Source: a virus. From it: 64,000 bases of DNA. Location: IMG/VR virus record IMGVR_UViG_3300030333_002409, positions 1 to 64,000 of that record; one strand, 5' to 3'. The translations under genes were made by a program, and so were the position numbers. The notes below the pieces were generated by a model. That model had not been told where the DNA came from. It saw nothing but the letters and a program-made list of their open reading frames with translations, and did no database searches. Shown here piece after piece: positions 1-64,000 of this stretch (the stretch's first letter is position 1; the number at the start of each line of letters is the position of its first letter).

Positions 1-3000
1 CCAGAAAGTCAAAAGGAAGCTACTTCTGAATTAATTGAAGAGGTAGTAATTACTTTCCTTCAACTCAATGATTTAGAGTTAGGGGATTGGGGCGGTACAG
101 CTGCTGGACGAACACAGGTAGGCTGGCAACCGGCTAATGAGTTAGGCATGGGCATAGCTACGCTGCTTTCAGGAAAGGCCGAAGGCACTACTTACGCTAG
201 AGCTATCGATCCTTCTTCTCAAGAAGTATTAGAGCTAGATGGACGAGCTACTGAGAGAACAATCTTAAATGATTCTCTCAAGCCCACTGATTTAGTTCCC
301 GGCGAACTTAATCACTTTGCTCCGAATAAGACAAGTGTTCTAAGGAAGCTTAAGGAAGACTTTAAAATTAGGGCGAGAATCCGGCACATCATAAACCACG
401 ATCTTACTGCCGAAGAGGTACAAGAATTCTTTGATTGGGCAAGCGATTTAGAGAAAGAAGGACTTCTTCCTGAAGAATTCTTAGGTGATGTTCCTATGGG
501 AATGTCTTTAGTAGCCCAGATATCGAACCGAACTCCTATGACGGCTCCGGCAGATCTTCAGAGAAAGCGGCAGATTCTTTTAGAATCCGTTATCGATATG
601 CCACACGCTCTCTATTCCTTTATCCACGATTCCCAAACTATTGCTAATGGGCAGAAGCTTTTCTTTAAGACTCCTATGGAGCTCTTCGCAAAAGCAATTA
701 AGGATGGAACTTATACTGATGAAGCCGGAAATCCAAAGGAAAGAGTCGGACAACTGACTGAAGAAGAGAAGCAAGAGATCATTGAAAACAATCCTCGGGT
801 TGCTCTGTATCATGGGCAAGTTAATAAAAAGACCGGTAAGGTTGAAGGAGCCCCGCAGTTTAGTGCAGGTACTCCGACCGGTGCTGTAAGTTTAGCAGGG
901 ATTGCTTATGTCATGGGATGGGAAAGAACCTACCCCGCTCTCGATGGATTATCTGAAGTAGCTTTAGAAGAAGGGATCAGTTACTTAGAAGAGTATCCGG
1001 GTACTCCTCTCGAAAATCTGTACTCTGAGGCTACTTACTTTGATAAATCCTTTAATGGTAAGCACCATTTCCATGCGATGCTTCTCGATATAAACGATGA
1101 TAGTATTTCTAAGGACTTAAATAGAATTGCAGATATGATTCGACGTAAGGACCCTACTCTTAAAGATAGAAGCGACTATCAGCTTAAGGAATTCGAGACT
1201 GATGAATATATCGAGACATCAAGATTAGTACGGAGAAGTCTAGATAAGATTATTAAAGACGGTCCTGCGGAAGACGGAGCAATAACCGAAGAAGAGATTG
1301 AACACTTAAAAGTAGTTAGAGACCTCTTCTACTTTGGAGAAGATGAAGGGCCGTTCAACCTTTCTGATGACGTTATTGCTGATAAGTATGAAGAACAGAG
1401 AGCCTTCTGGAAGATGCCTATCATGGTTCGGTTGTATTCTGCGGGACAGCCCGCTATCCGGAGGGAGATTGAGGAGTTTTCTAGAACTCGCGGATATGTG
1501 ACAAAGGGAATGACCTCAGGAGTCCAGCAAACATTTACTAAATTCTTAGTGGGTCAGGGAATCTTACAACGTAATGTAGTGTTAGATGAAGCTCTTCGCA
1601 TGGGCGGAGATGAGAAGATTTCTGTCATGAAGCTTCTTAAGAAAGACTTAGGACCTTTGGCTAAGCAACGATTAGATGAACTTAAAAGAAGTGCAGGCCA
1701 GAGTATCGAGATTGAGTTAGATCCTACTACAACATTGAAAGATAGGCTTGACCAACGAATAAGATTTATTGCAGCTATGACTGGAAAGAGCGAAGCTGAA
1801 GTACGAAAGCATTTCCAGAAAAGATTAGATAAGGCTAATAAGTTCCTAGAGGATCGGGGAGTATCTTCGCATACTCACTTATCTCCAGAAGAAATGGAAC
1901 AATACCAGCAAATTCTTTGTTACGATGCGGATGCTTGGCGTAACATGCCTTTCCTGAGAAACCTAAATATGATGGGCGGGACTGGACACAGGATTGATAA
2001 GACAAGTAGGGTAGAGCAGGAAACTTCTGGTTGGTTGGAAGTTACCGACAGCGATCTTATGATGAATGAGGATGGAACTGGTGGAGTTATGGACCAGCTA
2101 TGGTATCATACCTTTGCTCCGGACTTAGCTGGTAACCGGACTCATAGCACTAGACACGACGGCTTCCAGACCCAAGGTACGGAATTTGGTCGAGTACGTA
2201 GTGAACAGAATAAACATGGTATGTGGAACCTCGAACACAATAGTGTCTATAAGGTTTATACAGATGCTATAAAGGATGGAGATACTGAAGTAGAAGCTCG
2301 TGCAAAAGCACAATTAGAAATGGATAAGCTCTTAGTTAAAGATCTTTCTATTAAACTTGCTGGAGCAGCCAAGCCTAGGTTTGGTAAGTTCGAGGACAAG
2401 ACTGATTCTGAGTTTCTTACTGCATGGGAATCGCGTAGTGAAATAGCGAATGATGCTTATCAAAAAGCCAAGAGGAAAGAAGAATCACTAAAATCCACTA
2501 TCGAAAGATTTGGTCTTGGCCATGAGCAAGGAGCTAAAGCGGCTGAAGCTTTGGAGAGAATGAGAAAGAATCATGGTCTCCCAAGCGAACGAGCTTTTAT
2601 TCAGGAGGAAGATGGCCTTAGTCAACGACACACTAGAATCATCGACACAAGTAATCCAGCAGGCTTAGCGGCTTTCCGTCCTAAGATGGCAAGCGTAAAC
2701 TTCCACGACAGAGGCAACCTTATGTTGCGTAAGTTATATTGGGAACGGAAGAAACGAAACTTAGAAGAAGCAGCCAACCGAAGAGAGGAAATGATTGCTT
2801 CTGGTCGTTACGCATATCATGGCGAGTCTCTCTTCCCGAAAGAATCTAGGGGCTTTAGTCATATGTATGACATGGATACGCTCCCATTCATTCCCGATGG
2901 AAACTTTGATTTCAGAACAGAACTACTTATGGATCAGCATATAGGACATAGCCGACTAAAGGCTAGAGCTAAGAATTCATTGATTAGGTTTGCAAAGCAA

Positions 3001-6000
3001 AATGGATTAGAGCATTGGCTTACTGAAGGAAGAGTTGCCGACCTTTGGATATTAATGAGAGTTAATACAATTAAGAGCGATCACGCTTGGAGAGTTGCAA
3101 AGGGGCAAGGAAGATATAGAGAAGTATACGAGAATGCTGAGGGAATGGATAAGAAACGAATTGAACAGATGAGAAGAGAAAGAGATAGGCGAGCTTATCT
3201 AGATGACTTCTGGAGTCTGTTCCGTACTCAACACGATGCCGAGAACTTTGAATCGAGATTGGGAGAGATGTTCCCCAGTGGAGGAATCCCAGCGACTAAG
3301 CCCGGCCTTTTCAATCCAGACATATACCGCAAAGAAAAAGCCCGGCTTCTTAAAGATGGTAAACTTGAAGCAAAGGAAATCGAAACCTTAGCTAGACAAG
3401 AAGCTTCAAAGCCTGAGCATAACACCTACATGAAAATCTGGGGTAGATACAACGAGCCGACAAATAATCTAAAAGCTCTTACTATGTCCTTAGTTCCTAA
3501 CGAACACATCATCTTAGTAGAAGGGGAAGCAGGTGGTGGTATTGATTTGACAGAGCTGGCAGAACTTCCACTGTCAGTACAAGGCAATGACATCTTCGAT
3601 ATTATGAACTATCAGCAGGCTAATGAAGATGTCCGAAAGACTATTGATGAGTTAGTAGCAGAAGGCTTAGAGTTAACTGAAGCTTATGAAAAGACCAACC
3701 CCGGTCAGACTCTTACATTAGATAAGCTTTCCGATCCCCATAAGCGAGCCGCCTTCGTACTTTCTAAGATGGAGTCTATTTCGAATGGGAAAGAAACTGA
3801 CATTCCTTTGAAGGAAAGATTATGGGAAATCCGAGACGCAGATGCGATGCGAGAAGTACACCGCATCGCTAAGGATAGAGGGGCCTTCACTAATCTTGAT
3901 AACTTCAATTTATATGTGTACGCCGATTCCGAAGGGTCTTACAGAACGATTGTTACTAAGGAAGAAATATTAGACCCTGCGATTCCTAGGACCCAGAGTC
4001 CTAAGGCCGGTGGAGAAAGAAGAGCCGGACCTCTCGGTGGGCGAGCCACGAAGGTAAAGGGAAGTCTTTGGAGATTCCGCCTAACGCCAGAAGGTGCGTT
4101 CTTAATGATGAACGGAATTAATAATATCCGGGCTCAGGAAAGATTAGAACTAGCTACTATTATTAATACAACAGTTGGAGAAGAGACCGCTCTTTCAGAA
4201 AAGCTAACTAATCGTCCCTTCTTTAACCAAAGAAACGAAGAGGCTATACTTGCTGACGTTCTTGATGAACTAACTAGAGAGTTCTCTAACGGAGAAGTTG
4301 ATGGAGTAAGGAAGGTTACTCATGGTTATCAGGGATATAGAGGACAGCAACTTAAGGTTCTTGATTCAATGAGTTACTTATTCCCAAGTGCTAGAAGACG
4401 AGCACCCGGCCAAAGGGAACTTCATGTTGAAGCTGACTTACTGCCCTTAAGAAAAGTTCAGAGATTGCTTAATAAGTTAGGGCAAACTGAAGAAGCCGCT
4501 AATATTCAAAAGCTGATTGATAGTGATGTAGAAGCTGCGGTTGCCTTAGGTATACTCTTGAGGTTTGAAGCAGAGGCTAACAAAACCATTAAGAATGATA
4601 TTGAGAGTGGCATTCTTCCCGAAGAGTTAACAAACGAATCTATTACTCCCGAGCATTTAGAAATATTCGTTAATCTTGAGAATACAGAAGCAGCCTATGT
4701 AAAGGCAGTGGACTTATTGCAGAGGATTAATGCTATCTCTGACCGAGGGGTAAAGGATAACCCGTGGTACTTTAGAGTAAGAAATAGACTAGAGTCTAAT
4801 ACTCGAATAGAAATCCAAGCGGATAAGACTGATCCTTCTCGGGGTATGGTATCTCTTCAACAGCCGGGTATTGATACTTTAGCTGAAGACTTAGGAGCTA
4901 CTACACATGCTGATAGAATAGCAGTTAGAAAGGCAGTTCTTCAGATGGTCCAGCATGACCATGAGTTTGGTATTGCTGAGGGAACAGATTATGCTTGGCT
5001 AACTGAAGTCGATCCATTTGAAATGTCCTCTGACGATGGGTTTAGAACTCATTTCAATGCTCAAAGAGGAGACGCTAGATCAGATCCACATGCTATGCGG
5101 ATTGCCGATCAAATTGAATCTTTACGAGAGAATGGAGTCCTGACAGAAGAACAAGCTGATATTGCAAGGCTTGTGATTTCTCAGGCCATCATTAAGAATC
5201 CTGCAATCATAGAGAACTTACATTTAGCTTCGGATAAAAGTATTGCCGCGTTAGGACAAAAGGGATCGGCACACTTTAAGGAAGGTAAGTATCTAATTAC
5301 CTTTGACGAAACTATCGAATCAACTCCAGATCTTATTGATGTTATCTCCCATGAGTTAGCTCATATCGGTGTAATGAAGTTTATCCGAGAAGGTGGAATG
5401 GAATGGGCTCAGGCTGAAGCAATTCTTAATACAGCCAGAGGAAAAGAAATGATGTGGGAGTTTGTTAAGACATTCCACGGCGGTCGAATGACTACTGAAG
5501 CTAGGCAATTATATGATAGGTATACCGAAAACCCAGAAGAGTTTATGGTACAGTATACCTCCTACGTAATGCAGAGAGATTCTCTCTACAATACAGGGGC
5601 TTTACGAAAGATAGAAACGAAGTATAGACCAGAGGTGGGAGCTCTTAAGGCAGTCCTTCGTAAAATTGGAGGATTCTATAGTAAGCTTCTCCATGATATT
5701 CAACAGGTCTTTGATCTATACAAAGAAACTGATTCAGTTCTTTATGATCGTATGGAAAGATTGGCTTCGCGAATCCAAGGATTAGCTTTAGATAAGAGTG
5801 CTATAGAAGCTTTAGATCCAACAGTAGAAACGGAAAGGTTCATTCAAATTAAGCCTTTTGTTCATGAAGGAACAACCCACATACTTCGAGGACAAAACGA
5901 TCTCCCGCCGGGAGCAATCTTAAACGATACTAATCCCGCTTACCTTAGAACTCTCTCTGAGAAAAAAGAGGTTACTGATTTAATTCGAAGGGCTAAAGGA

Positions 6001-9000
6001 AGAATTGCTCGGCTGAAAGCTCTCGATCCTCGTTCTATTACTGCCGCAGAAACTACAGAACTTAGGGGATTAGAAACTGTCTTAGCAGATTCTATAACTA
6101 AGAAGGCAGAGTTAGATAGAATTATTTCAGAAGGTGCTTATGGTGTGGATCAGTTCGGATTAACTCGCGAAAAGTTTGAAGGCGGACTTGATCGTATTCG
6201 TAGGAATGCTGGAGAACAGGATCCTGATACCGGAGAGTGGACCTTCCATGTCCATAAGCTTGATGGGATTGAGGACCAGAAAGTTTATATGTCTTATATC
6301 CTGAGGAATACCTCTTTAGAATTAGGAGATAAGATTTCCGAAAACTTAGCCGGGCTTATTAGACATGGCTTTGGCAATGGATGGGGGAAGGATATACTTG
6401 ACCAAGTACAGAGAACTTTACTTTCCGGTACAAAGGCAGGCCATACTTTCTTATCTCCCAACGCATTCTTTGTTCTTCTATCTTCAATGGTTGAAGACGG
6501 AGGGTTCACCTCTACCAACGTCTATCATAATAAGATGGGAGTTAAATCCTTAGCAAGTGTTAGAGTCCAAATGGATAGAATTCGATCTCGTATTAAGACA
6601 GAAGGTGAAATGATTTGGGCAGAGTTTGGAGACAATGCCCCTCGTGTTTTAAAAGCAGCGAACCTAATGTCCAGAGGTCTTTGGGAGACTAACCAAATAC
6701 CCGGTATGTCTGAAGCTGAGATTCAAGCAGCAAAAGACTATAACGATACTTATCAGTTTGCATTAGATCTTCTTTACCAAAGAGCAAAGGATGTTGGGCT
6801 TGTTTCTCAAGATCCCTCTAGAACTCCTAGTACTCCGGTTGTATATAAGATTAAGAAGGAAGTAAATGTTACTCCCGGACAGCAGAAAACTTTCCTAGAC
6901 AAAATGGCTCCGCTTATTGCTGATCAGTTAAGACTTGAAAACTCTGCTAGTAGGTTAGATCATATAACTTTATTCCTGTCAGACATCATACCTAACCATC
7001 TTAAATTCGTGCCGGGTCGCCCGACCTTTGGATTAGAGTGGGATGCTATGATGGCGAACGATCCTGAGATTGGAAAGTATTTAGAAGACCAAGCTTTCTT
7101 AAATTACGTTAAAGAACAAGATCCAAGTTTAGAAACAGTGGACGCAGAAAGCCTTCTTACAGACGTAACGTTCGAAGAGCATAGACAACGATGGTATGGT
7201 TCTGAAGATGGAACAATACTGCCCATTGTTGATAACGAGTCAAAGCTTCATCACAGAAAGAGAACTCTTTCCAATATCTTACACAGAGCTAGACATTCTA
7301 ATGCTTCGATTGATACTGTATTTGAAAACGCTTCTACAGAAATCAAGCTAAACATTATGCATCGGTATAATGATGCGATTGATTCTCCTTCGGAACTCGT
7401 TCAAGAAAAGATTAACTGGACAAGGTTACATAGAAAGACCTTCGATAGTTACTTAGGATATAAGCCATTCTCTGAAGAATTCCAATCAGATTCCTTAAGC
7501 GATGCTAAGATGCCGATAACATCTCCCCAATCTTGGCATACCGCTACGTTTTATAGTAAAGCTATTTCCTCAGCCTTTGCTCCTTACGATTCAGAATTCT
7601 ATCCATCTGCTGAGCAAATCAATGCAGATGCGGAATTGGCGGGCTTGTTTGAGGTAGACTTATCGAAGATTCTTACTGGGTTTATTACTGGACTTGGAAC
7701 CGATGCTTCGCAACGGCAGTTGTTAAAAACACTCACTAAGTCTAATATTTCCTTCCCCGGTTTATTAGACATGATAGGTAACATAGCAGAAAAGAGTACT
7801 CTCTACGATAACGAAGGTAATCCGATTCAAGGTGGAGAGGGAAGTAATCTTCAAACTTCGTTGGATGTTCAGAGACGAAAGTACAATATTATGACGGGAA
7901 TCGGAGTCAACTATGTACAGAGTGGAGACCGTATCATTGATGCCTTAGGAGAGCATGGGCAGGATATGATTCGTTTAGTTTACGGCTCTAATCTTGGTAC
8001 GGCTATTACAATGGTCGAGGGCAATATCGTAGCAGCTAACCAATTAATACAAATGCATGAAATTGGAAACTTTGTTACAACTCCTCTTCGCTGGATGCAG
8101 GGACTGTCTAAAGCTAAGAGAATGGAAATGGCTGAGGAGATTGCATATCTTTTAAGCCATACCTCCCGAGACTTAGCAGGCGGAGACGATCCTTATTTGA
8201 ATGAGGTTCTTACTGAAGACGAGAAAGCTTCCGGTCTTATGAGTAAGCTTCAAAGAGGACATATGGCTGTTTCTAAATATGCTGACCTCCAAGCCAGAGT
8301 TGCGGCTTCTCTTACTGGACGAAGATTTGTTCTAAGGAAAATTAAGAACGGAAGTCTTGAGGCCCTTATTGAAAAGATTGAGTCTACTCCTCAAGCTGAC
8401 ATGCCTAAGAGTCAGAATGAGTGGAAAGGCTTCCTTAGAGACATCAAGGGGTTAGGCGTAAGAAATCATCGGATAGTTCTTATGCTGAAGAAAGCTGACT
8501 TATTGAGCCCAAGAGCATTGAAGGTCTTTAAGAGTCTTCTTACAGAGACCGGAGGATATGATGGGGCTTACTCTTTGATAGATATATCAACCCATATTAT
8601 GGGCGGAGGAACTACAGATGTATCTTCCGATACTGAAGAAATGTTATCAATCTTATCTGGCTTAGATAGATTTGATAAGGAGTTTACTAGCCAGTACTTG
8701 ATTGATCATAGAGTTATGGATTCGGCTACAGATCCAACAGCGGCAGCTAAGATGATTAACGCGTACAGAAACTTCCCATATTCCTTTGCTATACAGAGGA
8801 TGATTAGAGACTCTAGTAATATGTCCATTCATGGATTCCTTGCTAAACAGCTCTACCATCTTATTTGGGATGCTCTCTATATGTCTATTCTTCAGGTTGC
8901 CGCAGGTAGAGATCTCTATGAAATCATAGAAGAGTGGAAAGAACGTCCTATTGGAACAGCGTTAAAATACATTGCTCGTTACCCCGGATTTGGTCCTTGG

Positions 9001-9774
9001 GGTGGATTCGCGGCACAGATTATGATTGGTCTTCTACAGACCGCCATCACTGGAAAGAATACTAATCTGGCACAAGTCGTGCCTATTCAGTTAGCCGCAT
9101 GGACTTCTGTCTTGCAGAAACTAGCAAGTGGAGATATGTCTAGCAGTGAAGGAATTGGCGAAACCTTCGCTAATCTCTCGCGTCTTATCCCCGGATTTGG
9201 TGAAGCACTTCCGAGAGCTGGATACCAGCTTCTCAATAACGCATTACATGGGGATATCATGGGATCGAAAACTAGACCCGGACGGCCTAGGAGAATCGCA
9301 GGACCGGGAAGAGTTGCTGATCGAATGAGACAGGAGCATAGAGAAGCAGAGCCAAACCCAATGTTCTCGACCCCAGCTTCTAGAGATCTTATGAATAAGA
9401 TTAAGAATAAGGGAGCTAGGGATCATTATTGGGACGGATCAGATACAGGTCTTCTCATGGGCATCCTTAACGAAATGTCCCGGAACAACATTAACGCAGT
9501 TCCCCTTATCAATCCAGTGACTGGAGAAGAGGCGGTGAAGGGATTCTTAGGCAAGAACAGAGGTCTAGGTTCTGAGTCTTCAATACCTCAAGAAGAGACG
9601 CAAGTTCCACAAGAGCCTCAGACAGCTCCTGAGCCATCTCAGGTTCCAAGCACTCCTCAGGCATCCTCCACTTCTGAGACGGCTCCTGAGCCATCTCAGG
9701 CCCGTACAAAGGATCCTGTGGGGACGCTAGGTGGGGAGACTGTTAAGGAGGCTCCACCTGAGATATTCACTTAA
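1..9774 (+). CDS. Giant virion-associated polyvalent protein with zincin motif (5' end outside window)
   Basis: The frame is open from the first base, so the gene starts upstream of the window; at least 3,257 residues are visible, ending at TAA 9772-9774. A HELAH zinc-peptidase motif is encoded at 5350-5364, preceded by DVIS and followed about 50 residues later by NPEEF, the spacing of the third ligand seen in zincin domains of phage polyvalent proteins. Hydrophobic or amphipathic helices are encoded near 8850-9200 (for example LIWDALYMSILQVAAG), suggesting contact with a membrane. The C-terminus is low-complexity Pro/Ser/Gln with a short internal repeat. No T7-like RNAP motifs were seen, so it does not look like an N4 virion RNAP. 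By position (end of the late operon) and size I infer an ejected or internal virion protein; the protease activity is an inference from the motif. Confidence 0.75.
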   Translation, partial: PESQKEATSELIEEVVITFLQLNDLELGDWGGTAAGRTQVGWQPANELGMGIATLLSGKAEGTTYARAIDPSSQEVLELDGRATERTILNDSLKPTDLVPGELNHFAPNKTSVLRKLKEDFKIRARIRHIINHDLTAEEVQEFFDWASDLEKEGLLPEEFLGDVPMGMSLVAQISNRTPMTAPADLQRKRQILLESVIDMPHALYSFIHDSQTIANGQKLFFKTPMELFAKAIKDGTYTDEAGNPKERVGQLTEEEKQEIIENNPRVALYHGQVNKKTGKVEGAPQFSAGTPTGAVSLAGIAYVMGWERTYPALDGLSEVALEEGISYLEEYPGTPLENLYSEATYFDKSFNGKHHFHAMLLDINDDSISKDLNRIADMIRRKDPTLKDRSDYQLKEFETDEYIETSRLVRRSLDKIIKDGPAEDGAITEEEIEHLKVVRDLFYFGEDEGPFNLSDDVIADKYEEQRAFWKMPIMVRLYSAGQPAIRREIEEFSRTRGYVTKGMTSGVQQTFTKFLVGQGILQRNVVLDEALRMGGDEKISVMKLLKKDLGPLAKQRLDELKRSAGQSIEIELDPTTTLKDRLDQRIRFIAAMTGKSEAEVRKHFQKRLDKANKFLEDRGVSSHTHLSPEEMEQYQQILCYDADAWRNMPFLRNLNMMGGTGHRIDKTSRVEQETSGWLEVTDSDLMMNEDGTGGVMDQLWYHTFAPDLAGNRTHSTRHDGFQTQGTEFGRVRSEQNKHGMWNLEHNSVYKVYTDAIKDGDTEVEARAKAQLEMDKLLVKDLSIKLAGAAKPRFGKFEDKTDSEFLTAWESRSEIANDAYQKAKRKEESLKSTIERFGLGHEQGAKAAEALERMRKNHGLPSERAFIQEEDGLSQRHTRIIDTSNPAGLAAFRPKMASVNFHDRGNLMLRKLYWERKKRNLEEAANRREEMIASGRYAYHGESLFPKESRGFSHMYDMDTLPFIPDGNFDFRTELLMDQHIGHSRLKARAKNSLIRFAKQNGLEHWLTEGRVADLWILMRVNTIKSDHAWRVAKGQGRYREVYENAEGMDKKRIEQMRRERDRRAYLDDFWSLFRTQHDAENFESRLGEMFPSGGIPATKPGLFNPDIYRKEKARLLKDGKLEAKEIETLARQEASKPEHNTYMKIWGRYNEPTNNLKALTMSLVPNEHIILVEGEAGGGIDLTELAELPLSVQGNDIFDIMNYQQANEDVRKTIDELVAEGLELTEAYEKTNPGQTLTLDKLSDPHKRAAFVLSKMESISNGKETDIPLKERLWEIRDADAMREVHRIAKDRGAFTNLDNFNLYVYADSEGSYRTIVTKEEILDPAIPRTQSPKAGGERRAGPLGGRATKVKGSLWRFRLTPEGAFLMMNGINNIRAQERLELATIINTTVGEETALSEKLTNRPFFNQRNEEAILADVLDELTREFSNGEVDGVRKVTHGYQGYRGQQLKVLDSMSYLFPSARRRAPGQRELHVEADLLPLRKVQRLLNKLGQTEEAANIQKLIDSDVEAAVALGILLRFEAEANKTIKNDIESGILPEELTNESITPEHLEIFVNLENTEAAYVKAVDLLQRINAISDRGVKDNPWYFRVRNRLESNTRIEIQADKTDPSRGMVSLQQPGIDTLAEDLGATTHADRIAVRKAVLQMVQHDHEFGIAEGTDYAWLTEVDPFEMSSDDGFRTHFNAQRGDARSDPHAMRIADQIESLRENGVLTEEQADIARLVISQAIIKNPAIIENLHLASDKSIAALGQKGSAHFKEGKYLITFDETIESTPDLIDVISHELAHIGVMKFIREGGMEWAQAEAILNTARGKEMMWEFVKTFHGGRMTTEARQLYDRYTENPEEFMVQYTSYVMQRDSLYNTGALRKIETKYRPEVGALKAVLRKIGGFYSKLLHDIQQVFDLYKETDSVLYDRMERLASRIQGLALDKSAIEALDPTVETERFIQIKPFVHEGTTHILRGQNDLPPGAILNDTNPAYLRTLSEKKEVTDLIRRAKGRIARLKALDPRSITAAETTELRGLETVLADSITKKAELDRIISEGAYGVDQFGLTREKFEGGLDRIRRNAGEQDPDTGEWTFHVHKLDGIEDQKVYMSYILRNTSLELGDKISENLAGLIRHGFGNGWGKDILDQVQRTLLSGTKAGHTFLSPNAFFVLLSSMVEDGGFTSTNVYHNKMGVKSLASVRVQMDRIRSRIKTEGEMIWAEFGDNAPRVLKAANLMSRGLWETNQIPGMSEAEIQAAKDYNDTYQFALDLLYQRAKDVGLVSQDPSRTPSTPVVYKIKKEVNVTPGQQKTFLDKMAPLIADQLRLENSASRLDHITLFLSDIIPNHLKFVPGRPTFGLEWDAMMANDPEIGKYLEDQAFLNYVKEQDPSLETVDAESLLTDVTFEEHRQRWYGSEDGTILPIVDNESKLHHRKRTLSNILHRARHSNASIDTVFENASTEIKLNIMHRYNDAIDSPSELVQEKINWTRLHRKTFDSYLGYKPFSEEFQSDSLSDAKMPITSPQSWHTATFYSKAISSAFAPYDSEFYPSAEQINADAELAGLFEVDLSKILTGFITGLGTDASQRQLLKTLTKSNISFPGLLDMIGNIAEKSTLYDNEGNPIQGGEGSNLQTSLDVQRRKYNIMTGIGVNYVQSGDRIIDALGEHGQDMIRLVYGSNLGTAITMVEGNIVAANQLIQMHEIGNFVTTPLRWMQGLSKAKRMEMAEEIAYLLSHTSRDLAGGDDPYLNEVLTEDEKASGLMSKLQRGHMAVSKYADLQARVAASLTGRRFVLRKIKNGSLEALIEKIESTPQADMPKSQNEWKGFLRDIKGLGVRNHRIVLMLKKADLLSPRALKVFKSLLTETGGYDGAYSLIDISTHIMGGGTTDVSSDTEEMLSILSGLDRFDKEFTSQYLIDHRVMDSATDPTAAAKMINAYRNFPYSFAIQRMIRDSSNMSIHGFLAKQLYHLIWDALYMSILQVAAGRDLYEIIEEWKERPIGTALKYIARYPGFGPWGGFAAQIMIGLLQTAITGKNTNLAQVVPIQLAAWTSVLQKLASGDMSSSEGIGETFANLSRLIPGFGEALPRAGYQLLNNALHGDIMGSKTRPGRPRRIAGPGRVADRMRQEHREAEPNPMFSTPASRDLMNKIKNKGARDHYWDGSDTGLLMGILNEMSRNNINAVPLINPVTGEEAVKGFLGKNRGLGSESSIPQEETQVPQEPQTAPEPSQVPSTPQASSTSETAPEPSQARTKDPVGTLGGETVKEAPPEIFT
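9625..9700 (+). repeat. 19-bp direct repeat in the C-terminal Pro/Ser tail of the giant gene
   Basis: The sequence GCTCCTGAGCCATCTCAGG occurs at 9625-9643 and 9682-9700, 57 nt (19 codons) apart, encoding APEPSQ twice in a PQEPQ/APEPSQ-rich tail. This looks like recent slippage or duplication in a flexible linker. Confidence 0.85.
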
Positions 9775-9776
9775 GT

Positions 9777-9792
9777 CCCTTATATCGGGTCT
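9777..9792 (+). promoter_or_regulatory. Copy 1 of the CCCTTATATCGGGTCT element (candidate phage RNAP promoter)
   Basis: The 16-nt core shared with 22238, 26793 and 33158 begins two bases after the stop codon of the giant gene. In this copy the flanks form an inverted repeat, CTTAAG-T-CCC-loop-GGG-T-CTTAAG (9771-9796), so it may also fold as a hairpin. It points toward the early genes. It is repeated, intergenic and in the same orientation as all genes, hence promoter-like; no start site is known. Confidence 0.55.
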
Positions 9793-9929
9793 TAAGATAT
9801 AACTTAGGTTTAGCTTAGGATTAAAAGTATATTATATTATTATATAAGGTAAGTATACCTAGGTACTTAGGATAACCTAGGTGGTACTTCCTAATGAATT
9901 CGTCGGTGAACTGAGGGGGATAAGTACCT
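9793..9929 (+). other. AT-rich intergenic segment with CCTAGG palindromes
   Basis: The stretch around 9820-9850 is almost pure A/T, followed by two CCTAGG palindromes and repeats of GTACTT/AAGTA type (9855-9895). It lies between the late operon and the early genes, beside a candidate phage promoter. That combination is what T7-type replication origins look like, but early host promoters could equally lie here. I see no clear -35/-10 pair. Confidence 0.35.
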
Positions 9930-10247
9930 ATGGAATGTGAATACTGTAAAGAACGGGAAGTTAAGAAGCTTCGAGAAGACTTAATAAAATGCCAGAAGAG
10001 CTCAAAATCTAAAGACATGAAGCTGAAGGCACTGAACAAACGAGTATTCATATGTACTCTCGTCGGCGTAGCGATAGCTGCTATCTTCGGGAAGGAAGCT
10101 CTGGATGCTATCACGGAATGGCTGGGGTCTGTCAACAGCTTCCGCTCACAGGTCCTCAGTGACGCTACTGGGGTCTATCCCTCTCCGGGTACTCTTGGGG
10201 TATTTGCCGTCGCTGCATTGGTCTGTCGGCCTCGTAGGAGACGCTGA
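9930..10247 (+). CDS. Early membrane protein with CxxC head and PEP-CTERM-like tail
   Basis: 105 residues. The N-terminus has CEYC followed by a Lys/Glu-rich, probably coiled-coil stretch, then a hydrophobic segment (residues about 39-54, FICTLVGVAIAAIFG). The last 20 residues run PSPGTLGVFAVAALVC-RPRRRR, which has the three parts of a PEP-CTERM sorting signal: a short Pro-x-Pro-(G/S)-T motif, a hydrophobic helix and an Arg cluster. Such tails are known from exosortase-containing Gram-negative bacteria, not typically from phages. A purine-rich AGGGGG lies about 10 nt before the ATG. It is the first gene after the late operon. Its function is unknown; the tail could also be just a second membrane anchor. 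Confidence 0.7.
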   Translation: MECEYCKEREVKKLREDLIKCQKSSKSKDMKLKALNKRVFICTLVGVAIAAIFGKEALDAITEWLGSVNSFRSQVLSDATGVYPSPGTLGVFAVAALVCRPRRRR

Positions 10248-10274
10248 GGAAATCGGTAGGGGGTCGCGAATCTC

Positions 10275-10341
10275 TAGAGGGGGTGGGTAGAATAAAAGTT
10301 TTCGAATCCCCCACGTACCCCCTCTATCAAAAGGATTTTTT
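10275..10341 (+). terminator. Strong hairpin followed by T-run (terminator or processing site)
   Basis: TAGAGGGGGT (10275-10284) pairs perfectly with ACCCCCTCTA (10317-10326), giving 10 bp around an AT-rich loop; six T follow at 10336-10341. The same stretch carries the AAGGA ribosome site of the next gene, so folding could also affect its translation. The T-run is 9 nt away from the stem, which is far for an intrinsic terminator. Confidence 0.5.
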
Positions 10342-10344
10342 AAG

Positions 10345-10707
10345 ATGGACATCAAGTCACACCGTATTGCTGGACGTAGCGCTCACGATCTGTTCTACTA
10401 CACTTCCGTGGTTATTGAAACAGACACGGCTCGCTGTCCTTGGGTTTTCTCTAGGGAAGATGACTCCCACGCCATCTACCAGATGGATCCAGAGACCGTC
10501 GTAACAAAACGGAAGATTGATTGCACCTCACGGCTTAACGGTAAGTCCTACTGTTATTCCTATGTTCATCGTGTGGAACACAGTCCCATCACGGGTGAAC
10601 AGATGTACATCGTCCATGAAACATTCGTGTTTCATGATGGTGATACGATACAGGAACACAAAGGCTACGTTAGCTTCACTGAGTGCATGAGTCAGATCCC
10701 AGTCTGA
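10345..10707 (+). CDS. Hypothetical early protein
   Basis: 120 residues, no family recognised. It looks soluble and mixed alpha/beta, with a His/Asp-rich second half (VEHSPITGEQ, ETFVFHDGD) and four Cys without a clear metal-binding spacing. The ATG has AAGGA 9 nt upstream. It stands alone between two strong hairpins, like the other early genes, and codon use is GC-richer than in the late genes. Likely a host-takeover or early regulatory protein by position only. Confidence 0.75.
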   Translation: MDIKSHRIAGRSAHDLFYYTSVVIETDTARCPWVFSREDDSHAIYQMDPETVVTKRKIDCTSRLNGKSYCYSYVHRVEHSPITGEQMYIVHETFVFHDGDTIQEHKGYVSFTECMSQIPV

Positions 10708-10722
10708 CATGGCCGAAACCTC

Positions 10723-10744
10723 ATGCCGCCCTAACGGGCGGCAT
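10723..10744 (+). other. Intergenic hairpin (9 bp, TAAC loop)
   Basis: ATGCCGCCC and GGGCGGCAT pair perfectly around TAAC; outer AAACC/GGTTT extends the stem. There is no T-run, so an mRNA processing or stability element fits better than a terminator. Confidence 0.6.
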
Positions 10745-10809
10745 CGTGGTTTGTCGTGGATGAACTCACGGCACTGATGAGGCAGTTCCCTTAACTAAGG
10801 AGGTTCACT

Positions 10810-10989
10810 ATGAACCTAGAACAAAGAGTAGAAGCTCTCGAACAAAAGCTTGACGCGTTCTTCGCCAACGAGTACCCACGAGTCCGTAACATTGTGGACA
10901 AACGTGAGGAGGAACGCAAGGAAGAACCCTTGGTCATTCTCGGTCAAGGTGAGTACAGGATGAAGATCTACCCCTCTGACATTAAATGA
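10810..10989 (+). CDS. Small coiled-coil early protein
   Basis: 59 residues starting MNLEQRVEALEQKLDAFF, a clear leucine heptad pattern, then a Lys/Glu-rich linker and a short beta-like tail ending SDIK. The start has AAGGAGG with good spacing (10798-10804). No family recognised; oligomerisation through the N-terminal coiled coil is likely. It stands in the hairpin-separated early region. Confidence 0.75.
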   Translation: MNLEQRVEALEQKLDAFFANEYPRVRNIVDKREEERKEEPLVILGQGEYRMKIYPSDIK

Positions 10990-11041
10990 TGGTAGTCCCA
11001 TCAAGCTATGAGCACCAGCTTAAAGGGCTTAGGAGTTTGAT

Positions 11042-11266
11042 ATGGAGAAAACCCGTATCCACTTCTGCGTCTCGTGCGGCCCTGTCGATGACGAGCTCTA
11101 CCAAGAGTACGTCATGGCAGGCGAGCTCATCGAGTACCAGCATGGAGATAGTGACACCGGTCACCGTCTTCAGGCTGAGCTCGATGGGCGGTACGAGGTC
11201 GTAAAGATTCAGTGCCGTCAGTGTGCCTACCTAGAGGCGCACGGGTCTGATCATTACGACTCGTAG
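11042..11266 (+). CDS. Small putative zinc-ribbon protein
   Basis: 74 residues. Two Cys pairs, CVSC near the N-terminus and CRQC near residue 58, are spaced as in a treble-clef or ribbon zinc site, with an acidic middle (DELYQEYVMAGELIEY). The start is preceded by TAGGAG at 6 nt. The gene lies between the coiled-coil gene and a folded RNA segment. Function unknown; the metal site is inferred from the Cys spacing only. Confidence 0.7.
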   Translation: MEKTRIHFCVSCGPVDDELYQEYVMAGELIEYQHGDSDTGHRLQAELDGRYEVVKIQCRQCAYLEAHGSDHYDS

Positions 11267-11280
11267 CCTAACGAGACGCT

Positions 11281-11366
11281 ACAACGTCCCTCTGACGAGC
11301 CTTCGCGGTCGAGAGGGGCCTCATACCTATGCATTCCACGGAGTGCATACGTATGAGGCTTGTTGT
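11281..11366 (+). ncRNA. Predicted three-way-junction RNA element
   Basis: ACAAC (11281-11285) can pair with GTTGT (11362-11366), enclosing two abutting hairpins: CCCTCT...AGAGGG (11288-11317) and a long one with GCCTCATAC/GTATGAGGC (9 bp), a C-C mismatch and TATGCA/TGCATA (6 bp), 11318-11359. Fold deduced by eye. It may be a stable small RNA or a processing signal between early messages. Confidence 0.5.
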
Positions 11367-11485
11367 CTCTATACCCTACGACTACAGCCACGGAGCCAAG
11401 GAAAGGCTACCGGCTAGTAGTGTGTGCAAGAGCGGAGAAGGATCTCGCTCCGAGACCATACACACGGTTAGGAGCCTCTACTCTG

Positions 11486-11530
11486 GACAGGCGGACTTGA
11501 GGATGGGCGGTCCGCTTTGTCTTTCTTTTC
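11486..11530 (+). terminator. Hairpin plus pyrimidine-rich tail
   Basis: GACA-G-GCGGAC pairs with GTCCGC-TT-TGTC (11486-11521), followed by TTTCTTTTCC. This resembles a weak intrinsic terminator ahead of the gene at 11557. Upstream, GTGTG...CACAC and GCGGAG...CTCCG pairings (about 11420-11466) suggest the whole leader is folded. Confidence 0.45.
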
Positions 11531-11556
11531 CTGTTCCCATCGAATGGAGTTTCCTC

Positions 11557-11751
11557 ATGCCTAAGTACAATATCCAGATTCAAGTCGCCGGTCACATCAT
11601 CCTCGATGTGGTCGAGGCTCAGGATCCGCCTCATGCTGTCCGTATCCTCAACGAGATGGGCATCCGGGACGGTGAGTACGAGCTGCCATCCTCTGTGGTG
11701 GCTGAGGCTGAGGCTATGGTGCGTGAGTCTAACCGGCTCACTCATGGCTAA
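11557..11751 (+). CDS. Small hypothetical early protein
   Basis: 64 residues, beginning MPKYNIQIQVAGHIILDVV and ending in an acidic helix (SSVVAEAEAMVRESNR). The frame is open upstream to an ATG at 11329, but that codon sits inside the long hairpin at 11318-11359; the ATG at 11557 has GGAG 8 nt upstream and is the sensible start. The fold looks like a beta hairpin followed by helices. No family recognised. Confidence 0.7.
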   Translation: MPKYNIQIQVAGHIILDVVEAQDPPHAVRILNEMGIRDGEYELPSSVVAEAEAMVRESNRLTHG

Positions 11752-11764
11752 TGCCTGAGGGTGT

Positions 11765-11859
11765 GTACACCTACGGTGGGTAGGTGTACCATCCCCCATG
11801 CATTGGTTGAAGGTCATATGTTTGACCGCCGGTACATGAGGTCCGTCCCACCGTGGGAC
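11765..11859 (+). other. Intergenic hairpins before gene 11885
   Basis: GTACACCTA/TAGGTGTAC (9 bp, 11765-11789), GGTCA/TGACC (about 11812-11827) and GTCCCA-CCG-TGGGAC (11845-11859, 3-nt loop) follow one another. The fold is inferred; no T-run follows, so RNA processing or protection is more likely than termination. Confidence 0.5.
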
Positions 11860-11884
11860 ACATTCTCTTGAAAGGAGAATTATT

Positions 11885-12373
11885 ATGAAGAAGCAGATTA
11901 TCTCTCAGCGTGGTTTCATCCTCCACAATCGTCGCTCGACGATGGTGACGGTGAACACCAGCGGCAGGTCCAACGGGATCTACACCGTCATCCGGTCCAC
12001 GACCGGTACGGTGGAGAAACTGGAGGCTGCGGAGATGGTATCGCTCGTCAACGAACTGACCGCTGAGGGGTTCTCCCTCCGGTTCTGTTTCGGTGTGCGA
12101 GTCGAGGCCCGTGTGCGTCTGACGTTGAGCCATGCAGATGGCTGCGTCACCGCATCGATCAAGGGCGGCATTACGCTGTTCGAAGGTCACACTGGCTTCG
12201 AGATCGACCACTCCACCAGTGGGTCCTGTGCTCAGGAGGTCAAGGATGCTACCTACAGCTGGTTTAACGACCGGTTCGGTGGCAAGCCGCGTCTCCTGAG
12301 TGAGGATGGCGAGGCTCTTGACTTCGGGACCGAGGCTAAGGCTTCGGCTCCGCGTCAGCGTCTCCCATTCTGA
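11885..12373 (+). CDS. Hypothetical early protein
   Basis: 162 residues, start after AAAGGAG (AAAGGAGAATTATT-ATG). Beta-rich first two thirds (VTVNTSGRSNGIYTVI, RFCFGVRVEARVRLTL), then a tail rich in Gly/Glu/Ala ending RQRLPF. Codons are strongly C/G-ending. It sits immediately upstream of the array of hairpins at 12374-12745. I do not recognise a family. Confidence 0.75.
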   Translation: MKKQIISQRGFILHNRRSTMVTVNTSGRSNGIYTVIRSTTGTVEKLEAAEMVSLVNELTAEGFSLRFCFGVRVEARVRLTLSHADGCVTASIKGGITLFEGHTGFEIDHSTSGSCAQEVKDATYSWFNDRFGGKPRLLSEDGEALDFGTEAKASAPRQRLPF

Positions 12374-12745
12374 TCCCCTTCTTCGCTCGTCGCAGCGAGC
12401 CTAAACAGGCCTTAAGCTGCGAGCGGCCTGCCCTTCGGGGCAGGTGTGGCTTACCCGCTTCCTTTGGGAGCGGTGTGTCCGCTCTGTGAGGGCGGACTGG
12501 ACGTTCCCGCCTCCGTCCTATGGCGGAGGACCGCACGATGGCGGCGGTCTGTAGGAGCCACGAGGATCCCGTCTAAGGCCATCCCTCCCTAAGGAGGGGT
12601 ACGAGACCCCTTAGGGGCTTGGGAGCTCTCTATGGAGCTCTCCGGGCCTCTCAAGGCACGCTAGTGTGCGTGTGCGTGGGGGTCTGCTTTTTTCATCGTC
12701 CCTATGGGGACACAGCAGCCACCATAGGTGGCGTAAGGAGTTCAC
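12374..12745 (+). other. Chain of about twelve consecutive hairpins, no gene
   Basis: This 370-nt gene-free stretch is almost entirely small perfect or near-perfect stems: 12385-12400, 12427-12444 (CCTGCCC-TTCG-GGGCAGG), 12455-12473 (8 bp, TTT loop), 12477-12497 (8 bp), 12510-12529, 12529-12549, 12583-12598, 12607-12617, 12623-12640 (GAGCTC twice), 12656-12669, then six T at 12688-12693, 12698-12711 and 12719-12731 (CCACC-ATA-GGTGG). The T-run after the tenth stem may make part of it a terminator. The density is far above chance and suggests a structured RNA. Confidence 0.7.
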
Positions 12746-13267
12746 ATGAACGATAGACAATACCGAGGATCTCTCTGCGGAGACCACCTCCACCCTGATG
12801 AGGTGGAGTCGATGACGCAGACTTGGACCGGTAAGTTCCGGTATAGCGAGGATATCTCCATAAAGTGGGAGATTCTCCACTGGACTTCTCCGGATAACCG
12901 TAGGCCAGTGCCTACTCCAAGGTTTCCGGATCCGAGCGATGACCTCATTGGAGGTCGTGATGGCTGGAACATCTATCTTTATCTTCCCGCAGATTTCATC
13001 TGTGATTATGATAATGATGACTGGTCGAAGGTGTCGGACTACGACTTCGGTGAGCTGGTTCCCTACTCCTTTGGAGAGGTTACTTGGGCGACCCGTGTCA
13101 CTGAGTTCGGAACCAAGTACCTCAAGTTGGGCAATGATTACAATCATTCGTTCAACGATGCCTACTATTCGTTCGAGGAAATCTTCAAGGATCTGTCCAA
13201 GATTCTTGCTGAGTTCCGCCCTCCTTCGGAGCCCTTTGAACTTCCAAAGGGTTTCAATGAGGATTGA
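12746..13267 (+). CDS. Hypothetical early protein
   Basis: 173 residues, ATG preceded by TAAGGAG at good spacing. Rich in aromatic and acidic residues (DGWNIYLYLPADFICDYDNDDW; NDYNHSFNDAYYSFEE), predicted acidic overall, with a long C-terminal helix. No family recognised. It lies between the hairpin chain and the RNAP1 gene, so it is an early gene by position. Confidence 0.75.
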   Translation: MNDRQYRGSLCGDHLHPDEVESMTQTWTGKFRYSEDISIKWEILHWTSPDNRRPVPTPRFPDPSDDLIGGRDGWNIYLYLPADFICDYDNDDWSKVSDYDFGELVPYSFGEVTWATRVTEFGTKYLKLGNDYNHSFNDAYYSFEEIFKDLSKILAEFRPPSEPFELPKGFNED

Positions 13268-13275
13268 ATCGGGCT

Positions 13276-13360
13276 CCCTCCCTGAAAGGGGAGGGTGTCT
13301 ATTTGACCACTAACTCTTGGGTGGCTTGGTCAACCACCGAACCGTATGGTGCTAAGCACC
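13276..13360 (+). other. Three hairpins in the RNAP1 leader
   Basis: CCCTCCC-loop-GGGAGGG (13276-13295), TTGACC..CCAC/GTGG..GGTCAA (13303-13333) and GGTGC-TAA-GCACC (13348-13360) precede the RNAP1 ribosome site. The last has a 3-nt loop and contains the upstream ATG at 13346, which argues against that codon as the start. Confidence 0.6.
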
Positions 13361-13372
13361 AAGGAGGAACAA

Positions 13373-15475
13373 ATGAAATCATTTGATCTTCAACTCAAGC
13401 GTGAGGAGGCTCTTGTTGAGCCGACTCGTACTCGCTCCTTCCGTAACGCTCAGCGTGCCGGTGGAGACGGCGGCTATGCCGTCGCAGTCGTGGATGAAGT
13501 CGGTCGCTCGCTGGCTGCTGCTGTAAAGGCAGAGGTCTGTGAGGATTGGGCTGAGACCCAGCCTTGGTTCCCTATGTGGAAGGTGCTGTCACCTGACATT
13601 GTGGGTATCGAGATGATCGCTGCCATCCTCGATGTTGAAATCTTGGGTGAGTCTGCCCTCGAACAGGTCGTTCTCGACAGGTTCGTGGAAAGGCTCCGCA
13701 TTACCCTTGCTTTCCTCAGGGCAAAGCAGGAGAATGCAGCTCTCTTCGAGGAGCACACTCAGCGCCTGCGTAAGCGTGGTGCTAAGTGGGCAAGCCGTGA
13801 CTCTCAGGTCCGGTTCCTTGAGGTGACCGACACGGACTTGTCCGTTGTCGAACAAGATTTGCTCCGCCGGGTAGGGATGGTTGTGTTGGGGATCGCCGTT
13901 GATTCTGGACTCATCCAGAAGGATAAGGAGAACTCCAAGTTCTACTTGTCTCTGACCCGCTCATGGCGGCGGCGCATTCACCGGAACATGGAAGGGCGTG
14001 CCTTAGCACGACCCATTCGTCGACCGATGGTGCATCGTCCCAAGGACTGGAACGAGGCAGGTGTGGGTGGAGGATACCTGTCCAAATGGATGGCGTACAA
14101 CCTCGTTGATGGCGATAGCCTCGCCTCACCTATGGTGGTGGAGATGGCTAATCGGATGCAGTCCGTAGGGTACTGCGTCAATGAGCAGGTCCTGAAGCTC
14201 GCCTTGCGTGGGCTGAAGGGTTACCGCTCATCCAAAGATGCGGTTGATGGCAAGGTCCTTCGGGCAGAAGCCTCTCTCAAGGAGGCGGAAGCCTTGCTCA
14301 ACACCACCTTCTACTTCTGTGTCAAGTGTGACTACCGTGGTCGTGTGTACTACGTCAGTGACATCCTCAACCCTCAGGGTTGGGACCTTGACCGAGGGCT
14401 TCTCCGCTATGCGGAGGGGTGCGAACGCACGCCTGAGGCGTTGCGTTGGCTGAAGATTCACACTGCCAACAAGTTTGGCTTTGACAAGGAATCCTTCGAG
14501 GATCGTGTCAAGTGGTGTGATGAGCGATTCAACGAAATGCAGGCGGATCCCGTTGCCTTCTGGAAGGGCAACGACCCCGGCGACAAGGACCGTTGGTCAT
14601 CACTGGCTGCGGTACTCGACCTCGTTGGGGATGGTCCCATCACTACTCCGATTCAGGTCGACGCGACCTGCTCGGGACTTCAGCACTTGTCAGCAATGGC
14701 AGGTGATGAAGCAGTCGCCGTTGCGACTAATGTGATGCCGTCTGAAGACGGGATGCGTTGCGATCCTTACGTTGCCACCGCTGAAGCCTGCGGTCGGAAG
14801 CGATCTGAGGTCAAGCAAGCCGTGATGTGCATCCCCTATGGCATTAGCCTCTCGGGGATGATCGATCAGTTGATCGAAGAGGGCATTGAGCCCGACCGCC
14901 TCAAGGCTACAGTCTTGGCTGAAGACATCTGGGCCAGCTGTGAGGAGCTGATGAGTGGAGTACTCTCCATTATGAAGTTCCTCAAGGCTGGAGGACGAGC
15001 GTTGGCGGAAGCCGGTGTTCGTCCTCAGTGGACAACCCCTTCGGGGTTTGTCGCTGTGATGCCAACCGCTATCCTGAAGCGGCGCATCAGCATCATGGAT
15101 GCCAAAGGCAACATGGTGAAGACCCAGTTTGGTATTGAAGCAGCCGATGAGGTTGACCCCAACCAAGTTGTCCGTGGCATGGCTCCGAACTTCGTTCATA
15201 GCTATGATGCGGCACTGGTTGCCCTTGTGGTATCCCGTTGGGATGGACCAGTTACCTGCATCCATGACTGCTTCGCTACCACTGCGGACCAGATGGACGC
15301 ACTGCGAAATCTGATCCACGAGTGCTTCGTGGAACTGTATGGAAGCGATGCGATCCAGAAGGTACGCAATGAGTTTGTCCACTCAGCTCCGCTGGGGGTC
15401 AGCGTACCGCTGCCGCCAGTCCGGCGAGAGATGGACCTCAACCGCTCGCTCGAAAGCGAGTACATGTACTCCTGA
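13373..15475 (+). CDS. Single-subunit T7-like RNA polymerase 1 (RNAP1)
   Basis: 700 residues; T7 RNAP has 883. The start at 13373 follows AAGGAGG with 5-nt spacing; an in-frame ATG at 13346 lies in a hairpin. All catalytic motifs are visible: DYRGRVYYV (T7 DWRGR), motif A VDATCSGLQH with Asp430, motif B with Lys481 and Tyr489 (K-x7-YG), and motif C HDCFAT with Asp632. The C-terminus LESEYMYS matches the T7 LESDFAFA foot. The shorter length comes from a reduced N-terminal domain and 40 or so residues missing between motifs A and B. Codons are GC-rich, unlike RNAP2. It is probably transcribed early by the host polymerase and then transcribes phage promoters; which ones is unknown. Confidence 0.95.
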   Translation: MKSFDLQLKREEALVEPTRTRSFRNAQRAGGDGGYAVAVVDEVGRSLAAAVKAEVCEDWAETQPWFPMWKVLSPDIVGIEMIAAILDVEILGESALEQVVLDRFVERLRITLAFLRAKQENAALFEEHTQRLRKRGAKWASRDSQVRFLEVTDTDLSVVEQDLLRRVGMVVLGIAVDSGLIQKDKENSKFYLSLTRSWRRRIHRNMEGRALARPIRRPMVHRPKDWNEAGVGGGYLSKWMAYNLVDGDSLASPMVVEMANRMQSVGYCVNEQVLKLALRGLKGYRSSKDAVDGKVLRAEASLKEAEALLNTTFYFCVKCDYRGRVYYVSDILNPQGWDLDRGLLRYAEGCERTPEALRWLKIHTANKFGFDKESFEDRVKWCDERFNEMQADPVAFWKGNDPGDKDRWSSLAAVLDLVGDGPITTPIQVDATCSGLQHLSAMAGDEAVAVATNVMPSEDGMRCDPYVATAEACGRKRSEVKQAVMCIPYGISLSGMIDQLIEEGIEPDRLKATVLAEDIWASCEELMSGVLSIMKFLKAGGRALAEAGVRPQWTTPSGFVAVMPTAILKRRISIMDAKGNMVKTQFGIEAADEVDPNQVVRGMAPNFVHSYDAALVALVVSRWDGPVTCIHDCFATTADQMDALRNLIHECFVELYGSDAIQKVRNEFVHSAPLGVSVPLPPVRREMDLNRSLESEYMYS

Positions 15476-15545
15476 TTGAACGGGGTGCGTTACGGGGCTC
15501 CTCCCTAGGGGGGAGCCTCGATACCTGTGCCGTTCAACCAACAAA

Positions 15546-15569
15546 GGTGGGCAAAGCCCACCAATAGAA
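15546..15569 (+). repeat. Hairpin-AATAGAA unit 1 (possible hairpin promoter)
   Basis: GGTGGGC-AAA-GCCCACC forms a perfect 7-bp stem with a 3-nt loop and is followed at once by AATAGAA. An AGAAAGAC/GTCTTTCT hairpin comes directly after, so a transcript starting here would carry a 5' stem-loop. Confidence 0.65.
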
Positions 15570-15689
15570 AGACGTATGTGTCTTTCTAAGGGAAGGGGCA
15601 TAGGGTACGGGGATACCTTCATCTCATGATGAGGAGCCCCCGCCCTACTTCGGCGGACGGTGGGATGCAAAACATCTCGGCGGACCGGA

Positions 15690-15713
15690 GGTGACCAAAG
15701 GTCACCAATAGAA
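15690..15713 (+). repeat. Hairpin-AATAGAA unit 2
   Basis: GGTGACC-AAA-GGTCACC, then AATAGAAGAG. Relative to units 1 and 3 two stem positions changed on both arms, so pairing is preserved. The AATAGAAGAG end resembles the SP6 promoter start region (ATAGAAGAG). Confidence 0.65.
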
Positions 15714-15720
15714 GAGGGGC

Positions 15721-15775
15721 AGTGTTCGACTACTTACCTGTGGATTGCAGGGTCAACACTTAGATAATCCACAGG
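15721..15775 (+). ncRNA. Predicted H-type pseudoknot (or two-state RNA switch)
   Basis: AGTGTT-C-GAC (15721-15730) pairs with GTCAACACT (15752-15760), 9 bp with one bulge; CCTGTGGATT (15737-15746) pairs perfectly with AATCCACAGG (15766-15775), 10 bp. The two helices interleave (a-b-a'-b'), with loops of 6, 5 and 5 nt. Either a compact pseudoknot forms or the helices are mutually exclusive. It begins 7 nt after unit 2's AATAGAA, so it would be the 5' end of a transcript starting there. Confidence 0.55.
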
Positions 15776-15857
15776 CTACCCCAGACGGCAGAGCACGGGT
15801 TTGTTGGAGGCTGGGTGCGGCGGACGTAGACCTGCCAAGAGTAACAAAGGTCTAGCG

Positions 15858-15881
15858 GGTGGGCAGAGCCCACCAATAGAA
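15858..15881 (+). repeat. Hairpin-AATAGAA unit 3
   Basis: GGTGGGC-AGA-GCCCACC followed by AATAGAAGA. The stem is identical to unit 1; the loop differs by one base. A GGTTG/CAACC palindrome and TGGAG/CTCCA hairpin follow downstream (about 15900-15940). Confidence 0.65.
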
Positions 15882-16025
15882 GAACTCGTAGCAGTGACGG
15901 TTGTACAACCTAGGGACTGTAATGGAGTTTGCTCCACCTTTAGCGGGGTGGACTGAACGACGCCTCGGCAGAGGTACAGGTCCTGCACATGGACCCGTGT
16001 TAACTTATTCCCGATGTGCCGGGTT

Positions 16026-16065
16026 AGCTGATATCTGTAGGTAGGAAATCAGCTGGACAATAGGA
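16026..16065 (+). repeat. Degenerate hairpin-AATAGGA unit 4
   Basis: AGCTGAT (16026-16032) pairs with ATCAGCT (16048-16054) with a 15-nt loop, then GGAC-AATAGGAGA. It keeps the AATAG and the preceding stem but not the tight loop, so membership in the family is uncertain. Confidence 0.35.
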
Positions 16066-16176
16066 GACGCCTCCCAGTGGGGAACTGGGTCATCACTCCC
16101 CAACTTTCTGCATCCAAGGAATATCAGACTTGACTCTGGTATCCCTTAGGTACAGAACCTAGAAAGGATGTGCATT

Positions 16177-16380
16177 ATGCGTATCAAAGTAGAAATGCTG
16201 GCTCCTTGGTCAGTCGCTGTCTATGTGGACGGTGAGATTTCAGATTGTTTCGACTGTGCGAACGATGCGGTCGAGCATATCCGTGAACTAACGGATGACC
16301 CCGCCAACGTGAGCGTCACGTTTGACGAGGGATTCCAATGGCAATGTGAGAAAGCCGCAAGGCGTGGCTGGAAGGCTTGA
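16177..16380 (+). CDS. Small hypothetical protein
   Basis: 67 residues (MRIKVEMLAPWSVAVYVDGE...). The ATG at 16177 lies 8 nt after AAGGA; an in-frame ATG at 16168 is too close to the ribosome site. Short beta-alpha protein with two Cys close together (CFDC). No family recognised. First gene of the coupled small-gene cluster that runs to 21241. Confidence 0.65.
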   Translation: MRIKVEMLAPWSVAVYVDGEISDCFDCANDAVEHIRELTDDPANVSVTFDEGFQWQCEKAARRGWKA

Positions 16381-16382
16381 CT

Positions 16383-16517
16383 ATGTTTAGTGAAGAAGAT
16401 ATCGTGTACCTTGAGTACTGTGGTTTGAACGAGTACGAAGATTTCCTGAAGGAGTGCCAGCACTGGTTGCTGGAGAAGGAACTTCCTAATGATGATGGAG
16501 AGTTTGAAGATGAGTGA
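16383..16517 (+). CDS. Very small acidic protein
   Basis: 44 residues, strongly acidic (MFSEEDIVYLEYCGLNEYED... ending GEFEDE), mostly helical by appearance. It starts 2 nt after the previous stop, has no strong ribosome site of its own and overlaps the next start, so translation is probably coupled. No family recognised. Confidence 0.55.
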   Translation: MFSEEDIVYLEYCGLNEYEDFLKECQHWLLEKELPNDDGEFEDE

Positions 16518-16650
16518 GTATAAAGATTCCGTAGTGAAGGGCATTGCCCTTAATCCTTGCGTGAAGCCTGAGACTTCGAAGGAAGCGAAGGCTGAGTGCA
16601 AGAAGCGTGGCATCAAACTTACTAAGCCGAAGGTGAAAGCCAATGCTTAA
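16510..16650 (+). CDS. Very small basic protein
   Basis: 46 residues, Lys-rich (KAECKKRGIKLTKPKVKANA at the C-terminus), overlapping the acidic gene before it by 8 nt and the next gene by 8 nt. Opposite charge to its neighbour could mean a complex; that is speculation. No family recognised. Confidence 0.55.
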   Translation: MSEYKDSVVKGIALNPCVKPETSKEAKAECKKRGIKLTKPKVKANA

Positions 16651-16966
16651 GAGTTACGATGGGTTTGAGAAGGTGGGGGAGCTGAGCTACCCGTATGGTC
16701 CAGCCAAACCGTGGTTCAAGTTCCACACCCCTCAAACTATAACCAATCAGTTCGATGAACGAGTAGTAGTAGATTACTTCTTGATTTCCACTGTGTCTCA
16801 CCTTGATTATGACGGGACAGACCACTGGGAAACGATGGTATTTCCTTGCGATGAACACGGAGAGGTCCCCGAAGGGGATTACTCTGGCATCTATGCAGAA
16901 GTTTCTGCGTGGAAACCTAGTGAAACAGAAGTATTGAGTAGTTTTATTTCAACTATTAAGGAGTGA
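16643..16966 (+). CDS. Hypothetical protein
   Basis: 107 residues, beta-rich with many aromatics (YPYGPAKPWFKFHTP, VVVDYFLISTVSHLDYDG), acidic overall. The start overlaps the previous gene's end. No family recognised. Part of the coupled early cluster. Confidence 0.65.
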   Translation: MLKSYDGFEKVGELSYPYGPAKPWFKFHTPQTITNQFDERVVVDYFLISTVSHLDYDGTDHWETMVFPCDEHGEVPEGDYSGIYAEVSAWKPSETEVLSSFISTIKE

Positions 16967-16969
16967 CAA

Positions 16970-17299
16970 ATGAATACACCAGTTAGTGTACAGTTTTACT
17001 TTGACTTGGAGACTGACGATGGCGTGTCCCTTACAGGGGAAGGCTCAATGGACGGTACTCTTGAGTATGACCGGGGAGATTACTATAATCCACCATATAC
17101 CGACATTAACCCAGACCTTGGGACATGTTGCATCGAAGGAATATGGATGGACGAGGACGAGAACGAAATTCCGATTGCGATGACCGGGAGGGAAGCATAT
17201 GATTTGCTCGAAGCCTATGGGTGGAACTATGATATGCTTGAAGTATCCGACTGGGATGAGGTTGAGTATGACTATTGTAGAGAGGATGATTATTCATGA
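16970..17299 (+). CDS. Highly acidic hypothetical protein (DNA-mimic candidate)
   Basis: 109 residues with about 17 Asp and 13 Glu against three Arg and no Lys, so net charge near -27. Aromatics are spread between the acids (WMDEDENEI, SDWDEVEYDYCREDDYS). AAGGAG precedes the ATG. Charge and early position recall Ocr-type DNA mimics, but there is no sequence match to one that I recognise. Confidence 0.65.
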   Translation: MNTPVSVQFYFDLETDDGVSLTGEGSMDGTLEYDRGDYYNPPYTDINPDLGTCCIEGIWMDEDENEIPIAMTGREAYDLLEAYGWNYDMLEVSDWDEVEYDYCREDDYS

Positions 17300-17565
17300 G
17301 TGCTATATACGAGATTACTGATATTACTACGACCCATGTGTCACGGACTCACTGGTACATGGAAGTACAACAAGAGACGGAAGCCAGTGACTACCAAATG
17401 GAAGCTGCTGGAGAAGCAGTGATTGATAGTATTGCTGATGATGTTTGGTCCGACCTTGATCCCCTGATTGAGGGTTGGATTGATAGATATGGTGAGCGAT
17501 ACAAGGACGATCTTAAAGATGCAGTCAAAGAGTGGCTGGAAAGGACTGATGAAGACTATGAGTGA
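17296..17565 (+). CDS. Acidic hypothetical protein
   Basis: 89 residues; starts in an ATGA overlap with the preceding stop, so translation is likely coupled. The N-terminal half looks beta (YEITDITTTHVSRTHWYMEVQQE), the C-terminal half is an acidic amphipathic helix (WIDRYGERYKDDLKDAVKEW). No family recognised. Confidence 0.65.
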   Translation: MSAIYEITDITTTHVSRTHWYMEVQQETEASDYQMEAAGEAVIDSIADDVWSDLDPLIEGWIDRYGERYKDDLKDAVKEWLERTDEDYE

Positions 17566-17728
17566 ACTAGATAGAGATGGCGATGTGATTGATTGGCGTA
17601 GTGTAGCATGCTCTTTCTACCATGCATGTGGTGGTTGGCCAGCGGGATGCGGAAATTTAGAAAGCGTTGATAACCTGTGTGAATACTACAGCTTTAACTT
17701 TGATGAGGAGGAAGAAGACGATGAGTAG
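17558..17728 (+). CDS. Small acidic protein
   Basis: 56 residues (MSELDRDGDVIDWRSVACSF...) ending in a run of acids (DEEEEDDE). The start at 17558 has GGAAAGGA upstream and overlaps the previous gene by 8 nt; the frame is open further upstream, but only as a shadow of that gene. The motif HACGGWPAGCGNLESVDNLC has four Cys in the full gene, possibly a metal site. No family recognised. Confidence 0.6.
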   Translation: MSELDRDGDVIDWRSVACSFYHACGGWPAGCGNLESVDNLCEYYSFNFDEEEEDDE

Positions 17729-17954
17729 TTGGAAAGAAATACATAAAGATAATATGATTGTAACTGTGTGCGATGAAGAAACATGGGGAGACTACGATAA
17801 TGCAACAGTAATTATCTACCCATCGGAACAGCAGGATATGCTTGACACAGATTGTGGAATCCCCCGGGATGAAGATGAGTTTGAGTACGAAGAGTACGAC
17901 CTCGAAGAGTATGTTCAGATGCGTATTGCCCACTGGGTAGAGGAGAACATGTAA
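17721..17954 (+). CDS. Acidic hypothetical protein
   Basis: 77 residues starting MSSWKEIHKDNMIVTVCDE. The start has GAGGAGG upstream inside the previous gene's acidic tail codons. The C-terminal half is very acidic (DEDEFEYEEYDLEEYVQM). No family recognised; same style as its neighbours at 16970-18190. Confidence 0.6.
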   Translation: MSSWKEIHKDNMIVTVCDEETWGDYDNATVIIYPSEQQDMLDTDCGIPRDEDEFEYEEYDLEEYVQMRIAHWVEENM

Positions 17955-18190
17955 TGAAAGAGTATCAGATTCTAATTGACGTTACCTCCACTGCATGGGA
18001 AACCTGTAGTGCATGGGTAGAAGCAAACAGTCTTGAAGAAGCTATCGAAAAGTTTGAAGAGAGTCCCTTTGATTATGATTGGGATGGTTGGGAAACATGG
18101 GATAGTGAAACAAGGCACTGGGAAGTAAGGGCAGAAACTTGGGAGACATTAAATGGCAATCAAAGTGAACATGAAAGTACAACTGAGTGA
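17954..18190 (+). CDS. Trp- and acid-rich small protein
   Basis: 78 residues with a beta-alpha start (EYQILIDVTSTAWETCSAWVEANSLEEAIEKFE), which looks like a small ferredoxin-like half, then an unusual stretch dense in Trp, Asp and Glu (DYDWDGWETWDSE). ATG overlaps the previous TAA. No family recognised. Confidence 0.6.
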   Translation: MKEYQILIDVTSTAWETCSAWVEANSLEEAIEKFEESPFDYDWDGWETWDSETRHWEVRAETWETLNGNQSEHESTTE

Positions 18191-18380
18191 TGAGCTACTG
18201 AGTAAGATGCGTGAGCTTGGGCTAATCCATGACTGGGCTGAAGATGGTATGGTATGCCCCTTCTTTGCTGAGCATGATACTCAGTGGACACATATCGAAG
18301 ACATTCTGTGGTATATTCTGTGGCTAAAAGAAACTGCGGATGACAAGGAGGTGTGGTACAATGATAACTGTGCTTTCTAG
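18153..18380 (+). CDS. Small hypothetical protein
   Basis: 75 residues (MAIKVNMKVQLSDELLSKMRELGL...). Start with GGGAGA at good spacing, 38 nt inside the previous gene. The middle contains CPFFAEHDTQWTHIEDILWYILW, possibly an amphipathic or membrane-touching helix. No family recognised. Confidence 0.6.
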   Translation: MAIKVNMKVQLSDELLSKMRELGLIHDWAEDGMVCPFFAEHDTQWTHIEDILWYILWLKETADDKEVWYNDNCAF

Positions 18381-18894
18381 TGGACGAACAGGTAGTAGTT
18401 TGGTAATGCAAACTCTTTCTATCTGGGGATACGGCGTTATTGGCGACCGCTTTGGTCACCCTGTGCATAATCCTAAGTTCAATAGACATGGGTACTTTGA
18501 AGTAGAACATGAGTTACTCCCTGAGTATCTTCATCGTGGATATGAGCCCGACAATCCCGTCATTAAGGTGGGAGGCTACGGTTTGCAATGGATGAATGAT
18601 AACTGGGGTAAGCCCAGTGTCTTGATCCATACAAAGCGTGAGTTCATGGGGCAGGTTGCTTCCCTTAGGAAGTGGTCCGGCTTACATCCCGGGGCTGTGA
18701 TGGATAGCATACGGAATGATGAGAAAATGTTCGCTAACTTTAAGCGAGATCATTCTGAGATTCCTGTGTGTGTCCTTCATCTTAGTGATTTAGAAAGTAA
18801 TCCTCAAGGTTACTTCGAAAGGTTGGCTGAAGCAGTAGACTATCGTGGCTGCATTGCAACAGCCCTATTAAATAAGGAGCTAGGCTATGCCTAA
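18361..18894 (+). CDS. Sulfotransferase-like P-loop protein
   Basis: 177 residues. The start at 18361 follows AAGGAGG by 9 nt and overlaps the previous gene by 20 nt. VLSSGRTGSSLV (residues 4-15) matches the 5'-phosphosulfate-binding loop of sulfotransferases (S-x-x-R-S/T-G-S/T-S). HTKREFMGQVASLRKW near residue 85 matches the 3'-phosphate-binding region (R-D/H-P-R-E-x-x-x-S-x). Known family members transfer sulfate from PAPS. Possible targets are host surface sugars or small molecules; no evidence here decides. It is shorter than typical enzymes (about 250-300 residues), so activity is uncertain. Confidence 0.65.
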   Translation: MITVLSSGRTGSSLVMQTLSIWGYGVIGDRFGHPVHNPKFNRHGYFEVEHELLPEYLHRGYEPDNPVIKVGGYGLQWMNDNWGKPSVLIHTKREFMGQVASLRKWSGLHPGAVMDSIRNDEKMFANFKRDHSEIPVCVLHLSDLESNPQGYFERLAEAVDYRGCIATALLNKELGYA

Positions 18895-19351
18895 TTGGTG
18901 TTTGAATGAGGTCAGGGTATATTTCCCTGATGTAGAAACAAGAGATGAATTTCTCCGGGCGGTTGAGGGAGGAAGGAAAGTTACAATGGCTCTTGGTGGC
19001 GAAGAGATTAAACAAATGGAGCATACTACTATGTTGTTTAATTCTATTCTTCCTGAACCTAAGCATACAATCGAAGGGGAAGGAGTAGATCAGAAGTGGA
19101 TAGGAGAAAACGGCGAGGAGTATGACTGGTACAACTGGCGGTGTCAGAATTGGGGAACCAAGTGGGAGCCAGACATCATTCACTTTGATCGAGAAGATGA
19201 TACTACCGTATACTGGGAGATGTACACAGCTTGGTGTCCGCCCGACGGAATCTACAATAAGCTGTGTGAGGATTGGGAAGACAAGGACGTTACTATTAAC
19301 TGGTTCTATCGTGAAGATGGCATGCAAATCGCAGGCTGGTTGCCTGAGTAA
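18887..19351 (+). CDS. Api92-like (DUF1281-type ferredoxin-fold) protein
   Basis: 154 residues beginning MPNWCLNEVRV, with the late motif YNWRCQNWGTKWEPD and TAWCPPDGIYNKL, the pattern I associate with Api92-like phage/plasmid proteins (N-terminal PNWC, central NWGTKW, aromatic-Pro-Pro near the end). Its function in that family is unknown. The ATG overlaps the previous gene's end; AAGGAG lies upstream. Confidence 0.7.
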   Translation: MPNWCLNEVRVYFPDVETRDEFLRAVEGGRKVTMALGGEEIKQMEHTTMLFNSILPEPKHTIEGEGVDQKWIGENGEEYDWYNWRCQNWGTKWEPDIIHFDREDDTTVYWEMYTAWCPPDGIYNKLCEDWEDKDVTINWFYREDGMQIAGWLPE

Positions 19352-19361
19352 GGAGACAACA

Positions 19362-19604
19362 ATGGGTATGATGAAGAAGCTTACAGTTCTAGATATTGGG
19401 GATGAGATTGCTATTAAGAATTCTGATAGCGAATGCCCTGATACCTACGTTGGAAAGGTAATGGACATCTTGGATTACTGGGACATGGATATATATCTCG
19501 TTGAGTACTTTGCTGAAGGAGAAACCAAAACTACTTCTGTTTGTGCGGCTGATATTGATTTGATCAAACAAAAGGAACTTTACTATGGAAACCGAACTGA
19601 TTAA
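19362..19604 (+). CDS. Small hypothetical protein
   Basis: 80 residues starting MGMMKKLTVLDIGDEIAIKN. AAGGAG precedes the ATG by 8 nt; the open frame reaches further upstream only as a shadow of the Api92-like gene. It looks like a small beta-barrel of SH3/KOW type (GDEIAI...YVGKVMDILDYWDMDIYLVEYF), which is inference from pattern. Confidence 0.65.
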   Translation: MGMMKKLTVLDIGDEIAIKNSDSECPDTYVGKVMDILDYWDMDIYLVEYFAEGETKTTSVCAADIDLIKQKELYYGNRTD

Positions 19605-19728
19605 AATGAGTATGCAAGAAGTAAAGAATACTTACGTCTTGCTTGGATGTTTGTTAGGTGTAGGATGTGGAGTCTTGTTGTCTTCACTGGTGATGCTTAT
19701 TTGGACTGATGGAAGGAGACATAAATAA
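19585..19728 (+). CDS. Single-pass small membrane protein
   Basis: 47 residues. A short polar head (METELIKMSMQEVKNTY) is followed by one long hydrophobic helix (VLLGCLLGVGCGVLLSSLVMLIW) and a basic tail (DGRRHK), so the N-terminus is probably outside. AAGGAA lies at good spacing; overlaps the previous gene by 20 nt and the next by 1 nt. Could be a superinfection or envelope-acting early protein; unknown. Confidence 0.65.
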   Translation: METELIKMSMQEVKNTYVLLGCLLGVGCGVLLSSLVMLIWTDGRRHK

Positions 19729-20720
19729 TGTCACACGAAATGTATGAGAACGATAGTGCTATGTACTACAAAGAGAAGGCATGGCACGGGCTGGGTACTG
19801 TGGTTGAGAAAGCATACAACCCACGCCAAGCTTTGGAGATGGCAGGTCTTGACTGGACTGTTGAGCAGTCCGATTACTTGCAGGTCCACCTCCCCGATGG
19901 GGACAGCGTGATTGACCACAAGCATCGTGCTAATGTGCGATCAGATACTCGAGACATTCTTGGGTGGGTAGGTACACAGTATCAGCCGCTTCAGAACCAC
20001 GAGCTAGCAGAAATTGCTTACAGCCTTAACGGAGAAGACTCTGTTGTTGAGTCTTGCGGTTCACTGTTTAATGGTGGACAAGTATACTTCTTGATTCGAG
20101 GTGAGTCCTTCGATACAGGCAACGGCAACGACACAGTGGAGCGATACATGCTGCTGACTAACGGGCATGACGGCAAGCTCCGTGCTACTGCTAAGCCTAC
20201 GTCTGTCCGTGTGGTGTGTAATAACACGCTGACGATGGCACTGAACCAGCAAGGGCAGAGCTTTGGCTTTACCCACAACGGAGACATGGCTGTTAAGATT
20301 CAGGAAGCGAAGGAAGCTATGGCTATGTTCCGTGAGACTGGTCAGTTCTTCAAGGATGCTGTTAGCGTACTTAACTACCGACAGGTCACGACCGAAAGCG
20401 TTCAGAAGTTCTGGACTGAGATCTATCAGGATCTTGTTGAAGAAATTCCTATGAATCCTGAGAACAAAGAAGAAGAGAGAGCTAAGAAGAAGGCAAAGGT
20501 TACCCTGTCTACATGGGCAGAAACCTTTGACAACGAACGCCAAGTTGCTGGGACTAATATGTGGAATGCATTCAATGCGGTAACAAATTGGATGGACCAC
20601 AAGACTCGGTACAACGGCACGCCTGAGAAGAAAGCTGAGAATCGTTTGCACTCTAACCTTTGGGGTAAGAGTGAGACGAAGAAGAAGCAAGTATTCAAGG
20701 CAGCACTGGCAGCGTCATGA
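19728..20720 (+). CDS. DUF932 / phage-plasmid conserved protein
   Basis: 330 residues. The N-terminus (AMYYKEKAWHGLGTVV) and the downstream GWVGTQYQPLQNHELAEI and TNGHDGKLRATAKPTSVRVVCNNTL are the hallmarks of the DUF932 / TIGR03299 family, common in phages and plasmids, of unknown function. Full length for the family. ATG overlaps the preceding TAA (TAATG), and its end overlaps the next gene (ATGA). The C-terminus is Lys-rich. Confidence 0.85.
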   Translation: MSHEMYENDSAMYYKEKAWHGLGTVVEKAYNPRQALEMAGLDWTVEQSDYLQVHLPDGDSVIDHKHRANVRSDTRDILGWVGTQYQPLQNHELAEIAYSLNGEDSVVESCGSLFNGGQVYFLIRGESFDTGNGNDTVERYMLLTNGHDGKLRATAKPTSVRVVCNNTLTMALNQQGQSFGFTHNGDMAVKIQEAKEAMAMFRETGQFFKDAVSVLNYRQVTTESVQKFWTEIYQDLVEEIPMNPENKEEERAKKKAKVTLSTWAETFDNERQVAGTNMWNAFNAVTNWMDHKTRYNGTPEKKAENRLHSNLWGKSETKKKQVFKAALAAS

Positions 20721-21241
20721 GTAGGCTCATTGATGAGCTTATGAATGTACACGCCGAGCTCGCAAGCAGGGAGAACTTTAGCTCCCTGCTTGTGGGCCAG
20801 TGTGCTTTAGTAGAAAAGGATTACATATCTTCTATTGCGGCTGCGTTACTTACTCTTGGTGGTAGGCATGGGCCTACTGTACAAACAGTTAAGTTTCTAT
20901 CTAAGATAGGAGACTTTGATCCTACAGTGTACTATAAACATGGTCTAGTTATCCCCGGATGGGGCTCAGCTTTTCATAAAGGCGAGCCTGACCCGCATTT
21001 CGATACACTAGATGGCTTCTTGTTCGAAGATAATAACTCTCTTTGGGCAAAGATTAAGGAGTATACTAATAAGATTCACGATACAGGTAAGATACTGTAC
21101 CCTAACGCTGCTTGCTATACCGCAGCTGTTGCTATAACAGAAGGGATACCAGCAGAAGTTTCTCCCTACCTACTCATTAAAGGTAGGCTAGATGTGTGGA
21201 CAGATCTTTACCTAAAGAATAAAGGAACCAGACTTCCGTAG
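20717..21241 (+). CDS. Reduced citrate-synthase-like protein
   Basis: 174 residues. Three blocks appear in citrate-synthase order: GGRHGPTVQ (51 = His of the HGGA block), VIPGWGSAFHKGEPDPHF (78-95, as VPGFGHRVYKxxDPR) and LYPNAACYTAAVAITEGIP (127-145, as PNVDFYSGLVxxxLGIP), then IKGRLDVWTD near the end (as AIARTxGWxAH). Citrate synthase has about 400 residues, so this is roughly the small domain. The catalytic His of PGFGH is Ser84 and the catalytic Asp of PNVDF is Ala132, so catalysis is unlikely. It could bind CoA or a metabolic enzyme. The stop codon lies inside the following tRNA. Confidence 0.65.
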   Translation: MSRLIDELMNVHAELASRENFSSLLVGQCALVEKDYISSIAAALLTLGGRHGPTVQTVKFLSKIGDFDPTVYYKHGLVIPGWGSAFHKGEPDPHFDTLDGFLFEDNNSLWAKIKEYTNKIHDTGKILYPNAACYTAAVAITEGIPAEVSPYLLIKGRLDVWTDLYLKNKGTRLP

Positions 21242-21305
21242 CTCAGTTGGATAGAGCAACGGTCTTCTAAACCGTAGGTCGCTGGTTCGAGTCCAGCCGG
21301 AAGTG
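21232..21305 (+). tRNA. tRNA-Arg(UCU)
   Basis: Full cloverleaf: acceptor ACTTCCG/CGGAAGT, D arm GCTC...GAGC, anticodon stem ACGGT/ACCGT with loop CTTCTAA (anticodon TCT), T arm GCTGG-TTCGAGT-CCAGC, discriminator G. CCA is not encoded. Reads AGA, a codon abundant in the AT-richer late genes. Overlaps the end of the upstream CDS by 10 nt. Confidence 0.95.
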
Positions 21306-21306
21306 T

Positions 21307-21522
21307 ATGTTAGGGTACAGAGAGGATCAGCGGATCCAGAAGGTAAGCAGAACGCGAGCGAGCTTCCCCTTTCTGTATCCTAACAAAGACTCTGCCGAGT
21401 ACAAAGCCTTTGGTGACCTTGATTGTCGTACCCTCCGATGGTACATATGTAAAGGCAAGATAGGTGAAGATGATGTAAGATTCATTACGGTAGTGATTGT
21501 CGCACGGTTACTCAAGGGATAA
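21307..21522 (+). CDS. Small basic hypothetical protein between tRNAs
   Basis: 71 residues, basic at the start (MLGYREDQRIQKVSRTRASF), with GDLDCRTLRWYICKGKIGEDDVRFI in the middle. It starts 2 nt after the tRNA and has only a weak purine stretch (the tRNA's own 3' end, CGGAAG) as a ribosome site. It may be translated, but it could also be a chance frame. Confidence 0.45.
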   Translation: MLGYREDQRIQKVSRTRASFPFLYPNKDSAEYKAFGDLDCRTLRWYICKGKIGEDDVRFITVVIVARLLKG

Positions 21523-21590
21523 GACCCTGCCTTCTAACGGAGGTAACAGCGTTTCAATCGGAGACACAGTGGCTTGTGTCCAGAGTCAAT

Positions 21591-21664
21591 GGCTCCGTAG
21601 CCCAACAGGCAGAGGCAGTGGACTTAAAATCCATACAGTGTGGGTTCGAATCCCACCGGAGCTA
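21591..21664 (+). tRNA. tRNA-Leu(UAA), class I shape
   Basis: Acceptor GGCTCCG/CGGAGCT (first pair G-U), D arm GCC...GGC, anticodon arm GTGGA-CTTAAAA-TCCAT (anticodon TAA), a 5-nt variable loop ACAGT, T arm GTGGG-TTCGAAT-CCCAC, discriminator A. Bacterial Leu tRNAs normally have a long variable arm; this one does not. Would read UUA. Confidence 0.9.
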
Positions 21665-21797
21665 TTTGTGTTGACTAGTTAGGTATCCTGCTATACTATA
21701 CCCCAGAGATACCCGCATATGCAAGGTGTAGGTTGTCAACACATTGGATACACGAAGTGCTTGATCACATACATGATACTGCGGGTTGTATCCAGCT
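21665..21797 (+). promoter_or_regulatory. Inter-tRNA spacer with inverted repeats and a weak sigma70-like promoter
   Basis: GTGTTGAC (21668-21675) and GTCAACAC (21735-21742) form an 8-bp inverted repeat enclosing GGTATC/GATACC; GGATAC/GTATCC (21746-21793) forms another. TTGACT (21671) with TACTAT at 17-nt spacing, or TATACT at 15 nt, resembles -35/-10 boxes. A processed spacer RNA is equally possible. Confidence 0.4.
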
Positions 21798-21870
21798 GGG
21801 CTGGTAGCTCAGCGGTCAGAGCACACGACTCATAATCGTTCGGTCGCCGGTTCAAATCCGGCCCAGCCTA
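21798..21870 (+). tRNA. tRNA with CAU anticodon, probably Ile2 (AUA-reading)
   Basis: Acceptor GGGCTGG/CCAGCCT, D arm GCTC...GAGC, anticodon arm around CTCATAA, T arm GCCGG-TTCAAAT-CCGGC, discriminator A. The stretch from the anticodon to the T arm (GACTCATAATCG..GGTCGC.GG) resembles E. coli Ile2 tRNA more than Met tRNAs, so lysidine modification and AUA decoding are likely, not proven. Confidence 0.85.
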
Positions 21871-21883
21871 TTAAGGAGATAGC

Positions 21884-22048
21884 ATGAAAGAAGAAGAAAA
21901 ATCTAAAGGACTTGGAGATACTGTGTCTAAGGTTATTAAAAAAATTACTAGAGGAAAGGTATCAGAGTGCGAGCCTTGTCGAAAGAGACGGGAGGCATTA
22001 AACAAAGCACTGCCATATAGGCAGGATAAAGATAAGGAGGAGTCATGA
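21884..22048 (+). CDS. Small basic protein
   Basis: 54 residues, starting after AAGGAGAT 3' of the last tRNA. Lys/Glu-rich with a CEPC pair (SECEPCRKRREALNKALP). Possibly a nucleic-acid or metal-binding fragment; no family recognised. Overlaps the next start (ATGA). Confidence 0.65.
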   Translation: MKEEEKSKGLGDTVSKVIKKITRGKVSECEPCRKRREALNKALPYRQDKDKEES

Positions 22049-22215
22049 TGGCAGGTAAAGGAGATACTTATCGTAAGGTGGACCCTGATAAGTGGGAGAA
22101 GGGGTGGGAATCAGCCTTCGGAAAGATAACTCAAGAAGAAAAGACTGAAGAAACTGATAGGGCTCTTCAAGAAAAGATGACTAACAACATGAAGGCGGAG
22201 GATTTAAACGACTGA
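22045..22215 (+). CDS. Small protein with AFGKITQEE motif
   Basis: 56 residues with AAGGAGG just before the start. WESAFGKITQEEKTEE matches WDLAFGKITQEEFNEL in the protein at 25111, so the two are paralogues sharing a short motif of SHOCT-like appearance. Function unknown. It ends just before the RNAP2 promoter element. Confidence 0.7.
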   Translation: MMAGKGDTYRKVDPDKWEKGWESAFGKITQEEKTEETDRALQEKMTNNMKAEDLND

Positions 22216-22237
22216 TAGTACAGGAGTTATGCCAACG

Positions 22238-22269
22238 CCCTTATATCGGGTCTATGGATGCAATCCATA
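22238..22269 (+). promoter_or_regulatory. Copy 2 of CCCTTATATCGGGTCT plus 5' hairpin, before RNAP2
   Basis: The core CCCTTATATCGGGTCT occupies 22238-22253. It is followed by TATGGAT-GCA-ATCCATA (22253-22269), a perfect 7-bp stem with a 3-nt loop, so transcripts from here would begin with a stable hairpin. Located 31 nt before the RNAP2 start codon. Confidence 0.7.
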
Positions 22270-22299
22270 CACCTCAGAATGAATAACAAGGAGATGATT

Positions 22300-24747
22300 A
22301 TGTACAAATGGAATAGTATTCCCCAGCAAGAACGTGATGATAGAAAAAATCTTCAGGTTGTTTGGGAAGAAGATCTCCTTTCTATGGGCATTAATAAATA
22401 TTGGAGTGATTTTAATAGAGCTCCAGATGAGAGTGAACCTGAACAACAACTGTTAGATGCTAGTGTTATACACTTACAGCCTCTCTTCCAAGTTTGGATT
22501 GACGAGGCTGCTAAGAGACCTAGGACTCCGAGCTGGTTGATTCCTCTACTCAGTATTGGGTCATTCAAAGCAGCAGATATTGTTATTAGAAATGTTCTTA
22601 GATTAACACTAGAAGGATCTGCTTCTGGTGGGGTGGCTTCTTCCTTTAGGAAGGAACCAAGAGCACAAACTATTGCTTCTTGTATTGCAGATGATGTTAT
22701 TAATATTGTCTCGTATCAAGCAAGCAAAGAACAATTTAGAGATGATTGGAAAAGACAGTCTAAGTTTACTAAGAACTGGTCACCCAAGAGATGCTTAGCC
22801 TTTACTAAAAAGTTAGGAAACATTCCTCAATTACCTAGGAAAGGAAAGCAAGACTTCGGACATGCTATGCTTAGGATAGCACTGCTATCTGATATCTTAG
22901 TGGCGGACAAGGTTAGAATAAAACCAAACTCACGGTGCAAAACAAAGGAGCATATATATGTCCGATTAAATGATAAGATTTTGGAGGAGCTGCACACTAA
23001 GCACCACCTTCTAGAACTCTCTTCTCTCATATATCGACCAATGATTGCTCCTCCTTTGGACCACCTTCCAGAAGAACCCGGAGGTAATTACTTACGGTGG
23101 ATTAGAAAACCTACAGTTAAACGATACGTAAACAATAGTAGGGTCGAAGAGGATAAGATCACACAGCACTGCTCAGAGCTAGTACTAAAGGGTCTGAACT
23201 CTCTTCAACAAACTGAGTGGTCAATCAATGAACCGGTCCTCCGAGTAATGGAGGACTTCTTTGAAGGCAACACAGCTTTAGCTAATCTCCCGACCTACGA
23301 CTTTGAAGGATTCTCCATGAGGAAGTATCCTCAAGAGGGTAGTAAGGTTGAGCAGGGTCGGTGGATGGCTGAGCGTGAAGAGAAGTGGGGTAAATGGTAT
23401 AGGGATGAGCAAAAGCGGGGGCGTATGTTAGTTAGAATGCATCTAGCTAATCAACTTATCCCGCATGGATGGTTCTACCACCCGTACAGCCTAGACTTTA
23501 GAGGAAGAGCATATACAGCATGCGAACTTCTATCCCCACAAGGTGCGGACTTTGATCGAGGGCTTCTGTTGTTTGCGAATGCTAAGAAGCAAACCCCAAG
23601 GGGATTGTATTGGCTTAAGGTTCACACGGCTAATCTCTTTGATCAAGATAAACTTCCTTATGATGAAAGGGTGGCATGGGTTGATGAGAATATGCCCATG
23701 CTTATGCGTATTGCTGAAAACCCTTATGATAATAAGGAGTGGGTTTCCGATAAAGAAAAGAAGAACCCTTCCTTCCAGAGATTGGCAGCGTGCTTTGAGC
23801 TAGCCAGAAAGGATGGGCTTACTCAACTTCCTGTCCAACTCGATGGGGCTTGTAACGGATCCCAACACTGGTCAGTTATTATGGGGGATGAGACTGTAGC
23901 GGAACTTACTAATGTTATTGGAAGCCACTCTCCTCAAGATCTCTATGGATTTGTAGCTCAGCAAACCACTGACATCATCGCTAAGAACGAAGATGATCTT
24001 GATTGGTTTGTTACATTTATGGATCACTGGCAAGAAGGCATTGAACGTGCTGTAGTCAAGAGACCTACAATGTGTGATGCTTATGGCCTAACCTTCTACG
24101 GTATTCAGAAGTATCTTAAATTGGAGGGACACCTTGATTGGGTTCCTCGTGATGATAGAGGTGGTGCTGTAGTCGAGATGGCAAGAGCTGTCCAGCAGGG
24201 ACTAGGCATGACTCTAGATATGCCTAACAAAGGAAAGGATTGGTTAAAGGAAGTAGCTTCAGTGGCCAACCTATCAGAGAAACATTTAATCTGGACTACT
24301 CCCTCAGGATTTATTGTCGAACATGTGTATCAGCCTATTAGACAACGCCGGTCTTACACCGAGTTGTTTAATCAAAAGAAATTTGAACTGGTCTTTGCAA
24401 ACTATTACGATGGTGTTAACGCAAACGGACAGGAGCTTGGGATTGCTCCGAACTTTATTCACAGTTTAGATGCTGCCCATATGTTCTTAACTCTTATTAG
24501 ATTACTACAAAAGAACGTTGATTCATTTTCCATGATTCATGACTCCTATGGTGTACATGCACCTGATGTGGACATCATGAATGAATGTTTACGTCAAGCG
24601 TTCATTGAAATACATAAGGAGAATGTACTTGAAACGTTCAAGCAGGATGTCGAGGAGTACCTCGGCATCGTCGCTCCGCCAATCCCCAATCCAGCCGGAG
24701 GACTTGACCCCGCCTGTGTCCTCGACTCCGAATACTTCTTTAGTTAA
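22300..24747 (+). CDS. Single-subunit T7-like RNA polymerase 2 (RNAP2)
   Basis: 815 residues, closer in length to T7 RNAP (883). The ATG at 22300 has AAGGAG at ideal spacing; the in-frame ATG at 22258 lies in the promoter hairpin. Motifs: SLDFRGRAYTACELLSPQG (T7 DWRGR block), motif A LDGACNGSQHWS with Asp515, motif B with Lys587 and Tyr595 (VVKRPTMCDAYG), motif C IHDSYG with Asp748, and a C-terminus LDSEYFFS like the T7 foot. Codon use is AT-richer than RNAP1. Directly preceded by the repeated 16-nt element, so it may be switched on by RNAP1 or autoregulated. Likely the polymerase of the middle or late genes. Confidence 0.95.
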   Translation: MYKWNSIPQQERDDRKNLQVVWEEDLLSMGINKYWSDFNRAPDESEPEQQLLDASVIHLQPLFQVWIDEAAKRPRTPSWLIPLLSIGSFKAADIVIRNVLRLTLEGSASGGVASSFRKEPRAQTIASCIADDVINIVSYQASKEQFRDDWKRQSKFTKNWSPKRCLAFTKKLGNIPQLPRKGKQDFGHAMLRIALLSDILVADKVRIKPNSRCKTKEHIYVRLNDKILEELHTKHHLLELSSLIYRPMIAPPLDHLPEEPGGNYLRWIRKPTVKRYVNNSRVEEDKITQHCSELVLKGLNSLQQTEWSINEPVLRVMEDFFEGNTALANLPTYDFEGFSMRKYPQEGSKVEQGRWMAEREEKWGKWYRDEQKRGRMLVRMHLANQLIPHGWFYHPYSLDFRGRAYTACELLSPQGADFDRGLLLFANAKKQTPRGLYWLKVHTANLFDQDKLPYDERVAWVDENMPMLMRIAENPYDNKEWVSDKEKKNPSFQRLAACFELARKDGLTQLPVQLDGACNGSQHWSVIMGDETVAELTNVIGSHSPQDLYGFVAQQTTDIIAKNEDDLDWFVTFMDHWQEGIERAVVKRPTMCDAYGLTFYGIQKYLKLEGHLDWVPRDDRGGAVVEMARAVQQGLGMTLDMPNKGKDWLKEVASVANLSEKHLIWTTPSGFIVEHVYQPIRQRRSYTELFNQKKFELVFANYYDGVNANGQELGIAPNFIHSLDAAHMFLTLIRLLQKNVDSFSMIHDSYGVHAPDVDIMNECLRQAFIEIHKENVLETFKQDVEEYLGIVAPPIPNPAGGLDPACVLDSEYFFS

Positions 24748-25006
24748 TCATATTATCGTTGAGGTAGTTTGGTTAGATGCTGAGGCATGTGGAGATTCTG
24801 GATGGACAAACATCGAAGAGGGGATGGAGGAGGCGGCAAAAAGACCACCGCTAATGAGAACTTTGGGCTATGTGTTATATAGTAATGAGGAGTTTATCTC
24901 CGTTACCGATAGCATAGGTCCTGAGGAATGCGGTATGATAAATAAAATTCCTAAGCAAATGATTAAGGAGCTTTACCGGTATGATCGACCCCGAGAATTG
25001 GAGTGA
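24716..25006 (+). CDS. Conserved-looking small protein overlapping the RNAP2 end
   Basis: About 96 residues if GTG 24716 is used; the core is IIVEVVWLDAEACGDSGWT, TLGYVLYSNEEFISVTDS and KIPKQMIKELYRY. No ATG is near the core, so the start is uncertain (GTG 24716 has GGAGG 14 nt upstream; an ATG further inside RNAP2 is possible). The pattern recalls short conserved proteins of T7-like marine phages, function unknown. Confidence 0.55.
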   Translation: MSSTPNTSLVNHIIVEVVWLDAEACGDSGWTNIEEGMEEAAKRPPLMRTLGYVLYSNEEFISVTDSIGPEECGMINKIPKQMIKELYRYDRPRELE

Positions 25007-25118
25007 TCTCATTTCTGATGAGGATGATGGTGACGATACCCCCGAACACAGTGGCTGGACCTATCTAGACGATGAAGACTGGATAGATGAGCCGGACACA
25101 GGAGTATATAGTGACTAA
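24981..25118 (+). CDS. Very acidic small protein
   Basis: 45 residues, almost one third Asp/Glu (SDLISDEDDGDDTPEHSGW, DDEDWIDEPD). AAGGAG lies 10 nt upstream; it overlaps both neighbours. Possibly a DNA-mimic or regulatory peptide; no family recognised. Confidence 0.55.
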   Translation: MIDPENWSDLISDEDDGDDTPEHSGWTYLDDEDWIDEPDTGVYSD

Positions 25119-25359
25119 GTTTAATAAAGATAGAATTAACAATAGAATATACAGCAAGAAAGCTAGGAAAGAAATGGCGAAGAACATAACCAACCTTGAT
25201 GGGTCCGCTCCCATCACAGGAACAGAAGGTTCTCGCCCTGTTAAAAGTAATTTAAATCCAAAGGAATCAAGAGCCCGTTGGGATCTAGCCTTTGGAAAGA
25301 TAACTCAAGAAGAGTTCAATGAACTCAAGGAATCAGGAGAATTTGAAGATGATGGATAA
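25111..25359 (+). CDS. Small basic protein with AFGKITQEE motif
   Basis: 82 residues from GTG 25111 (AGGAG-TATATA-GTG), which is a better start than the ATG at 25087. Lys/Arg-rich first half, then RARWDLAFGKITQEEFNELKES shared with the protein at 22045. The end overlaps the next gene. Function unknown. Confidence 0.65.
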   Translation: MTKFNKDRINNRIYSKKARKEMAKNITNLDGSAPITGTEGSRPVKSNLNPKESRARWDLAFGKITQEEFNELKESGEFEDDG

Positions 25360-25723
25360 CAACCTTACAGCAGGAATGAACCCGCAACTTAAGGGAGCTT
25401 TAGCAAGAATCGAAGAGTTTTGTGAAATGGGCAGAGCCTTGGAGATTGAGATGGGGGTTAGACATGATGTAGAAAGAGGCAAAGTCCCACACTCTTGGTG
25501 GAGTACACTCAAGAAGCTTAACTGGGATGCCGAAAAGTTTAAAGAAGAATTTTTAAAGGAGATTCAAGATGGAAGTAATGACGAAAACGTTCAAGGGAGT
25601 AGCGGGGACGGACAAGACACACGAAGTGATATGTCCGACCCGGAGTGTGGACTCGGACACATGGCTGACAACTGCCCAGAAGGATGCAGTGAAGGGGAAT
25701 GTGAACATCCACGAACCGATTGA
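25349..25723 (+). CDS. Hypothetical protein with Cys-rich tail
   Basis: 124 residues from ATG 25349 (AGGAG 9 nt upstream). The first 80 residues are helical (GALARIEEFCEMGRALEIEM, WDAEKFKEEFLKEIQDG). The last 50, which overlap the next gene in another frame, end DPECGLGHMADNCPEGCSEG plus CEHPRTD, possibly a zinc-knuckle-like cluster or just the by-product of overlap. Confidence 0.55.
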   Translation: MMDNNLTAGMNPQLKGALARIEEFCEMGRALEIEMGVRHDVERGKVPHSWWSTLKKLNWDAEKFKEEFLKEIQDGSNDENVQGSSGDGQDTRSDMSDPECGLGHMADNCPEGCSEGECEHPRTD

Positions 25724-25889
25724 AGCCTACTATGAAAAGTGGGATCATGTTTGTGATAAGCATGGGGAGTACGTAAGTGCTTCGCCTATCCCAAACACGA
25801 AAGAGAGGAGAGATCTTCCCCCGCTAGCAGCACAGTGGAAAGCAGATGCTAAGCGTAGGTTTGCTTCAAAGGAGGTAAGCGATGGCTAG
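25569..25889 (+). CDS. Hypothetical protein overlapping 25349 gene by 155 nt
   Basis: 106 residues; AAGGAG at 7 nt is an excellent ribosome site. The C-terminal half (NIHEPIEAYYEKWDHVCDKHGEYV, ERRDLPPLAAQWKADAKRRFA) looks like real coding. Its first half shares DNA with the previous gene in a different frame. No family recognised. Confidence 0.6.
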   Translation: MEVMTKTFKGVAGTDKTHEVICPTRSVDSDTWLTTAQKDAVKGNVNIHEPIEAYYEKWDHVCDKHGEYVSASPIPNTKERRDLPPLAAQWKADAKRRFASKEVSDG

Positions 25890-26577
25890 GGTTCTTGCGA
25901 TAGGTGATTTGCATGAGCCTGCTACCCATCCCGGCTATCTAGATTTTTGTCTAGATGTGTATGACCTATGGGACTGCGATACCGTAGTATTCCTAGGGGA
26001 TATTGTAGATCACCATAACATATCTTTCCACGCGAAAGATATCGATAGTTCAGATGTCAATACAGAATATAACATGGCATTAGAAGGAGTACAGAAGTGG
26101 AATAAAGCTTTCCCCAAAGCCTCGGTTACTATCGGTAACCATGACATGCGAGTATATAGGCTAGCATCTACTGTAAACATTCCCTCTCAGTTTATCCGCG
26201 ACTATGCCGATGTCTGGAATACTCCTAAGTGGAGGTGGGTCCATAGTCTGGAGATTGACGATGTTCTTTACTATCATGGCGAGGGAGTTAGTGGCATGAA
26301 CACTGCCTTCAACGCAAGTAGAAGTCAAATGATTTCTACGGTTATTGGCCACCACCATTCTAATGCTGGGACAAAGTGGTTGTGTGGTCCTAACGGACGT
26401 ATCTTTGGAATGGACGTAGGTTGTGGTGTAGATATTGACAATCCTGCTATGAGCTATGGTTCTAAGTTTCTAAAGAAACCAGTACTGAGTTGTGGTGTGA
26501 TCCTTGATGGGATACCGTACCACGAAATTATGCCTTGTGCTAAAGGCGAACCTTATTACAAAGGAAATTTTAAATGA
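25882..26577 (+). CDS. Calcineurin-like metallophosphoesterase
   Basis: 231 residues. Metal ligand motifs in order: GDLHEP (Asp9, His11), GDIVDHH (Asp40), GNHD (85-88) and GHHHS (156-160), the standard pattern for two-metal phosphoesterases. Full length for the smaller family members. Start after AAGGAGG. Possible substrates are nucleotides or phosphorylated proteins or nucleic acids; the sequence does not tell. Sits between RNAP2 and the replication genes. Confidence 0.85.
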   Translation: MARVLAIGDLHEPATHPGYLDFCLDVYDLWDCDTVVFLGDIVDHHNISFHAKDIDSSDVNTEYNMALEGVQKWNKAFPKASVTIGNHDMRVYRLASTVNIPSQFIRDYADVWNTPKWRWVHSLEIDDVLYYHGEGVSGMNTAFNASRSQMISTVIGHHHSNAGTKWLCGPNGRIFGMDVGCGVDIDNPAMSYGSKFLKKPVLSCGVILDGIPYHEIMPCAKGEPYYKGNFK

Positions 26578-26798
26578 CAGAAGAAAAACAAAAGTTTCAA
26601 GTAAATGAAAAGTTTAAGGACTATACTGATCAGGGAATCTCTGCTCCACAAGTCTTGACTTTTCTAGATAACATTCAGATCATGCTTAGGGCTATTGCTG
26701 GGGATATTGAAATGGCTATTAATAATATTCAAGCCACTAAACCCGAGCCTGCACCTGAAGACAAGGAAGAAAGTAAGGAAGAAGTAGACGCGACGTAA
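26574..26798 (+). CDS. Small acidic protein
   Basis: 74 residues overlapping the phosphoesterase stop (ATGA). A helical middle (LTFLDNIQIMLRAIAGDIEMAINNIQ) is followed by a Lys/Glu/Pro tail. No family recognised; the gene ends at the next promoter element. Confidence 0.65.
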   Translation: MTEEKQKFQVNEKFKDYTDQGISAPQVLTFLDNIQIMLRAIAGDIEMAINNIQATKPEPAPEDKEESKEEVDAT

Positions 26799-26824
26799 TA
26801 TCGGGTCTATGGATACAATCCATA
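26796..26824 (+). promoter_or_regulatory. Copy 3 of TATCGGGTCT element plus 5' hairpin, before SSB operon
   Basis: TAATATCGGGTCT (26796-26808), then TATGGAT-ACA-ATCCATA (26808-26824), the same 7-bp stem as at 22253 with one loop base changed. The upstream CCC of the other copies is absent here. It overlaps the stop of the preceding gene and lies 30 nt before the SSB start. Confidence 0.7.
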
Positions 26825-26854
26825 CTCATTACATTAACAAAGGAGAAAAAAGTA

Positions 26855-27382
26855 ATGGATAATAAATATGGTAAGTCTCTATTCACTGGAGACGTAAGCG
26901 TCACTTGGTCACATTTGCACAAGCCTGACGTTAAGTTCGGTAACCCACACCATAGCTTGACCGTCCAGTTGGACGATGAGCTTCTGGCTACCCTCACCAA
27001 CACAATGAAGGAGATGGGCGGAAAGAAGATCAATGGTATGGGCGAAAACAAAGAAGGAGTCAAGACCGTTAAGTTTAAGAACGTACTCAAGGCAAAGGAA
27101 GGCATGCAGACATTCCCCTGTGTCGATGCTGAGGCCAAGCCGACAAGAGCCCTGCCGTTTGGCGGAGACATTTGTCGTGTGAAGGTTACTCCATGTGTCC
27201 TCGGTCGAGACGAGTCTGTCTCCTTCTATCTTGAAGGTGTTCAGATCATCGAGAAGACCGACACATCAGGAATGACCTCAGGCTTTGAGAAGACTGAAGG
27301 GTTCCGTGATGAGGATTTAGGTACGTCCGCACCCGTGGCTGCCAATCTCCCTGACGAAGACCTTGAAGACCTTCCATTCTGA
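26855..27382 (+). CDS. Single-stranded DNA-binding protein (gp2.5-like)
   Basis: 175 residues. The OB-fold-like body (FTGDVSVTWSHLHKPDVKF...) and an acidic C-terminal tail ending DEDLEDLPF are the gp2.5 pattern, in which the terminal acidic-Phe tail contacts polymerase and helicase. Position, directly before RusA and the primase-helicase, supports the call. Strong ribosome site (AAAGGAG). Role: binds exposed ssDNA during phage replication and recombination. Confidence 0.8.
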   Translation: MDNKYGKSLFTGDVSVTWSHLHKPDVKFGNPHHSLTVQLDDELLATLTNTMKEMGGKKINGMGENKEGVKTVKFKNVLKAKEGMQTFPCVDAEAKPTRALPFGGDICRVKVTPCVLGRDESVSFYLEGVQIIEKTDTSGMTSGFEKTEGFRDEDLGTSAPVAANLPDEDLEDLPF

Positions 27383-27762
27383 TGTCGGAGTTTGTCTTCA
27401 AAGTCAATCCAATAGCCGCTAGTCGGCCAAGAGTTTCTAAATGGGGTGCTTATTATACAGGACCCTATAAGAAATTTAAGATTGATGCTGCGAAGACCGT
27501 CGCGGATACTCTCGGTCCGGAGTGGGTTCCTTTAGAGGATAACCTCCGGACTGAGGTATTCGTATATGTAACTAAACCTAAAAGAACTAAGCTCGATTAT
27601 CCAAAGGCGGATATCGACAACTACTTAAAAGCTATTTTTGATTGTCTAAACGGCAAACTTTGGGTTGATGATAAACAGGTCATTGTTGTCCACGCTGAAA
27701 AGTCGTGGACGGATCCCGGCGAAGAGGGATACTTTGTTGTAAAAGTGAATAAAATCAAATAG
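27382..27762 (+). CDS. rusA: RusA-type Holliday junction endonuclease
   Basis: 126 residues, family-typical. SRPR near the N-terminus, KADIDNYLKAIFDCLNG (75-91) and WVDDKQV (94-100) give the three acidic metal ligands (Asp77/79, Asp87, Asp96-97) of RusA resolvases. Start overlaps the SSB stop (TGATG). It takes the place that endonuclease I (gp3) has in T7, resolving branched replication and recombination intermediates. Confidence 0.9.
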   Translation: MSEFVFKVNPIAASRPRVSKWGAYYTGPYKKFKIDAAKTVADTLGPEWVPLEDNLRTEVFVYVTKPKRTKLDYPKADIDNYLKAIFDCLNGKLWVDDKQVIVVHAEKSWTDPGEEGYFVVKVNKIK

Positions 27763-27781
27763 CTAACAAGGAAACTGTACT

Positions 27782-29530
27782 ATGAACACTACAGATGATA
27801 GTTATTGTATTGGAAAAGAGCCTTGTCCCAAGTGTAGAGAGAAGGGTAATGACCGAACTGGTGATAACCTTGCTCGATACTCAGACGGACATGGTTACTG
27901 TTTCGCTTGTGAGTACCACGAGAAAGGTGATGGTACTACTAAGCACGAGCCAAAGATTACAGGTGATTGGACACCTTGGAAGGGCTTGATTTGTGATCTT
28001 CCCCACCGAAGAATTCAGGACGATGTGTGTAGATTATATAACTACCGTTACGTCCGGGGTGGGGACGAAGTATATGAGGTAGCAAACTATTATGCTGAGG
28101 ATGGTAGCCTTCAGGCTCAACACATCCGAGGCAAGGATAAGAAGTTTGCTTGGAAGGGTGACACCACCAAGCTCCCCATGTTTGGTCAGAACCTGTGGAG
28201 TAACAGTAAAGGTAGAAGAATTCTTGTGACTGAAGGTGAGATTGATTGTCTTACCATGTCCCAAGTTCTTAATAAGAAGTACCCGGTAGTAAGTCTACCT
28301 AATGGGGTGGCATCCGGACCTAAATCATTTAGAGATAACTATGAATTCCTCAACTCATATGACGAGGTAATCCTTATGTTTGATGCTGATGATGCTGGTA
28401 TTGATGCTGCTAATAAGTGTGCTGAAATCCTCCCGCCCGGTAAGGTAAAGATTGTGAAGGGCCTTCCATACAAAGACCCTAACGAGTGCTTGATGAACAA
28501 CGATGGGGCATCCCTCATCAAAGCGTTCTGGGAAGCACAGACATACAAACCAGATGGTATCCTACACGCCTCTGAAATCTCAGGGACAATTAGCCCCACC
28601 ATTACTCATGAAGTTTGGGACTACCCATTCGCTAACTTGACTGACTTTCTTATCGGTCAACGGGGTGGTGAGATTGTGATGTGGACCAGCGGCACAGGCT
28701 CAGGCAAGTCAACCCTTGTTCGTGAGCTTGTTAACCACCATCTAGAAAATAATAGAACTGTTGGCATGCTTATGCTTGAGGAAGCACCAGAAGAAACTCT
28801 GGATGATTTAATCTCCTTAAGAATTAATAAACCAATTAGAAAGATTAAAGCTATGACTGCTTTGGACAACCTCCGTAAGCAGTTGGGCAAGAAGAGTTGT
28901 TTATCTGCTGGATTTGCAGAGCTCTCAGAAGATGAGTACCAGTCAGCACGGAAAGAAATCTCCGATACAGACCTATTCATCTACGATAGCCACGGCTGTC
29001 ATAACTACAAGAATCTGTTGTCACGTATTGAATACATGGCTGTATCTTTAGGATGTAAGGTTATTATCCTTGATCATATTACAGCAGCAGTAATTGCTAT
29101 GATGGATTCCTATAATCAGGATCAGTACGGCGGGGAAAGATTGGTCATTGACGATCTTATGAAGAGCCTTCGACAGTTAGTCGAAAGAACAGGCGTTCAT
29201 ATTGATGTTATTTCCCAGTTGAGAAAGACTCAGGGTAGGCAATACGAAGAGGGCGGACGCATTGGACTACAGGACCTAAGAGGTTCTGGCTCCTTAGCTT
29301 CAGTTCCTAATCTTGTTGTCGCTCTTGAGAGAGACCGACAATCCCCCGACCCTGAGATTGCTCATACCTCTGTTCTTCGTGTATTGAAGAATAGGTTTAC
29401 CGGTAATGTTGGAGTAGCCACGGCTCTTCGATATGACCAGCTTAGTGGACGCATGTATGAAGTTGAGTTTGTGGTTGACCCCGATGGCAACATTACGTTT
29501 GGAGGTCCGTATGTCGAGACTGATATTTGA
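27782..29530 (+). CDS. DNA primase-helicase (gp4-like)
   Basis: 582 residues (T7 gp4: 566). Zinc ribbon CPKC...CFAC (Cys15, 18, 40, 43), TOPRIM core (VTEGEIDCL; MFDADDAG), linker, then a RecA-like hexameric helicase with Walker A SGTGSGKST, the DnaB-type block LILDHITA (Walker B) and QLRKTQGRQYEEG. Makes RNA primers and unwinds DNA at the fork together with the downstream polymerase. AAGGAA precedes the ATG; the end overlaps the polymerase start by 20 nt. Confidence 0.95.
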   Translation: MNTTDDSYCIGKEPCPKCREKGNDRTGDNLARYSDGHGYCFACEYHEKGDGTTKHEPKITGDWTPWKGLICDLPHRRIQDDVCRLYNYRYVRGGDEVYEVANYYAEDGSLQAQHIRGKDKKFAWKGDTTKLPMFGQNLWSNSKGRRILVTEGEIDCLTMSQVLNKKYPVVSLPNGVASGPKSFRDNYEFLNSYDEVILMFDADDAGIDAANKCAEILPPGKVKIVKGLPYKDPNECLMNNDGASLIKAFWEAQTYKPDGILHASEISGTISPTITHEVWDYPFANLTDFLIGQRGGEIVMWTSGTGSGKSTLVRELVNHHLENNRTVGMLMLEEAPEETLDDLISLRINKPIRKIKAMTALDNLRKQLGKKSCLSAGFAELSEDEYQSARKEISDTDLFIYDSHGCHNYKNLLSRIEYMAVSLGCKVIILDHITAAVIAMMDSYNQDQYGGERLVIDDLMKSLRQLVERTGVHIDVISQLRKTQGRQYEEGGRIGLQDLRGSGSLASVPNLVVALERDRQSPDPEIAHTSVLRVLKNRFTGNVGVATALRYDQLSGRMYEVEFVVDPDGNITFGGPYVETDI

Positions 29531-31214
29531 TTTGGAGGCTAATGGGTTAAATGAACTGGTACTTGACCGTAAAGGAAACCCTCACACAGAAGCTGACCGC
29601 ATCCATGTCTTGGTTACTAAAGACATTGATACAGGTTCCGTTGATGTGTATAGAGAAGATACTATTATGGATGGTGTCCGCAGTTTATGCGGTGCTGATC
29701 TTATCATCGGCCATAATATTATGCTGTATGACATTCCTATTTTGGAGCGGAGTACTCATCGTATTCCAACTAAAGCATTCGATACGCTCATTATATCGAG
29801 GATGATGTTCCCCGATAAGAGTGATCACCCTCTTGGAGGTAACTCTCTCAGAGCATGGGGTGAGTATCTCGGAGAGTATAAGTCCGACTACACTGGTGGT
29901 TGGGAAGAATGGAACCAAGAAATGGAAGACTATTGTATTCAAGATGTCCACGTATCTGAGAAGATATTCAGATACCAGCAGGACTTTCTTCGAAAGAACG
30001 AAAAGCCTGTACGTCTTGAGCACATGGTCACTAAGATTATTGCTGATCAAATTGAGAATGGATTTGGATTTAACTTAACAGCAGCCCAACAACTTGAGAA
30101 ACAACTCATGTATGAGAAAGCAAGTGTTGAGGATAACATGAGGGAAATCTTCCCCGATAAAATCCATGTTCGTATTTCCGAAAAGACGGGAAAGAGATTA
30201 AAGGATAAAGTAGAAGTCTTTAATCCCGGATCCCGACAGCAAATTGGGGATAGATTAAACAGCAAGTATGGTTGGTCTCCACCTCTAACAGACAAAGGCA
30301 ACTACAACATAGATGCCTCTGTCTTAAAGTCGCTTGATTTTCCCGAAGCAAAAGAACTCTGTACTTATTTCGATACAACGAAGTTAATAAGTCAGGTTTC
30401 TGATTGGGTTGCAAGGGCTTCTCATAGTAGGGACGGACGCATACACGGTAGCTTGAATCCTCAGGGTACTGTGACCGGACGCATGACCGCATCTCAACCG
30501 AACCTCCAACAGGTATCGGGAGATCCTAGAGCACGAGCTTTATTTATTCCTCGTGATGGCTGGGTACAGGTGGGAATCGATGCTTCGGGATTGGAAGCAA
30601 GGTTGTTAGCTAGCCGAATGGCTGAGTTTGATGACGGTGCTTATGCTGATGTTATCCTTAATGGAGATATCCATACAACAAACCAAGAGGCTGCGGGTCT
30701 TTCGACTCGTGACCAAGCAAAAACCTTCTTCTACGGCTTCATATACGGAGCCGGTAATAAGAAGATTGGAGAGATTGTGGGTAAGGGTGAAAGCGTAGGA
30801 GCTAAGCTTAAGAAGAAGTTCTTGGCTGAGCTGCCTGCTCTAAAGAAAGTAATGGACAGAGCAAGAGTATCTGCGGATACTCGTAAATCTGTTACCCTAC
30901 TCGACGGTCGATCCGTACCTGTTCGATCCGCACATAAGGCTTTGAATACTCAGATTCAAGGCGATGGTGCAATCGTGATGAAACTAGCTCAGTGTATCCT
31001 TAACGAAAAGATTAAGGGAAATGGACTAGCGGATAAAGCTAAGTTCATGGCAACTGTTCACGATGAGTGGCAGTTAGAATGCGATCCAAGTGTAGCCGAA
31101 CAAGTCGGTAAACTTGGAGTTACTTCTATCACTGAAGCTGGAGAACGTCTCGGCTGTCGAATGAGATTAGATGGAGAATTTAAAATTGGAGAAAACTGGA
31201 GTGAGTGCCACTAA
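29511..31214 (+). CDS. Family A DNA polymerase (gp5-like)
   Basis: 567 residues. Start at 29511 has GGAGG at 5 nt; the upstream in-frame ATG is a shadow of the helicase gene. N-terminal 3'-5' exonuclease motifs FDLEANGL, GHNIMLYDIP and YCIQDVHVSEK; polymerase motif A GIDASGLEARLLA (Asp357), motif B RDQAKTFFYGFIYG, motif C HDEW (Asp518). About 135 residues shorter than T7 gp5, so the thioredoxin-binding insertion in the thumb is probably absent and processivity must come another way. Confidence 0.95.
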   Translation: MSRLIFDLEANGLNELVLDRKGNPHTEADRIHVLVTKDIDTGSVDVYREDTIMDGVRSLCGADLIIGHNIMLYDIPILERSTHRIPTKAFDTLIISRMMFPDKSDHPLGGNSLRAWGEYLGEYKSDYTGGWEEWNQEMEDYCIQDVHVSEKIFRYQQDFLRKNEKPVRLEHMVTKIIADQIENGFGFNLTAAQQLEKQLMYEKASVEDNMREIFPDKIHVRISEKTGKRLKDKVEVFNPGSRQQIGDRLNSKYGWSPPLTDKGNYNIDASVLKSLDFPEAKELCTYFDTTKLISQVSDWVARASHSRDGRIHGSLNPQGTVTGRMTASQPNLQQVSGDPRARALFIPRDGWVQVGIDASGLEARLLASRMAEFDDGAYADVILNGDIHTTNQEAAGLSTRDQAKTFFYGFIYGAGNKKIGEIVGKGESVGAKLKKKFLAELPALKKVMDRARVSADTRKSVTLLDGRSVPVRSAHKALNTQIQGDGAIVMKLAQCILNEKIKGNGLADKAKFMATVHDEWQLECDPSVAEQVGKLGVTSITEAGERLGCRMRLDGEFKIGENWSECH

Positions 31215-31542
31215 AACTACATATAAGTTAAGAGTTTATATCGCCGGTCCTATGCGTGGGATCGAAGACTTTAACCGAAAGGCATTTAACAAAGCTGAAA
31301 AGAAACTTTCAAAGCTTTCTTACTTTATTCCATATAATCCAGCTAAGCAAGATAAAGAACTTAACCTCACAGATGGAGAGCTTCTGTCAAAGGAAGGTCT
31401 TAAGTCTGTAATGAGGAGAGACCTCAATGCTTTATGTGGGTGTGACGCTGTGTATATGCTTACGGGCTGGGAAAAATCCGAAGGTGCTATCATTGAGCAC
31501 CGTCTAGCAACTATGCTAGGATTAACAATTTTGTACGAATGA
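31201..31542 (+). CDS. DUF4406 (nucleoside-deoxyribosyltransferase-like) protein
   Basis: 113 residues from GTG 31201 (GGAG 9 nt upstream); ATG 31171 is in frame but has no ribosome site. RVYIAGPMRGIEDFNRKAF and GCDAVYMLTGWEKSEGAIIEHRLA are the DUF4406 signature, a family with the fold of nucleoside 2-deoxyribosyltransferases. Probable role in nucleotide handling, as it sits between the polymerase and dNMP kinase genes; catalysis is unproven. Confidence 0.8.
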   Translation: MSATKTTYKLRVYIAGPMRGIEDFNRKAFNKAEKKLSKLSYFIPYNPAKQDKELNLTDGELLSKEGLKSVMRRDLNALCGCDAVYMLTGWEKSEGAIIEHRLATMLGLTILYE

Positions 31543-31549
31543 GGTTACT

Positions 31550-32392
31550 ATGCAAGTAATTATATTATCAGGACAAGCAAAGTCAGGAAAATCCTACCTT
31601 GCTTCCCTAATTGCAGAGGAGGTGTTTAGACGAGGATACATTCCCGTTATAGACAACTTCGCTGCCCCTATTAAGACCGAAGCTGAAAGCGTAGGTCTTA
31701 ATAAAGAAGAGAACCACGACTCTTTTCGTAGATTCTGCCAAGACTTTGGTCGGATGAAACGAACGGAGGACCCTGAATACTTTGTCCGTAAAGCTGCGGA
31801 AAGATTGTCAGAGGTTTCCAAGGAAGAGGCTCTCGATATTTCAAACAATAGAAAGCATTGGGAAAGAGTTGTAATCTTTGATGACTGTCGATACCCTAAT
31901 GAATGTAAATTTGGTAAGGCTGTGGATGCAGTTCTAGTATTTGTCACTAGAGGAGATAAGCTCCCAGACCAGACGGCGGATTGGAGGGAGCATGAGTCCG
32001 AGCACATGAGTAGAATCATAGACTCAACCGGATTCGAGTCCCACTTCGATGAGGTCTTCGATGTCTTTGTCATTAATGATGGGAAAAAGAAGGACCTTGA
32101 GAAGTTGGTCAAAGAAAGAGTTCAGACTTGGCTAAGCGTACACCATCCTAACTTTGGTGATTGCTTAGCAGAAGGGTGTAATTGTCCTCTCTGTGTGGCT
32201 AAAAGAGATGGGACTATTCCAGATCCTACGGAAGTTTTAGAATACATTCTAAGGAAACTGACGGGAAGAGACTTTACTCCCGAACAACTTGATGCCCTTG
32301 AAGATCAAATGGATGAAGGCGGAACCCCTAGAATAGATATTGATTTTATGATAAGCTTTGAAGATGAGGATGAAGAAGATGAAGAAGCCTGA
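31550..32392 (+). CDS. Deoxynucleoside monophosphate kinase-like P-loop protein
   Basis: 280 residues. P-loop GQAKSGKSYLA (residues 8-18), then FRRFCQDFGRMKRTEDPEYF and VIFDDCRYPNECKF, typical of phage dNMP kinases, which supply dNTP precursors. The last 85 residues (after FGDCLAEGCNCPLC, a possible metal site) form an acidic extension with DFTPEQLDALEDQMD. Acts with DUF4406 and ribonucleotide reductase genes in nucleotide supply. Confidence 0.8.
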   Translation: MQVIILSGQAKSGKSYLASLIAEEVFRRGYIPVIDNFAAPIKTEAESVGLNKEENHDSFRRFCQDFGRMKRTEDPEYFVRKAAERLSEVSKEEALDISNNRKHWERVVIFDDCRYPNECKFGKAVDAVLVFVTRGDKLPDQTADWREHESEHMSRIIDSTGFESHFDEVFDVFVINDGKKKDLEKLVKERVQTWLSVHHPNFGDCLAEGCNCPLCVAKRDGTIPDPTEVLEYILRKLTGRDFTPEQLDALEDQMDEGGTPRIDIDFMISFEDEDEEDEEA

Positions 32393-33164
32393 TTTAGCAG
32401 TACTGGATGGAGACATTCTAGTTCACCGAGCTGCTTGGTGGGCCGATGGGGAGGGCATTGATATGCTTGAACCTAGGCTACACCAAGATATTGACAACTG
32501 GAGTGCGGGGCATAGTAAGTACATGGTTGCTTTCTCGTGTAAACGTGAAGACAATTTTCGCCGTGACTATTTCCCCCTGTATAAAGTCAATAGGGCCGGT
32601 AGACCAGAGCCTGAGTGCTTAAGCTACGCCATCGAAATAGTGGAGGATAGGTGTACCACAGTTCGTAGGCCGAGGATCGAAGCCGACGATATCCTAGGAA
32701 TGATGGCTTCTGCTGGCCTAGCAACCGCAGTTACGATTGATAAGGATCTTCAATGCTGTCCCGGATGGCACTGGAATCCCGAGAAAGAAGAAGCCCCTCA
32801 CTATGTCAGTGAGGAAAAGGCGGACCTCAATCTCTATAAACAGTGGATATCAGGAGACTTAACAGATAATATCTTTGGGGTATGGAACTGGGGACCAAGG
32901 AAAGCGGAGAAACTTTTAGAGAACACGCCCCGGGAGGAGTGGGATCAGGTAGTTGGAGAACTATTTCGAGAGAATCCACGCCCTGAGCACAAAAGGATAG
33001 ATGAAATTGACCGGATGGATGGAGATGAGTATGCTCTTTCCCAAGCAATTTGCGTCAGAATCCTGCGAGATGGTGAATTTAACAAGAAAAAGGAGGAAGT
33101 TAAGCTATGGGTTCCAGACCTCAATCCACAAGTAAGCGAAGACATCCACGCCCAAAGCCCTTAA
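32379..33164 (+). CDS. 5'-3' exonuclease (gp6-like, FEN family)
   Basis: 261 residues from ATG 32379 (GAGG upstream; three earlier in-frame ATGs are possible). LDGDILVHRAAW, RPRIEADDILGMMAS, TIDKDLQCCPG and GDLTDNIFG...GPRKAEKLL carry the acidic metal ligands and helix-hairpin-helix of the family. Removes RNA primers and degrades host DNA in T7. Its stop codon lies inside promoter element copy 4. Confidence 0.9.
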   Translation: MKKPDLAVLDGDILVHRAAWWADGEGIDMLEPRLHQDIDNWSAGHSKYMVAFSCKREDNFRRDYFPLYKVNRAGRPEPECLSYAIEIVEDRCTTVRRPRIEADDILGMMASAGLATAVTIDKDLQCCPGWHWNPEKEEAPHYVSEEKADLNLYKQWISGDLTDNIFGVWNWGPRKAEKLLENTPREEWDQVVGELFRENPRPEHKRIDEIDRMDGDEYALSQAICVRILRDGEFNKKKEEVKLWVPDLNPQVSEDIHAQSP

Positions 33165-33712
33165 ATCGGGTCTATAGAGAATACCCCGAGAATATACAAG
33201 AGGATAAGACAACCGAGGAGATGGTTGATGTTGTTGTAAGATTCTACCTAACCAAGGACCTGAACTGTCTACGTTGGGTATACTGCTGGGCTGGAAGCCC
33301 TGTTCAACACTGTCAAGTCTATATTGATGGGCTTATTCACAATATAGATGCTCATATTCCTAGTCATTGGATGTGTGATGAGCTGTACCTAGGGGATAAA
33401 GATGGGGGTGGCTATGAAAAGGCTAAGGAATTGACGTTTAAAGTCCCTAGGAGTGTTGTTGATTGGGATAAAATCCGAGCAGTAAGCGAAGGGTTCCGTA
33501 TCAACGTCTTTAAGACCTTGTTCTGGGGAATTGTCAGGCACAGTAGGGGCGGAAAACATATCCCTAAGCCTTCCCCAGATTGTGTATCTATCAGTAGACA
33601 AATCTTAGGGACCCTCGGGATATGGGGCAGCGGTGAGCTGCCTTGGGAATTCTATGAGAGTCTCGTTAATAATTACAAACCTGAAATTAAATCATACAGG
33701 AGTTTTAAATAA
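33107..33712 (+). CDS. Hypothetical protein, possible permuted papain-like fold
   Basis: 201 residues from ATG 33107 (AAGGAGG 10 nt upstream), overlapping the exonuclease. A second start at 33221 lies downstream of promoter element copy 4 and would drop 38 basic residues. RWVYCWAGSPVQHCQVYID with a downstream PDCVSISRQILG gives a His-then-Cys order as in permuted NlpC/P60 (YiiX/LRAT-like) proteins; this is a weak resemblance. It could act on cell wall or lipids, or be structural. Confidence 0.6.
   Translation: MGSRPQSTSKRRHPRPKPLNRVYREYPENIQEDKTTEEMVDVVVRFYLTKDLNCLRWVYCWAGSPVQHCQVYIDGLIHNIDAHIPSHWMCDELYLGDKDGGGYEKAKELTFKVPRSVVDWDKIRAVSEGFRINVFKTLFWGIVRHSRGGKHIPKPSPDCVSISRQILGTLGIWGSGELPWEFYESLVNNYKPEIKSYRSFK
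33158..33176 (+). promoter_or_regulatory. Copy 4 of the CCCTTAAATCGGGTCT element
   Basis: CCCTTAAATCGGGTCTATAG, one mismatch to copies 1 and 2, sits over the exonuclease stop codon (TAA 33162-33164) and inside the start region of the next gene. No 7-bp hairpin follows. It probably drives the genes from 33221 on, including ribonucleotide reductase and the head genes. Confidence 0.6.
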
Positions 33713-33984
33713 TGGCATACGATAAGTATAGAAGTGCAACAGAACTTGGCACGGGATCAATTACAGCTGAGCATGACGGATTGTGGATCGGCAGTGACAG
33801 CAGCGGTACTGGCGGATCAACCGGAGACCTCCATGTCAAGCTTGCAAAGGACGATACTGCGGTCACGTTTAAAGGCGTTCCTACAGGTACGCTTCTTCCG
33901 ATTGAAGTTAAAGAAATTATTGATGCCACTACAAAATGTGGCGACATCGTAGGTCTTGAATCTGGCGAAAGATGGAGCACCTGA
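33712..33984 (+). CDS. Small beta-rich protein A (possible virion protein)
   Basis: 90 residues (MAYDKYRSATELGTGS...). Gly/Ser/Thr-rich beta strands (GLWIGSDSSGTGGSTGDLHVKLAKDD; FKGVPTGTLLPIEVKEI). Shares the MAY(D/E)KY start and the I-E-(V/A)-K-E-I block with the next gene, so the two are paralogues. Looks like a decoration or tail-accessory protein; unproven. Confidence 0.65.
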   Translation: MAYDKYRSATELGTGSITAEHDGLWIGSDSSGTGGSTGDLHVKLAKDDTAVTFKGVPTGTLLPIEVKEIIDATTKCGDIVGLESGERWST

Positions 33985-34292
33985 TGGCTTATGAAAAATA
34001 TACTAAAGCCAGTGACGATTGTTATGAAGCAGCTGAACCCTCATCAACAGGAAGCCGAACGTTAACGTTCAGCGAAAAGCAGGACGCTATCTGGGTGCGT
34101 GTTGGCATAGCCACAAACCAAAAAGGAAATTGGAACTGGAGCTATGGCGGAACAAATACTTTTGAGATTGACGGAGTTACAATGGAAATCGAGAACAATA
34201 GGATTCTTGAGATTGAAGCTAAAGAAATCGAATGTGTTGTAGGATTAGCTAAGAAATGCTGGTTTCAAATCATTGGATTAAAAAAGAAGTAG
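33984..34292 (+). CDS. Small beta-rich protein B, paralogue of A
   Basis: 102 residues from ATG 33984 (GGAG 6 nt upstream), which overlaps the previous stop (TGATG). MAYEKYTKASDD start, beta-rich middle (NWNWSYGGTNTFEIDGVTMEIENN), basic end. See its neighbour for the shared features. Function unknown. Confidence 0.65.
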   Translation: MAYEKYTKASDDCYEAAEPSSTGSRTLTFSEKQDAIWVRVGIATNQKGNWNWSYGGTNTFEIDGVTMEIENNRILEIEAKEIECVVGLAKKCWFQIIGLKKK

Positions 34293-34298
34293 GGTATA

Positions 34299-36194
34299 AT
34301 GGATTTATATAGACAATTTATTAGCTTGTCTCGTTACGCACGATGGAAGGATGATGATCTCCGTCGAGAGACATGGGATGAAACCGTCACTCGGTTTATG
34401 TCCTTTATGCGTAAACATCTTAGCGAGAATACTTCGTATAAATTAGAAGACAACCTTGCTGAGGAACTTTATGAAGCTATCTTCAATCACGATGTCATGC
34501 CTAGTATGCGTCTGTTGATGACGGCTGGAGAACCTGTAGAGTTGGATAACATTTGTGCCTACAACTGTAGCTACCTCGCAATCAACAGGCCGCAAGCCTT
34601 TGATGAGGTTCTTTACATTCTGATGAATGGAACCGGTGTTGGCTATAGTGTTGAGAAGGAAGATGTAGATCAGCTACCAGCTGTACCTCCCTATATTGAA
34701 GATGTCGACACTACTATTGTAGTAGGAGATTCGAAACTTGGGTGGGCGAAGGCATTCCGACAACTTCTTGAAAGTTTGTGGAAGGGTGAGAACCCATCCA
34801 TAGATTACTCTAAGATTAGGCCAATGGGCTCACGGCTTATGACCTTTGGCGGAAGAGCTAGTGGTCCCGAGCCTTTGAAGAAACTGTTTAACTTTACTGT
34901 AGAAACGTTTGTTTCCGCAGAGGGAAGACAGTTAAAGCCGATTGAAGTACACGATATTGTATGTAAAATTGGTTCTTGTGTTGAGGTGGGTGGTGTAAGG
35001 CGATCAGCTTTGATTTCCTTATCCGATCTTAACGACGCTGACCTTCGTGTCGCTAAGACTGGTGAGTGGTGGCGTGATAAATCATTCCGATCCCAAGCAA
35101 ATAACTCGGCTGTCTACGAGGGCAAGCCTTCAATGGGACAGTTCATGGAAGAGTGGGTATCTCTATACAATTCTAAATCAGGTGAGCGTGGTATCTTTAA
35201 TCGAGATGCTTGTCGCACTGTGATCACTAAGAATGGTAGGAGATCCCCTCACCATAAGTTTGGTACTAATCCCTGCTCTGAGATTATTCTTAGGGACATG
35301 GAGTTCTGTAACTTAACTGAAGTAGTTATTCGCGAGGACGATAAAACGGATGCCTTAGCAAATAAGGTACGTCTTGCTACTATTCTCGGTACTTTCCAAG
35401 CTTCTTTAACTAACTTCCGACACATCAACCCTACCTTCGAAAAGAACTGTAGGGAAGAAGCGTTACTTGGAGTAAGTTTAACTGGTATTATGGACAACCG
35501 GCTAACAGCTTCGGCAGATCCTGAATTACTTTCCAGCCTCAAGAAAGTAGCTATTACTACCAATGAGAAGTATGCTGATAAGCTTGGCATCAATAGATCA
35601 AAGGCTATTACATGCGTAAAGCCTAGTGGTACTGTGTCCCAGCTTGTGGACTCAGCTTCGGGCATTCACCCTCGACATAGTGAATACTATATTCGACGGG
35701 TACGCGGAGATATAAAGGACCCCATGACCAAGTACATGATGGCTCATGGTTTCCCGCATGAGAAGTGTAATTATCAGCCCGAAAATGTTGTTGTATTCTC
35801 CTTTCCTCAAGCAGCTCCTACTTCCTCAGTAATGAGGGAAGAACTGTCTGCGATTGATCATCTTAAGATCTGGAAAAGATATCAGTTGTATTGGTGTGAG
35901 CATAAGCCCTCTATTACCATCTCCATTAAAGACGATGAGTGGATGGAGGTAGGTCAGTTTGTATGGGAAAACTTTGATTTAATGAGTGGAATATCTTTCC
36001 TCCCTTATTCAGAACATACCTATGAACAAGCTCCCTATGAAGAAATAGATGAGGATTCTTATTCTAACATGGTCCATAGTCTTCCCACGTTGGATAGTTG
36101 GGATGGACTTAAGGCATGGGAACTCGAAGACAATACAAAAGGAGCTCAGACTGCGGCTTGCGTAGCAGGTCAGTGTGAGATTGTAGACATATGA
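34299..36194 (+). CDS. nrdJ: Class II (B12-dependent) ribonucleotide reductase
   Basis: 631 residues. NICAYNCSYL (Cys86/Cys90), GTGVGYSVE, FGTNPCSEIILRD, the loop around GVSLTGIMDN and the C-terminal CVAGQC pair (CxxxxC, redox shuttle) match monomeric adenosylcobalamin-dependent reductases (as in Lactobacillus leichmannii and in marine T7-like phages). No NrdB-like radical subunit is nearby, which agrees with class II. Converts ribonucleotides to deoxyribonucleotides for phage DNA and needs host cobalamin. Start at 34299 follows AGGG. Confidence 0.85.
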   Translation: MDLYRQFISLSRYARWKDDDLRRETWDETVTRFMSFMRKHLSENTSYKLEDNLAEELYEAIFNHDVMPSMRLLMTAGEPVELDNICAYNCSYLAINRPQAFDEVLYILMNGTGVGYSVEKEDVDQLPAVPPYIEDVDTTIVVGDSKLGWAKAFRQLLESLWKGENPSIDYSKIRPMGSRLMTFGGRASGPEPLKKLFNFTVETFVSAEGRQLKPIEVHDIVCKIGSCVEVGGVRRSALISLSDLNDADLRVAKTGEWWRDKSFRSQANNSAVYEGKPSMGQFMEEWVSLYNSKSGERGIFNRDACRTVITKNGRRSPHHKFGTNPCSEIILRDMEFCNLTEVVIREDDKTDALANKVRLATILGTFQASLTNFRHINPTFEKNCREEALLGVSLTGIMDNRLTASADPELLSSLKKVAITTNEKYADKLGINRSKAITCVKPSGTVSQLVDSASGIHPRHSEYYIRRVRGDIKDPMTKYMMAHGFPHEKCNYQPENVVVFSFPQAAPTSSVMREELSAIDHLKIWKRYQLYWCEHKPSITISIKDDEWMEVGQFVWENFDLMSGISFLPYSEHTYEQAPYEEIDEDSYSNMVHSLPTLDSWDGLKAWELEDNTKGAQTAACVAGQCEIVDI

Positions 36195-36379
36195 ATAATC
36201 TAAATATGAATAACATTAACTCCCTTGAACGAATGGAGTTTGAGTATGAAAAGACGCTTCCAATGACTCAACGAGAACGGCTTGCAATGAAGGAAGTGTT
36301 TCGATTGAGAAAGGAATTGGAGGCATATGAAAAGAAAGCAATGGCCAAGAATCGATCCAAAGATTCTGGAAATTCTTGA
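36191..36379 (+). CDS. Small helical protein
   Basis: 62 residues (MNNLNMNNINSLERMEFEYE...), a Lys/Glu-rich coiled-coil-like helix. ATG overlaps the reductase stop (ATGA), indicating coupled translation. Ribosome site weak. No family recognised. Confidence 0.5.
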   Translation: MNNLNMNNINSLERMEFEYEKTLPMTQRERLAMKEVFRLRKELEAYEKKAMAKNRSKDSGNS

Positions 36380-36548
36380 GGAAATGTATCCAAAATACGA
36401 ATACTCTCCTGACCTAACCCGGGAAGCTTGGGCTTTTCGGGGAGGTCAGAGAGAGGTAATTTCTAAGTTAAGGGGAATTCTTAAATCACAAGTTTCAGGA
36501 GAAACTCTAGATCCCTTATATAAGAGACAAGGAGATAGCAATGGGTAG
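36327..36548 (+). CDS. Small basic protein
   Basis: 73 residues; GGAG precedes the ATG by 4-5 nt, overlapping the previous gene by 53 nt in another frame. Lys/Arg-rich helix (ILEILEEMYPKYEYSPDLTRE; VISKLRGILKSQVSGE). No family recognised. Confidence 0.55.
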   Translation: MKRKQWPRIDPKILEILEEMYPKYEYSPDLTREAWAFRGGQREVISKLRGILKSQVSGETLDPLYKRQGDSNG

Positions 36549-36942
36549 TTCAAGTAAAGGCGCAGGAGCAGGCTATCAAGGCCCATCCGAAGCCGAATTA
36601 GCGGCTCGTCGAGCTGAGGAAAGAGCTGAAGCGGCTCGCCAACGTAGAGAAGCAAGGCTAAATGCTTTGGAAGACGCACGTAGGCAGCAGGAAGCTGACG
36701 AAGCAGCCGCCAGTAAGAAAGCAATGGACGAAGCAGAAGCTCTCGCGGCTCGTGAGAAGCGTGAAGAGATGGTTGGTCAGGAGTCAGAAGCTCAGACCAC
36801 AGCAGATCTTAAACAGCAGCAGGATATCATGGGCGTTGACCAACGGTACGGAGCAGAGACTCGACCCGGTGGGGGAGCAGAGGCTCGGCCTATGGATAAG
36901 AAGAAACGAACGAAGAAACCCGGTACAGGAAGAGGAGCATAA
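36541..36942 (+). CDS. Ala/Glu/Arg-rich coiled-coil protein
   Basis: 133 residues: Gly-rich head, then a long charged coiled coil (AELAARRAEERAEAARQRRE...) and a basic tail (MDKKKRTKKPGTGRGA). AAGGAG precedes the ATG. Just upstream of the portal gene, so a small structural or assembly protein is likely; no homologue recognised. Confidence 0.65.
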   Translation: MGSSSKGAGAGYQGPSEAELAARRAEERAEAARQRREARLNALEDARRQQEADEAAASKKAMDEAEALAAREKREEMVGQESEAQTTADLKQQQDIMGVDQRYGAETRPGGGAEARPMDKKKRTKKPGTGRGA

Positions 36943-36944
36943 TC

Positions 36945-37094
36945 ATGTTAGGTAAGAAGAAGACTACCAAAAAGACCGAAGATAAAAAGGTTGAAGATAA
37001 AAAGGTTGAAGTAAAGAAAGAAGAACCGAAAAAGAATCCCTACTCACCCGGTACTGCAAAGCATCAAGAGTGGGCATCTATTAATAGGAGCTGA
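36945..37094 (+). CDS. Small Lys-rich protein
   Basis: 49 residues, mostly Lys/Glu/Thr/Val repeats (KKVEDKKVEVKKEEPKKN) and a conserved-looking end HQEWASINRS. AGGAG precedes the ATG; the stop is 2 nt before the portal start. Possibly DNA- or head-associated; unknown. Confidence 0.6.
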   Translation: MLGKKKTTKKTEDKKVEDKKVEVKKEEPKKNPYSPGTAKHQEWASINRS

Positions 37095-37096
37095 TA

Positions 37097-38677
37097 ATGG
37101 CTAAAAGACCTGAAGATACTATCGCAGATAGGTTTCGAGAAATGGACACCAATCGAGAGGCTAAACTTCAGAGAGCTAGATACGCATCCTCCCTTACAAT
37201 CCCCGCTCTCCTTCCTCCTAGAGGTTCGACAGAGCAGGATCAGGTTGACCAGACCTTCTCATCTGTTTCAGCTAGAGGAGTGACAAGCATGGCAAGCCGG
37301 ATATTGGCTGCGATGCTTCCGCTAAATGATGCGCCTTTCTTCTCCTTCTCATCTAAGATGGGAACCGAAATGTCGGTCGAGGTATGGAATTATCTTGACT
37401 CCCTAAGCTATCAGGTCCATAGAAAGCTGTCATCTAAGAATCTTAGAGAGATAATCTTTCAGGCACTTCAGCATTTAATTGTTTGTGGGGATGTTCTCAT
37501 GGTAATGGAGGATGATTATTCCTTCAGAACTATTAGACTCGATCAGTATGTAGTTAAGCGTGATGTGAACGGGGACATAATCGAACTTATTTTTCTAGAG
37601 TTTGTTCCGGAAGATGAAGAATCTGTAGGACACTTTGCTCAGGGCCTTGGACATCAAGGAAGAGCAGGGTATGATACGGTTTACAATCACCTGATTAAAG
37701 AGGATAAGGTCTGGAAAGTTCGAAAAGAAAAGAACGACGAAATCTTTGAGACCGGAGAGTTTACTGTTTGTCCTTTCATCCCTCTTCGATGGAGTGAGAT
37801 CGCAGGAGAAAACTATGGTCGATCCCATTGTGAAGATATGATTGGTGATATTGCTACTCTTGAATCTTATACCGAGGCATTGATTGAGGGGATGGCCGCT
37901 GGAAGTGCGTTCTTCCTTTGTGTTGATCCCGCTGGTATTACAGAAATCGATGACATCAATGGTTATCCAAATGGTGCATGGGTCCCTGCAAGACAGCAAG
38001 ATTTGTTTGTCATGTCTCCCTCACAAACTATGAATCCTCAGATTCAAGCAGCAGCAACTGCTGTCGAAACCCTTAGAAAAGAAGTGGGAAATGGTTTCTT
38101 GCTTAATAGTTCCGCTATCCCTAGCGGAGATCGAGTCACAGCAACCGCTGTTCGTATGGTTGGACAAGAGCTTGAACAGGTCTTGGGAGGAGCTTTCTCT
38201 GCTATCTCCAGAAATCTCCTAGTTCCTATCGTAGAACGAACAGTCTTTCTTATGTTGGACGAGGGTCTCGTTGATGAGCGATTAGAGCAGCAGTTCACAG
38301 AAGATGGTTTATTAACTGTTGAAATTGTGACAGGACTTCAATCACTCAGTCGAGACTCCGATCTACAGAAACTTATGCAGATGGGTGAAATGGTACGTAA
38401 TCTTCCTGAGCAAGCTATGGCTATGTTTAGATGGGAAGAATACGGACGAGCTCTCATTACCGCTTTAGGATTCGACTCAGGTAATTGGGTGAAGTCTGAA
38501 GAAGAAGTGATGGCACAGCAGAAGAAGCTACAAGAAGAGCAGCAACAGCAGCAGATGCAGCAGGGTATAATGCAGCAAGCACAAGGCATTGCTGGCCAAG
38601 CTGCACAGCAAGACATCCAAGAAACTGGAGGCCAAGGCATTGCTCAAATGGCCCAGCAATTAGGTATTGGAGGATAA
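37097..38677 (+). CDS. Portal (head-tail connector, gp8-like)
   Basis: 526 residues (T7 gp8: 536). DRFREMDTNREAKLQRARYASSLTIPALLPP at the N-terminus, AGENYGRSHCEDMIGDIATLESY in the middle and a Gln-rich C-terminal tail (QQQQMQQGIMQQAQGIAG) are typical of T7-type connectors. Forms the dodecameric ring at the head vertex, through which DNA is packaged and ejected. AGGAG precedes the ATG. Confidence 0.9.
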   Translation: MAKRPEDTIADRFREMDTNREAKLQRARYASSLTIPALLPPRGSTEQDQVDQTFSSVSARGVTSMASRILAAMLPLNDAPFFSFSSKMGTEMSVEVWNYLDSLSYQVHRKLSSKNLREIIFQALQHLIVCGDVLMVMEDDYSFRTIRLDQYVVKRDVNGDIIELIFLEFVPEDEESVGHFAQGLGHQGRAGYDTVYNHLIKEDKVWKVRKEKNDEIFETGEFTVCPFIPLRWSEIAGENYGRSHCEDMIGDIATLESYTEALIEGMAAGSAFFLCVDPAGITEIDDINGYPNGAWVPARQQDLFVMSPSQTMNPQIQAAATAVETLRKEVGNGFLLNSSAIPSGDRVTATAVRMVGQELEQVLGGAFSAISRNLLVPIVERTVFLMLDEGLVDERLEQQFTEDGLLTVEIVTGLQSLSRDSDLQKLMQMGEMVRNLPEQAMAMFRWEEYGRALITALGFDSGNWVKSEEEVMAQQKKLQEEQQQQQMQQGIMQQAQGIAGQAAQQDIQETGGQGIAQMAQQLGIGG

Positions 38678-38678
38678 C

Positions 38679-38774
38679 ATGCCGTATGGTAAAGGAACTT
38701 ATGGGAGCAAGGTCGGCAGACCCCCTAAGAAAAAGAAAGTTAAAGTTAAGAAGGCTCCCAAGAAAAAGAAGTAG
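38679..38774 (+). CDS. Tiny Lys-rich protein (MPYGKGTYGSK...)
   Basis: 31 residues: MPYGKGTYGSKVGRPPKKKK... A ribosome site (GGAGG) lies 4 nt upstream. Short proteins with a YGxGTYG start and a Lys tail occur between the portal and scaffold genes of several marine T7-like phages; function unknown. It is too short to be sure it is translated. Confidence 0.55.
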   Translation: MPYGKGTYGSKVGRPPKKKKVKVKKAPKKKK

Positions 38775-38785
38775 GAGATATTGAC

Positions 38786-38926
38786 ATGCCGTTAGTAGGT
38801 GGAAGAGAATTTCCCTACACTAAGAAAGGCATCGAAGATGCCAAAGCTTACGCTAAAAGAACCGGCAAGAAGTTGGTTATGAATGAGCGTGATACCCGTA
38901 AGAACCCAAAAAGGAAATACAAGTGA
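38786..38926 (+). CDS. Small basic protein
   Basis: 46 residues, MPLVGGREFPYTKKGIEDAK then Lys-rich, ending KRKYK. AGGAGATATTGAC-ATG provides a ribosome site. Overlaps the scaffold start (GTGA). No family recognised; same small-basic class as the previous gene. Confidence 0.55.
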   Translation: MPLVGGREFPYTKKGIEDAKAYAKRTGKKLVMNERDTRKNPKRKYK

Positions 38927-39858
38927 ACGAACCTATTCAACAAGAAACCGAAACAACGCAATTCAATCTTACGCCCGCTGATCAGCAGCATGAGCATGAA
39001 AAGCAAGCTTTCGTCCGCCATGTTCAGGACCAAGGAGAACAGATCCCGGAGAATTTTAAGGATGCTGGAGCTTGGTTTGATTCTTTGAAGAATGCTCAGG
39101 CAGCATACACTCAAGGTCAACAGGAAATTGCTAATCTTAAGAAGCAGTATAATGAAAATGGTGTAGAAAATCCAAACTATAATCCAGAAAATACCGAAGC
39201 TACTACTACTCCAGCAGCTGAGGAAGTTCCGGATAACGTGGAATCTCTTCAGATTAATGCTCCTTCAGAAACTGAAGGAAGTCCTGAAGAAACCCAGCCC
39301 TTGATGGAGCCTCCATCAGAGGTAAGTATGGGCGAATGGAATGACTGGGGCAACATCATCGACGCAAGTGGTGGTCAAGTCCCGGATGCGTTAAGAAATA
39401 CCATCAAAGCTCGGCTCAATGTCGACGATAAAATCATTGATGATTATATGAATCAAAGACAGGCAATTCAGCAGCAGAATGTATCCAATGCCGCCAACAT
39501 TGTTGGGGGACAGGACGAGCTTAATAAGATTATGGCTTGGTCTGCTGATAATCTATCAGAAGATGAACGTATTGCAGTCAACGGCCAGCTAGCAGGCCCG
39601 GGCTACAAGACGGCTATCTTAGGGCTTAAAGCCCGATACGAGACTTCGGATAATGTCTCGGCAGCAAGGGGTCGTGAACCCGGTGCTACTCCGAATCGAA
39701 CCGCAGCAGTTAATACTTATCAAAGTATTACTCCTTATGCTTCTAATCAGGAGATGTTTGCGGATCAGCGGAATCCTAGATACAAGACAGACGCTAAGTT
39801 TAGAGCTGCTGTTGAGGAAAGGATTCTTGCAACTAATCAGTTCGGTTTTAGAACCTGA
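38923..39858 (+). CDS. Scaffolding protein (gp9-like)
   Basis: 311 residues from GTG 38923 (AAGGAA-ATACAA-GTG). Acidic, Gln/Glu-rich and low-complexity in the middle, with the C-terminal block ITPYASNQEMFADQRNPRYK, TDAKFRAAVEERIL that contacts capsid in T7-type scaffolds. Located between portal and capsid genes as in T7. Guides procapsid assembly and then leaves. Confidence 0.85.
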   Translation: MNEPIQQETETTQFNLTPADQQHEHEKQAFVRHVQDQGEQIPENFKDAGAWFDSLKNAQAAYTQGQQEIANLKKQYNENGVENPNYNPENTEATTTPAAEEVPDNVESLQINAPSETEGSPEETQPLMEPPSEVSMGEWNDWGNIIDASGGQVPDALRNTIKARLNVDDKIIDDYMNQRQAIQQQNVSNAANIVGGQDELNKIMAWSADNLSEDERIAVNGQLAGPGYKTAILGLKARYETSDNVSAARGREPGATPNRTAAVNTYQSITPYASNQEMFADQRNPRYKTDAKFRAAVEERILATNQFGFRT

Positions 39859-40027
39859 TTAGAGCCACTGGAAACTACTGTTAATACCCCGCTCTCAGGA
39901 GCCTTGGCGAAAAGGCAGTAATCTTTCCAACCTACGTTAGGACTCCACTATCTAGTGGAATAATTCGAAGCAAAGGTTAGGCGATCAATTTTTATTTATT
40001 TACTCTTAAGATAAAGGAGAAGATGCT
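39859..40027 (+). other. Structured capsid leader
   Basis: The 169-nt leader between scaffold and capsid genes holds TACTG...CAGTA (39876-39921) enclosing GCTC-TCAG-GAGC and CCTT...AAGG, then CCTA-CGT-TAGG and CCACT-ATCT-AGTGG hairpins (about 39931-39961), and a T-rich stretch before the AAGGAG site. It may be a promoter region for RNAP2, an mRNA stabiliser or a processing site for the most highly expressed gene. No copy of the 16-nt element is here. Confidence 0.5.
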
Positions 40028-41275
40028 ATGGCAGTATATAACCATACAAATACTCTTCACTCTGGTCTTACTGGTGTTGATCGTGTAAACCCGACTAATG
40101 CAGTTAACGTTGACGCGACTTCCTCAAACCTTTGGATGCCTGTATGGGCAGGTGAGGTGCTCAACGCTTACGACCAGTATATTAGTTTCGAACCCCATGT
40201 TACTCACAGGACTATTGCTAACGGTATGTCCATTAAGTTCCCCTTGACCGGTACGGTCGGACTGAAGCCTCAGTGGGGAGCTGGTGAGGAACTCGCAGGC
40301 GGCGGCGGTCCTTCGACCTCCATCACTGTGTCGCTCGATGACCGTCCGATGGCGGCTCACTTCGAGCTTGACAACCCTGACCTTATGGTTACTCAGTGGG
40401 AGTACCGTTCGGAAATGGCGCGTCAGACGGGCATGACGCTGGCTAACACCAGTGACAAGCAGATCGCTTCGTTGATCGCTCAGGCTGCATGTCAGATTGA
40501 TGCCAACTTCGCGTTGATTAAGAAGGGCGTTCGTCGCCCAGACGCAGACGGTGCTGATACCGATGGTGACGGCGGTCCTCTGGACTCTGGCGACTACACC
40601 GGTGGTCAGGTTTATACCGGTGACGGCATTGGCACTGGCAACGGTGGTGACGGAGGCTCGACTGGCACAACCCGTAACTTTGACTACAACAACCTCGGTC
40701 TTTCTTCAGCAGCTGCTGAGGATAGAACGGACGCAGCTCTCGGTCTTCTCGAAGACATCGAGAACTTCTTCGTCCACTTGCAGGAGATCAATGCTCCTAC
40801 TGAGGGCGTAGTTTGCTGTGTTTCACCGCAGGCTTTTGCTGACATTCGTTCGCTGAACATCGCTAGAGAAGCTGGTGATTTCTCCAATGGCGGTGGTCAT
40901 CCGTTCTTCGGTGGCAGTGCCACGGATATGGGCAACCTCGGTGCTCCTCTGACGGTTGGGATGCACGGCATGAACGACACTCTGATGTATCAGGGTGCTG
41001 TAATCATGAAGAGCAACCACGCTAACTTTAAGACGGACTATACTGATTCCAACTTGCAGACTACTGCGATTGGTGACAAGAAGTATGGTTGCAAGTTCAG
41101 TAAGCTTTGTGCTCTTATTTGGCAGCCTGAAGCTGTCGCCCGTCTTACCCTTCAGGGTATGAAGACTGACTCCGTTGAGGATGTCCGTCGAAACACTCAC
41201 TTCACAGTGGCCAGCACCTATAAGGGTGGTGGTACTCTGCGTCCTGAGTGTGCAGGTGTCATGTTGAAGAACTGA
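40028..41275 (+). CDS. Major capsid protein (gp10-like)
   Basis: 415 residues (T7 gp10A: 345). SLDDRPMAAHFELDNPDLM, GVVCCVSPQAFADIRS, QGAVIMKSNHANFKT and a C-terminal LTLQGMKTDSVEDVR match T7-family capsids. Residues about 171-215 are a Gly/Asp/Thr-rich insertion (DADGADTDGDGG..., GNGGDGGSTGTTRN), absent from T7, which may be a surface loop. Codons are GC-richer than in the neighbouring late genes, as expected of high expression. AAGGAG precedes the ATG; terminator follows. Confidence 0.95.
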   Translation: MAVYNHTNTLHSGLTGVDRVNPTNAVNVDATSSNLWMPVWAGEVLNAYDQYISFEPHVTHRTIANGMSIKFPLTGTVGLKPQWGAGEELAGGGGPSTSITVSLDDRPMAAHFELDNPDLMVTQWEYRSEMARQTGMTLANTSDKQIASLIAQAACQIDANFALIKKGVRRPDADGADTDGDGGPLDSGDYTGGQVYTGDGIGTGNGGDGGSTGTTRNFDYNNLGLSSAAAEDRTDAALGLLEDIENFFVHLQEINAPTEGVVCCVSPQAFADIRSLNIAREAGDFSNGGGHPFFGGSATDMGNLGAPLTVGMHGMNDTLMYQGAVIMKSNHANFKTDYTDSNLQTTAIGDKKYGCKFSKLCALIWQPEAVARLTLQGMKTDSVEDVRRNTHFTVASTYKGGGTLRPECAGVMLKN

Positions 41276-41301
41276 TTCTACATAGTGACATACACTTTGG
41301 T

Positions 41302-41335
41302 CCCCTCCCCTTTCGGGGGGAGGGGTACTTTTTTT
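41302..41335 (+). terminator. Rho-independent terminator after capsid gene
   Basis: CCCCTCCCC (41302-41310) pairs with GGGGAGGGG (41317-41325), 9 bp with a 6-nt loop, followed by TACTTTTTTT. This is the best classical terminator in the window and sits where T7 has T-phi. Confidence 0.9.
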
Positions 41336-41399
41336 ACGAAGGGAGGTGGTCCGTATATCTACTCACCCCTATTAAGCTAATCTTGAACAAGGAGAAATT

Positions 41400-42131
41400 A
41401 TGGGAGCTTTACTAAAACAGGATGCAGTAAACCAAATGCTTCTCGCTTCCGGCGAAACTATGGTTAACGATTTAACTACTGATGCTGGGGTTGATACCTC
41501 AGTGGCCGAGTTTATGTTAGACCAAGTTACGATGGATTGGCAACTTAGGGGCATTGCGGAAAACCAAATAGAATCGTACTACCTTCCCGATTCAGCAAAT
41601 AACGATAAGATTGCTTTAAAGCAGGGAACTGCATCAAGTACTAATGGTGCTACTATTTATGCAGAACTTGTCAGCACTCATTGGAGTGACTACGATCCCA
41701 ATGGTCGGCCTAGTCAAAAAATCATGGGTATTATTCGCCACGATGGAGCAGGTGCTGGAGGAAACTCTAGCTACCGTCCTATTTTGTACAACATTACGGA
41801 AGATACCAGTGCTTGGAGAACTCCTCCTAATGGAGGAAGATACCATGTTCTAGAAAGAATCAAGCTTTCGTGGGAAGATCAGAATACTTCTATCCAACAG
41901 GGAATCACGGCTCAGGCTGCTAGGCAGTATCAGATGCTGACTACTGGCGATGGAGATGTGGATAGAATGTTAGGCATGAGAGAAGAAATGTCTAGGATGA
42001 GAGCACGAGCAGGGGATATTTCCCATAAGCAGAGAAACATCTTTGTCGGAGGCGATAGAGCTATCAGAAGAGCAGCCGAACGCCATCAATGGGGCGATAG
42101 ATCAAGAGATATTCGGACACTAAACTCATAG
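41400..42131 (+). CDS. Tail tubular protein A (gp11-like)
   Basis: 243 residues (T7 gp11: 196). LLASGETMVNDLTTDAGVDTSVAEFMLDQ near the start is the gp11 pattern of T7-type gatekeeper proteins; QQGITAQAARQYQM and VDRMLGMREEMSRMR match the later helices. Joins the connector to the tail nozzle. AAGGAG site present. Directly upstream of tail tube B. Confidence 0.85.
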   Translation: MGALLKQDAVNQMLLASGETMVNDLTTDAGVDTSVAEFMLDQVTMDWQLRGIAENQIESYYLPDSANNDKIALKQGTASSTNGATIYAELVSTHWSDYDPNGRPSQKIMGIIRHDGAGAGGNSSYRPILYNITEDTSAWRTPPNGGRYHVLERIKLSWEDQNTSIQQGITAQAARQYQMLTTGDGDVDRMLGMREEMSRMRARAGDISHKQRNIFVGGDRAIRRAAERHQWGDRSRDIRTLNS

Positions 42132-42140
42132 GAGGTATGA

Positions 42141-45100
42141 ATGGCTACAGTAAGAGTACCGATATTAAATTTGTTTAGCGGTGTGGCAAGACAGCCAAGC
42201 GCTAAGCGACTAACCTCAGAATTACAAGAGGTAGATAACGCAATTCTTACTTTAGAACGCTCAGCTGAAAAGCGTCCTTCCTTAGAGTTTATTCATGGAG
42301 GAAGCTCAGGAGGATTCTTAGGTAGTTGGGTAGCTCATGCCTCCCCTAATTCGAATAACCCGGATTTAGTAGACGATATCGCATACTTCTTCTTCGATAA
42401 GAGTACAGTTGAAAGATATATTATTATCATCAATCGAGGAGTTGATAGTGGTTCGACAGACTTAATTAAGATATTTAAGTTTAGAGAGTATACAACTGAC
42501 GATCTTGAAACTACTACCCCAGATCACTGGCCTCATCTCAACGTTGGTGATATCATCATCGAGGAAGCCTTTGATAGCAATCAATCCCAAACGATTACCT
42601 TTAGTGATGTCACAACTCCCTATACTAACAACAACCATTACATTCCGGATAGCACTCTTCCTTCTCCGTGGAACACAAAAAGAGTAGACGATATTTGGGA
42701 ATATGTTAAATGGAATCCAGAAGGAAAACCAGCCCGAGATTGTCTTAAGGCTACCTTCTTCGGTAGTGCTGTGATGATTCTAAACAATCAGGTTCCTGCA
42801 TGTACTTGGACCACAGCAGACCCGGCTTCTCCTTCGGTTCTTCTGAACGGTAAGAAGCTAACATATAGAGTAGCGGCAACCCCTGAGGAGACAGGCGACT
42901 ACGCTATGGGCGGTCCATATAATCCAGACACCGATAGACATGAGCCAGTAGGCGGTCACAGTGCCTCCCATCAAGTAGCCTTATTTGCCGGAGCTGATGG
43001 TAATGGTACGATTGAGCTTTCTAAATTCTTAGTTAACAATCTTAATAGTAATGATGAACTAGGTATGGTAAATATTACGGGATCTACTTATACTACTATT
43101 GCTCAGGTTGTCTCAGCGATTAATAGCTGTACAGTTGTAAACGACAGCGATGGAGCTTCACAGGGAAGCTTTGCATCTAACTACGGTACTTTCTATTTAG
43201 ACGAAGATTCAGGAAGCTCTACTCCCCCGGGAACCGGCCCCTATACAGGAAAGTTGTGGTTTAAAACAACAAACAATGGTACTGATATCGTCCAATTCTT
43301 TGATGGAAATGGTAGAACATGTACTCACTTAGGTTTAACAGGAACTAACTCTGTATTTGATGCCGCTCGAAAGACGGGTAAGAACATGCAACCCTTTATC
43401 GCAGCTGCGGCTGGAGACCCCGCAGCCAATACTTGCCCACTCAATTCTTTGGGAGGACCTCCCGATAATGCCGATGAAATAAAAATTACCTCGGGTACGA
43501 CGGAGACTACATGGCAGTTAGAAAATGGTCTAGACGGGGATACCGATACATGGGGAGATGTTCGAGACCATTTAGAATCGGAGACTAGCAATAAGTATAC
43601 CCTTGCGTTGAACTCAGACAGGACTGGTTCTTATATTGTACATGGTTCTAGTCCCCCAGCAGGAGAAGTCTCTGGTACTATTCCGGATAAAGTAGAGGAT
43701 GAGACGGGGAATTACGCAAGACGAATGGGTTGGCTATACGACATTGGTATGCATAAGCCGGTTCGAGACGATGTACAAATATCGTCGGATATCTTTGAAA
43801 ACGAGCTGGGTCAGAATATCTCTAGCTTTAATGCGATTGAGATTCCCCCAGAAGGCGATGATGTCAACAGAGTCAATGGAGAAGAAGAAGCCATTGACTT
43901 TCTTTATGGAGGTAACAACGGATTTGGAAAGGTTTGGTATTGCCGAAGTGGATTCCTTACCTTCCCCCAAGGATTCTATCGATGTGTGGACAACAATACT
44001 ATCCCCCACTATGACAAAGTAAGAACGGAAGACGAGCACTCTGTATTCTATGAGCCTAGTTTTCCTTTCCTAATTGTTAATGGAGGAAATAATACATGGA
44101 ATGTTGAATATCCTAAATGGACTCCCCGAGAAAGCGGGACCGCTAATAACAATCCGGGACCTCAGGCATTTAATATTGGGGATAAGAAAGGTATTATTAA
44201 AGATATTGCTTTCTGGCGAGAACGTCTTTGGTTTGCTGTGGACGATATGGTCTTTAGCTCACGAAATAACGACTGGTTTGATTTATGGCTAGGAGACCCT
44301 AATAATATTACCTCGGAAGATCCTATTGATATTCGGGCTTCTTCTGGAAAATACACGCGGATCAATTTCATGATTCCATTTGATGACTTCTTATTTATTA
44401 ATACAGGAGGAGAGACACAATATGAATTACAAGGCTCAAACAATATTATCTCTCCAACTACTGCTGAACTGGCTCCAACGTCATTCTACTCAGCTTCTGG
44501 AATTGTTGAGCCCTTGGTTCTCGGCACTCAGATTTACTGGTTCGATGATGAACGACTGTATCTTTATAACTCTTCAGCTGGAACTTCGGTAAACAATACT
44601 ACAGAAGTTTCTATTCACGCTAATGGGTATTTACCTAAGAATTATAGATGTGCGTGCGTTGCTCCGGCACAGGACAGTATATTTGTAGTAGATGAAGATA
44701 ACCCCGATCATTTGTATGTCTACACAGCACGATGGGCTGGAGGAGAAATCGCTCAGAACTCGTTCTACCGATATGTTCTTCCTCAGACTATTGTTGATAG
44801 GCAGATTTCTGGAAGCGAAGGCTGGGAATTAGGTCCTTATTGGAGCCCCACAGACGAAAAGACAACCCTTCCTAAACCAGAAATTGAGTATATCTGGTAC
44901 TCAAGAAACTATCTTTACATGATTGTTATACGGCCCGCATACGAGGGTGCGAAAATGCAGAGGTTTATTGAAAGAACCTCCTTACAGTTCTTAGATATCA
45001 ATACCCCCAGATTAGATAGGCTTATGGAAGTAGAGAACAAGTCGGCAGGCGGTACTGAGGGAACTGACGATACATGGTATACAGATCCGAATACCTATTG

Positions 45101-45692
45101 GCGTTTGCCTTATTGGGATCCGGGAGTTAAAGAGGTTGTCTTAGGTCCTGAGTGGCCGACACAAAGTGGTCAAAGGATTGCAAGCACAGCTACGATTACG
45201 AATTTAGAAGACGGCACGCTTCCTCTTACTCAGCTCAGAGCGGCTGGAAACTGGGATGCTATCGGCAACAGCCAATACACCTCTTTCTCTGGCAGCACTT
45301 ACACTATGAAGCTTGAGCTCTCTAAGATTAACTATAGAGATCCGAGCTCTGGAGTTCCTGTAGAAGGAACCCTTGCCCTCCGTATGATGAACATCAAGCA
45401 CTTTAAGACGGGGGTATATGATATAGAGATAACACGGAACCAGAGAACAGCACTTGGAGCTACTAGCGGACCTACCAGTACTACGACTCACACCCCACTT
45501 TCTATCAACAACTCTCCTGATGCTTTAGGAGCTTTGCTTGTTGAGGAGGAAGGCGAGTTTACGACTAGAATATTCGGAAATGCAGATACTACTAAGATTG
45601 CTATTACTTCGGACTATCCTACTCCGGTAGCTATTACTGGAATGGAGTTCATTGGTAAGTTTAAACCCTATAATGCTTCGATTCAATCTTAG
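42141..45692 (+). CDS. Tail tubular protein B (gp12-like)
   Basis: 1,183 residues; T7 gp12 has 794, so it carries large insertions (a Gly/Asp/Thr-rich stretch with many NGTDIVQF, GNNGFGK-like motifs). The N-terminus VPILNLFSGVARQPSAKRLTSELQEVDNAI fits the gp12 family. The beta-rich repeats in the middle (STYTTIAQVVSAINS) resemble tail nozzle domains. Forms the tail nozzle through which DNA leaves. GGAGGTATGA-ATG gives the start. Confidence 0.85.
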   Translation: MATVRVPILNLFSGVARQPSAKRLTSELQEVDNAILTLERSAEKRPSLEFIHGGSSGGFLGSWVAHASPNSNNPDLVDDIAYFFFDKSTVERYIIIINRGVDSGSTDLIKIFKFREYTTDDLETTTPDHWPHLNVGDIIIEEAFDSNQSQTITFSDVTTPYTNNNHYIPDSTLPSPWNTKRVDDIWEYVKWNPEGKPARDCLKATFFGSAVMILNNQVPACTWTTADPASPSVLLNGKKLTYRVAATPEETGDYAMGGPYNPDTDRHEPVGGHSASHQVALFAGADGNGTIELSKFLVNNLNSNDELGMVNITGSTYTTIAQVVSAINSCTVVNDSDGASQGSFASNYGTFYLDEDSGSSTPPGTGPYTGKLWFKTTNNGTDIVQFFDGNGRTCTHLGLTGTNSVFDAARKTGKNMQPFIAAAAGDPAANTCPLNSLGGPPDNADEIKITSGTTETTWQLENGLDGDTDTWGDVRDHLESETSNKYTLALNSDRTGSYIVHGSSPPAGEVSGTIPDKVEDETGNYARRMGWLYDIGMHKPVRDDVQISSDIFENELGQNISSFNAIEIPPEGDDVNRVNGEEEAIDFLYGGNNGFGKVWYCRSGFLTFPQGFYRCVDNNTIPHYDKVRTEDEHSVFYEPSFPFLIVNGGNNTWNVEYPKWTPRESGTANNNPGPQAFNIGDKKGIIKDIAFWRERLWFAVDDMVFSSRNNDWFDLWLGDPNNITSEDPIDIRASSGKYTRINFMIPFDDFLFINTGGETQYELQGSNNIISPTTAELAPTSFYSASGIVEPLVLGTQIYWFDDERLYLYNSSAGTSVNNTTEVSIHANGYLPKNYRCACVAPAQDSIFVVDEDNPDHLYVYTARWAGGEIAQNSFYRYVLPQTIVDRQISGSEGWELGPYWSPTDEKTTLPKPEIEYIWYSRNYLYMIVIRPAYEGAKMQRFIERTSLQFLDINTPRLDRLMEVENKSAGGTEGTDDTWYTDPNTYWRLPYWDPGVKEVVLGPEWPTQSGQRIASTATITNLEDGTLPLTQLRAAGNWDAIGNSQYTSFSGSTYTMKLELSKINYRDPSSGVPVEGTLALRMMNIKHFKTGVYDIEITRNQRTALGATSGPTSTTTHTPLSINNSPDALGALLVEEEGEFTTRIFGNADTTKIAITSDYPTPVAITGMEFIGKFKPYNASIQS

Positions 45693-45701
45693 GAGAACCT
45701 A

Positions 45702-47468
45702 ATGCCATTACCATATAAGATATATACTGGCCAGTCTGGAACAGGACCCTTTTCCTTTGCTGGGATTGACTTCATTACAGGAATTTCTCTCGCTTCCCAG
45801 ATTAACGTCTATTTAAATGGGACAAAACTAACTCAGGGTACTGATGGAGCAGGAGCAGACTACCATGTTGGGGAGACAAGCCAAAGTATTACTCTTAAAA
45901 ACGCTATCACTGGGACAGATGAACTGGAAATCCGCCGAGAAACAGAGGATTTAACTAGGTTATCTCTCTTCCAAGATGGAGCTAAGCTTTCCGCAGAGAC
46001 TTTGAACAAGTCTTTCAACCAGCTTTTCTTCTTGATACAGGAGAAGTCTTTCTACTCCACTTCATTAGAACAGTTTCCCCAGAGCTTGATTAATATTAAC
46101 GGGGTCTCTAATAGAGATACCATAACTTGGGAGGCTGCACAAGGCAAGTTTGTTCCGGGTCAGCTAAATATTGGGATAGATGAACTCAATGATGTAGTCG
46201 TATCTTCAACACCTCCAACTAACGATGTGTTAACGTGGACAGGAACAAGCTGGACCCCCTCCACTAACGTTTCTTTCGACGTAGGGGGAAACCATACCTT
46301 TTCGGGCTCATGTTCTTTTACTAGCCCCCTCACAGTCGCGGTCGGGACAGCGGACGGACATGCGGTTAATCGAGGACAGCTAGATTCTATTATGAATAGC
46401 CATGCCAACACCTACACACAGGGGTTAGTACAGCGTATCGAGCAGCTCGAAAAAACTAAGTCTATTGTTTTGGGAAGAGGAAGATACTACAATACACAGG
46501 GAGATTATCATTGTAAACTAGAACCCGGAATTACGGGGACTACGTATCCAGTGTTCGATACTTCAGCTGCTCAAGCAGATTGGGAAAATATATACAATCT
46601 TAATTGTCGAGCGGCTTATTACTTATACAGTAACTGCGATAATCACGTTCAAGGTGGCTCATTTATCAGTACAGCATGGCTCGATCACACTGCTTGGGAC
46701 ATATTCTCATGGGATTTTTCTTTTGAAGATACCTTAGTTGTCGATGACAAGAGCCGAGCCAATGTAAACTCCCATCAGTATCAAGTAATTGTTAATATCG
46801 ATGGGGAGTCCGATGATTTTGAAACCTCGACCCGTAACTTTAGTGGTAATTATAGTAGGTATGTAAAAACCTTTGCCGATGATAATTTACAGGATCACGG
46901 TGAGTACGGATTCGGAACACAGAGCTCAGGCTTTAACCCCACGGCTTCTTTTAAAAAAGGAAACTGGCCTTTTTACCGAGATCTTCATATCTATGCCGGA
47001 GGTTCCGACAATCAGCCCCCAATGAGAACATGGAATGCGGACTCTAACAATGAGGGAAACGTGAGTGTAGGCGGGAGTGCGACTCGGTGGGGGGAACAGC
47101 ATTATGGACTCAATAAAGATTACTACACTAATCGAGCAACCAACCTCGGGTACATAGAGAGTCAGCTTTTCGGAATGTCAATGATGACAGAGCCAATGAC
47201 AATGTTCGGAGTCTTTAACAAAGACGATACAGGATTTACTATCATGTATGCTATTAAGCGTCCTTTGGTATGGTATGCTGCACCTGAAATTGGAAGCAGC
47301 CTCGGGAATCAAACTCCCAACTCTGCGTTTGGTTGGGAGCCAAGGGCATACATGTACAGACACACAAGCGCCCAATCTTGGAACGATGGGACTTACGATA
47401 ATAATGTACAATACGGCGGTCATCCGCTTCTTGAAGATTTTAATTTCAACGTAACAGTACTTCAGTAG
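45702..47468 (+). CDS. Tail fibre protein 1 with gp17-type N-terminal adaptor
   Basis: 588 residues. The first 120 residues (INVYLNGTKLTQGTDGAGADYHVG, ELEIRRETEDLTRLSLFQDGAKLSAETLNKSFNQLFFLIQEK) match the T7 gp17 N-terminal domain that anchors fibres to the tail. The rest (Ser/Thr/Asn-rich, aromatic) is unlike T7 and probably binds the host. The central coiled-coil HANTYTQGLVQRIEQLEKTK suggests trimerisation. AGGAG precedes ATG. Confidence 0.8.
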   Translation: MPLPYKIYTGQSGTGPFSFAGIDFITGISLASQINVYLNGTKLTQGTDGAGADYHVGETSQSITLKNAITGTDELEIRRETEDLTRLSLFQDGAKLSAETLNKSFNQLFFLIQEKSFYSTSLEQFPQSLININGVSNRDTITWEAAQGKFVPGQLNIGIDELNDVVVSSTPPTNDVLTWTGTSWTPSTNVSFDVGGNHTFSGSCSFTSPLTVAVGTADGHAVNRGQLDSIMNSHANTYTQGLVQRIEQLEKTKSIVLGRGRYYNTQGDYHCKLEPGITGTTYPVFDTSAAQADWENIYNLNCRAAYYLYSNCDNHVQGGSFISTAWLDHTAWDIFSWDFSFEDTLVVDDKSRANVNSHQYQVIVNIDGESDDFETSTRNFSGNYSRYVKTFADDNLQDHGEYGFGTQSSGFNPTASFKKGNWPFYRDLHIYAGGSDNQPPMRTWNADSNNEGNVSVGGSATRWGEQHYGLNKDYYTNRATNLGYIESQLFGMSMMTEPMTMFGVFNKDDTGFTIMYAIKRPLVWYAAPEIGSSLGNQTPNSAFGWEPRAYMYRHTSAQSWNDGTYDNNVQYGGHPLLEDFNFNVTVLQ

Positions 47469-47477
47469 GAGAAATAG

Positions 47478-49781
47478 ATGGCAACAGTTAAGCTTACCTT
47501 TGCAGGGGATAGTGGCCTAAATTGGCAGACCGGTCAGCCCACCCCTAATCACTCATATGCGTCAGTCTTATTGTTAGACGATAGACCGCATAGTGAGCAG
47601 TTGAAAGCTTATTATCCCTGCGATGATGGCAAGGATACTCCGCTATTAGTTACATTTGACGAAATAAATAGAACTTTTAATGTCAATGAAATACAGCTTT
47701 CTGCTCCCTGTGGGAAAAGCGACTATGATCCACGGTCTGACGATGTAGTTTTATATAGAGAAACTCAATTAGACCCCAGCTATGTTACGTTTACTGACGG
47801 AGCTAAGCTAACCGCAGCTACCCTGAACCTTGAAACAGATCAGTTACTCCACCTTATTCAAGAACTGGATGCGAGATTAGAAGAAACTAATCCCTATTGG
47901 AAAGTTCTACCGGATTTTACATGCGAGCTTACGGCTTCTATACAATGCGATGTTACGGATCTTCTTGCCAGAATGACGCAAGAAGAGCTAAACGTTGATA
48001 ACCTACAGACATGGGTAGGCGGCCAGACAACAAACAACAGCAACATTCCTCATAAATGGAATTATACATTAGATAGAGATGTTATAGAGCTTGCGGATGG
48101 TAACATGAGCCCGGCTTTCTACAACGTCGCCTCTTTATTTGATCACTCCAGAGCTTTACATCACTATGTTAGGGATCTACGAGACGATGTTAACTGGTTG
48201 TTGGGACAAGCCCCTGCTTATGACGGTGCTTATGTAGAGTCTGTGACTTCTCTTGCTCCTTGTGATGCCGAGGGAACTCCCGGTCTTCCTACAACGGGAT
48301 GTTCTTATGTCAAACTTACGTTTAATATGTCACATGGGGTTAAACATGAGGTAATTTATCCAGCAAATCCTTATATCACAGATATATCTGGAAACGATAC
48401 CAGCCACCAGTTTAGCCTTACCTTTACTTACTGTGATGGGTCTACTGAATTAGTCGGTCCATTCAGTAAATTTCAGGGGCCGCAAGGAGATGTCGGACCT
48501 GAAGGACCAAGGGGAAACAAAGGGGACGGCTTCTTCTGTTGGAGGACTGGACCTCTTATGGAACTAGGACATGAAACCCCTAATATGAATAACCTCCCCC
48601 AAAGTTACTCAAACATATGTTACTTCGTGACTTATGATGAACCTGTAGAAACTAACCCATTAAAGGGCGTAGCCGGGGGTCTTATGCAAGAACTGTCCCC
48701 TCAGTTTGGCGGTCCCGGAAACACAGTTAATGGAACTGGAGATTACTCTGGTTACATTCTACGGTATCAAGATATGGGAGGACATTTTAAGTGGGTATCT
48801 ACAGATACACAGTGGTTCCAAGGAGCCCAAGTAAGTGGAGCACCTGTAAAATACTTTTGGAATAGTACACAAGCCGACGCGCTTACGTATCCTATCTTAA
48901 ACTCAGGTAGTTTTATGGTAGATACTCCGGACGATCTTACTACAGTGGAACTTCTTCGGTTGCCCTATGTGGATGCAACTGGAAATGATTTAGAGGTGTT
49001 GCTTACCGCCTATACCCAAGGAGTGCGATATCACGAAGATGATGGCATTGGCACAGTAATCTTGAGTAATGAGAAATCCCCCGGAAGGTGTGCTTTCTAC
49101 AGAATAAACCACGTTATTGGAACGTGGTCTAACCTAAACGGAGAAGGCATAGATCTTGAAGTGGAACATTTAGGGAGCTCATCAAACTTTCCCTTTGACT
49201 TACACGGAAATCCTGTTGTAGGTAGGGATAGGATTTGCTTTCATTTCCAAAAGCATGGACAAGTCCCTGCTAATACCCATTCGTGGTCTCAATTATTCTA
49301 CGAGGATAATCCTAACTGGCATCCTCCCAATACGATTCTTACAACCATTCCACAAAATACTATCTTCATTGACTCGCTTATTAAAGTTCCAGATACTTGG
49401 AGTAATTTCGTTCTTAGGGCCGCGTCCGTACATACTGATCAGGAAATATTAGCAGTTAATACGGGACTAGATCCTAGATTAAAGTTTACTGTTTGGTATA
49501 CGTCAGCCTATCGAATAGAAACCCAAGAGCCTGATGATTGGACTATAGGAGCCCAAAGTATTGGAACCATTCAATCATATGTTGGTCCAGATTATGCAAA
49601 CCAACATAAGTATGCTGTCAAATGTTCCCCAAACTTTCAGGAAATAACCTTATCTCCTCCCAATAATGGATATATTTTTATACAGTCGAATTCTCATCCA
49701 GCAGGAGTATTCCCTGATAACCCTAAACGAGCAAGATTACATTTGGAGCTAGATGGTCATGTACTACTTACCGGGACTTAA
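47478..49781 (+). CDS. Tail fibre protein 2 with gp17-type adaptor and collagen-like segment
   Basis: 767 residues. Its N-terminus also has the adaptor signature (FTDGAKLTAATLNLETDQLLHLIQELDARLEE), so two genes carry it. A collagen-like stretch GPQGDVGPEGPRGNKGDG (about residues 334-351) follows a beta-rich part, then a large unknown receptor-binding region ending RARLHLELDGHVLLTGT. Likely a second fibre or branch with a different receptor. Confidence 0.8.
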   Translation: MATVKLTFAGDSGLNWQTGQPTPNHSYASVLLLDDRPHSEQLKAYYPCDDGKDTPLLVTFDEINRTFNVNEIQLSAPCGKSDYDPRSDDVVLYRETQLDPSYVTFTDGAKLTAATLNLETDQLLHLIQELDARLEETNPYWKVLPDFTCELTASIQCDVTDLLARMTQEELNVDNLQTWVGGQTTNNSNIPHKWNYTLDRDVIELADGNMSPAFYNVASLFDHSRALHHYVRDLRDDVNWLLGQAPAYDGAYVESVTSLAPCDAEGTPGLPTTGCSYVKLTFNMSHGVKHEVIYPANPYITDISGNDTSHQFSLTFTYCDGSTELVGPFSKFQGPQGDVGPEGPRGNKGDGFFCWRTGPLMELGHETPNMNNLPQSYSNICYFVTYDEPVETNPLKGVAGGLMQELSPQFGGPGNTVNGTGDYSGYILRYQDMGGHFKWVSTDTQWFQGAQVSGAPVKYFWNSTQADALTYPILNSGSFMVDTPDDLTTVELLRLPYVDATGNDLEVLLTAYTQGVRYHEDDGIGTVILSNEKSPGRCAFYRINHVIGTWSNLNGEGIDLEVEHLGSSSNFPFDLHGNPVVGRDRICFHFQKHGQVPANTHSWSQLFYEDNPNWHPPNTILTTIPQNTIFIDSLIKVPDTWSNFVLRAASVHTDQEILAVNTGLDPRLKFTVWYTSAYRIETQEPDDWTIGAQSIGTIQSYVGPDYANQHKYAVKCSPNFQEITLSPPNNGYIFIQSNSHPAGVFPDNPKRARLHLELDGHVLLTGT

Positions 49782-50175
49782 GTTCTTAGGAGCTTTACTT
49801 ATTGTTTTAATCTTAGGAGGATGTAGTATCTTCCCTAAGAATACCTCAGCAACGTCTTCAATCCCAGTAGAGTCTATTAGCGACCTTGAAAAGATTGCGG
49901 CTATTGAAAACCTCACAATTCTTAGCGGAATAGGTGGTCTATGTCTACTAAGTGGAATGGTTTTACTTACTGTATCCCGAGGAACAATGGGATGGAGGCC
50001 AATTATAGGCGGCTTGAGCCTAATTATTCTAAACTTTGCTATCAGTCGGTACGCGTCTTGGATTTTTCTTCCGATTATCGGTGCTACTGGAGCTATCAGC
50101 CTCGCGTGGGGCTATAGAAATATCAGAGATATCTTAAAAATTCGTAAGGAGAAGAAAAATGGAATTCTTAAGTAG
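49753..50175 (+). CDS. Multi-pass membrane lipoprotein (lysis or envelope protein)
   Basis: 140 residues. A signal anchor (LKFLGALLIVLILGGCS, lipobox LGGC with Cys24) is followed by a linker and three further hydrophobic segments (GLCLLSGMVLLTV, PIIGGLSLIILNFAI, IFLPIIGATGAISLAWGY), ending in a Lys-rich tail. Overlaps the fibre gene by 29 nt. Its place in a late small-gene cluster beside holin-like genes suggests lysis, but lipidation of a multi-pass protein is unusual. Confidence 0.6.
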   Translation: MVMYYLPGLKFLGALLIVLILGGCSIFPKNTSATSSIPVESISDLEKIAAIENLTILSGIGGLCLLSGMVLLTVSRGTMGWRPIIGGLSLIILNFAISRYASWIFLPIIGATGAISLAWGYRNIRDILKIRKEKKNGILK

Positions 50176-50281
50176 TGTACTAGGTACAATATTCTTTACT
50201 ATCGTCGTGTTTACAGCCGGAGCCTTGATTGGTCGGCCATTATTTGATTGGGTTGTTAAGAAACTCCCGTGGACTAAGTGA
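50159..50281 (+). CDS. Small holin-like membrane protein
   Basis: 40 residues: one hydrophobic helix (SVLGTIFFTIVVFTAGALIG) with a basic-aromatic tail (FDWVVKKLPWTK). AAGGAG precedes the ATG. Size and single helix fit small phage holins, as does its position ahead of the small terminase gene, but there is no family match. Confidence 0.6.
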   Translation: MEFLSSVLGTIFFTIVVFTAGALIGRPLFDWVVKKLPWTK

Positions 50282-50295
50282 TGGAGGGGACATTT

Positions 50296-50442
50296 GTGCT
50301 AGAACTTATCGTAGGGGGCGGTATCGTAGCAATGCTATGGAAAATGTCTCATCAAATCGGGTGCTTAACAACAGAAATGAAACGAACAAACAATCTTCTT
50401 TCTGATCATGAAGTAAGAATTAGAAAATTGGAGAAAACATGA
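50296..50442 (+). CDS. Small membrane-anchored coiled-coil protein (spanin/holin-like)
   Basis: 48 residues from GTG 50296 (GGAGGGG-ACATTT-GTG), preferred over ATG 50281, which lacks a site. N-terminal helix (LIVGGGIVAMLW), then a charged coiled coil (CLTTEMKRTNNLLSDHEVRIRKLEK). Resembles XhlA or spanin-like small lysis proteins in outline only. Confidence 0.5.
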   Translation: MLELIVGGGIVAMLWKMSHQIGCLTTEMKRTNNLLSDHEVRIRKLEKT

Positions 50443-50648
50443 ATAAGAAAAGCATGGAAAAACTTGGCGAAGTACTTGTTGATTGTACTATCTTTGCCTT
50501 AGAGAATAACCCCAGTCCGGGGTGGGCGGGAATCGCTAGAGGAATTCTAACTGATTACAGAGATATGGAAGGAGTCCTTCCTGAAGAAAGTTTAGATCAA
50601 ATTCGGCAGAAGATTGCTGAAGACGCACCTTTTAAATTCGGATCCTAG
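50439..50648 (+). CDS. Putative small terminase subunit
   Basis: 69 residues. LVDCTIFALENNPSPGWAGIARGILTDY... fits the pattern of T7-type small terminases (N-P-x-x-x-x-x-x-A-R-x-x-L-x-D). Overlaps the previous gene (ATGA). T7 gp18 has 89 residues and the same role of DNA recognition before packaging. The large subunit is 3 kb downstream, which is unusual, so the call stays tentative. Confidence 0.5.
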   Translation: MNKKSMEKLGEVLVDCTIFALENNPSPGWAGIARGILTDYRDMEGVLPEESLDQIRQKIAEDAPFKFGS

Positions 50649-50657
50649 GAGAAATAA

Positions 50658-53600
50658 ATGGCTGGAATGCGAACTGGCGGACCTAATTTTCCAAATACTC
50701 CCCAAGACGGTGATCAGTTTAGGTGGATGTGGTGGAGTTGGGAATATAGTACTGATGAAAGTAAATGGAATGTTATAGAAAGGTTAGACAGTCCTGCCCA
50801 AGAAACTCCGGGATTAATATACTATACGCCGGGTCCCGGCATAGGGGAAGAAGAACCAGAATTAGATTATGAGTGGTGGTGGATTCCTCATGTAACAGAT
50901 CCAGAAACAGGGGTTATTACTACGCATGGAAAGATGCATGTCCGAGACAGGTCCAATGTAGATTTTAGTGAGGACGTACTGGCCACCGAGGGGGGCGAGT
51001 GGCAGGAAATTCAGTTACAAACTGATAGTGACCCAACTCTTCGGGGAATACGAGGAAAGACTATATGGGCAGACTATGGTCCTCCAGAAACGAACTTAAT
51101 TATTGATGGCAATAGGCCGAACTATCCTCCGGGTACTACCGGACCTCCCGGAGCAGGAGATGTTCCTAATAACTGGCCCTACTCTGGAGACGTAGATGAT
51201 CTTATTGGAGACATGTATATTGATTTAGCAACGCTAAAGCTTTATGGACCTAAGTATTTAACTGGTGCTAACAATGACCAGCCTACGTGGGGAGACGGAA
51301 TCAGTTTATATGGCGATCCTAATATGATATGGAGAGGAGAATGGGATTGTCATTATGAATACGATTATATCGCTGCTCCTCACGATGTTGTAAGTCATAG
51401 ACAGGCTGATAAAAATATTGTCGAAACTTGGATCTGTGTGGATACTGTTACTCCTTCTTGTGAGACACCAGTACTGGTCCAGAATGTCTCCGCCAGTTTT
51501 GCGGATGCTGCTGGAGATATTGGACACCCTCCAGCATGTCGTACTGGAGACTTTGTATACTTTCGACACGATAAAACAAGCACTGACAGCTACCACTACT
51601 GGATTCAGTTCGTTAATCATACGTTTGTAGAGGACGGCAATCCCGGAACTTATGCAGGACCGCCCTCCCTTCCAAGTGCAACCCCAAACGATGAAAGCGT
51701 TACTTATGATCATACCAATGTTAAGCATCACCTTGTTCAATGTAAGGTAGGCGGTCCTCACCATAGTAGATTTAGATTCCGAACTCCCGGCACAACGACT
51801 TGGAACTATGAAAACGGAGCGAACGATTGGTTTACTACAGGCTATACTGGAGGCTCCGAAGCCGGAGGTGGAGATGATAATCAAAACTTCGACCTCAACG
51901 CATACCAACCTTCTTGCTGGTCGACATCTGGCGATGATGATGTAGGAGACTGGGCCGACCAAGATAATGATGGGAATGGGGAAACTCCCAGACAGTTAAT
52001 ACCTGAGGTCGTATCCAATGCTATTATTTGGGTGGGTAGAACTCTTTACAATAATTACACTCTAGGTGAAAACTCATGGGCAATGAATTGGTGGTTTGAG
52101 TTTGCTTGGGGAGGAACCTCATTTGGTAACTGGTCCATAACAGACCATGGGACCGGAAGTGGTCCAGCACACCCTAAATTCTATCTGAGCGTAAAGGGCA
52201 TGTTTTATCATCGAGGAAACTGTAACGGACAATACAGTTATTCTCCTCCTCAAGGACAGCCATGTGCGTCTCCTCAGTCATCTATATGGGGAGTCGTGAG
52301 AAGTGTCGCGTGTCCGGGTTCTGGATCTTTATATACCTACGATCTTACCAAGAATCAAACCGATGTACTGTCAAACACTGAGCCATACGAGGGTTCTCCT
52401 TATTGGGAGAGAATGTTAGGAGCGGGAGGCCACGGAGATATTTCTGTTGGCGGAGGATTTGGATACTTCACCGCAAAACAATCCGGAGTAGAGTTTAGAT
52501 TCGGGGGATTCCATTCACAAGATTGGGAAGACCTTGGACAAATCCCCTACCCCGAAGTTTATTGGAGAGATTACAAAACCTTTGATCAGATCCCTATGCT
52601 ACAAGAGGATCCCGATGGGAATTACTTATCAATGGGACAGTCATGTAAAACGGACGCTTCTGGTCCCGAGGATATTGCAATTAATTATCCCTCGATGGAC
52701 CCTACTGATCCTAATTATTCTCCTTATTACAAAGAATGGGGATTTACTGGAGCAAGTGACGGGGCTAGATGGATTAGAACAGTCGGTAGAAACTATGATA
52801 AAACTCCTAAAGCCCCTTCCAGCGGTAATGCAATAGACTGGACAGACCACAACGATACATATATTGTGTTAGAAGATGGGGAATCAATAGGGGGAGATAC
52901 TGAAGAGTATCCGTTGCCAAACCATTGGTTATGTCTGAAGCCCGGGAACACCTATAAAATTACTATAGGTGCTTGGGTAAAGCCCCAATACTACCCCATA
53001 ATTGCAGACTCAAGCGTATCTAATTTAGCTCCCATTACTTGGAGGAAAACACAATTAGGACAAACTTCCACAAGTCCTCTTGATGATTTCCAGAACGGAT
53101 GGTATGAGCTTATGCTCTTTACGTTCCCCTCCGCCTTTTCTGGAAGCGGTAATAACTACGTTACTCAGGCCGCTTATGGTGCTGTTAATCCCGAAGCTGT
53201 AGAGCAGGATTTTAGATTTGATACTACTGATCCAGTACCCGGAGAAAAAAACTGGTGGGTTCCTTTTAATACCCACATCCATGGAATTGGAAGTCCTAAG
53301 GATATTCAGATGTACGATGATTGTTTAATCGATCCTCGATTCTGTCTTTCCTACAGTCACTGTACTTTTGACGCTTCTGATTTCGTTGAGCATGATTCTC
53401 AATTACCCGCACAAATTACTGTTAATCAGAATGAAGATATTTTAGATAGGTATCGAGGATCAGAAAAGCCAAGCTGGGATGGTGGTAATAATGACTGGCA
53501 TACAGGGGATCCAAATACATACAACATTAGAAATAATGGTAAGTATATTGAAAACACCTTCCTATATACTCCCACGGAAGAATTCCTTGCTACTGGTGTT

Positions 53601-53876
53601 CCCGGAAGTTCTTGGATAGGTCTGTATTATGATGCTTCGTGGTGGGCTAACGGGGTGTATTCCGCAAGGAATATTTTCAATCAAACGTGGTCGGGCGAAC
53701 ATACCACAGATATCGGCAGGGGTACGATGGCTTTCTATCCTGACGAAGCCGATGGTTGGTACGAATCAAATCCAGATAAGGTTGTTTCTGATTATTCAAA
53801 TGATGAGCCCCCAACTTCTTCTTTACACCGTAAGGGAGGATTCTTAAGGATTGAATTAGTAAATGATGTCAGTTAG
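50658..53876 (+). CDS. Large fibre- or spike-like structural protein
   Basis: 1,072 residues. Gly/Asn/Asp/Trp-rich and beta-dominated, with a Pro-Gly collagen-like fragment (NRPNYPPGTTGPPGAGD) near residue 155. GDMYIDLATLKLYGPKY...WGDGISLYG resembles repeats seen in phage fibre proteins. No adaptor domain like 45702 and 47478. Could be a spike or tail-tip protein binding host surface sugars. GATCCTAGGAG provides the start. Confidence 0.65.
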   Translation: MAGMRTGGPNFPNTPQDGDQFRWMWWSWEYSTDESKWNVIERLDSPAQETPGLIYYTPGPGIGEEEPELDYEWWWIPHVTDPETGVITTHGKMHVRDRSNVDFSEDVLATEGGEWQEIQLQTDSDPTLRGIRGKTIWADYGPPETNLIIDGNRPNYPPGTTGPPGAGDVPNNWPYSGDVDDLIGDMYIDLATLKLYGPKYLTGANNDQPTWGDGISLYGDPNMIWRGEWDCHYEYDYIAAPHDVVSHRQADKNIVETWICVDTVTPSCETPVLVQNVSASFADAAGDIGHPPACRTGDFVYFRHDKTSTDSYHYWIQFVNHTFVEDGNPGTYAGPPSLPSATPNDESVTYDHTNVKHHLVQCKVGGPHHSRFRFRTPGTTTWNYENGANDWFTTGYTGGSEAGGGDDNQNFDLNAYQPSCWSTSGDDDVGDWADQDNDGNGETPRQLIPEVVSNAIIWVGRTLYNNYTLGENSWAMNWWFEFAWGGTSFGNWSITDHGTGSGPAHPKFYLSVKGMFYHRGNCNGQYSYSPPQGQPCASPQSSIWGVVRSVACPGSGSLYTYDLTKNQTDVLSNTEPYEGSPYWERMLGAGGHGDISVGGGFGYFTAKQSGVEFRFGGFHSQDWEDLGQIPYPEVYWRDYKTFDQIPMLQEDPDGNYLSMGQSCKTDASGPEDIAINYPSMDPTDPNYSPYYKEWGFTGASDGARWIRTVGRNYDKTPKAPSSGNAIDWTDHNDTYIVLEDGESIGGDTEEYPLPNHWLCLKPGNTYKITIGAWVKPQYYPIIADSSVSNLAPITWRKTQLGQTSTSPLDDFQNGWYELMLFTFPSAFSGSGNNYVTQAAYGAVNPEAVEQDFRFDTTDPVPGEKNWWVPFNTHIHGIGSPKDIQMYDDCLIDPRFCLSYSHCTFDASDFVEHDSQLPAQITVNQNEDILDRYRGSEKPSWDGGNNDWHTGDPNTYNIRNNGKYIENTFLYTPTEEFLATGVPGSSWIGLYYDASWWANGVYSARNIFNQTWSGEHTTDIGRGTMAFYPDEADGWYESNPDKVVSDYSNDEPPTSSLHRKGGFLRIELVNDVS

Positions 53877-53892
53877 TAAACAAGGAGGTAAC

Positions 53893-55593
53893 ATGTATGA
53901 TCACATTCCTGCTGAGGTTGTCGAAGATTTTAGGAACCATTTGTACTTCTCGTTCAAGCACATGGGTCTGGGTGAACCTACACCTGCCCAGTACGCTATG
54001 GCAGAAGCCTTACAAAACGGTCCCAAAGATATGCAACTACAGGCGGGTCGTGGATTTGGAAAGTCTGTTATTACGTCTTGTCTCGCATCGTGGTACTTAC
54101 TAAGGAATCCCAATACAACTGTTATGGTTATCTCCGCCACTGCTAATAAAGCGGTCGAGTTTATTTCTATGACTAGAAAGATTTTAAACCTAGTTCCCTA
54201 TTGTCATCATATGATTCCGGGGGACCACACTACAGACAATGCCTTTGGGTTCAACCTTCAGTGTAGGGATATGATTGGACAAGACCTTTCATGCTATGCT
54301 AGGGGAATAACCTCTCAGATAACAGGGTCGCACGCCGATTACCTAATCTTCGACGATGTGGAAATCGAAGGAAACTGCGAAACTCAGGTTACTAGGGATA
54401 AGCTTATGCATAAATGTCTCGAAGCCGAGCAGATTCGAAACAAAGGTGGAAGGGTCCTCTTCTTAGGAACTCCTCAGATTCAGGACTCCATCTACAATCA
54501 GCTCTCATCGGGATACCCTATTACTAAGTTTCCTGCCGTCATGCCAGATAAGAGCGTTCCTTCTGAGTGCGATAATATCAATGACTGGATATGGGAACTT
54601 GGGGTAGAGCCGGGGGAAGCAACCCAACCTGAACGGTTCGATTTAGAAACTCTAATGGAGAGGAAAGCCAAGGTCGGTCCCACCCTCTTTAGGCTCCATT
54701 ATCAGCTCGATACGTCAGCTGCCGATGAGGCCCTGTATCCGCTCCGTCTGGGCGATCTCTTAGTTTTGGACGTTGACCCCCAAGTGTGTCCTGAAAAGGT
54801 CGTGTGGGCTAGCTCCGTGCCTCTGAAGGGCATCCCTTCATTCGGCATGCACGGGGATACTTTATACGAGCCTATGTGGGTCTCTAAGGAGTATACAGAA
54901 TACCAGCAAACAGCCATGTTCGTGGACCCATCGGGACGGGGGTCCGACGAAACGGCCATATGTATTGCCTCGATATGTAATGGGTACGTTTGGATTCATG
55001 AGCTTGAGGGACTGGAGGGTGGATATGACGAGGCTACTCTTATGAGGATTGCTAAGTTAGTTAATCAATATAATTTAAAACTTATTATGGTGGAGGCTAA
55101 CTATGGTGACGGAATGTTTAATCAGCTTCTTCGCCCTGTTATTGCTGAACGATGTGGGCAAGTTGCCATCGAAGAATATAAGGTGGGTGGCCAAAAAGAA
55201 CTAAGGATGCTCGAATCTTTAGAACCTGCCTTGGCATCTCATAGGATAGTCTTCAATAAGTCTGCCATTAGGCAAGAAGAAACACAAAAACAAATAACCA
55301 GATTAACAGGACGTAGGGGATGCTTAAGGCACGACGATAGAGTTGATGTCTTGTCTGCTGCGGTTTCCTTCTGGAAAGATAATCTAAGTGTTAATATCGA
55401 TAATGTTATCGAAAGAAACAAAGAACAAAAGAAATTAGATGAGGTCAATCATTGGGCAAAGGACTTCAGGGCAGGCGATGCTCTTGGTCACGGTGCTTAT
55501 ATCGAAGTGGGTCCGTCGAATAAAGATCGATTTAATCAGCCCCATTCGAATAAATGGATTACGAAACAACAAAGGAGGTCTAGATGGGTTTAA
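53893..55593 (+). CDS. terL: Large terminase subunit
   Basis: 566 residues (T7 gp19: 586). ATG 53893 follows AAGGAGGTAAC; the ATG at 53863 overlaps the fibre gene and has no site. ATPase: Walker A AGRGFGKS (51-58), Walker B LIFDDVE; nuclease: FVDPSGRGSDET, DDRVDVLSAA. The motor that packages DNA into the procapsid. Lies between fibre and internal virion genes, not at the end of the late region as in T7. Confidence 0.95.
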   Translation: MYDHIPAEVVEDFRNHLYFSFKHMGLGEPTPAQYAMAEALQNGPKDMQLQAGRGFGKSVITSCLASWYLLRNPNTTVMVISATANKAVEFISMTRKILNLVPYCHHMIPGDHTTDNAFGFNLQCRDMIGQDLSCYARGITSQITGSHADYLIFDDVEIEGNCETQVTRDKLMHKCLEAEQIRNKGGRVLFLGTPQIQDSIYNQLSSGYPITKFPAVMPDKSVPSECDNINDWIWELGVEPGEATQPERFDLETLMERKAKVGPTLFRLHYQLDTSAADEALYPLRLGDLLVLDVDPQVCPEKVVWASSVPLKGIPSFGMHGDTLYEPMWVSKEYTEYQQTAMFVDPSGRGSDETAICIASICNGYVWIHELEGLEGGYDEATLMRIAKLVNQYNLKLIMVEANYGDGMFNQLLRPVIAERCGQVAIEEYKVGGQKELRMLESLEPALASHRIVFNKSAIRQEETQKQITRLTGRRGCLRHDDRVDVLSAAVSFWKDNLSVNIDNVIERNKEQKKLDEVNHWAKDFRAGDALGHGAYIEVGPSNKDRFNQPHSNKWITKQQRRSRWV

Positions 55594-56204
55594 TAGCAGG
55601 AGCAGCAATTCTCGGAGTAGCTGGAGCAGGTGCTGGCTATATGGCTAGTATGGAGCAAACTGCCAATGCCAATAACCAAGCATGGGCTAGCTACTTAAAT
55701 AAAGAGCATCAAGCTCGGCTTCAAATCCAGAGAGAGAACGACAAACAAATCAGGGGATACCAAAAGCAGCTTCTTCAGAATCTGTATATTGGAAGAGCAG
55801 CTACTCAGACCAAGATTAGAAATAAGGCTTCGCTAAAAAGAGCAGCAATGGCACAGTCCCGAAGTCTTCATAATACTAACAAAGCAGCTTTCGATCTTTT
55901 AAAATCTTCAATCGGTTCTAGAAATGTCAGTAGCTCTTCTGGAACTGCTAGGGCTTTGAAAAGACAAGCACTTCATAATTGGTCAAATTCCTCAGCAGCT
56001 TTAACTCACAACCTGAAACAGCAAGATGCTCAAATCGATTTACAATATCAAAACACTCTTGCTCAAATGGGGACAGATGAATTCTTAACTAACTCTTATA
56101 TTGGCGGACAGGCTCCTCAAATGATTGACGGAACTTGGTCGGCAATAGCTGCTGGTGTCAGTGGCGGAACATCAGCAGCCGGTAGCATGGCCGCATGGAA
56201 ATAA
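55584..56204 (+). CDS. Internal virion protein (gp14-like)
   Basis: 206 residues (T7 gp14: 196). Starts MGLIAGAAILGVAGAGAGYM, a Gly/Ala hydrophobic N-terminus; Gln/Asn-rich helices (QTKIRNKASLKRAAMAQSRSL). This is the usual gp14 layout. In T7 gp14 is ejected and forms the outer-membrane part of the DNA channel. Start overlaps the terminase end; AAAGGAGG gives a site. Followed by two or three larger virion proteins. Confidence 0.8.
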   Translation: MGLIAGAAILGVAGAGAGYMASMEQTANANNQAWASYLNKEHQARLQIQRENDKQIRGYQKQLLQNLYIGRAATQTKIRNKASLKRAAMAQSRSLHNTNKAAFDLLKSSIGSRNVSSSSGTARALKRQALHNWSNSSAALTHNLKQQDAQIDLQYQNTLAQMGTDEFLTNSYIGGQAPQMIDGTWSAIAAGVSGGTSAAGSMAAWK

Positions 56205-56218
56205 TAAAGGAGAACTAA

Positions 56219-59200
56219 ATGCCAGCACCCGATAGTGGTAAAAGAAAAAAGGTAGGGATTGAATCTCAAATTCAGCAGCAAAATATTCTAGAGGACGTAG
56301 CTCAATTTAACGTTTCTCCCGAGAAAGCCCCAACCGTAACTGGTGGTCACCAATATCAGGGTCAGGCATATAGAGCGAATACGAGCAATACTTGGCAGGG
56401 CATAAACGCTATGTTCCAAGCTGGAACCCAAGCGGTTAGTACCGGCAAGCAGCTTTATGACATGTCTCAAGATCAGGGTGCAGAAGACGAGCGTAAGAGA
56501 ATTGAAGAAGAAATGAATAGGATGCAGGAAGAGGGCATTGGACAGCAGGAACAATGGGCTTGGCTTGAGAATCAGAAAATTGAATATCAAGATCAGAACG
56601 GAGTATGGTTCGGGGACTTAAGAAACCAAACCCAAAATATTAGCTATGCTGATCAATACAATGACGCTCAGACTGAGTTTGCTCAAAACGCCCATACCAT
56701 GAGTCCTGCTGCAAGAGTCACAGCGGCAAAGAATATCCAAGCTAGTCTACCTGAGAATCAACGATATAGAGCAGATGAGTTAGTTACAAATGCGATGCAG
56801 AACCAGCAAAGAAGCGTAGCGGCAAATGCTTCGCAAGCTGCTTTAGTTGATGTTGGTTTAGTAATTGATCAGAGAATGAGTACCTTCGAAGGTACGGAAG
56901 AACTTCTTATAGAACTGGAATCCCCTAGACCTGTCCTTGATGCCGAGGGTAATGAAACGGAAGAGCAATTTGCTTTAATTGAGGGAGCCTACGAGATAGC
57001 CCGAACGGGAGATGTCGAAGAATTAAAGGTATTCGATGAGTGGATTAGAGCACAAGTTGTAGATCGCCTGCACGCACAAGATCCCGGAATGGACGCGGAG
57101 TATGTAGAGGGAGTTATTAGAAACATTTCTACAAGTTTCCGAAAGGGAATCTTAGAGTGGAGAGACAGAGCTCTTATTCTAGACTCGGCAGCGGCACAGG
57201 AGATTGGAAACCATGCTGTCCAGCTAACTAACGGACGAGGCCCACAAGAACTTGATACCGCTATAACGGCTGCTGCTGCTGCTGTATCCGAAACACACGG
57301 AAGGGAAGAGTCTAATGCTCTGGCACAACAACTCAATCAAAAACTATGGACTAACGTGTGGGTTGAAGCCAGTGAGGATGAGTGGATTGCATGGGCAGAC
57401 GAAACTAACTTACCTCTTCAGATGCAGTGGTTTGGAGGAAGTCCTGATGATTTGGAAGGATTCCTCAGCGGTCAAGAACTTTTCCCTGAGCACTTAATGG
57501 AACCTTGGGTTATGAATCCAAATAATCCAGTACATCGTCCATTGGTTGCTAAAGCGGTAATGAAGCAAAAGTATGATGATATGTTAAGAAGAGCTAATGA
57601 GGGAGGAGAGACTGCAATCAGAGACAATCTCCTTGCCTTAGGAGCTGAACTAGAAGACCCAAATGATCCGTCTTCTCCAATTAAGTTCGGAGCACTTTGG
57701 GATTCCCGACGTTTACAAGAAGATAGAGAGATACTTATCGCAATCTCAGAGGATGCCCTTGCGGAACAAGTCGATACTTTCCAATCTCACGCTAACAACG
57801 GAGATTTAGGCGGGATGCTTCATGGGGCTATTAACATGGCTGACACCGAAACATGGGAGGAAGTATTTAAAGATCTTCCTGAGCCAATCAGAAGGCAGTT
57901 AATGGAAGGAGTTAGAGCAGCCGGGACTAGCTTAAACGCAGCCCAGAATTTTGTTGCGGAGCTAGATCGAAGTATGCTTAAGCATATAGAAGATAATATG
58001 CCTCAGTGGATTAAACAAGGATTAGATGCTACTCAAGCAGCGAACCAAGCTAGTAGAGTATATAACCAATATAAGGGCGATATTCTCAGATCTAGTCTGC
58101 CTCCATCACAGAAAGTGGAGATGATAAACGGACTCGATTCTTCTATTGGAAAGGCTGAGGGTAGAATTGAATCACGTATGAACCAAATACATACGGCCAG
58201 CCAAGCGGGGACATCTCAATCTAGGGCAAGAGACACAGCCAATGACAAGTTAATAAGCGGAGAGGGAAACACTTCAGCATCTGTTGCGGCTATGGGAGGA
58301 GAGACTGACGCTACGGTTACTCAGGTAGCGACAACTCATCCGGGAGTAATGGCAGCTCAAACATTAACTATGGAAAGACTACAGGGGTTCTTCCCACCCT
58401 TTGAAACTCGGGAAGAAGAAGAAACATTCTTCTATAGTCAGGCTAGATCGCTATATGGGGTTAACGTTCCCGATAGAAGGGCATGGCTTTTATACCAGCA
58501 AGACAAACAAGTAATTCAAGAGTGGCAAGGAGGAGGATCCTTTGCTCAGGTCTTTAATAAATTATCTCCAGAGCTTCAGAAATCTCTTCACTTTAAACTT
58601 GATGAGGAAACTGGGGCTGTCATTATTAACCCAGAAGAACGAATCGCTAACATGTCTATGTTTAAGGCAACTACCGAAGCTAAGTATTATATTGAAGAGC
58701 TTGATAGTGATCGTAATGATTTAACGGCAGCCCATAGAACTACTATCAGGAAGAGAGCAGTAGCCAGACTTCAAGAAGCTACCGACGTAATTGATAAATA
58801 TTATATGACACTAAAGCCCGGACAAGTTCCTTCTGCTCAAGATGCTGAGAAAGTACAAGCAGCTTTAGCATACATTGTTCAATATGGAGTTAACTTTGAT
58901 AACTCTCCTACAGCCCACTCTATCATGCAGACTGTCTATAATGGAGATAGATCAAATATAACTATGAGGTCTTTGAGGGTAATGATGCCTACTCTCAAAT
59001 CTCTTTACACCGCTCAGGATTTGGGAGCAGCATCTCCCTCAGAAATTCTTAATCAGATGAGAGATGGACACCAAAACTTTTTAGTAATCCGAAGTCTTCT
59101 TACTCATGCTCAAGCATCTGCTCCGGGCGAAAGAACAGAAATCTTTACCGATGCTTCTATGGCTGTGGGTTTTCTGACAAATGGTTCCCAAGATTTGCTA

Positions 59201-61504
59201 AAAGCCGCGATTACTGATGTACTAGCATTACGAGACATCGAAGGAGAAGGAACCGGTCAGGGGTCAGGATTTTACCCACAGAGTTTCTATGAGGGAGACC
59301 TTCGAGATCTAGAGGGCATTGATTTATGGATGAACGACTCTAACTACTCTACGTCAGCATATATTTATGGAAAAGACGGAAGCGAGAGAGAAGTCCCGTT
59401 AAAGAACAATCCATGTGATATCGTCTCCCAACAACTTCAGGCTATTGTCGGGGATTTAGGAGACGGAAATAAATCTTCTGATGATATGAATAGAACCTTT
59501 AATATCACTTCTGGAAATTACGCGGCTAGCGGATCTTCGGTATATTCACAAAATGCTAATGGGGAATGGGGATGGTATCCCGCGAACGATCAGAATATAC
59601 AGAGCAACTGGGGCGGGGACGTAGACCAAGGCCAGTCTCAGCGTATCGATCCAGAAAGATTCTGCATAGATTTTCTAGGAAAAAGCGGTCGATGGAAACC
59701 TCCGCAGTATGATGAAGTGGCTGAAAGAGAGGGAAAAGATCATGTCACGATTGCTCTTAGAGATGAAAACGGGGGATGGACTTACGAAAGTATAATGGCT
59801 CATTATATAGCAACACAGCTTTGCCCAAACGGAGACACTTCTGCATGGAACCAAGCTTGTGCTTTAGCCGCTACTATTAACGAAGGCAACCCAGATGTCA
59901 ATATTTATAGAGGATGGCAAGGAATCGGCAACATCCTCGATCTTGTCGATCCAATGATGGATGACACTGGATGGAGGATTCCATCTTCTCCTTCTGGAGT
60001 AAGAGGTGTCTTAGAGCCGCTAGTTGTTGACCCCGGAGAAACTTTAAAAGAAGACACAAGTGCTCATTCTCTTTATGAGAGAAGAGCATACGAATGGTTT
60101 GAGATTACTCCTCGTCCGGGATTTGATGTTCTTATATCTCCTTCAGGGCATGAGGGGGCTAGAAGAGGAATGGTTACTTCTAACTTGACGGTTCTTGAAC
60201 CGGGACAAACGACAGCTAATATACGCGATCATGAATTAGGAGGAGACTACGTTCAAACCGGAGGATACACAAGCTTCTCAGGCTTTGCGACAGCTAATCA
60301 AAGACACGGCTTTGGTTTAATATACGGTGAAAGCGAGGCTCAGGCTCGTCGTATTAACGAAGAGGGCGAAGCAATCCCATACAATAACGAGGAGTATTAT
60401 GGCATATCTCAAGTATTAATTCCATACTATTCTGACCCTAGAAGTACAGGAGTTCTTACCGATCCCTTTATTGATACCTTACATGAAGTCACACTTGCAG
60501 ATGGAACGGTTGAAGAGCAAGGCGTAACTGTTAAACGAGTTCAATACGCGGAACGTCTTTGGGGAGATCTTGTAACAAACGCACCATTGGGCTTTAGGCG
60601 GGACGGAACGCCAAAGCACACTGGCCATCATGGAATTATTACCAATGATGAGGGTCAGTTAGTAACTGAGCTTTCTTTTGATTTCGAAGCTGATGGTGTT
60701 AAATACTTCGCACCTCTGATTGTTCCTGACTCTACGCCTGAAGAGATTCAGTTTATGGCTAATGGAGGCGAGCCTACTACAGAAATGTACGAGAAAGCCC
60801 AACAATGGGCTATTTCTCAGGTATCGCAAGGAAAGAGTCCATTTAAGGAATCCAAGACTGCCCTACAAATGAGAGTTCGATATGCTCAGTTTAAACAGTT
60901 TATTGTTGATAATGTTGACGAAGAAATTATTCTAACAGAAGCAACAGAAGGAGAAGAAGGGTCGCGAGAGAGAGTGCTTAGTGGGCTCGATAATATGGCA
61001 GCTAGGCTTCTTCATATTAAACCCTCTGAGGGCTGGTATCCTGAAGGTGAAACTACTGGGTGGACTATGGAGGAAAGAATGGGCAAGCATCCTACGATTG
61101 CTGTTTTACATGGTTTTAATAAAGTCTTACTAGATTGTGGTCTTGGAGGAAATCGAGAACTAGACAGAGCTATCGATGATATTCCTATTGGTCCTCGTGG
61201 AGGAATACACTGGGCAAACCAAGGCACATACCGCTACGACTTAAGTGAATTAGATCGAACCAGAACAGGAAGACCAACTTTAGTAATGAGTTTTAAAAGT
61301 GGAGGCAGACAGACCGCAGAGACTAGCAACATTCATTTAAGAGGAAATACTAGCATGAGCGACCCCGGATTCTTTGGGTTACAGTACAGTGGCGAGTCCA
61401 CTTTACACGAACTCCGAGGAGCGGATGAAGTAACTACAATAGAAAGTAGACCAGATACCGGTAAAGTTGACGTTACCGTAGATGATGAAGGAGATCAATC
61501 TTGA
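56219..61504 (+). CDS. Large internal virion protein (gp15/gp16-like)
   Basis: 1,761 residues, between gp14-like and the next giant gene. Long Gln/Glu/Ala-rich helical stretches in the first two thirds and a beta-rich C-terminal part with HTGHHGIITNDEGQLVTELS, DGVKYFAPLIVPDSTPEEIQ and PTTEMYEKAQQWAISQVSQG, a block that resembles a small domain found in large phage virion proteins. I saw no lytic transglycosylase motif. By position it is the counterpart of T7 gp15/gp16, ejected into the periplasm. AAAGGAG precedes ATG. Confidence 0.75.
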   Translation: MPAPDSGKRKKVGIESQIQQQNILEDVAQFNVSPEKAPTVTGGHQYQGQAYRANTSNTWQGINAMFQAGTQAVSTGKQLYDMSQDQGAEDERKRIEEEMNRMQEEGIGQQEQWAWLENQKIEYQDQNGVWFGDLRNQTQNISYADQYNDAQTEFAQNAHTMSPAARVTAAKNIQASLPENQRYRADELVTNAMQNQQRSVAANASQAALVDVGLVIDQRMSTFEGTEELLIELESPRPVLDAEGNETEEQFALIEGAYEIARTGDVEELKVFDEWIRAQVVDRLHAQDPGMDAEYVEGVIRNISTSFRKGILEWRDRALILDSAAAQEIGNHAVQLTNGRGPQELDTAITAAAAAVSETHGREESNALAQQLNQKLWTNVWVEASEDEWIAWADETNLPLQMQWFGGSPDDLEGFLSGQELFPEHLMEPWVMNPNNPVHRPLVAKAVMKQKYDDMLRRANEGGETAIRDNLLALGAELEDPNDPSSPIKFGALWDSRRLQEDREILIAISEDALAEQVDTFQSHANNGDLGGMLHGAINMADTETWEEVFKDLPEPIRRQLMEGVRAAGTSLNAAQNFVAELDRSMLKHIEDNMPQWIKQGLDATQAANQASRVYNQYKGDILRSSLPPSQKVEMINGLDSSIGKAEGRIESRMNQIHTASQAGTSQSRARDTANDKLISGEGNTSASVAAMGGETDATVTQVATTHPGVMAAQTLTMERLQGFFPPFETREEEETFFYSQARSLYGVNVPDRRAWLLYQQDKQVIQEWQGGGSFAQVFNKLSPELQKSLHFKLDEETGAVIINPEERIANMSMFKATTEAKYYIEELDSDRNDLTAAHRTTIRKRAVARLQEATDVIDKYYMTLKPGQVPSAQDAEKVQAALAYIVQYGVNFDNSPTAHSIMQTVYNGDRSNITMRSLRVMMPTLKSLYTAQDLGAASPSEILNQMRDGHQNFLVIRSLLTHAQASAPGERTEIFTDASMAVGFLTNGSQDLLKAAITDVLALRDIEGEGTGQGSGFYPQSFYEGDLRDLEGIDLWMNDSNYSTSAYIYGKDGSEREVPLKNNPCDIVSQQLQAIVGDLGDGNKSSDDMNRTFNITSGNYAASGSSVYSQNANGEWGWYPANDQNIQSNWGGDVDQGQSQRIDPERFCIDFLGKSGRWKPPQYDEVAEREGKDHVTIALRDENGGWTYESIMAHYIATQLCPNGDTSAWNQACALAATINEGNPDVNIYRGWQGIGNILDLVDPMMDDTGWRIPSSPSGVRGVLEPLVVDPGETLKEDTSAHSLYERRAYEWFEITPRPGFDVLISPSGHEGARRGMVTSNLTVLEPGQTTANIRDHELGGDYVQTGGYTSFSGFATANQRHGFGLIYGESEAQARRINEEGEAIPYNNEEYYGISQVLIPYYSDPRSTGVLTDPFIDTLHEVTLADGTVEEQGVTVKRVQYAERLWGDLVTNAPLGFRRDGTPKHTGHHGIITNDEGQLVTELSFDFEADGVKYFAPLIVPDSTPEEIQFMANGGEPTTEMYEKAQQWAISQVSQGKSPFKESKTALQMRVRYAQFKQFIVDNVDEEIILTEATEGEEGSRERVLSGLDNMAARLLHIKPSEGWYPEGETTGWTMEERMGKHPTIAVLHGFNKVLLDCGLGGNRELDRAIDDIPIGPRGGIHWANQGTYRYDLSELDRTRTGRPTLVMSFKSGGRQTAETSNIHLRGNTSMSDPGFFGLQYSGESTLHELRGADEVTTIESRPDTGKVDVTVDDEGDQS

Positions 61505-64000
61505 CGCAGTTAGACAAACCCGATTGGAATTCAATGAATGTTCCACTTCCCAAAACTGCTGATGAGCTTTGGGCGGAACGAATCGAGAAGCAGGATAAAG
61601 CTCGGAGAGAGATGCACTTTGCTAGAGAAAATTACTTTAGACATTCTCGCCAATACGGGGAATCTGTAGATAGAAAAGCTAACGATATTAGAACCATGCT
61701 TCCTCAGGAATATTTTGAGGCGGCAAACTTCAAGATGAAGGCAGACAACTCAGCATGGTTAGAAACTCTCCCTGAAAACTTCCAACAAGAAGCAACGGAA
61801 GAACAAAAGGGTGAGTTTGGGGTAGCTTGGTTTAATCCTTATGAACAAAAAATGGTCTACGGTTTGATGAGTGCAAATGAAGCACTCTTTATGCACACTG
61901 GTCTAGATCACGCGACAGGACTGGCTAATAGAAACGCTCGGAATCTGTATCTTCGTTCCTCCTTCATTATGAATGAAGATTTAAGAACCCAACTAGGCGG
62001 TGTTTTCTTGAGCGAATACGCTGAGGATAAGGATGATATTGCAGCTTATCGAACAGCTCTTTACAATATTGAGGATTGGACTAACTTAGTCACACTAGGG
62101 GATCCCGGAGTAAAATCCCCGCTCTTAAATAACGTCTTCGGAAGCGGTGTTGAAGACCGGTTCTATACGCAGCCTTCTCACTTAGAGGGGGAAAACATTA
62201 GTGGACAGATGTTAGAAATATTCAAAACAAATGCTGAGGATCTTTACAACAATCTCGTATTAAACGGCATTGATGTAGATAACATTACTAAGCAAGCTAG
62301 AAATACGCATGAGTTTATGGGGATTATTATGGGGGCTCAGGCTGAGCAGACTATTGGACTGTCTCTTGCTTATTCTGAAATGACCGGAGGACATACAGCC
62401 GATACCGTCTGGGCATTTATACGGGACTCAATAATTGATGATCCCGACTCTGCCGCAGAGCTTGGAATAGGTTTAGCCTTATCTTGGACGGGTGTTGTTC
62501 CTCTTGCTATCGCAGCAGTCAAAGCCGGTAAGATAGCGAAAAAATTATATGAGTTTAATAAGTATATGGAAAAGTCAAGAAAACTTATGACAGCTCTTCG
62601 ACTGGTTCGACAGGGACATAAAGTTCTTCCTTCCCAAATCCCAAACACCATCATGACAAAAGTTCTTCCAGATGTGGCTAAGCTTCCATGGTATGCTCCT
62701 AAGAAATTAGGTATTAGAAGTACCGCGAACTTTGTTGAAGGCGTAATGGAAGGTAGTGCTGTCTCCTACTTAGATCAACACCATAGAATTGAATACCAAG
62801 GACAAGAAGGATATCATTTAGGGGGCATGGTAGCTGAGGGTTTGTTAGAGGGTATTGTTTCTATTGGTCTTAACCCAACAATGGGGACTGTGTTTGGAGG
62901 ATCCCAAGCAGCTTTAGGCTACACTGCTGGCTGGGTAGGGGATAGATTTGGTCCCTTGGCTACGGGAAGTAACATTCGGGATGCTGTTAATCTTTCCTTA
63001 CAGCTAAATAGAACAGAGAGCAGTGATCAGTTCGATGAGGTGATTAGACACTTCCACTTAACTGGAGAAGTTAAATCATTCTTATCTACAGAATTAGGAA
63101 GACCAATTACCAACAAAGACTTAGCAAACGGGTCTCCTATGGGAGAAGCAGCAAGGTTCTTATTAAACACTTTAGATAATAACCACGGTAGTGAGAATGA
63201 TCCTCTCATGGATATATTCAGATCTTATCAGGCGAATAAACTACGGCAAAAACAAAGATGGGAACAACAGAACGAGCAGCGAAAAGAAAAGGGATTAGAT
63301 CCTCTTCCTGAACAAAGCTCCCAGCCTGAAGACGTTATGGCTTCTCTTCTTAGAATCGGATATTCTCGACAATTAAGCAGAGGAACGGCAACGATGGATT
63401 CCGATACCTTTGAACGTTTTGTTCAAGGTAAGTGGATTAATGCCCGTATCCAGAGACTAGCTGACCAAGCTGGAATGAAACCAGAAGAGTATAGAGAATG
63501 GTTGATGGATCCCGATCACCAAGAGAGGCTAATCGGTCTTGTTCCAGACGAACTGCAAATGGAAGTTAGAAGACGGGTTGGAGAAAAAGAAACATCGTGG
63601 GAGACAGTTAACGACACTCTGAACCAGATTATTAGTGAAAGGTTCGCTGCTGAAATGGATCAAGAAGCCGCTGGAAGAGAGGCGGATGAAGAAGCGGAAA
63701 CGGCTGTTGTAAATCTCATAGACTCTATTAGAGAGAAGCTAATCTATGGTGAGGTTCCCTTTATGGATGTCAGGCTCCCTAGTGGCCGTATTATACGAGT
63801 CAGTAACTCAGAGATGGAAGCTCCTGTTATCGATACGCTAGATAGTGTTAGAGAGAAGATCACCGCAAGAAGAGACAAAGCTTTAGAGGACGGGGATAGC
63901 GAACTTGTCGACATCTTTAATTCGTTCCTTGAAAGATTTGAGGGAATTGCAACAGATGCCCAAGCTACTGTTGACAGCCACGGTATGGATCCGATAGTCC
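61501..64000 (+). CDS. Giant internal virion protein, 3' end outside window
   Basis: At least 833 residues, open to the last base. Start is TTG 61501 (AAGGAG 8 nt upstream, overlapping the previous TGA). The first residues are MTQLDKPDWNSMNVPLPKTA. Two hydrophobic stretches, AELGIGLALSWTGVVPLAIAA (about 62458-62520) and GLLEGIVSIGLNPTMG (about 62839-62886), suggest membrane insertion. Between them and after are charged helices. Probably an ejection protein; whether it reaches the frame at position 1 cannot be told, since the two frames are out of phase across the window ends. Confidence 0.7.
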   Translation, partial: MTQLDKPDWNSMNVPLPKTADELWAERIEKQDKARREMHFARENYFRHSRQYGESVDRKANDIRTMLPQEYFEAANFKMKADNSAWLETLPENFQQEATEEQKGEFGVAWFNPYEQKMVYGLMSANEALFMHTGLDHATGLANRNARNLYLRSSFIMNEDLRTQLGGVFLSEYAEDKDDIAAYRTALYNIEDWTNLVTLGDPGVKSPLLNNVFGSGVEDRFYTQPSHLEGENISGQMLEIFKTNAEDLYNNLVLNGIDVDNITKQARNTHEFMGIIMGAQAEQTIGLSLAYSEMTGGHTADTVWAFIRDSIIDDPDSAAELGIGLALSWTGVVPLAIAAVKAGKIAKKLYEFNKYMEKSRKLMTALRLVRQGHKVLPSQIPNTIMTKVLPDVAKLPWYAPKKLGIRSTANFVEGVMEGSAVSYLDQHHRIEYQGQEGYHLGGMVAEGLLEGIVSIGLNPTMGTVFGGSQAALGYTAGWVGDRFGPLATGSNIRDAVNLSLQLNRTESSDQFDEVIRHFHLTGEVKSFLSTELGRPITNKDLANGSPMGEAARFLLNTLDNNHGSENDPLMDIFRSYQANKLRQKQRWEQQNEQRKEKGLDPLPEQSSQPEDVMASLLRIGYSRQLSRGTATMDSDTFERFVQGKWINARIQRLADQAGMKPEEYREWLMDPDHQERLIGLVPDELQMEVRRRVGEKETSWETVNDTLNQIISERFAAEMDQEAAGREADEEAETAVVNLIDSIREKLIYGEVPFMDVRLPSGRIIRVSNSEMEAPVIDTLDSVREKITARRDKALEDGDSELVDIFNSFLERFEGIATDAQATVDSHGMDPIV

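Follow-up and report, generated by a model that had tools for sequence, protein, structure and literature searches.

The window comprised 64,000 nt of the 66,697-base record IMGVR_UViG_3300030333_002409, which comes from an uncultured virus of bacteria. Two T7-family single-subunit RNA polymerases were encoded: RNAP1 (13373..15475, plus strand; 700 aa, N-terminus short; PF00940 E 8e-48) and RNAP2 (22300..24747, plus strand; 815 aa; PF00940 E 1.9e-84), the likely RNAP2 start being picked by alignment with the related genome G001. Catalytic motif residues were present in both enzymes, and their deep separation in a tree with many weak forks and long branches led us to reject a recent duplication. 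RNAP2 held the canonical position ahead of the SSB, primase and DNA polymerase genes (Gp2.5-like SSB gene: 26855..27382, plus strand; phrog_112 E 5.4e-12). The basic stretch at the place of the T7 RNAP contacts to AT-rich upstream DNA (residues as given in an excerpt of PMC11617373) was kept in RNAP2 and missing from RNAP1. Among the compared enzymes, the best match of RNAP1, its own relative excepted, was Syn5 RNAP (30%); comparison of RNAP1 with plasmids gave weak matches only, and the GC-rich island gave no blastn match among phages.

A giant frame ended at 9774, and its product (~4956 aa) contained RNA polymerase motifs A and B; the phage may therefore encode three single-subunit polymerases. 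The part of this frame within the window gave nothing above the cut-off in PHROGs and Pfam scans, and the protein piece encoded at window positions 4000-9774 gave nothing against PDB sequences with phmmer. Profile comparisons of a three-row alignment of the giant protein (A6) with RNAP1 alone, or with a DNA polymerase alignment (A5) as control, also gave nothing, and AlphaFold2 prediction of a 1000-aa piece without an alignment was uninformative (pLDDT 36.5).

Boundary element and adjoining hairpins

Four copies of a short element were found on the plus strand at gene boundaries, as a sequence-only reading that proposed a candidate phage promoter had described. The string CCCTTATATCGGGTCT occurred exactly at 9777-9792 and 22238-22253, with one mismatch at 33158-33173 and with three mismatches at 26793-26808. 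The conserved unit was about 23 nt (CCCTATAATCGGGTCTATRGA) rather than the 16 nt first proposed, and in this extent the sites were as follows: s1 (9777..9799; CCCTTATATCGGGTCTTAAGATA) begins immediately 3' of the giant gene stop and lies next to one of the genome's two 40-mers of highest AT content; s2 (22238..22260; CCCTTATATCGGGTCTATGGATG) precedes RNAP2, with 62 nt to its likely start at 22300; s3 (26793..26815; ACGTAATATCGGGTCTATGGATA) precedes the SSB gene, also with a distance of 62 nt; and s4 (33158..33180; CCCTTAAATCGGGTCTATAGAGA) lies before the late block, with 63 nt to the gene at 33221..33712 (plus strand), for which 33221 is the likely start because the frames of relatives align from there. 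The gene contexts originally assigned were right and can be refined by two stop codons: the TAA of s3 terminates the small frame before it, and s4 includes the exonuclease stop (33162-33164).

The whole-genome motif search proposed with the sequence-only reading found the core ATCGGGTCT at the four reported places only: there were exactly four copies in the record's 66,697 bases, each on the plus strand, and the minus strand had none. No further intergenic copy had been reported and none was found; the sole additional CCCTTATATCGGGTCT match (58062, minus strand, three mismatches) lies within the coding frame 56219-61504 and fits chance. The chance level was 0.55 matches per shuffle, and five matches were reached in 0 of 100 shuffles. 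When the genome was compared all-against-all in 24-mers, the element ranked with the strongest dispersed repeats. Near the head of this ranking, just one other dispersed repeat was non-coding, a three-copy hairpin (15546-15881; 7-bp stems and 3-nt loops with AATAGAA at 15546, 15690 and 15858). Besides the element, none of the dispersed non-coding motifs that stood out had more than three copies.

The element consists of an AT-rich stretch, the constant core just downstream (-12 to -4, in provisional numbering), TATA-like sequence and a GA dinucleotide. Alignment of 11 sites showed no variation in this G or A, which come after TAT[R], and the G was the same in 13/13. The sequences are compatible with two start registers that differ by 3 nt: a T7-like register, which gives G in 13/13 sites, and the 10th nt after GGG, which is a purine in 12/13.

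Hairpins with a 7-bp stem and a 3-nt loop adjoin s2 (TATGGAT-GCA-ATCCATA, 22253..22269, plus strand) and s3 (TATGGAT-ACA-ATCCATA, 26808..26824, plus strand), starting at a fixed distance of 2 nt after GGG. At s1 there is a weaker hairpin (9791..9808, plus strand; 6-nt loop on a 6-bp stem that includes one G-U pair; MFE -3.3), the equivalent place in G001 has a different stem, and no hairpin adjoins s4. The 7-bp hairpin also adjoins most RNAP2 and SSB sites of close relatives; across the RNAP2 and SSB sites, the stem covaries (56/56 cells paired) and the plus-strand loops vary (GCA, ACA, GGA, AGA, ACT, AAC); from this pattern, we infer that it is kept as a structure at s2 and s3. A plain 5'-leader hairpin does not account for its position, which is partly upstream of the predicted start. 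Because it spans that start, it probably acts either in DNA, by easing melting, or in the stability or processing of read-through mRNA.

Conservation in related genomes

Absence of the element at these positions in related genomes, one of two outcomes that would have counted against the sequence-only reading, was not what was found: the core was at all of the 13 homologous boundaries that could be tested across six genomes or contigs, counting the window (window 4/4, G001 3/3, G002 2/2, G003 2/2, L056 1/1, L057 1/1), and was kept while the flanking sequence diverged. By site, s1 and s2 are conserved in G001, s3 in G001, G002 and G003, and s4 in G002, G003, L056 and L057. A position-weight matrix was trained on seven sites from three relatives only, with the window sites excluded; on both strands of the window, it placed the four sites as the top four (31.1, 29.4, 26.7 and 21.0; next 8.4).

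Among viral_contigs, the pattern TCGGGTCTATNGATNNAATCNATA matched in two related contigs only and CCCTATAATCGGGTCTNNNGA in G001 and G003 only. The 18 exact matches to ATATCGGGTCTATGGA in the same set were set aside as chance or unrelated: several of these stretches are copies of each other, and none carries the element's further sequence or the hairpin. Off-site copies of the core were seen within the RNR frame of G003 and in L091, at a tRNA-like 3' end. A search for relatives by RNAP2 alone gave none; alignment of RNAP2 found G001 only, as did RNAP1, and an RNAP1 search of genome_contigs found no relatives. Two of the close genomes could be typed, the window and G001, and each carried both polymerases.

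Support from the wider clade was weaker and partly negative. Similar elements occur in relatives with a single PF00940-detectable RNAP (G007, G008 and others), the distant relatives having ATTGGG or GTTGGG where the window and its close relatives have ATCGGG. The strict pattern WWA[AG]T[TC]GGG[GT] was counted in 40 non-redundant loci of 76, with the four close loci left out: it was found 16 times in 17,460 nt of boundary sequence and 18 times in 544,900 nt elsewhere. There is some circularity in this enrichment, as the wider-clade boundaries had been viewed before the pattern was drawn up. On the minus strand, it occurred twice in 562,360 nt. Tests with less bias gave weaker results. The bare hexamers AT[TC]GGG were not enriched at these boundaries (1.5-fold, p 0.13). 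With a non-circular matrix built from the 13 close sites, three of the ten best wider-clade matches lay in predicted boundary windows (0.16 expected), and six of the top 50 (0.78 expected); a version limited to -15..+3 was not significant. In L058-L067 and L069-L078, whose DNA polymerase is 62-64% identical and whose RNAP2 loop is similar, there was no element at the three boundaries, save one GTCGGG in L070.

Candidate promoter and rival explanations

Taken together, boundary conservation, the two T7-family polymerases and the copy pattern support the proposal of a phage promoter, and the element very probably serves as promoter for a T7-family single-subunit RNA polymerase of the phage itself. 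Few copies, on one strand and at gene boundaries, are the same logic that identified the VSW-3 promoter. The cognate enzyme is most likely RNAP2, favoured because similar elements occur in relatives without a detectable second polymerase. RNAP2 would bind the core and melt the TAT[A/G] stretch, and transcription would start at the invariant G of the T7-like register or only a few bases away. Under this scheme, four plus-strand blocks would be transcribed: s1 would drive the GC-rich region with RNAP1, s2 the RNAP2 gene itself (so that RNAP2 would amplify its own synthesis), s3 the SSB/primase/DNA polymerase block and s4 the RNR/structural block.

RNAP1 could instead be the cognate enzyme: made early, it would activate RNAP2 and the later blocks by way of the element. 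Such a cascade needs a site directly ahead of RNAP2, where s2 lies; RNAP1 is present in both typed element-bearing genomes (87% identity between the two enzymes), and the Syn5 promoter, whose polymerase is the closest to RNAP1 of those compared apart from its own relative, begins with ATTGGG. This assignment is nevertheless unlikely: the element's counterparts occur where PF00940 detects one polymerase only, RNAP1 does not have the basic AT-rich-binding stretch, and it is RNAP2 that occupies the canonical place.

The element might also work in RNA, as a processing or stability site in polycistronic read-through mRNA, where the hairpin would shield the new 5' ends of the RNAP2 and SSB messages. 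The compensatory changes in the stem, its fixed spacing from GGG and its transcribed orientation ahead of the genes all suit such a role; the most conserved part, however, is the unpaired core, which is present even at s4 without a hairpin, and the blocks would still need a promoter, for which no other motif of more than three copies stood out. We consider an RNA site decidedly improbable. Equally doubtful is a dual function of s2 and s3, in which a core read by RNAP2 is joined to a DNA hairpin read by the giant protein acting as a virion-injected RNA polymerase, with the hairpins at 15546, 15690 and 15858 as hairpin-only promoters. If true, it would mean that a phage with a T7-like genome uses three single-subunit polymerases in a cascade like that of N4, and that expression of RNAP2 and SSB is first set off by the hairpin, when no RNAP2 has yet been made.

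Short dispersed repeats occur in phages, and s1 lies beside an extremely AT-rich 40-mer, but a relic of a repeat or recombination site that plays no part in transcription is a very remote prospect given the strict orientation, the boundary positions and the retention of all 13 homologous sites despite diverging flanks. A host sigma-70-type promoter or host regulator site, suggested by AT-rich hexamers such as TATAAT in the relatives' version, is scarcely credible, as the invariant part is a GC core and not an AT hexamer, and sigma-70 was rejected for s1-s3, which no -35/-10 site listed in a consensus scan of 9700-29600 overlapped (29 sites in total against 25.0 in shuffles, no excess over chance).

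With RNAP2 as the probable reader, the element offers a concrete candidate promoter for uncultured ~65-kb T7-like phages, whose transcription programme becomes directly testable. In some phages of this group there are two, perhaps three, genes for single-subunit RNA polymerases, and in vitro RNA synthesis could profit from a new RNAP/promoter pair.

Comparison with known promoters

The sequence-only reading had found no match to the T7, SP6 or Syn5 promoters. This holds for the full Syn5 promoter, which had no match in the window at ≤3 mismatches, while the core is similar to those of Syn5 and VSW-3 under the common form AT[T/C]GGG. An SP6-like pattern (ACACTATAGA) matched six times (4.58 expected), and no match fell on the element. 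The cyanophage Syn5 promoter is ATTGGGCACCCGTAA (excerpts of PMC3950665 and a table in PMC11617373), and its ATTGGG core is found also in the window's distant relatives. In the part of the Syn5 genome that was examined, one promoter copy was seen, inside its RNAP gene.

The promoter of Pseudomonas phage VSW-3 (TTAATTGGGCCACCTATA; 21 bp, four copies) has been verified both by in vitro transcription and by 5'-RACE (PMC9624206). VSW-3 is an Autographiviridae phage that resembles the window in having four copies at gene boundaries with TATA before the start; its AATTGGG-type core is that of the window's distant relatives, whereas the window itself has ATCGGG, and the spacing from GGG to the start is 9 nt in VSW-3 and probably 6 nt in the window element. 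Unlike s2 and s3, the VSW-3 copies have no 7-bp/3-nt hairpin at the corresponding place. VSW-3 RNAP is <30% identical to the window's polymerases and its specificity loop differs: by a criterion taken from our own alignment, not a published one, the Syn5 and VSW-3 enzymes share a VKTR stretch where RNAP2 has RRSYTELF.

The s2 and s3 hairpins are like the promoters of the N4 virion RNA polymerase in their 7-bp stem, 3-nt loop and bases that can change if pairing is kept (excerpt of PMC4496689). They differ in that the loop bases, which in an N4-type promoter (5-7 bp stem, 3-nt loop) would be conserved for reading by the polymerase, vary; moreover, there is a strong unpaired core upstream of them, and s4 lacks a hairpin. 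For these reasons, an N4-type hairpin promoter was rejected as the sole explanation. Literature searches found nothing on this phage group, including on two RNA polymerases in Autographiviridae, and three strings of the element were matched by one unrelated paper only. To our knowledge, a fixed core with a covarying hairpin is undescribed for T7-type promoters. T7 has many more promoter copies than the four of the window, and s4 carries CTATAGA at the predicted start, as the SP6 promoter does. The T7 and SP6 promoters share the anatomy of the element: an AT-rich upstream part, a specificity core, a TATA-like melting part and a G start, the last being in the element the probable one of two fitting registers. 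Within this common plan, the window has the core TCGGGTC in place of the T7 and SP6 cores (T7 sequence as given in PMC9624206).

Copies of the element and their conservation

The 16-nt element at four gene boundaries, read earlier from the sequence alone as a candidate phage promoter, was confirmed at its positions: exactly at 9777 and 22238, with one change at 33158 and with three changes at 26793. The four plus-strand copies lie after the giant gene (s1, 9777..9799), before the RNA polymerase gene RNAP2 (s2, 22238..22260), before SSB (s3, 26793..26815) and at the exonuclease stop (s4, 33158..33180). The entire record (66,697 bases) contains four copies of the core ATCGGGTCT, all of them plus-strand and none minus-strand; a fifth match, with three mismatches (58062, minus strand, within a long coding frame), is expected by chance. 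In a genome-wide all-against-all comparison of 24-mers, the element ranked with the strongest dispersed repeats, and the only other non-coding repeat family near the top was a hairpin repeat (15546, 15690 and 15858). When both strands were scored with a matrix derived from the seven sites of three close relatives (G001-G003), the four sites of the window scored 31.1, 29.4, 26.7 and 21.0, and anything else 8.4 or less.

At homologous boundaries in relatives, the element was present at 13/13 testable sites in six genomes or contigs, the four of the window included. G001 (51,094 bp; RNAP1 87% and RNAP2 80% identical to those of the window) carries it after the giant gene, before RNAP2 and before SSB (3/3 boundaries covered, the fourth lying past the contig end). 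Both G002 (22,037 bp) and G003 (20,927 bp) carry it upstream of SSB as well as at the exonuclease stop, where loci L056 and L057 have it too. Off-site, one extra core copy sits inside the G003 RNR frame, and locus L091 has another at a tRNA-like 3' end. Longer motif forms matched only these relatives in scans of the collection.

For the wider clade, a DNA polymerase alignment retrieved 80 loci of 385 encoded relatives; many belong to records of 60-70 kb that share the gene order. Several loci have elements like CCCTAAAGTTGGGTCATAAAGA, CCCGATAATTGGGTAAACAA, CCCAATAATTGGGTAATGGAGT and CCCTGATAGTTGGGGCTA upstream of SSB or RNAP2 or at the exonuclease end. With close loci counted in, the loose core [AG]T[TC]GGG occurred at 19/41 SSB, 3/17 RNAP2 and 17/55 exonuclease-end boundaries, tallies just modestly above chance at a background of 0.82 per kb. 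A stricter pattern was enriched 27.7-fold, but it was written after the sites had been seen. Taken together, the unbiased tests were mixed: bare hexamers were not enriched at wider-clade boundaries; the close-site matrix placed 3 of its best 10 matches (0.16 expected) and 6 of its best 50 (0.78 expected) inside the boundary windows, and its -15..+3 part alone stayed below significance. No element was found at these boundaries in a group with DNA polymerase 62-64% identical.

Element anatomy and adjacent hairpin

Across the 11 sites of the window and G001-G003, columns -12 to -4 (ATCGGGTCT), G+1 and A+2 were invariant, as were C at -18 and T at -16; positions -15 to -13 were A/T with few exceptions, and -3 to -1 were AT[R]-like. 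According to PMC11617373, T7-type promoters comprise an AT-rich part (-17 to -13), a specificity core, a melting part (-4 to -1) and a start region (+1 to +4), and the predicted layout of the element is the anatomy described there.

At s2, s3 and 4/4 homologous G001-G003 sites, a hairpin with a perfect 7-bp stem and 3-nt loop begins 2 nt past GGG; the more distant phage locus L084 (DNA polymerase 61%) has the same arrangement with a different stem. Over these eight sites, which represent only few independent changes, 56/56 cells were paired and both sides had changed in 6/7 pairs; with one arm slid, 35-45 of the 56 cells were broken. On folding, 9/11 close sites formed a hairpin from -5 or -4, and in three cases (s1 in both the window and G001, s4 in G002) its loop was longer or interrupted. 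No such hairpin formed at s4 in the window or in G003, and the same was true of most exonuclease-end sites folded from the wider clade. Because the stem begins upstream of the predicted start, the hairpin would act in DNA or in read-through RNA.

Other structures were noted nearby or of similar form. Shortly 3' of s1 lies a 40-mer (9818-9857, 85% AT) among the two most AT-rich of the genome, and the corresponding stretch in G001 is likewise AT-rich (82.5%). T7 combines a promoter with an AT-rich replication origin, an arrangement that the stretch after s1 resembles. Downstream of RNAP1, the non-coding stretch holds three hairpins with 7-bp stems and 3-nt loops, each followed by AATAGAA (15546-15569, 15690-15713 and 15858-15881); there are likewise three of this type in G001, with stems exchanged through paired changes.

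The phage and its polymerases

This IMG/VR virus record has a 100-base end repeat and a T7-like gene set: RNA polymerase, SSB, primase-helicase, DNA polymerase, exonuclease, ribonucleotide reductase, head-tail adaptor, and major head and tail proteins. Its two T7-family RNA polymerases, RNAP1 (13373-15475) and RNAP2 (22300-24747), are about 26% identical and deeply separated in the tree. RNAP1 lies inside a GC-rich stretch (10001-16000, 52-57% vs about 44%) for which blastn returned no match from the phage collection. A Pistol ribozyme (Rfam RF02679, 65.8 bits) was located at 12385-12451, and three tRNA genes (Arg-TCT, Leu-TAA and Met-CAT, 21232-21871) shortly upstream of s2. Two small frames share a 24-mer (22113-22136 and 25287-25310, 23/24 identical) encoding an FGKITQEE-type peptide.

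The giant frame, which runs across the record ends (61501-66597 plus 1-9774; 4957 codons including the stop, ~4956 aa), contains FDKSFNGKHHFHAML (about nt 1040-1085) and RAFWKMPIMVRLYSAG (about nt 1402-1449), resembling motifs A (FDGSCSGIQHFSAML) and B (RSVTKRSVMTLAYG) of T7 RNA polymerase and spaced internally like them. In each of six aligned giant proteins, motif A retains its D and motif B its R, K and Y. A three-row model of the giant protein matched 5/14 relatives' records, one being in the model. In profile comparison, the giant alignment matched the RNAP family with a probability of 70% (E 4.1e-5), and the reversed alignment with 0.1% (E 0.78); motif C could not be assigned confidently in the giant protein. 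These sequence features suggest a third, virion-type polymerase, possibly N4-like.

If the element is a phage promoter, RNAP2 is probably its reader. In the region with which T7 RNAP binds AT-rich DNA, RNAP2 keeps a basic stretch that RNAP1 lacks. PF00940 detected a second polymerase in 5/15 relatives' records (G001, G004, G005, G006 and G018; in G006 part of the domain only) and one only in the other 10, and element-class sites are present in one-polymerase records (e.g. G007 and G008). The RNAP2 specificity loop (RRS) is conserved across most of the clade and differs in loci L104/L106, in which no element was seen, an observation of anecdotal weight. In the reverse complement of locus L140 (G006), AATAGTTGGGTTA elements at about 4587 and 11491 precede the match regions for the second RNAP and for RNAP2 alike.

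Comparison with known promoters

In the Syn5 (PMC3950665) and VSW-3 (PMC9624206) promoters, 9 nt separate GGG from the start. Alignment of GGG to these promoters moved the predicted start of the element 3 nt further, to a purine in 12/13 sites; in the T7-like register the predicted start base was G in 13/13 sites. Since two spacings fit, and since RNAP2 lacks the loop residues that the Syn5 and VSW-3 polymerases have in common, the element was not classed as Syn5/VSW-3 type; judged on sequence, it most likely works like a T7-type promoter. Its nearest proven precedent is the VSW-3 promoter, a 21-bp sequence with four occurrences that was predicted and then confirmed by transcription and 5'-RACE (PMC9624206).

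Follow-up and report, generated by a model that had tools for sequence, protein, structure and literature searches.

Two complete, divergent T7-type RNA polymerases in an uncultured phage, with a putative T7-like promoter family that appears to fit the second enzyme better

An uncultured virus of bacteria was found to encode two complete and divergent T7-type single-subunit RNA polymerases (RNAPs), RNAP1 in an early gene block and RNAP2 in a middle block, and the same pair was present in the same order in two related viral genomes. The stretch analysed here (the window) comprises bases 1-64000 of the 66,697-base IMG/VR record IMGVR_UViG_3300030333_002409 (G000), the first ~98 bases of which are repeated at the record end, indicating circular closure. 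The phage encodes a T7-like portal, a helicase-primase, a family A DNA polymerase and a gp2.5-like single-stranded DNA-binding protein. With T7 and SP6 (Autographiviridae) it shares these proteins, the catalytic core of the RNAP and a GGG after the AT-rich part of the promoter, whereas T7 and SP6 have a single RNAP and this phage has two. Our best explanation, to which as a whole we give slightly better than an even chance, is that the phage is a member of the T7 supergroup that uses a relay of two single-subunit RNAPs of its own, with RNAP2 acting on CCCTnnnnnCGGGT promoters.

RNAP1 was located at 13346-15475 (+ strand; PF00940 E 8e-48, phrog_414 E 8e-114). A preliminary description of this DNA had given it 700 aa; a start at 13373 with that length is possible, but homology with the relative G001 extends to 13346/13349 and favours a protein of 709 aa. 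RNAP2 was located at 22300-24747 (+ strand; ORF open from 22258; PF00940 E 1.9e-84, phrog_414 E 1.5e-151, aligned along the whole protein, 8-816 of 816), and its length of 815 aa stands, as the G001 relative starts at the Met at 22300. Both ORFs are intact, and their PF00940 matches lie far above the cut-off. We then aligned both proteins with the enzymes of T7, SP6 and further phages to check the catalytic residues. The results showed that both enzymes retained D421/R425, D537 (motif A), Y571, R627/K631/Y639/G640 (motif B), H784 and H811/D812 (motif C) in T7 numbering, together with the C-terminal foot (SEYMYS, SEYFFS), which confirmed the motifs A, B and C, the DxRGR residues and the foot reported earlier. 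RNAP2 has motifs A, B, C and DxxGR, an N-terminal domain and a specificity loop, and is the more T7-like enzyme of the pair. RNAP1 has motifs A, B, C and DxxGR with the catalytic residues that define a T7-type single-subunit RNAP. Of the two elements expected for work on duplex promoters, it has the specificity loop, while most of its intercalating hairpin is missing. RNAP1 owes its short length to reductions in two places, the region of the intercalating hairpin and the part between motifs A and B, and these reductions may point to a need for a cofactor. In the alignment, N4 RNAPII and the early enzymes encoded by other phages with two RNAPs shared the short A-to-B stretch of RNAP1, and the N4 RNAPII structure 6dt7 was matched by RNAP1, not by RNAP2.

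The two enzymes are 26% identical, which rules out a recent duplication of one gene, and their specificity loops are unlike each other. They also lie in different surroundings, with a GC content of 0.57 around RNAP1 in the early block versus 0.43 around RNAP2 in the middle block, as had been noticed before. The preliminary description held that an inactive copy, a lost specificity loop or recent identical duplicates would undo the idea of a cascade; as far as the sequence tells, none of these was encountered. The relative G001 (IMGVR_UViG_3300038307_000123, 51 kb) carries orthologues with 87% identity to RNAP1 and 80% identity to RNAP2. The relative G003 (IMGVR_UViG_3300025066_000003, 68 kb, repeated ends) carries a 705-aa frame, which follows a giant ORF of 3,808 aa within a block of higher GC content, and an 822-aa frame ~6.5 kb farther downstream. 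When viral contigs were scanned with whole alignments of RNAP1, RNAP2 and the giant protein described below, G001 was the sole match, the peptides used having fallen in variable parts; a short query around motif A of RNAP2 recovered six further viral records. A relative of RNAP2 alone was found in five other records, near a contig end, where the absence of RNAP1 is not judgeable. A scan of species genomes with RNAP1 gave no match.

One T7-like promoter family (class A, CCCTnnnnnCGGGT) was found in the window, with four sites. The repeated element CCCTTATATCGGGTCTATG and its relatives occurred at 9777, 22238, 26793 and 33158 with at most 3 mismatches and were absent from 100 shuffles, so the promoter-like element previously noted before RNAP2 is real. 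The first candidate (9777-9795, + strand) adjoins the giant ORF's stop codon and heads the early block; it stands in the same place in G001 (31641) and G003 (35713). The second (22238-22256, + strand) lies before RNAP2 and is followed by a hairpin, TATGGATGCAATCCATA (22253-22269), again in the same place in G001 and G003. The third (26793-26811, + strand) precedes the gp2.5-like DNA-binding protein gene, has the same place in G001, and shows a compensatory change in its hairpin there. The fourth (33158-33176, + strand) lies at the end of the exonuclease gene, and in G003 a related site follows, at the same distance of ~1.9 kb, the ORF that occupies the position of the DNA polymerase. The corresponding sites have the sequence CCCTATAATCGGGTCT in G001; in G003, CCTAGAAACGGGTATAGTA was found both directly after the giant ORF and directly upstream of RNAP2. 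Class A positions are thus conserved in the three genomes, and the bases just upstream of the GGG change together within each genome; this combination is the mark of a putative polymerase-specific promoter family. An AT-rich stretch with CCTAGGT/CTTAGG repeats at 9790-9900, behind the first site and conserved in G001, is a replication origin candidate that resembles the T7 primary origin, and by this analogy the class A site at 9777 may serve replication.

In T7, the intercalating hairpin contacts the promoter part just upstream of the GGG. We compared this hairpin between G000 and G001 and found 19/33 identical residues in RNAP2 versus 21/23 in RNAP1; the specificity loops differed about equally little (34/37 and 33/37). 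Because the intercalating hairpin of RNAP2 diverged with the promoters while that of RNAP1 did not, we assigned class A to RNAP2. From these few sites and one comparison, class A promoters appear to fit RNAP2 better than RNAP1. The different promoter classes suggested earlier for the two enzymes did not emerge, as the single T7-type family was found at the early-block head and before RNAP2 alike.

A two-step cascade is plausible from the gene order, and the timing and activity of the enzymes that we infer are as follows. The early block would be transcribed first, by the host polymerase or a virion enzyme. RNAP1 would be made first and would carry transcription through the block behind it, up to RNAP2. 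RNAP2, made in the middle block, would transcribe from CCCTnnnnnCGGGT promoters, and the promoter before its own gene would let it amplify its own synthesis in a positive feedback; further class A sites would act at the early-block head and among the replication genes, and late genes would probably be read by RNAP2 run-through. The intact catalytic residues, the order of the pair in three genomes, the covariation of promoter bases and the same layout in public phages argue for this relay. Against it, the class A site at the early-block head does not suit a strict early/middle split unless it serves replication or boosts late expression, the class A promoters found in the window all lie outside the structural region, and no T7-type promoter class was left in the window for RNAP1. 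A k-mer search for promoter sets in public two-RNAP phages gave nothing clear.

The first step of the relay bears on a giant protein encoded by the same genome. The ORFs at 61501-66597 and 1-9774 join across the circular junction into one virion-type protein of 4,956 aa, of which 1-9774 (+ strand) encodes the C-terminal two thirds, and its orthologue in G001 is a 4,715-aa ORF. We found a motif A-like FDKSFNGKHHFHAMLLD from residue 2046 (D2047, ~nt 1042), a motif B-like RAFWKMPIMVRLYSAG from residue 2166 (R2166/K2170/Y2178, ~nt 1399-1437) and a HELAH zincin (HExxH) motif at residue 3483. Motif A followed by motif B, the order that marks an N4-like virion RNAP, is conserved in G001. We compared the giant with two profiles, one built from ten N4-type virion polymerases and the other from 24 T7-type enzymes. 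Both gave the same stretch as best match, with motifs A, DxY and B in register and scores of 35.7 (N4-type) and 37.5 (T7-type), while 120 shuffle controls each had means of 19.7 and 20.9 and maxima of 26.0 and 29.7, and seven other large virion proteins scored 15.7-23.3. The profile comparison did not locate the motif C aspartate or the DxxGR/TxxGR arginine in the giant, and neither phmmer of the N4 virion RNAP (vRNAP) against the giants nor tblastn found homology. AlphaFold2 gave the central region of the giant a pLDDT of 35; RNAP1, a certain polymerase, was equally low with two sequences (pLDDT 32).

We lean towards regarding this polymerase-like stretch as a relic or as a case of extreme divergence. 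A variant of the relay would settle its first step in this way: the stretch is decaying, the host RNAP starts transcription, and only RNAP1 and RNAP2 are active. We give this variant somewhat less than an even chance. The motifs are patchy, with A and B in G000 and G001, B alone in the 4,674-aa giant of record G005 (KRPVMTRSYGAG at its best match, with no motif A seen) and none of them in the G003 giant, which suits decay. However, G000 and G001 share the motif A and B residues despite an identity of only ~35-45% between their giants, and sigma-70-like sites in the early region were not clearly above chance.

Distinctly less probable is that both RNAPs read class A promoters, so that RNAP1 only primes RNAP2 and is then redundant, with a single promoter class. 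The finding of one T7-like family, before RNAP2 and at the early-block head, is what such an arrangement would give. It is at odds with the unlike specificity loops of the two enzymes, and with the specificity loop and intercalating hairpin of RNAP1, which hardly differ between G000 and G001, unlike the promoters of the two genomes.

Behind RNAP1 lie ~700 bases without a clear gene (15476-16170), for which structure was predicted and no Rfam family was found; pieces of it are conserved in G001 (e.g. 15703-15793, 90%). This region holds three hairpin elements (15546-15573, 15690-15716 and 15858-15885, all + strand) of the form GGTGGGC-AAA-GCCCACC-AATAGAA, that is, a 7-bp stem and a 3-nt loop followed by AATAGAA. 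G001, the sole other carrier found in an IMG/VR search, also has three copies, the third directly before a ribosome-binding site and gene, and the stems show compensatory changes between copies. Early hairpin promoters of N4-like phages were taken to have a 5-7 bp stem, a 3-nt loop, a 4-nt spacer, a G start and a purine loop on the template strand. The geometry fits (stem, four bases, then G), but the purine loop is on the opposite strand from N4. The hairpins could act as promoters, for RNAP1 or for a virion polymerase, or could have a part in RNA processing.

N4 (Schitoviridae; vRNAP gp50, RNAPII gp15/gp16) resembles the window phage in having more than one T7-family RNAP, a giant virion protein that contains HExxH in addition to motifs A and B, and a short second RNAP; RNAPII of N4 is split into two subunits, whereas RNAP1 is in one piece. 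The contrast that had been drawn with N4-like phages, which have split or virion polymerases, is therefore less sharp, given the giant with N4-like polymerase motifs in the same genome. The vRNAP of N4 contains motif C and its hairpin promoter is proven, and N4 late genes use the host RNAP (PMC4496689). We consider it unlikely that the window phage works in three tiers, with a virion polymerase domain in the 4,956-aa protein starting at entry as N4 vRNAP does, RNAP1 acting as the counterpart of N4 RNAPII before RNAP2, and the hairpins serving as promoters of the first or second enzyme. Such a scheme would agree with the profile scores above all 120 shuffles each, with the motif B of the G005 giant, with the 6dt7 match of RNAP1 and with the N4-like hairpin spacing. 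It would also agree with the HExxH motif downstream of the polymerase-like stretch in the giants of G000, G001 and G005, as N4 vRNAP likewise has HExxH downstream (PMC12633501). Against it stand the motifs missing from the giants of G000, G003 and G005, the failure of phmmer and tblastn to find homology, the strand of the purine loop, and the position of the hairpins behind RNAP1, not at the early-block head.

Self-cleaving ribozymes were also found in the early block. A Pistol ribozyme lies between two early genes upstream of RNAP1 (12385-12451, + strand; Rfam RF02679, 65.8 bits, gathering 34.5), and a type II hammerhead candidate lies between two early genes (10711-10791, + strand; RF02276, 30.8 bits, below the gathering threshold of 37, with the core present). 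G001 has three hammerheads above gathering and one Pistol (7495-7560, 7817-7884, 8129-8196 and 9636-9704), whose starts all lie no more than ~12 nt from a stop codon. The two ribozymes of the window likewise come directly after stop codons. The early message of T7 is cut by host RNase III, and by analogy that of the window phage may be cut between genes by ribozymes. A little less likely even than the three-tier scheme is a fully host-independent relay of three enzymes, in which a domain of the injected virion protein of ~5,000 aa would start transcription, RNAP1 would read the hairpins behind its own gene, RNAP2 would read CCCTnnnnnCGGGT, and the hammerhead and Pistol would cut the early message. 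A chimeric assembly, with the GC-rich RNAP1 block coming from another virus, would account for the rise in GC content at 10-16 kb of the window (0.44 to 0.57), but is ruled out for practical purposes because G001 and G003, from other samples, carry the same pair in the same order, and the early block of G003 is also GC-richer (0.48 vs 0.40).

We built a phylogeny that included both proteins. With the new relatives included, RNAP1 and RNAP2 of the window lineage formed one clade of nine (98/98), while the early and the middle enzymes of Vibrio and Alteromonas phages each formed a separate clade (100/100 in both cases). The supported (starred) branches require at least two origins of the early enzyme and do not give common descent of the early RNAPs; in a smaller first tree, grouping all early enzymes in a single clade could not be rejected (p-AU 0.24). 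Two separate inventions of the two-RNAP layout are thus likely, not proven, and the window pair probably descends from an old duplication inside its own lineage, although the RNAP1 branches are long and this duplication may be a tree artefact of the long RNAP1 branch.

The two-RNAP design is not unique to the window. That T7-like phages normally have one RNAP holds as a rule, with exceptions found by tblastn among public isolates: the Vibrio K378 group, phiV141 and JSF7, and the Alteromonas phages H4/4 and R8W. PhPV1.2 gave three matching places and lies outside the four genomes inspected for RNAP lengths (K378, JSF7, phiV141 and H4/4), in which the lengths are 673-708 aa for the early and 796-802 aa for the middle enzyme. 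This layout of an early ~700-aa and a middle ~800-aa enzyme in Tawavirus and Foturvirus phages is also that of the window. The Tawavirus/K378-group Vibrio phages (JSF7 NC_047741, phiV141 MT227925, K378 OZ196075) have early enzymes of 673-698 aa and middle enzymes of 801-802 aa, but their genomes are 43-48 kb; their middle enzyme falls together with those of MedPE and Rhizobium phages, their early enzyme has its own branch, and the window pair falls in a separate clade. Foturvirus (Alteromonas phages vB_AspP-H4/4 and R8W) has a 708-aa early and a 796-aa middle enzyme and a ribonucleotide reductase, but its RNAPs belong to other clades and its largest virion ORFs are ~2,000 aa or less. The window has a phage ribonucleotide reductase (phrog_367) at 34299-36194. 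In open-access text, we found no paper discussing the two RNAPs of Tawavirus or Foturvirus, and the text of the R8W paper does not mention the polymerases.

Two intact RNAPs in the same early-short, middle-long layout, which apparently evolved at least twice, offer a natural experiment on how polymerases and promoters split after duplication, and the pair with its promoters could become orthogonal transcription tools. Since isolates with this layout have been described (JSF7, phiV141, H4/4), a test of the cascade idea does not require the uncultured phage. The giant protein and the ribozymes are side findings that may equal the two RNAPs in worth.

Three further features of the window were recorded. 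Three tRNA genes (Arg-TCT, Leu-TAA and Met-CAT) lie before RNAP2 at 21232-21871, and T4-like phages have sequences that match part of the Arg tRNA with up to 97% identity. A strong hairpin with an 11-bp stem at 20763-20792 is conserved in G001. A second strong hairpin, at 41302-41325, follows the gene for the major head protein and resembles a terminator, with a C-rich stem and then a run of T.

Follow-up and report, generated by a model that had tools for sequence, protein, structure and literature searches.

T7 promoters are A/T-rich from -4 to -1 and continue with a purine start. Downstream of the T7 RNA polymerase (RNAP) gene, promoters are annotated 26 and 101 nt past the stop codon, and CACTATAG is found there twice. 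Promoters phi1.1A and phi1.1B of T7, like phi2 and phi3 of LUZ100, form a cluster just past the RNAP gene and share one reading direction. The LUZ100 RNAP gene ends at 6686, and phi2 (6707-6756) and phi3 (6752-6801) are both annotated within 115 nt of it. The LUZ100 promoters were mapped by ONT-cappable-seq, according to an excerpt of PMC10134795. In SP6, ACACTATAGG occurs about 110 nt after the RNAP coding sequence, with the promoter placed there by sequence only, and the stretch after the RNAP gene contains ACACTATAGGACTA and ACACTATTGAACTA. A palindromic AACGTGTTGGACA also stands 5' of both promoter-like sites that follow this gene (about 2998-3013 and 3170-3185 of SP6, L031).

As described in an excerpt of PMC4496689, T7 promoters are linear duplex sites from -17 to +6, and N4 has three early promoters, at which a loop purine on the template strand is recognized. 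The N4 early promoters are used by the virion RNAP (vRNAP), for which hairpins with stems of 5-7 bp and a 3-nt loop are characteristic; those compared here have a 7-bp stem and a 3-nt loop, and some stem positions are conserved and others vary. The locus described here lies after an RNAP gene, as the T7 sites do, and carries hairpins of the N4 size. We consider it probable that it is a tandem promoter array for a phage T7-class RNAP, most likely the polymerase encoded directly upstream.

A T7-like phage with two RNA polymerases

The window is the whole stretch of 64,000 nucleotides that was analyzed, taken from a viral record of 66,697 bases (IMGVR_UViG_3300030333_002409). The record is a T7-like phage that is larger than its Autographiviridae relatives. 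Its primase-helicase is of T7 type (Pfam), and a DNA polymerase, a head-tail adaptor, a major head protein and a terminase were identified with PHROGs; the terminase is nearest to Autographiviridae, at about 37% identity. The two ends of the record match at 99 of 100 positions when their outermost 100 bases are compared. An open frame of about 4960 aa spans the junction (window 61501-64000, the record end, and window 1-9774) and encodes a giant late protein, of which a 3208-aa part has no Pfam or PHROG match. A 174-aa ORF at 20717-21241, with a weak Pfam match to the citrate synthase C-terminal domain (4.5e-07), ends at a tRNA-Arg gene. Two polymerase genes were found:

13346..15475, + strand: RNAP1, single-subunit RNA polymerase of the T7 class, 709 aa in the ORF list or 700 aa counted from ATG 13373; Pfam PF00940 8e-48, PHROG 414 7.9e-114
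22258..24747, + strand: RNAP2, second T7-class RNA polymerase, 829 aa in the ORF list or 815 aa counted from ATG 22300; Pfam PF00940 1.9e-84, PHROG 414 1.5e-151

Alignment with the T7, SP6, BB8, KSC and N4 RNAPs places catalytic motifs A, B and C in RNAP1, and RNAP2 likewise keeps the catalytic motifs when aligned with other RNAPs. The two proteins are 27% identical in a full-length alignment. A search of open-licence PMC papers found none on Autographiviridae with two T7-class RNAPs. A structure prediction of RNAP1 from four sequences has a mean pLDDT of 32.7 and supports no reading here.

The GC content is 52-57% in 2-kb segments between 10 and 16 kb, as opposed to 41-49% in all others. This GC-rich stretch (10000-16100) contains small genes, ribozymes and RNAP1, has the array at its right-hand end, and is possibly a separately acquired module. 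It includes a Pistol ribozyme at 12385-12451 (65.8 bits) and, at 10711-10791, a probable type II hammerhead ribozyme that scores 30.8 bits, below the gathering score of 37.

Three hairpin units downstream of RNAP1

The array sits in about 700 nt of non-coding sequence 3' of RNAP1, and the following features, all on the + strand, were recognized in and around it:

15493..15520, + strand: GC-rich hairpin between the RNAP1 stop and unit 1 (alignment and folds)
15546..15562, + strand: unit 1 hairpin, GGTGGGC-AAA-GCCCACC (sequence)
15563..15571, + strand: unit 1 tail, AATAGAAAG, putative +1 at G15567
15565..15588, + strand: 9-bp hairpin TAGAAAGAC/GTCTTTCTA at the putative 5' end of the unit 1 transcript (inverted-repeat search)
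15690..15706, + strand: unit 2 hairpin, GGTGACC-AAA-GGTCACC (sequence)
15707..15716, + strand: unit 2 tail, AATAGAAGAG, putative +1 at G15711
15711..15793, + strand: conserved RNA module with two interleaved helices, AGTGTT/AACACT and CCTGTGGATT/AATCCACAGG (alignment and helix search)
15858..15874, + strand: unit 3 hairpin, GGTGGGC-AGA-GCCCACC (sequence)
15875..15884, + strand: unit 3 tail, AATAGAAGAA, putative +1 at G15879

Each unit is a perfect 7-bp, 3-nt-loop inverted repeat with AATAGAA directly 3' of it. The three copies (15546-15569, 15690-15713 and 15858-15881) start 144 and 168 nt apart and share the 24-nt consensus GGTG(GG/AC)C-A(A/G)A-G(CC/GT)CACC-AATAGAA. The coordinates and sequences given in a sequence-only reading of this DNA are thus confirmed, as is its placement of the array right downstream of RNAP1, which ends at 15475. 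The fourth, weaker unit that it proposed did not hold up: the site at about 16027-16067 has a 7-bp stem with a 14-nt loop, followed by GGAC and then AATAGGAGA. Its tail is missing from the mismatch search because it has more than 3 mismatches to CACCAATAGAAGA. When all matches with at most 3 mismatches to CACCAATAGAAGA were read by eye, no further stem-bearing copy was seen in the 66,697-base record.

Perfect inverted repeats of at least 7 bp with a 3-nt loop number 15 in the window and average 4.3 over 60 runs of a first-order Markov simulation. Of the 15, three are followed by the same 7-mer; the simulation maximum was two, reached in 1 of the 60.

Several explanations of the repeats were set aside. 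A coding reading meets at least 4 stops in every frame in both this genome and the relative described below, and the conserved block after unit 2 contains 4-nt and 1-nt indels; the relative holds one non-conserved 116-aa open frame in the array stretch. An intrinsic terminator would need a U-run, and on the + strand the hairpins are followed by AATAGAA; only unit 1 among the three scores as a terminator, on the minus strand. Rfam gave four matches to the array, none a ribozyme and all far under their gathering scores. For a mobile-element hairpin or a CRISPR-type repeat, no matching gene was seen among the scanned ORFs. The minus-strand loops TTT and TCT recall the TTC and TCC loops of N4 and suggested a leftward reading; nothing is conserved on that side.

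The units could also act as RNA. A long read-through transcript that also carries self-cleaving ribozymes would then be protected at its end, or processed, by way of the hairpin and a single-stranded AAUAGAAGA. The early region of both genomes does contain type II hammerhead and Pistol motifs, the relative having one Pistol and three tandem type II hammerheads, and RNA folds of both genomes show all three hairpins within strongly structured stretches (z-scores of -8.84 from 20 shuffles and -5.49 from 100). Phage transcripts have been proposed to be cut by multiple hammerheads, as stated in an excerpt of PMC3088659. The units themselves match none of the ribozyme families, and even at E 10 the Rfam matches stayed at chance level. 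A ribozyme would usually be larger than the conserved portion, which is about 26 nt long and is not flanked by a conserved helix. The unit 1 tail UAGAAAGAC is itself paired, a state that an invariant single-stranded motif would forbid. We regard a role as RNA as unlikely.

Conservation in a second genome

The only relative in which the units were found, G001 (contig IMGVR_UViG_3300038307_000123, 51,094 bases), encodes an RNAP1 that is 87% identical and an RNAP2 that is 80% identical to those of the window genome. The specificity-loop regions of both polymerases are nearly identical between the two genomes. G001 also carries three units and no more, in which the two stem types occur in another arrangement than in the window. 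Watson-Crick pairing is present in 42 of the 42 stem cells of the six units; sliding the pairing partners as a control leaves 24-52% of cells paired. Of the seven stem pairs, five are invariant and the other two differ in both bases (G-C to A-U and G-C to C-G); no pair has a change confined to one arm. The covariation score was matched by 2 of 500 shuffles in control (a); as there are just two stem types, this counts as weak evidence.

The sequence downstream of unit 2 (GAGGGG...CAGTGTTCGACTAC) identifies it as the same site in both genomes, and its stem is GAC/GTC in one and GGG/CCC in the other. Both arms therefore changed together at one site, which may reflect either a compensating mutation or copying of a whole unit. 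The joint change of the arms noticed in the sequence-only reading is thereby extended to a second genome, but its conclusion that pairing itself is under selection was too strong, because the six units comprise only two stem types and the same symmetry would be expected at a site bound by a dimeric DNA-binding protein. The covariance search that it proposed for related genomes did find both-sided changes at two pairs, in one relative with units and two stem types.

Such a protein is the basis of another explanation, in which the palindrome is an operator over a promoter and the symmetric changes are those of two half-sites. A perfect 17-bp palindrome with 7-bp half-sites fits a dimeric repressor, and symmetric changes are equally expected from an operator and from a hairpin. 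An excerpt of PMC10134795 proposes that a MarR-like protein controls a phage promoter in LUZ100. On the other side, a Pfam scan at E 0.1 of 20 small ORFs located from 9.9 to 33.7 kb, most of which have no assignment, found no helix-turn-helix family, and the center is fixed as A-R-A in all six units, which would be odd for an operator. An operator seems improbable to us.

AATAGAA is present in all six units and AATAGAAGA in five. The region from -17 to -5 is conserved except for two paired positions and the loop center, which vary between units of one genome. Conservation begins at the hairpin on the left and ends soon past GAAGA on the right; the sequence between units 1 and 2 can hardly be aligned between the two genomes. 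After unit 2, window 15703-15793 is 89.6% identical to G001 over 96 columns. The interleaved perfect helices of the module at 15711-15793 suggest a possible pseudoknotted small RNA, with a plain MFE z-score of only -1.43.

Queries of a viral contig collection with the sequence and alignment of RNAP1 and RNAP2, two hairpin patterns, a pattern for the module after unit 2 and a second-motif pattern returned units in G001 only. Among the 22 hairpin-pattern matches listed, 3 are in G001 and 19 elsewhere, and the stem is formed only by the 3 in G001. A genome contig collection yielded no match to RNAP1 and two matches to the hairpin pattern, neither with a stem, and no DNA similarity was found in a phage collection. 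A third relative (L048, contig IMGVR_UViG_3300030117_000915) is a 22-kb fragment with about 72-79% DNA identity over the replication and neighboring genes. RNAP1 has no match in it, hence the fragment is uninformative on the units, for which the evidence base is two genomes and six units.

The units as a probable promoter array

The start sites, the promoter activity, the assignment of a polymerase and the role of the hairpin are here deduced from the DNA, and the reading that we prefer is a promoter array. A phage single-subunit polymerase of the T7 class would start rightward at the three units, with +1 at the G of AATAG (G15567, G15711 and G15879). The 3' arm of the hairpin would then occupy -11 to -5, AATA would be the melted element at -4 to -1, and GAAGA would be the initial transcribed sequence. 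The likely products would be small structured RNAs and a transcript of the following gene block from 16.2 to 22 kb, up to RNAP2. The inverted repeat would be an added, conserved portion of the recognition region; the polymerase may read it as a hairpin or as duplex sequence, or may share it with a dimeric protein.

Location, start region and 5'-leader context are the best support for a promoter array. The putative +1 positions lie 92, 236 and 404 nt from the RNAP1 stop in the window and 98, 232 and 541 nt in G001, so that the array follows the RNAP gene as the promoters of T7, LUZ100 and, by sequence, SP6 do. The string CACC-AATA-GAAGA resembles by eye the T7-class CAC(T)-ATA-G core, and an A/T-rich and then purine initiation region, which would span -4 to +6, is kept in a repeated intergenic unit. 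Like the sequence-only reading, we also take the GAAGAG of the units to resemble the SP6 start. Unit 3 of G001 stands directly 5' of a ribosome-binding site, AACTAACTAAGGAGG (AAGGAGG), followed by ATG. In both genomes a hairpin starts at most 2 nt from the putative +1 of unit 1, despite different arm sequences (GAAGAAGC-ATGT-GCTTCTTT at the equivalent place in G001); starts of perfect hairpins of at least 7 bp with a 3-8-nt loop occupy 57 of the 64,000 window positions. A hairpin also occupies the position in G001 that matches window 15493..15520, upstream of unit 1, and its sequence is another one (alignment and folds).

Some observations count against promoters. T7-class promoters are usually dispersed over the genome, and the units number three per genome in one cluster. 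Specificity in T7 is carried by promoter positions -10 and -9, and these positions vary between units of one genome. The leader hairpin of window unit 1 (15565..15588) is present in the long fold and absent from the MFE structure when just 45 nt, counted from the start of unit 1, are folded.

A second element, (T/A)ATCGGGTCT (CGGGTCT class), is repeated at window 9781, 22242, 26797 and 33162, at about 31651, 43219 and 47713 of G001 (reversed) and at 1418 and 7812 of L048 (reversed). It precedes RNAP2 and replication genes; of its four copies in the window, one lies immediately before RNAP2. Several copies are followed by a 7-bp, 3-nt-loop hairpin (TATGGAT.CAATCCATA, TATTGATAGAATCAATA and TATTGATGCAATCAATA), and these stems vary on both sides between genomes. 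The element is a candidate promoter class of the other RNAP, and it could equally be a promoter of either polymerase. Since the units adjoin RNAP1 in the GC-rich stretch and the second element precedes RNAP2, the arrangement that we favor as probable assigns the units to RNAP1 and the second element to RNAP2.

How the inverted repeat may be read

The sequence-only reading had joined a promoter array to recognition of hairpins, by analogy with N4. The second part is only partly supported. A polymerase that recognizes a hairpin extruded from the duplex or formed in single-stranded DNA, as the N4 vRNAP does, would read the pairing and not the duplex sequence. The 7-bp stem and 3-nt loop are the sizes of N4 hairpins 557-573 and 4546-4562, pairing is perfect in the six units while two pairs vary on both sides, and the predicted DNA hairpin energies are -5.8 to -7.1 kcal/mol, as against -4.7 for one N4 hairpin. 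The exactly three clustered units also recall the three early promoters of N4.

The parallel fails in register and strand. The loop center is 13 nt from the putative +1 G in the units and 11 nt from the G taken as +1 in the N4 early hairpins; the N4 spacing would place +1 on a T. Read rightward, the template-strand loop is TTT or TCT in all six units, so the loop purines belong to the non-template strand, and there is no central purine of the kind contacted by the N4 vRNAP in the excerpt of PMC4496689. The start sequence differs as well. No vRNAP was recognized in the genome: with phmmer, the giant ORF matched neither the first 2342 aa of N4 gp50 nor nine RNAP sequences. The mixture of two stem types could be explained by one ancestral change. 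Recognition of the N4 kind is a doubtful account of the units.

A family of hairpins with a shared tail in at least three copies was found in none of eight other Autographiviridae genomes examined; S2B, LUZ100 and HTVC119P have some hairpin pairs with a shared tail, and the other five have none. The annotated LUZ100 promoters belong to no hairpin family, unlike the units, and seven of the eight contain ATTACCACACAG. For these reasons the inverted repeat seems to have been added to the usual promoter plan, and a hairpin-bearing promoter would be unusual beside the linear start signals of related viruses. A search of open-licence PMC papers turned up none that deals with hairpin promoters for T7-class RNAPs other than virion enzymes. 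The furthest-reaching proposal is that RNAP1, a non-virion T7-class enzyme of about 700 aa, needs the paired inverted repeat and reads DNA structure. Initiation that depends on a hairpin would then have evolved a second time, independently and outside the N4-like viruses, in another register and on the other strand, and the dedicated array would make small structured RNAs and hand over to the second polymerase. We offer this as a speculative and rather unlikely scheme.

Implications

If the units are promoters, a conserved inverted repeat has been added to the T7-class promoter plan, and they would offer a route to ask how this polymerase family passed from one mode of recognition, linear or hairpin, to the other. 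The apparent presence of two T7-class polymerases, together with two classes of candidate promoters, suggests that a polymerase cascade may operate in this T7-like phage. The genome is also a possible source of orthogonal polymerase-promoter pairs.
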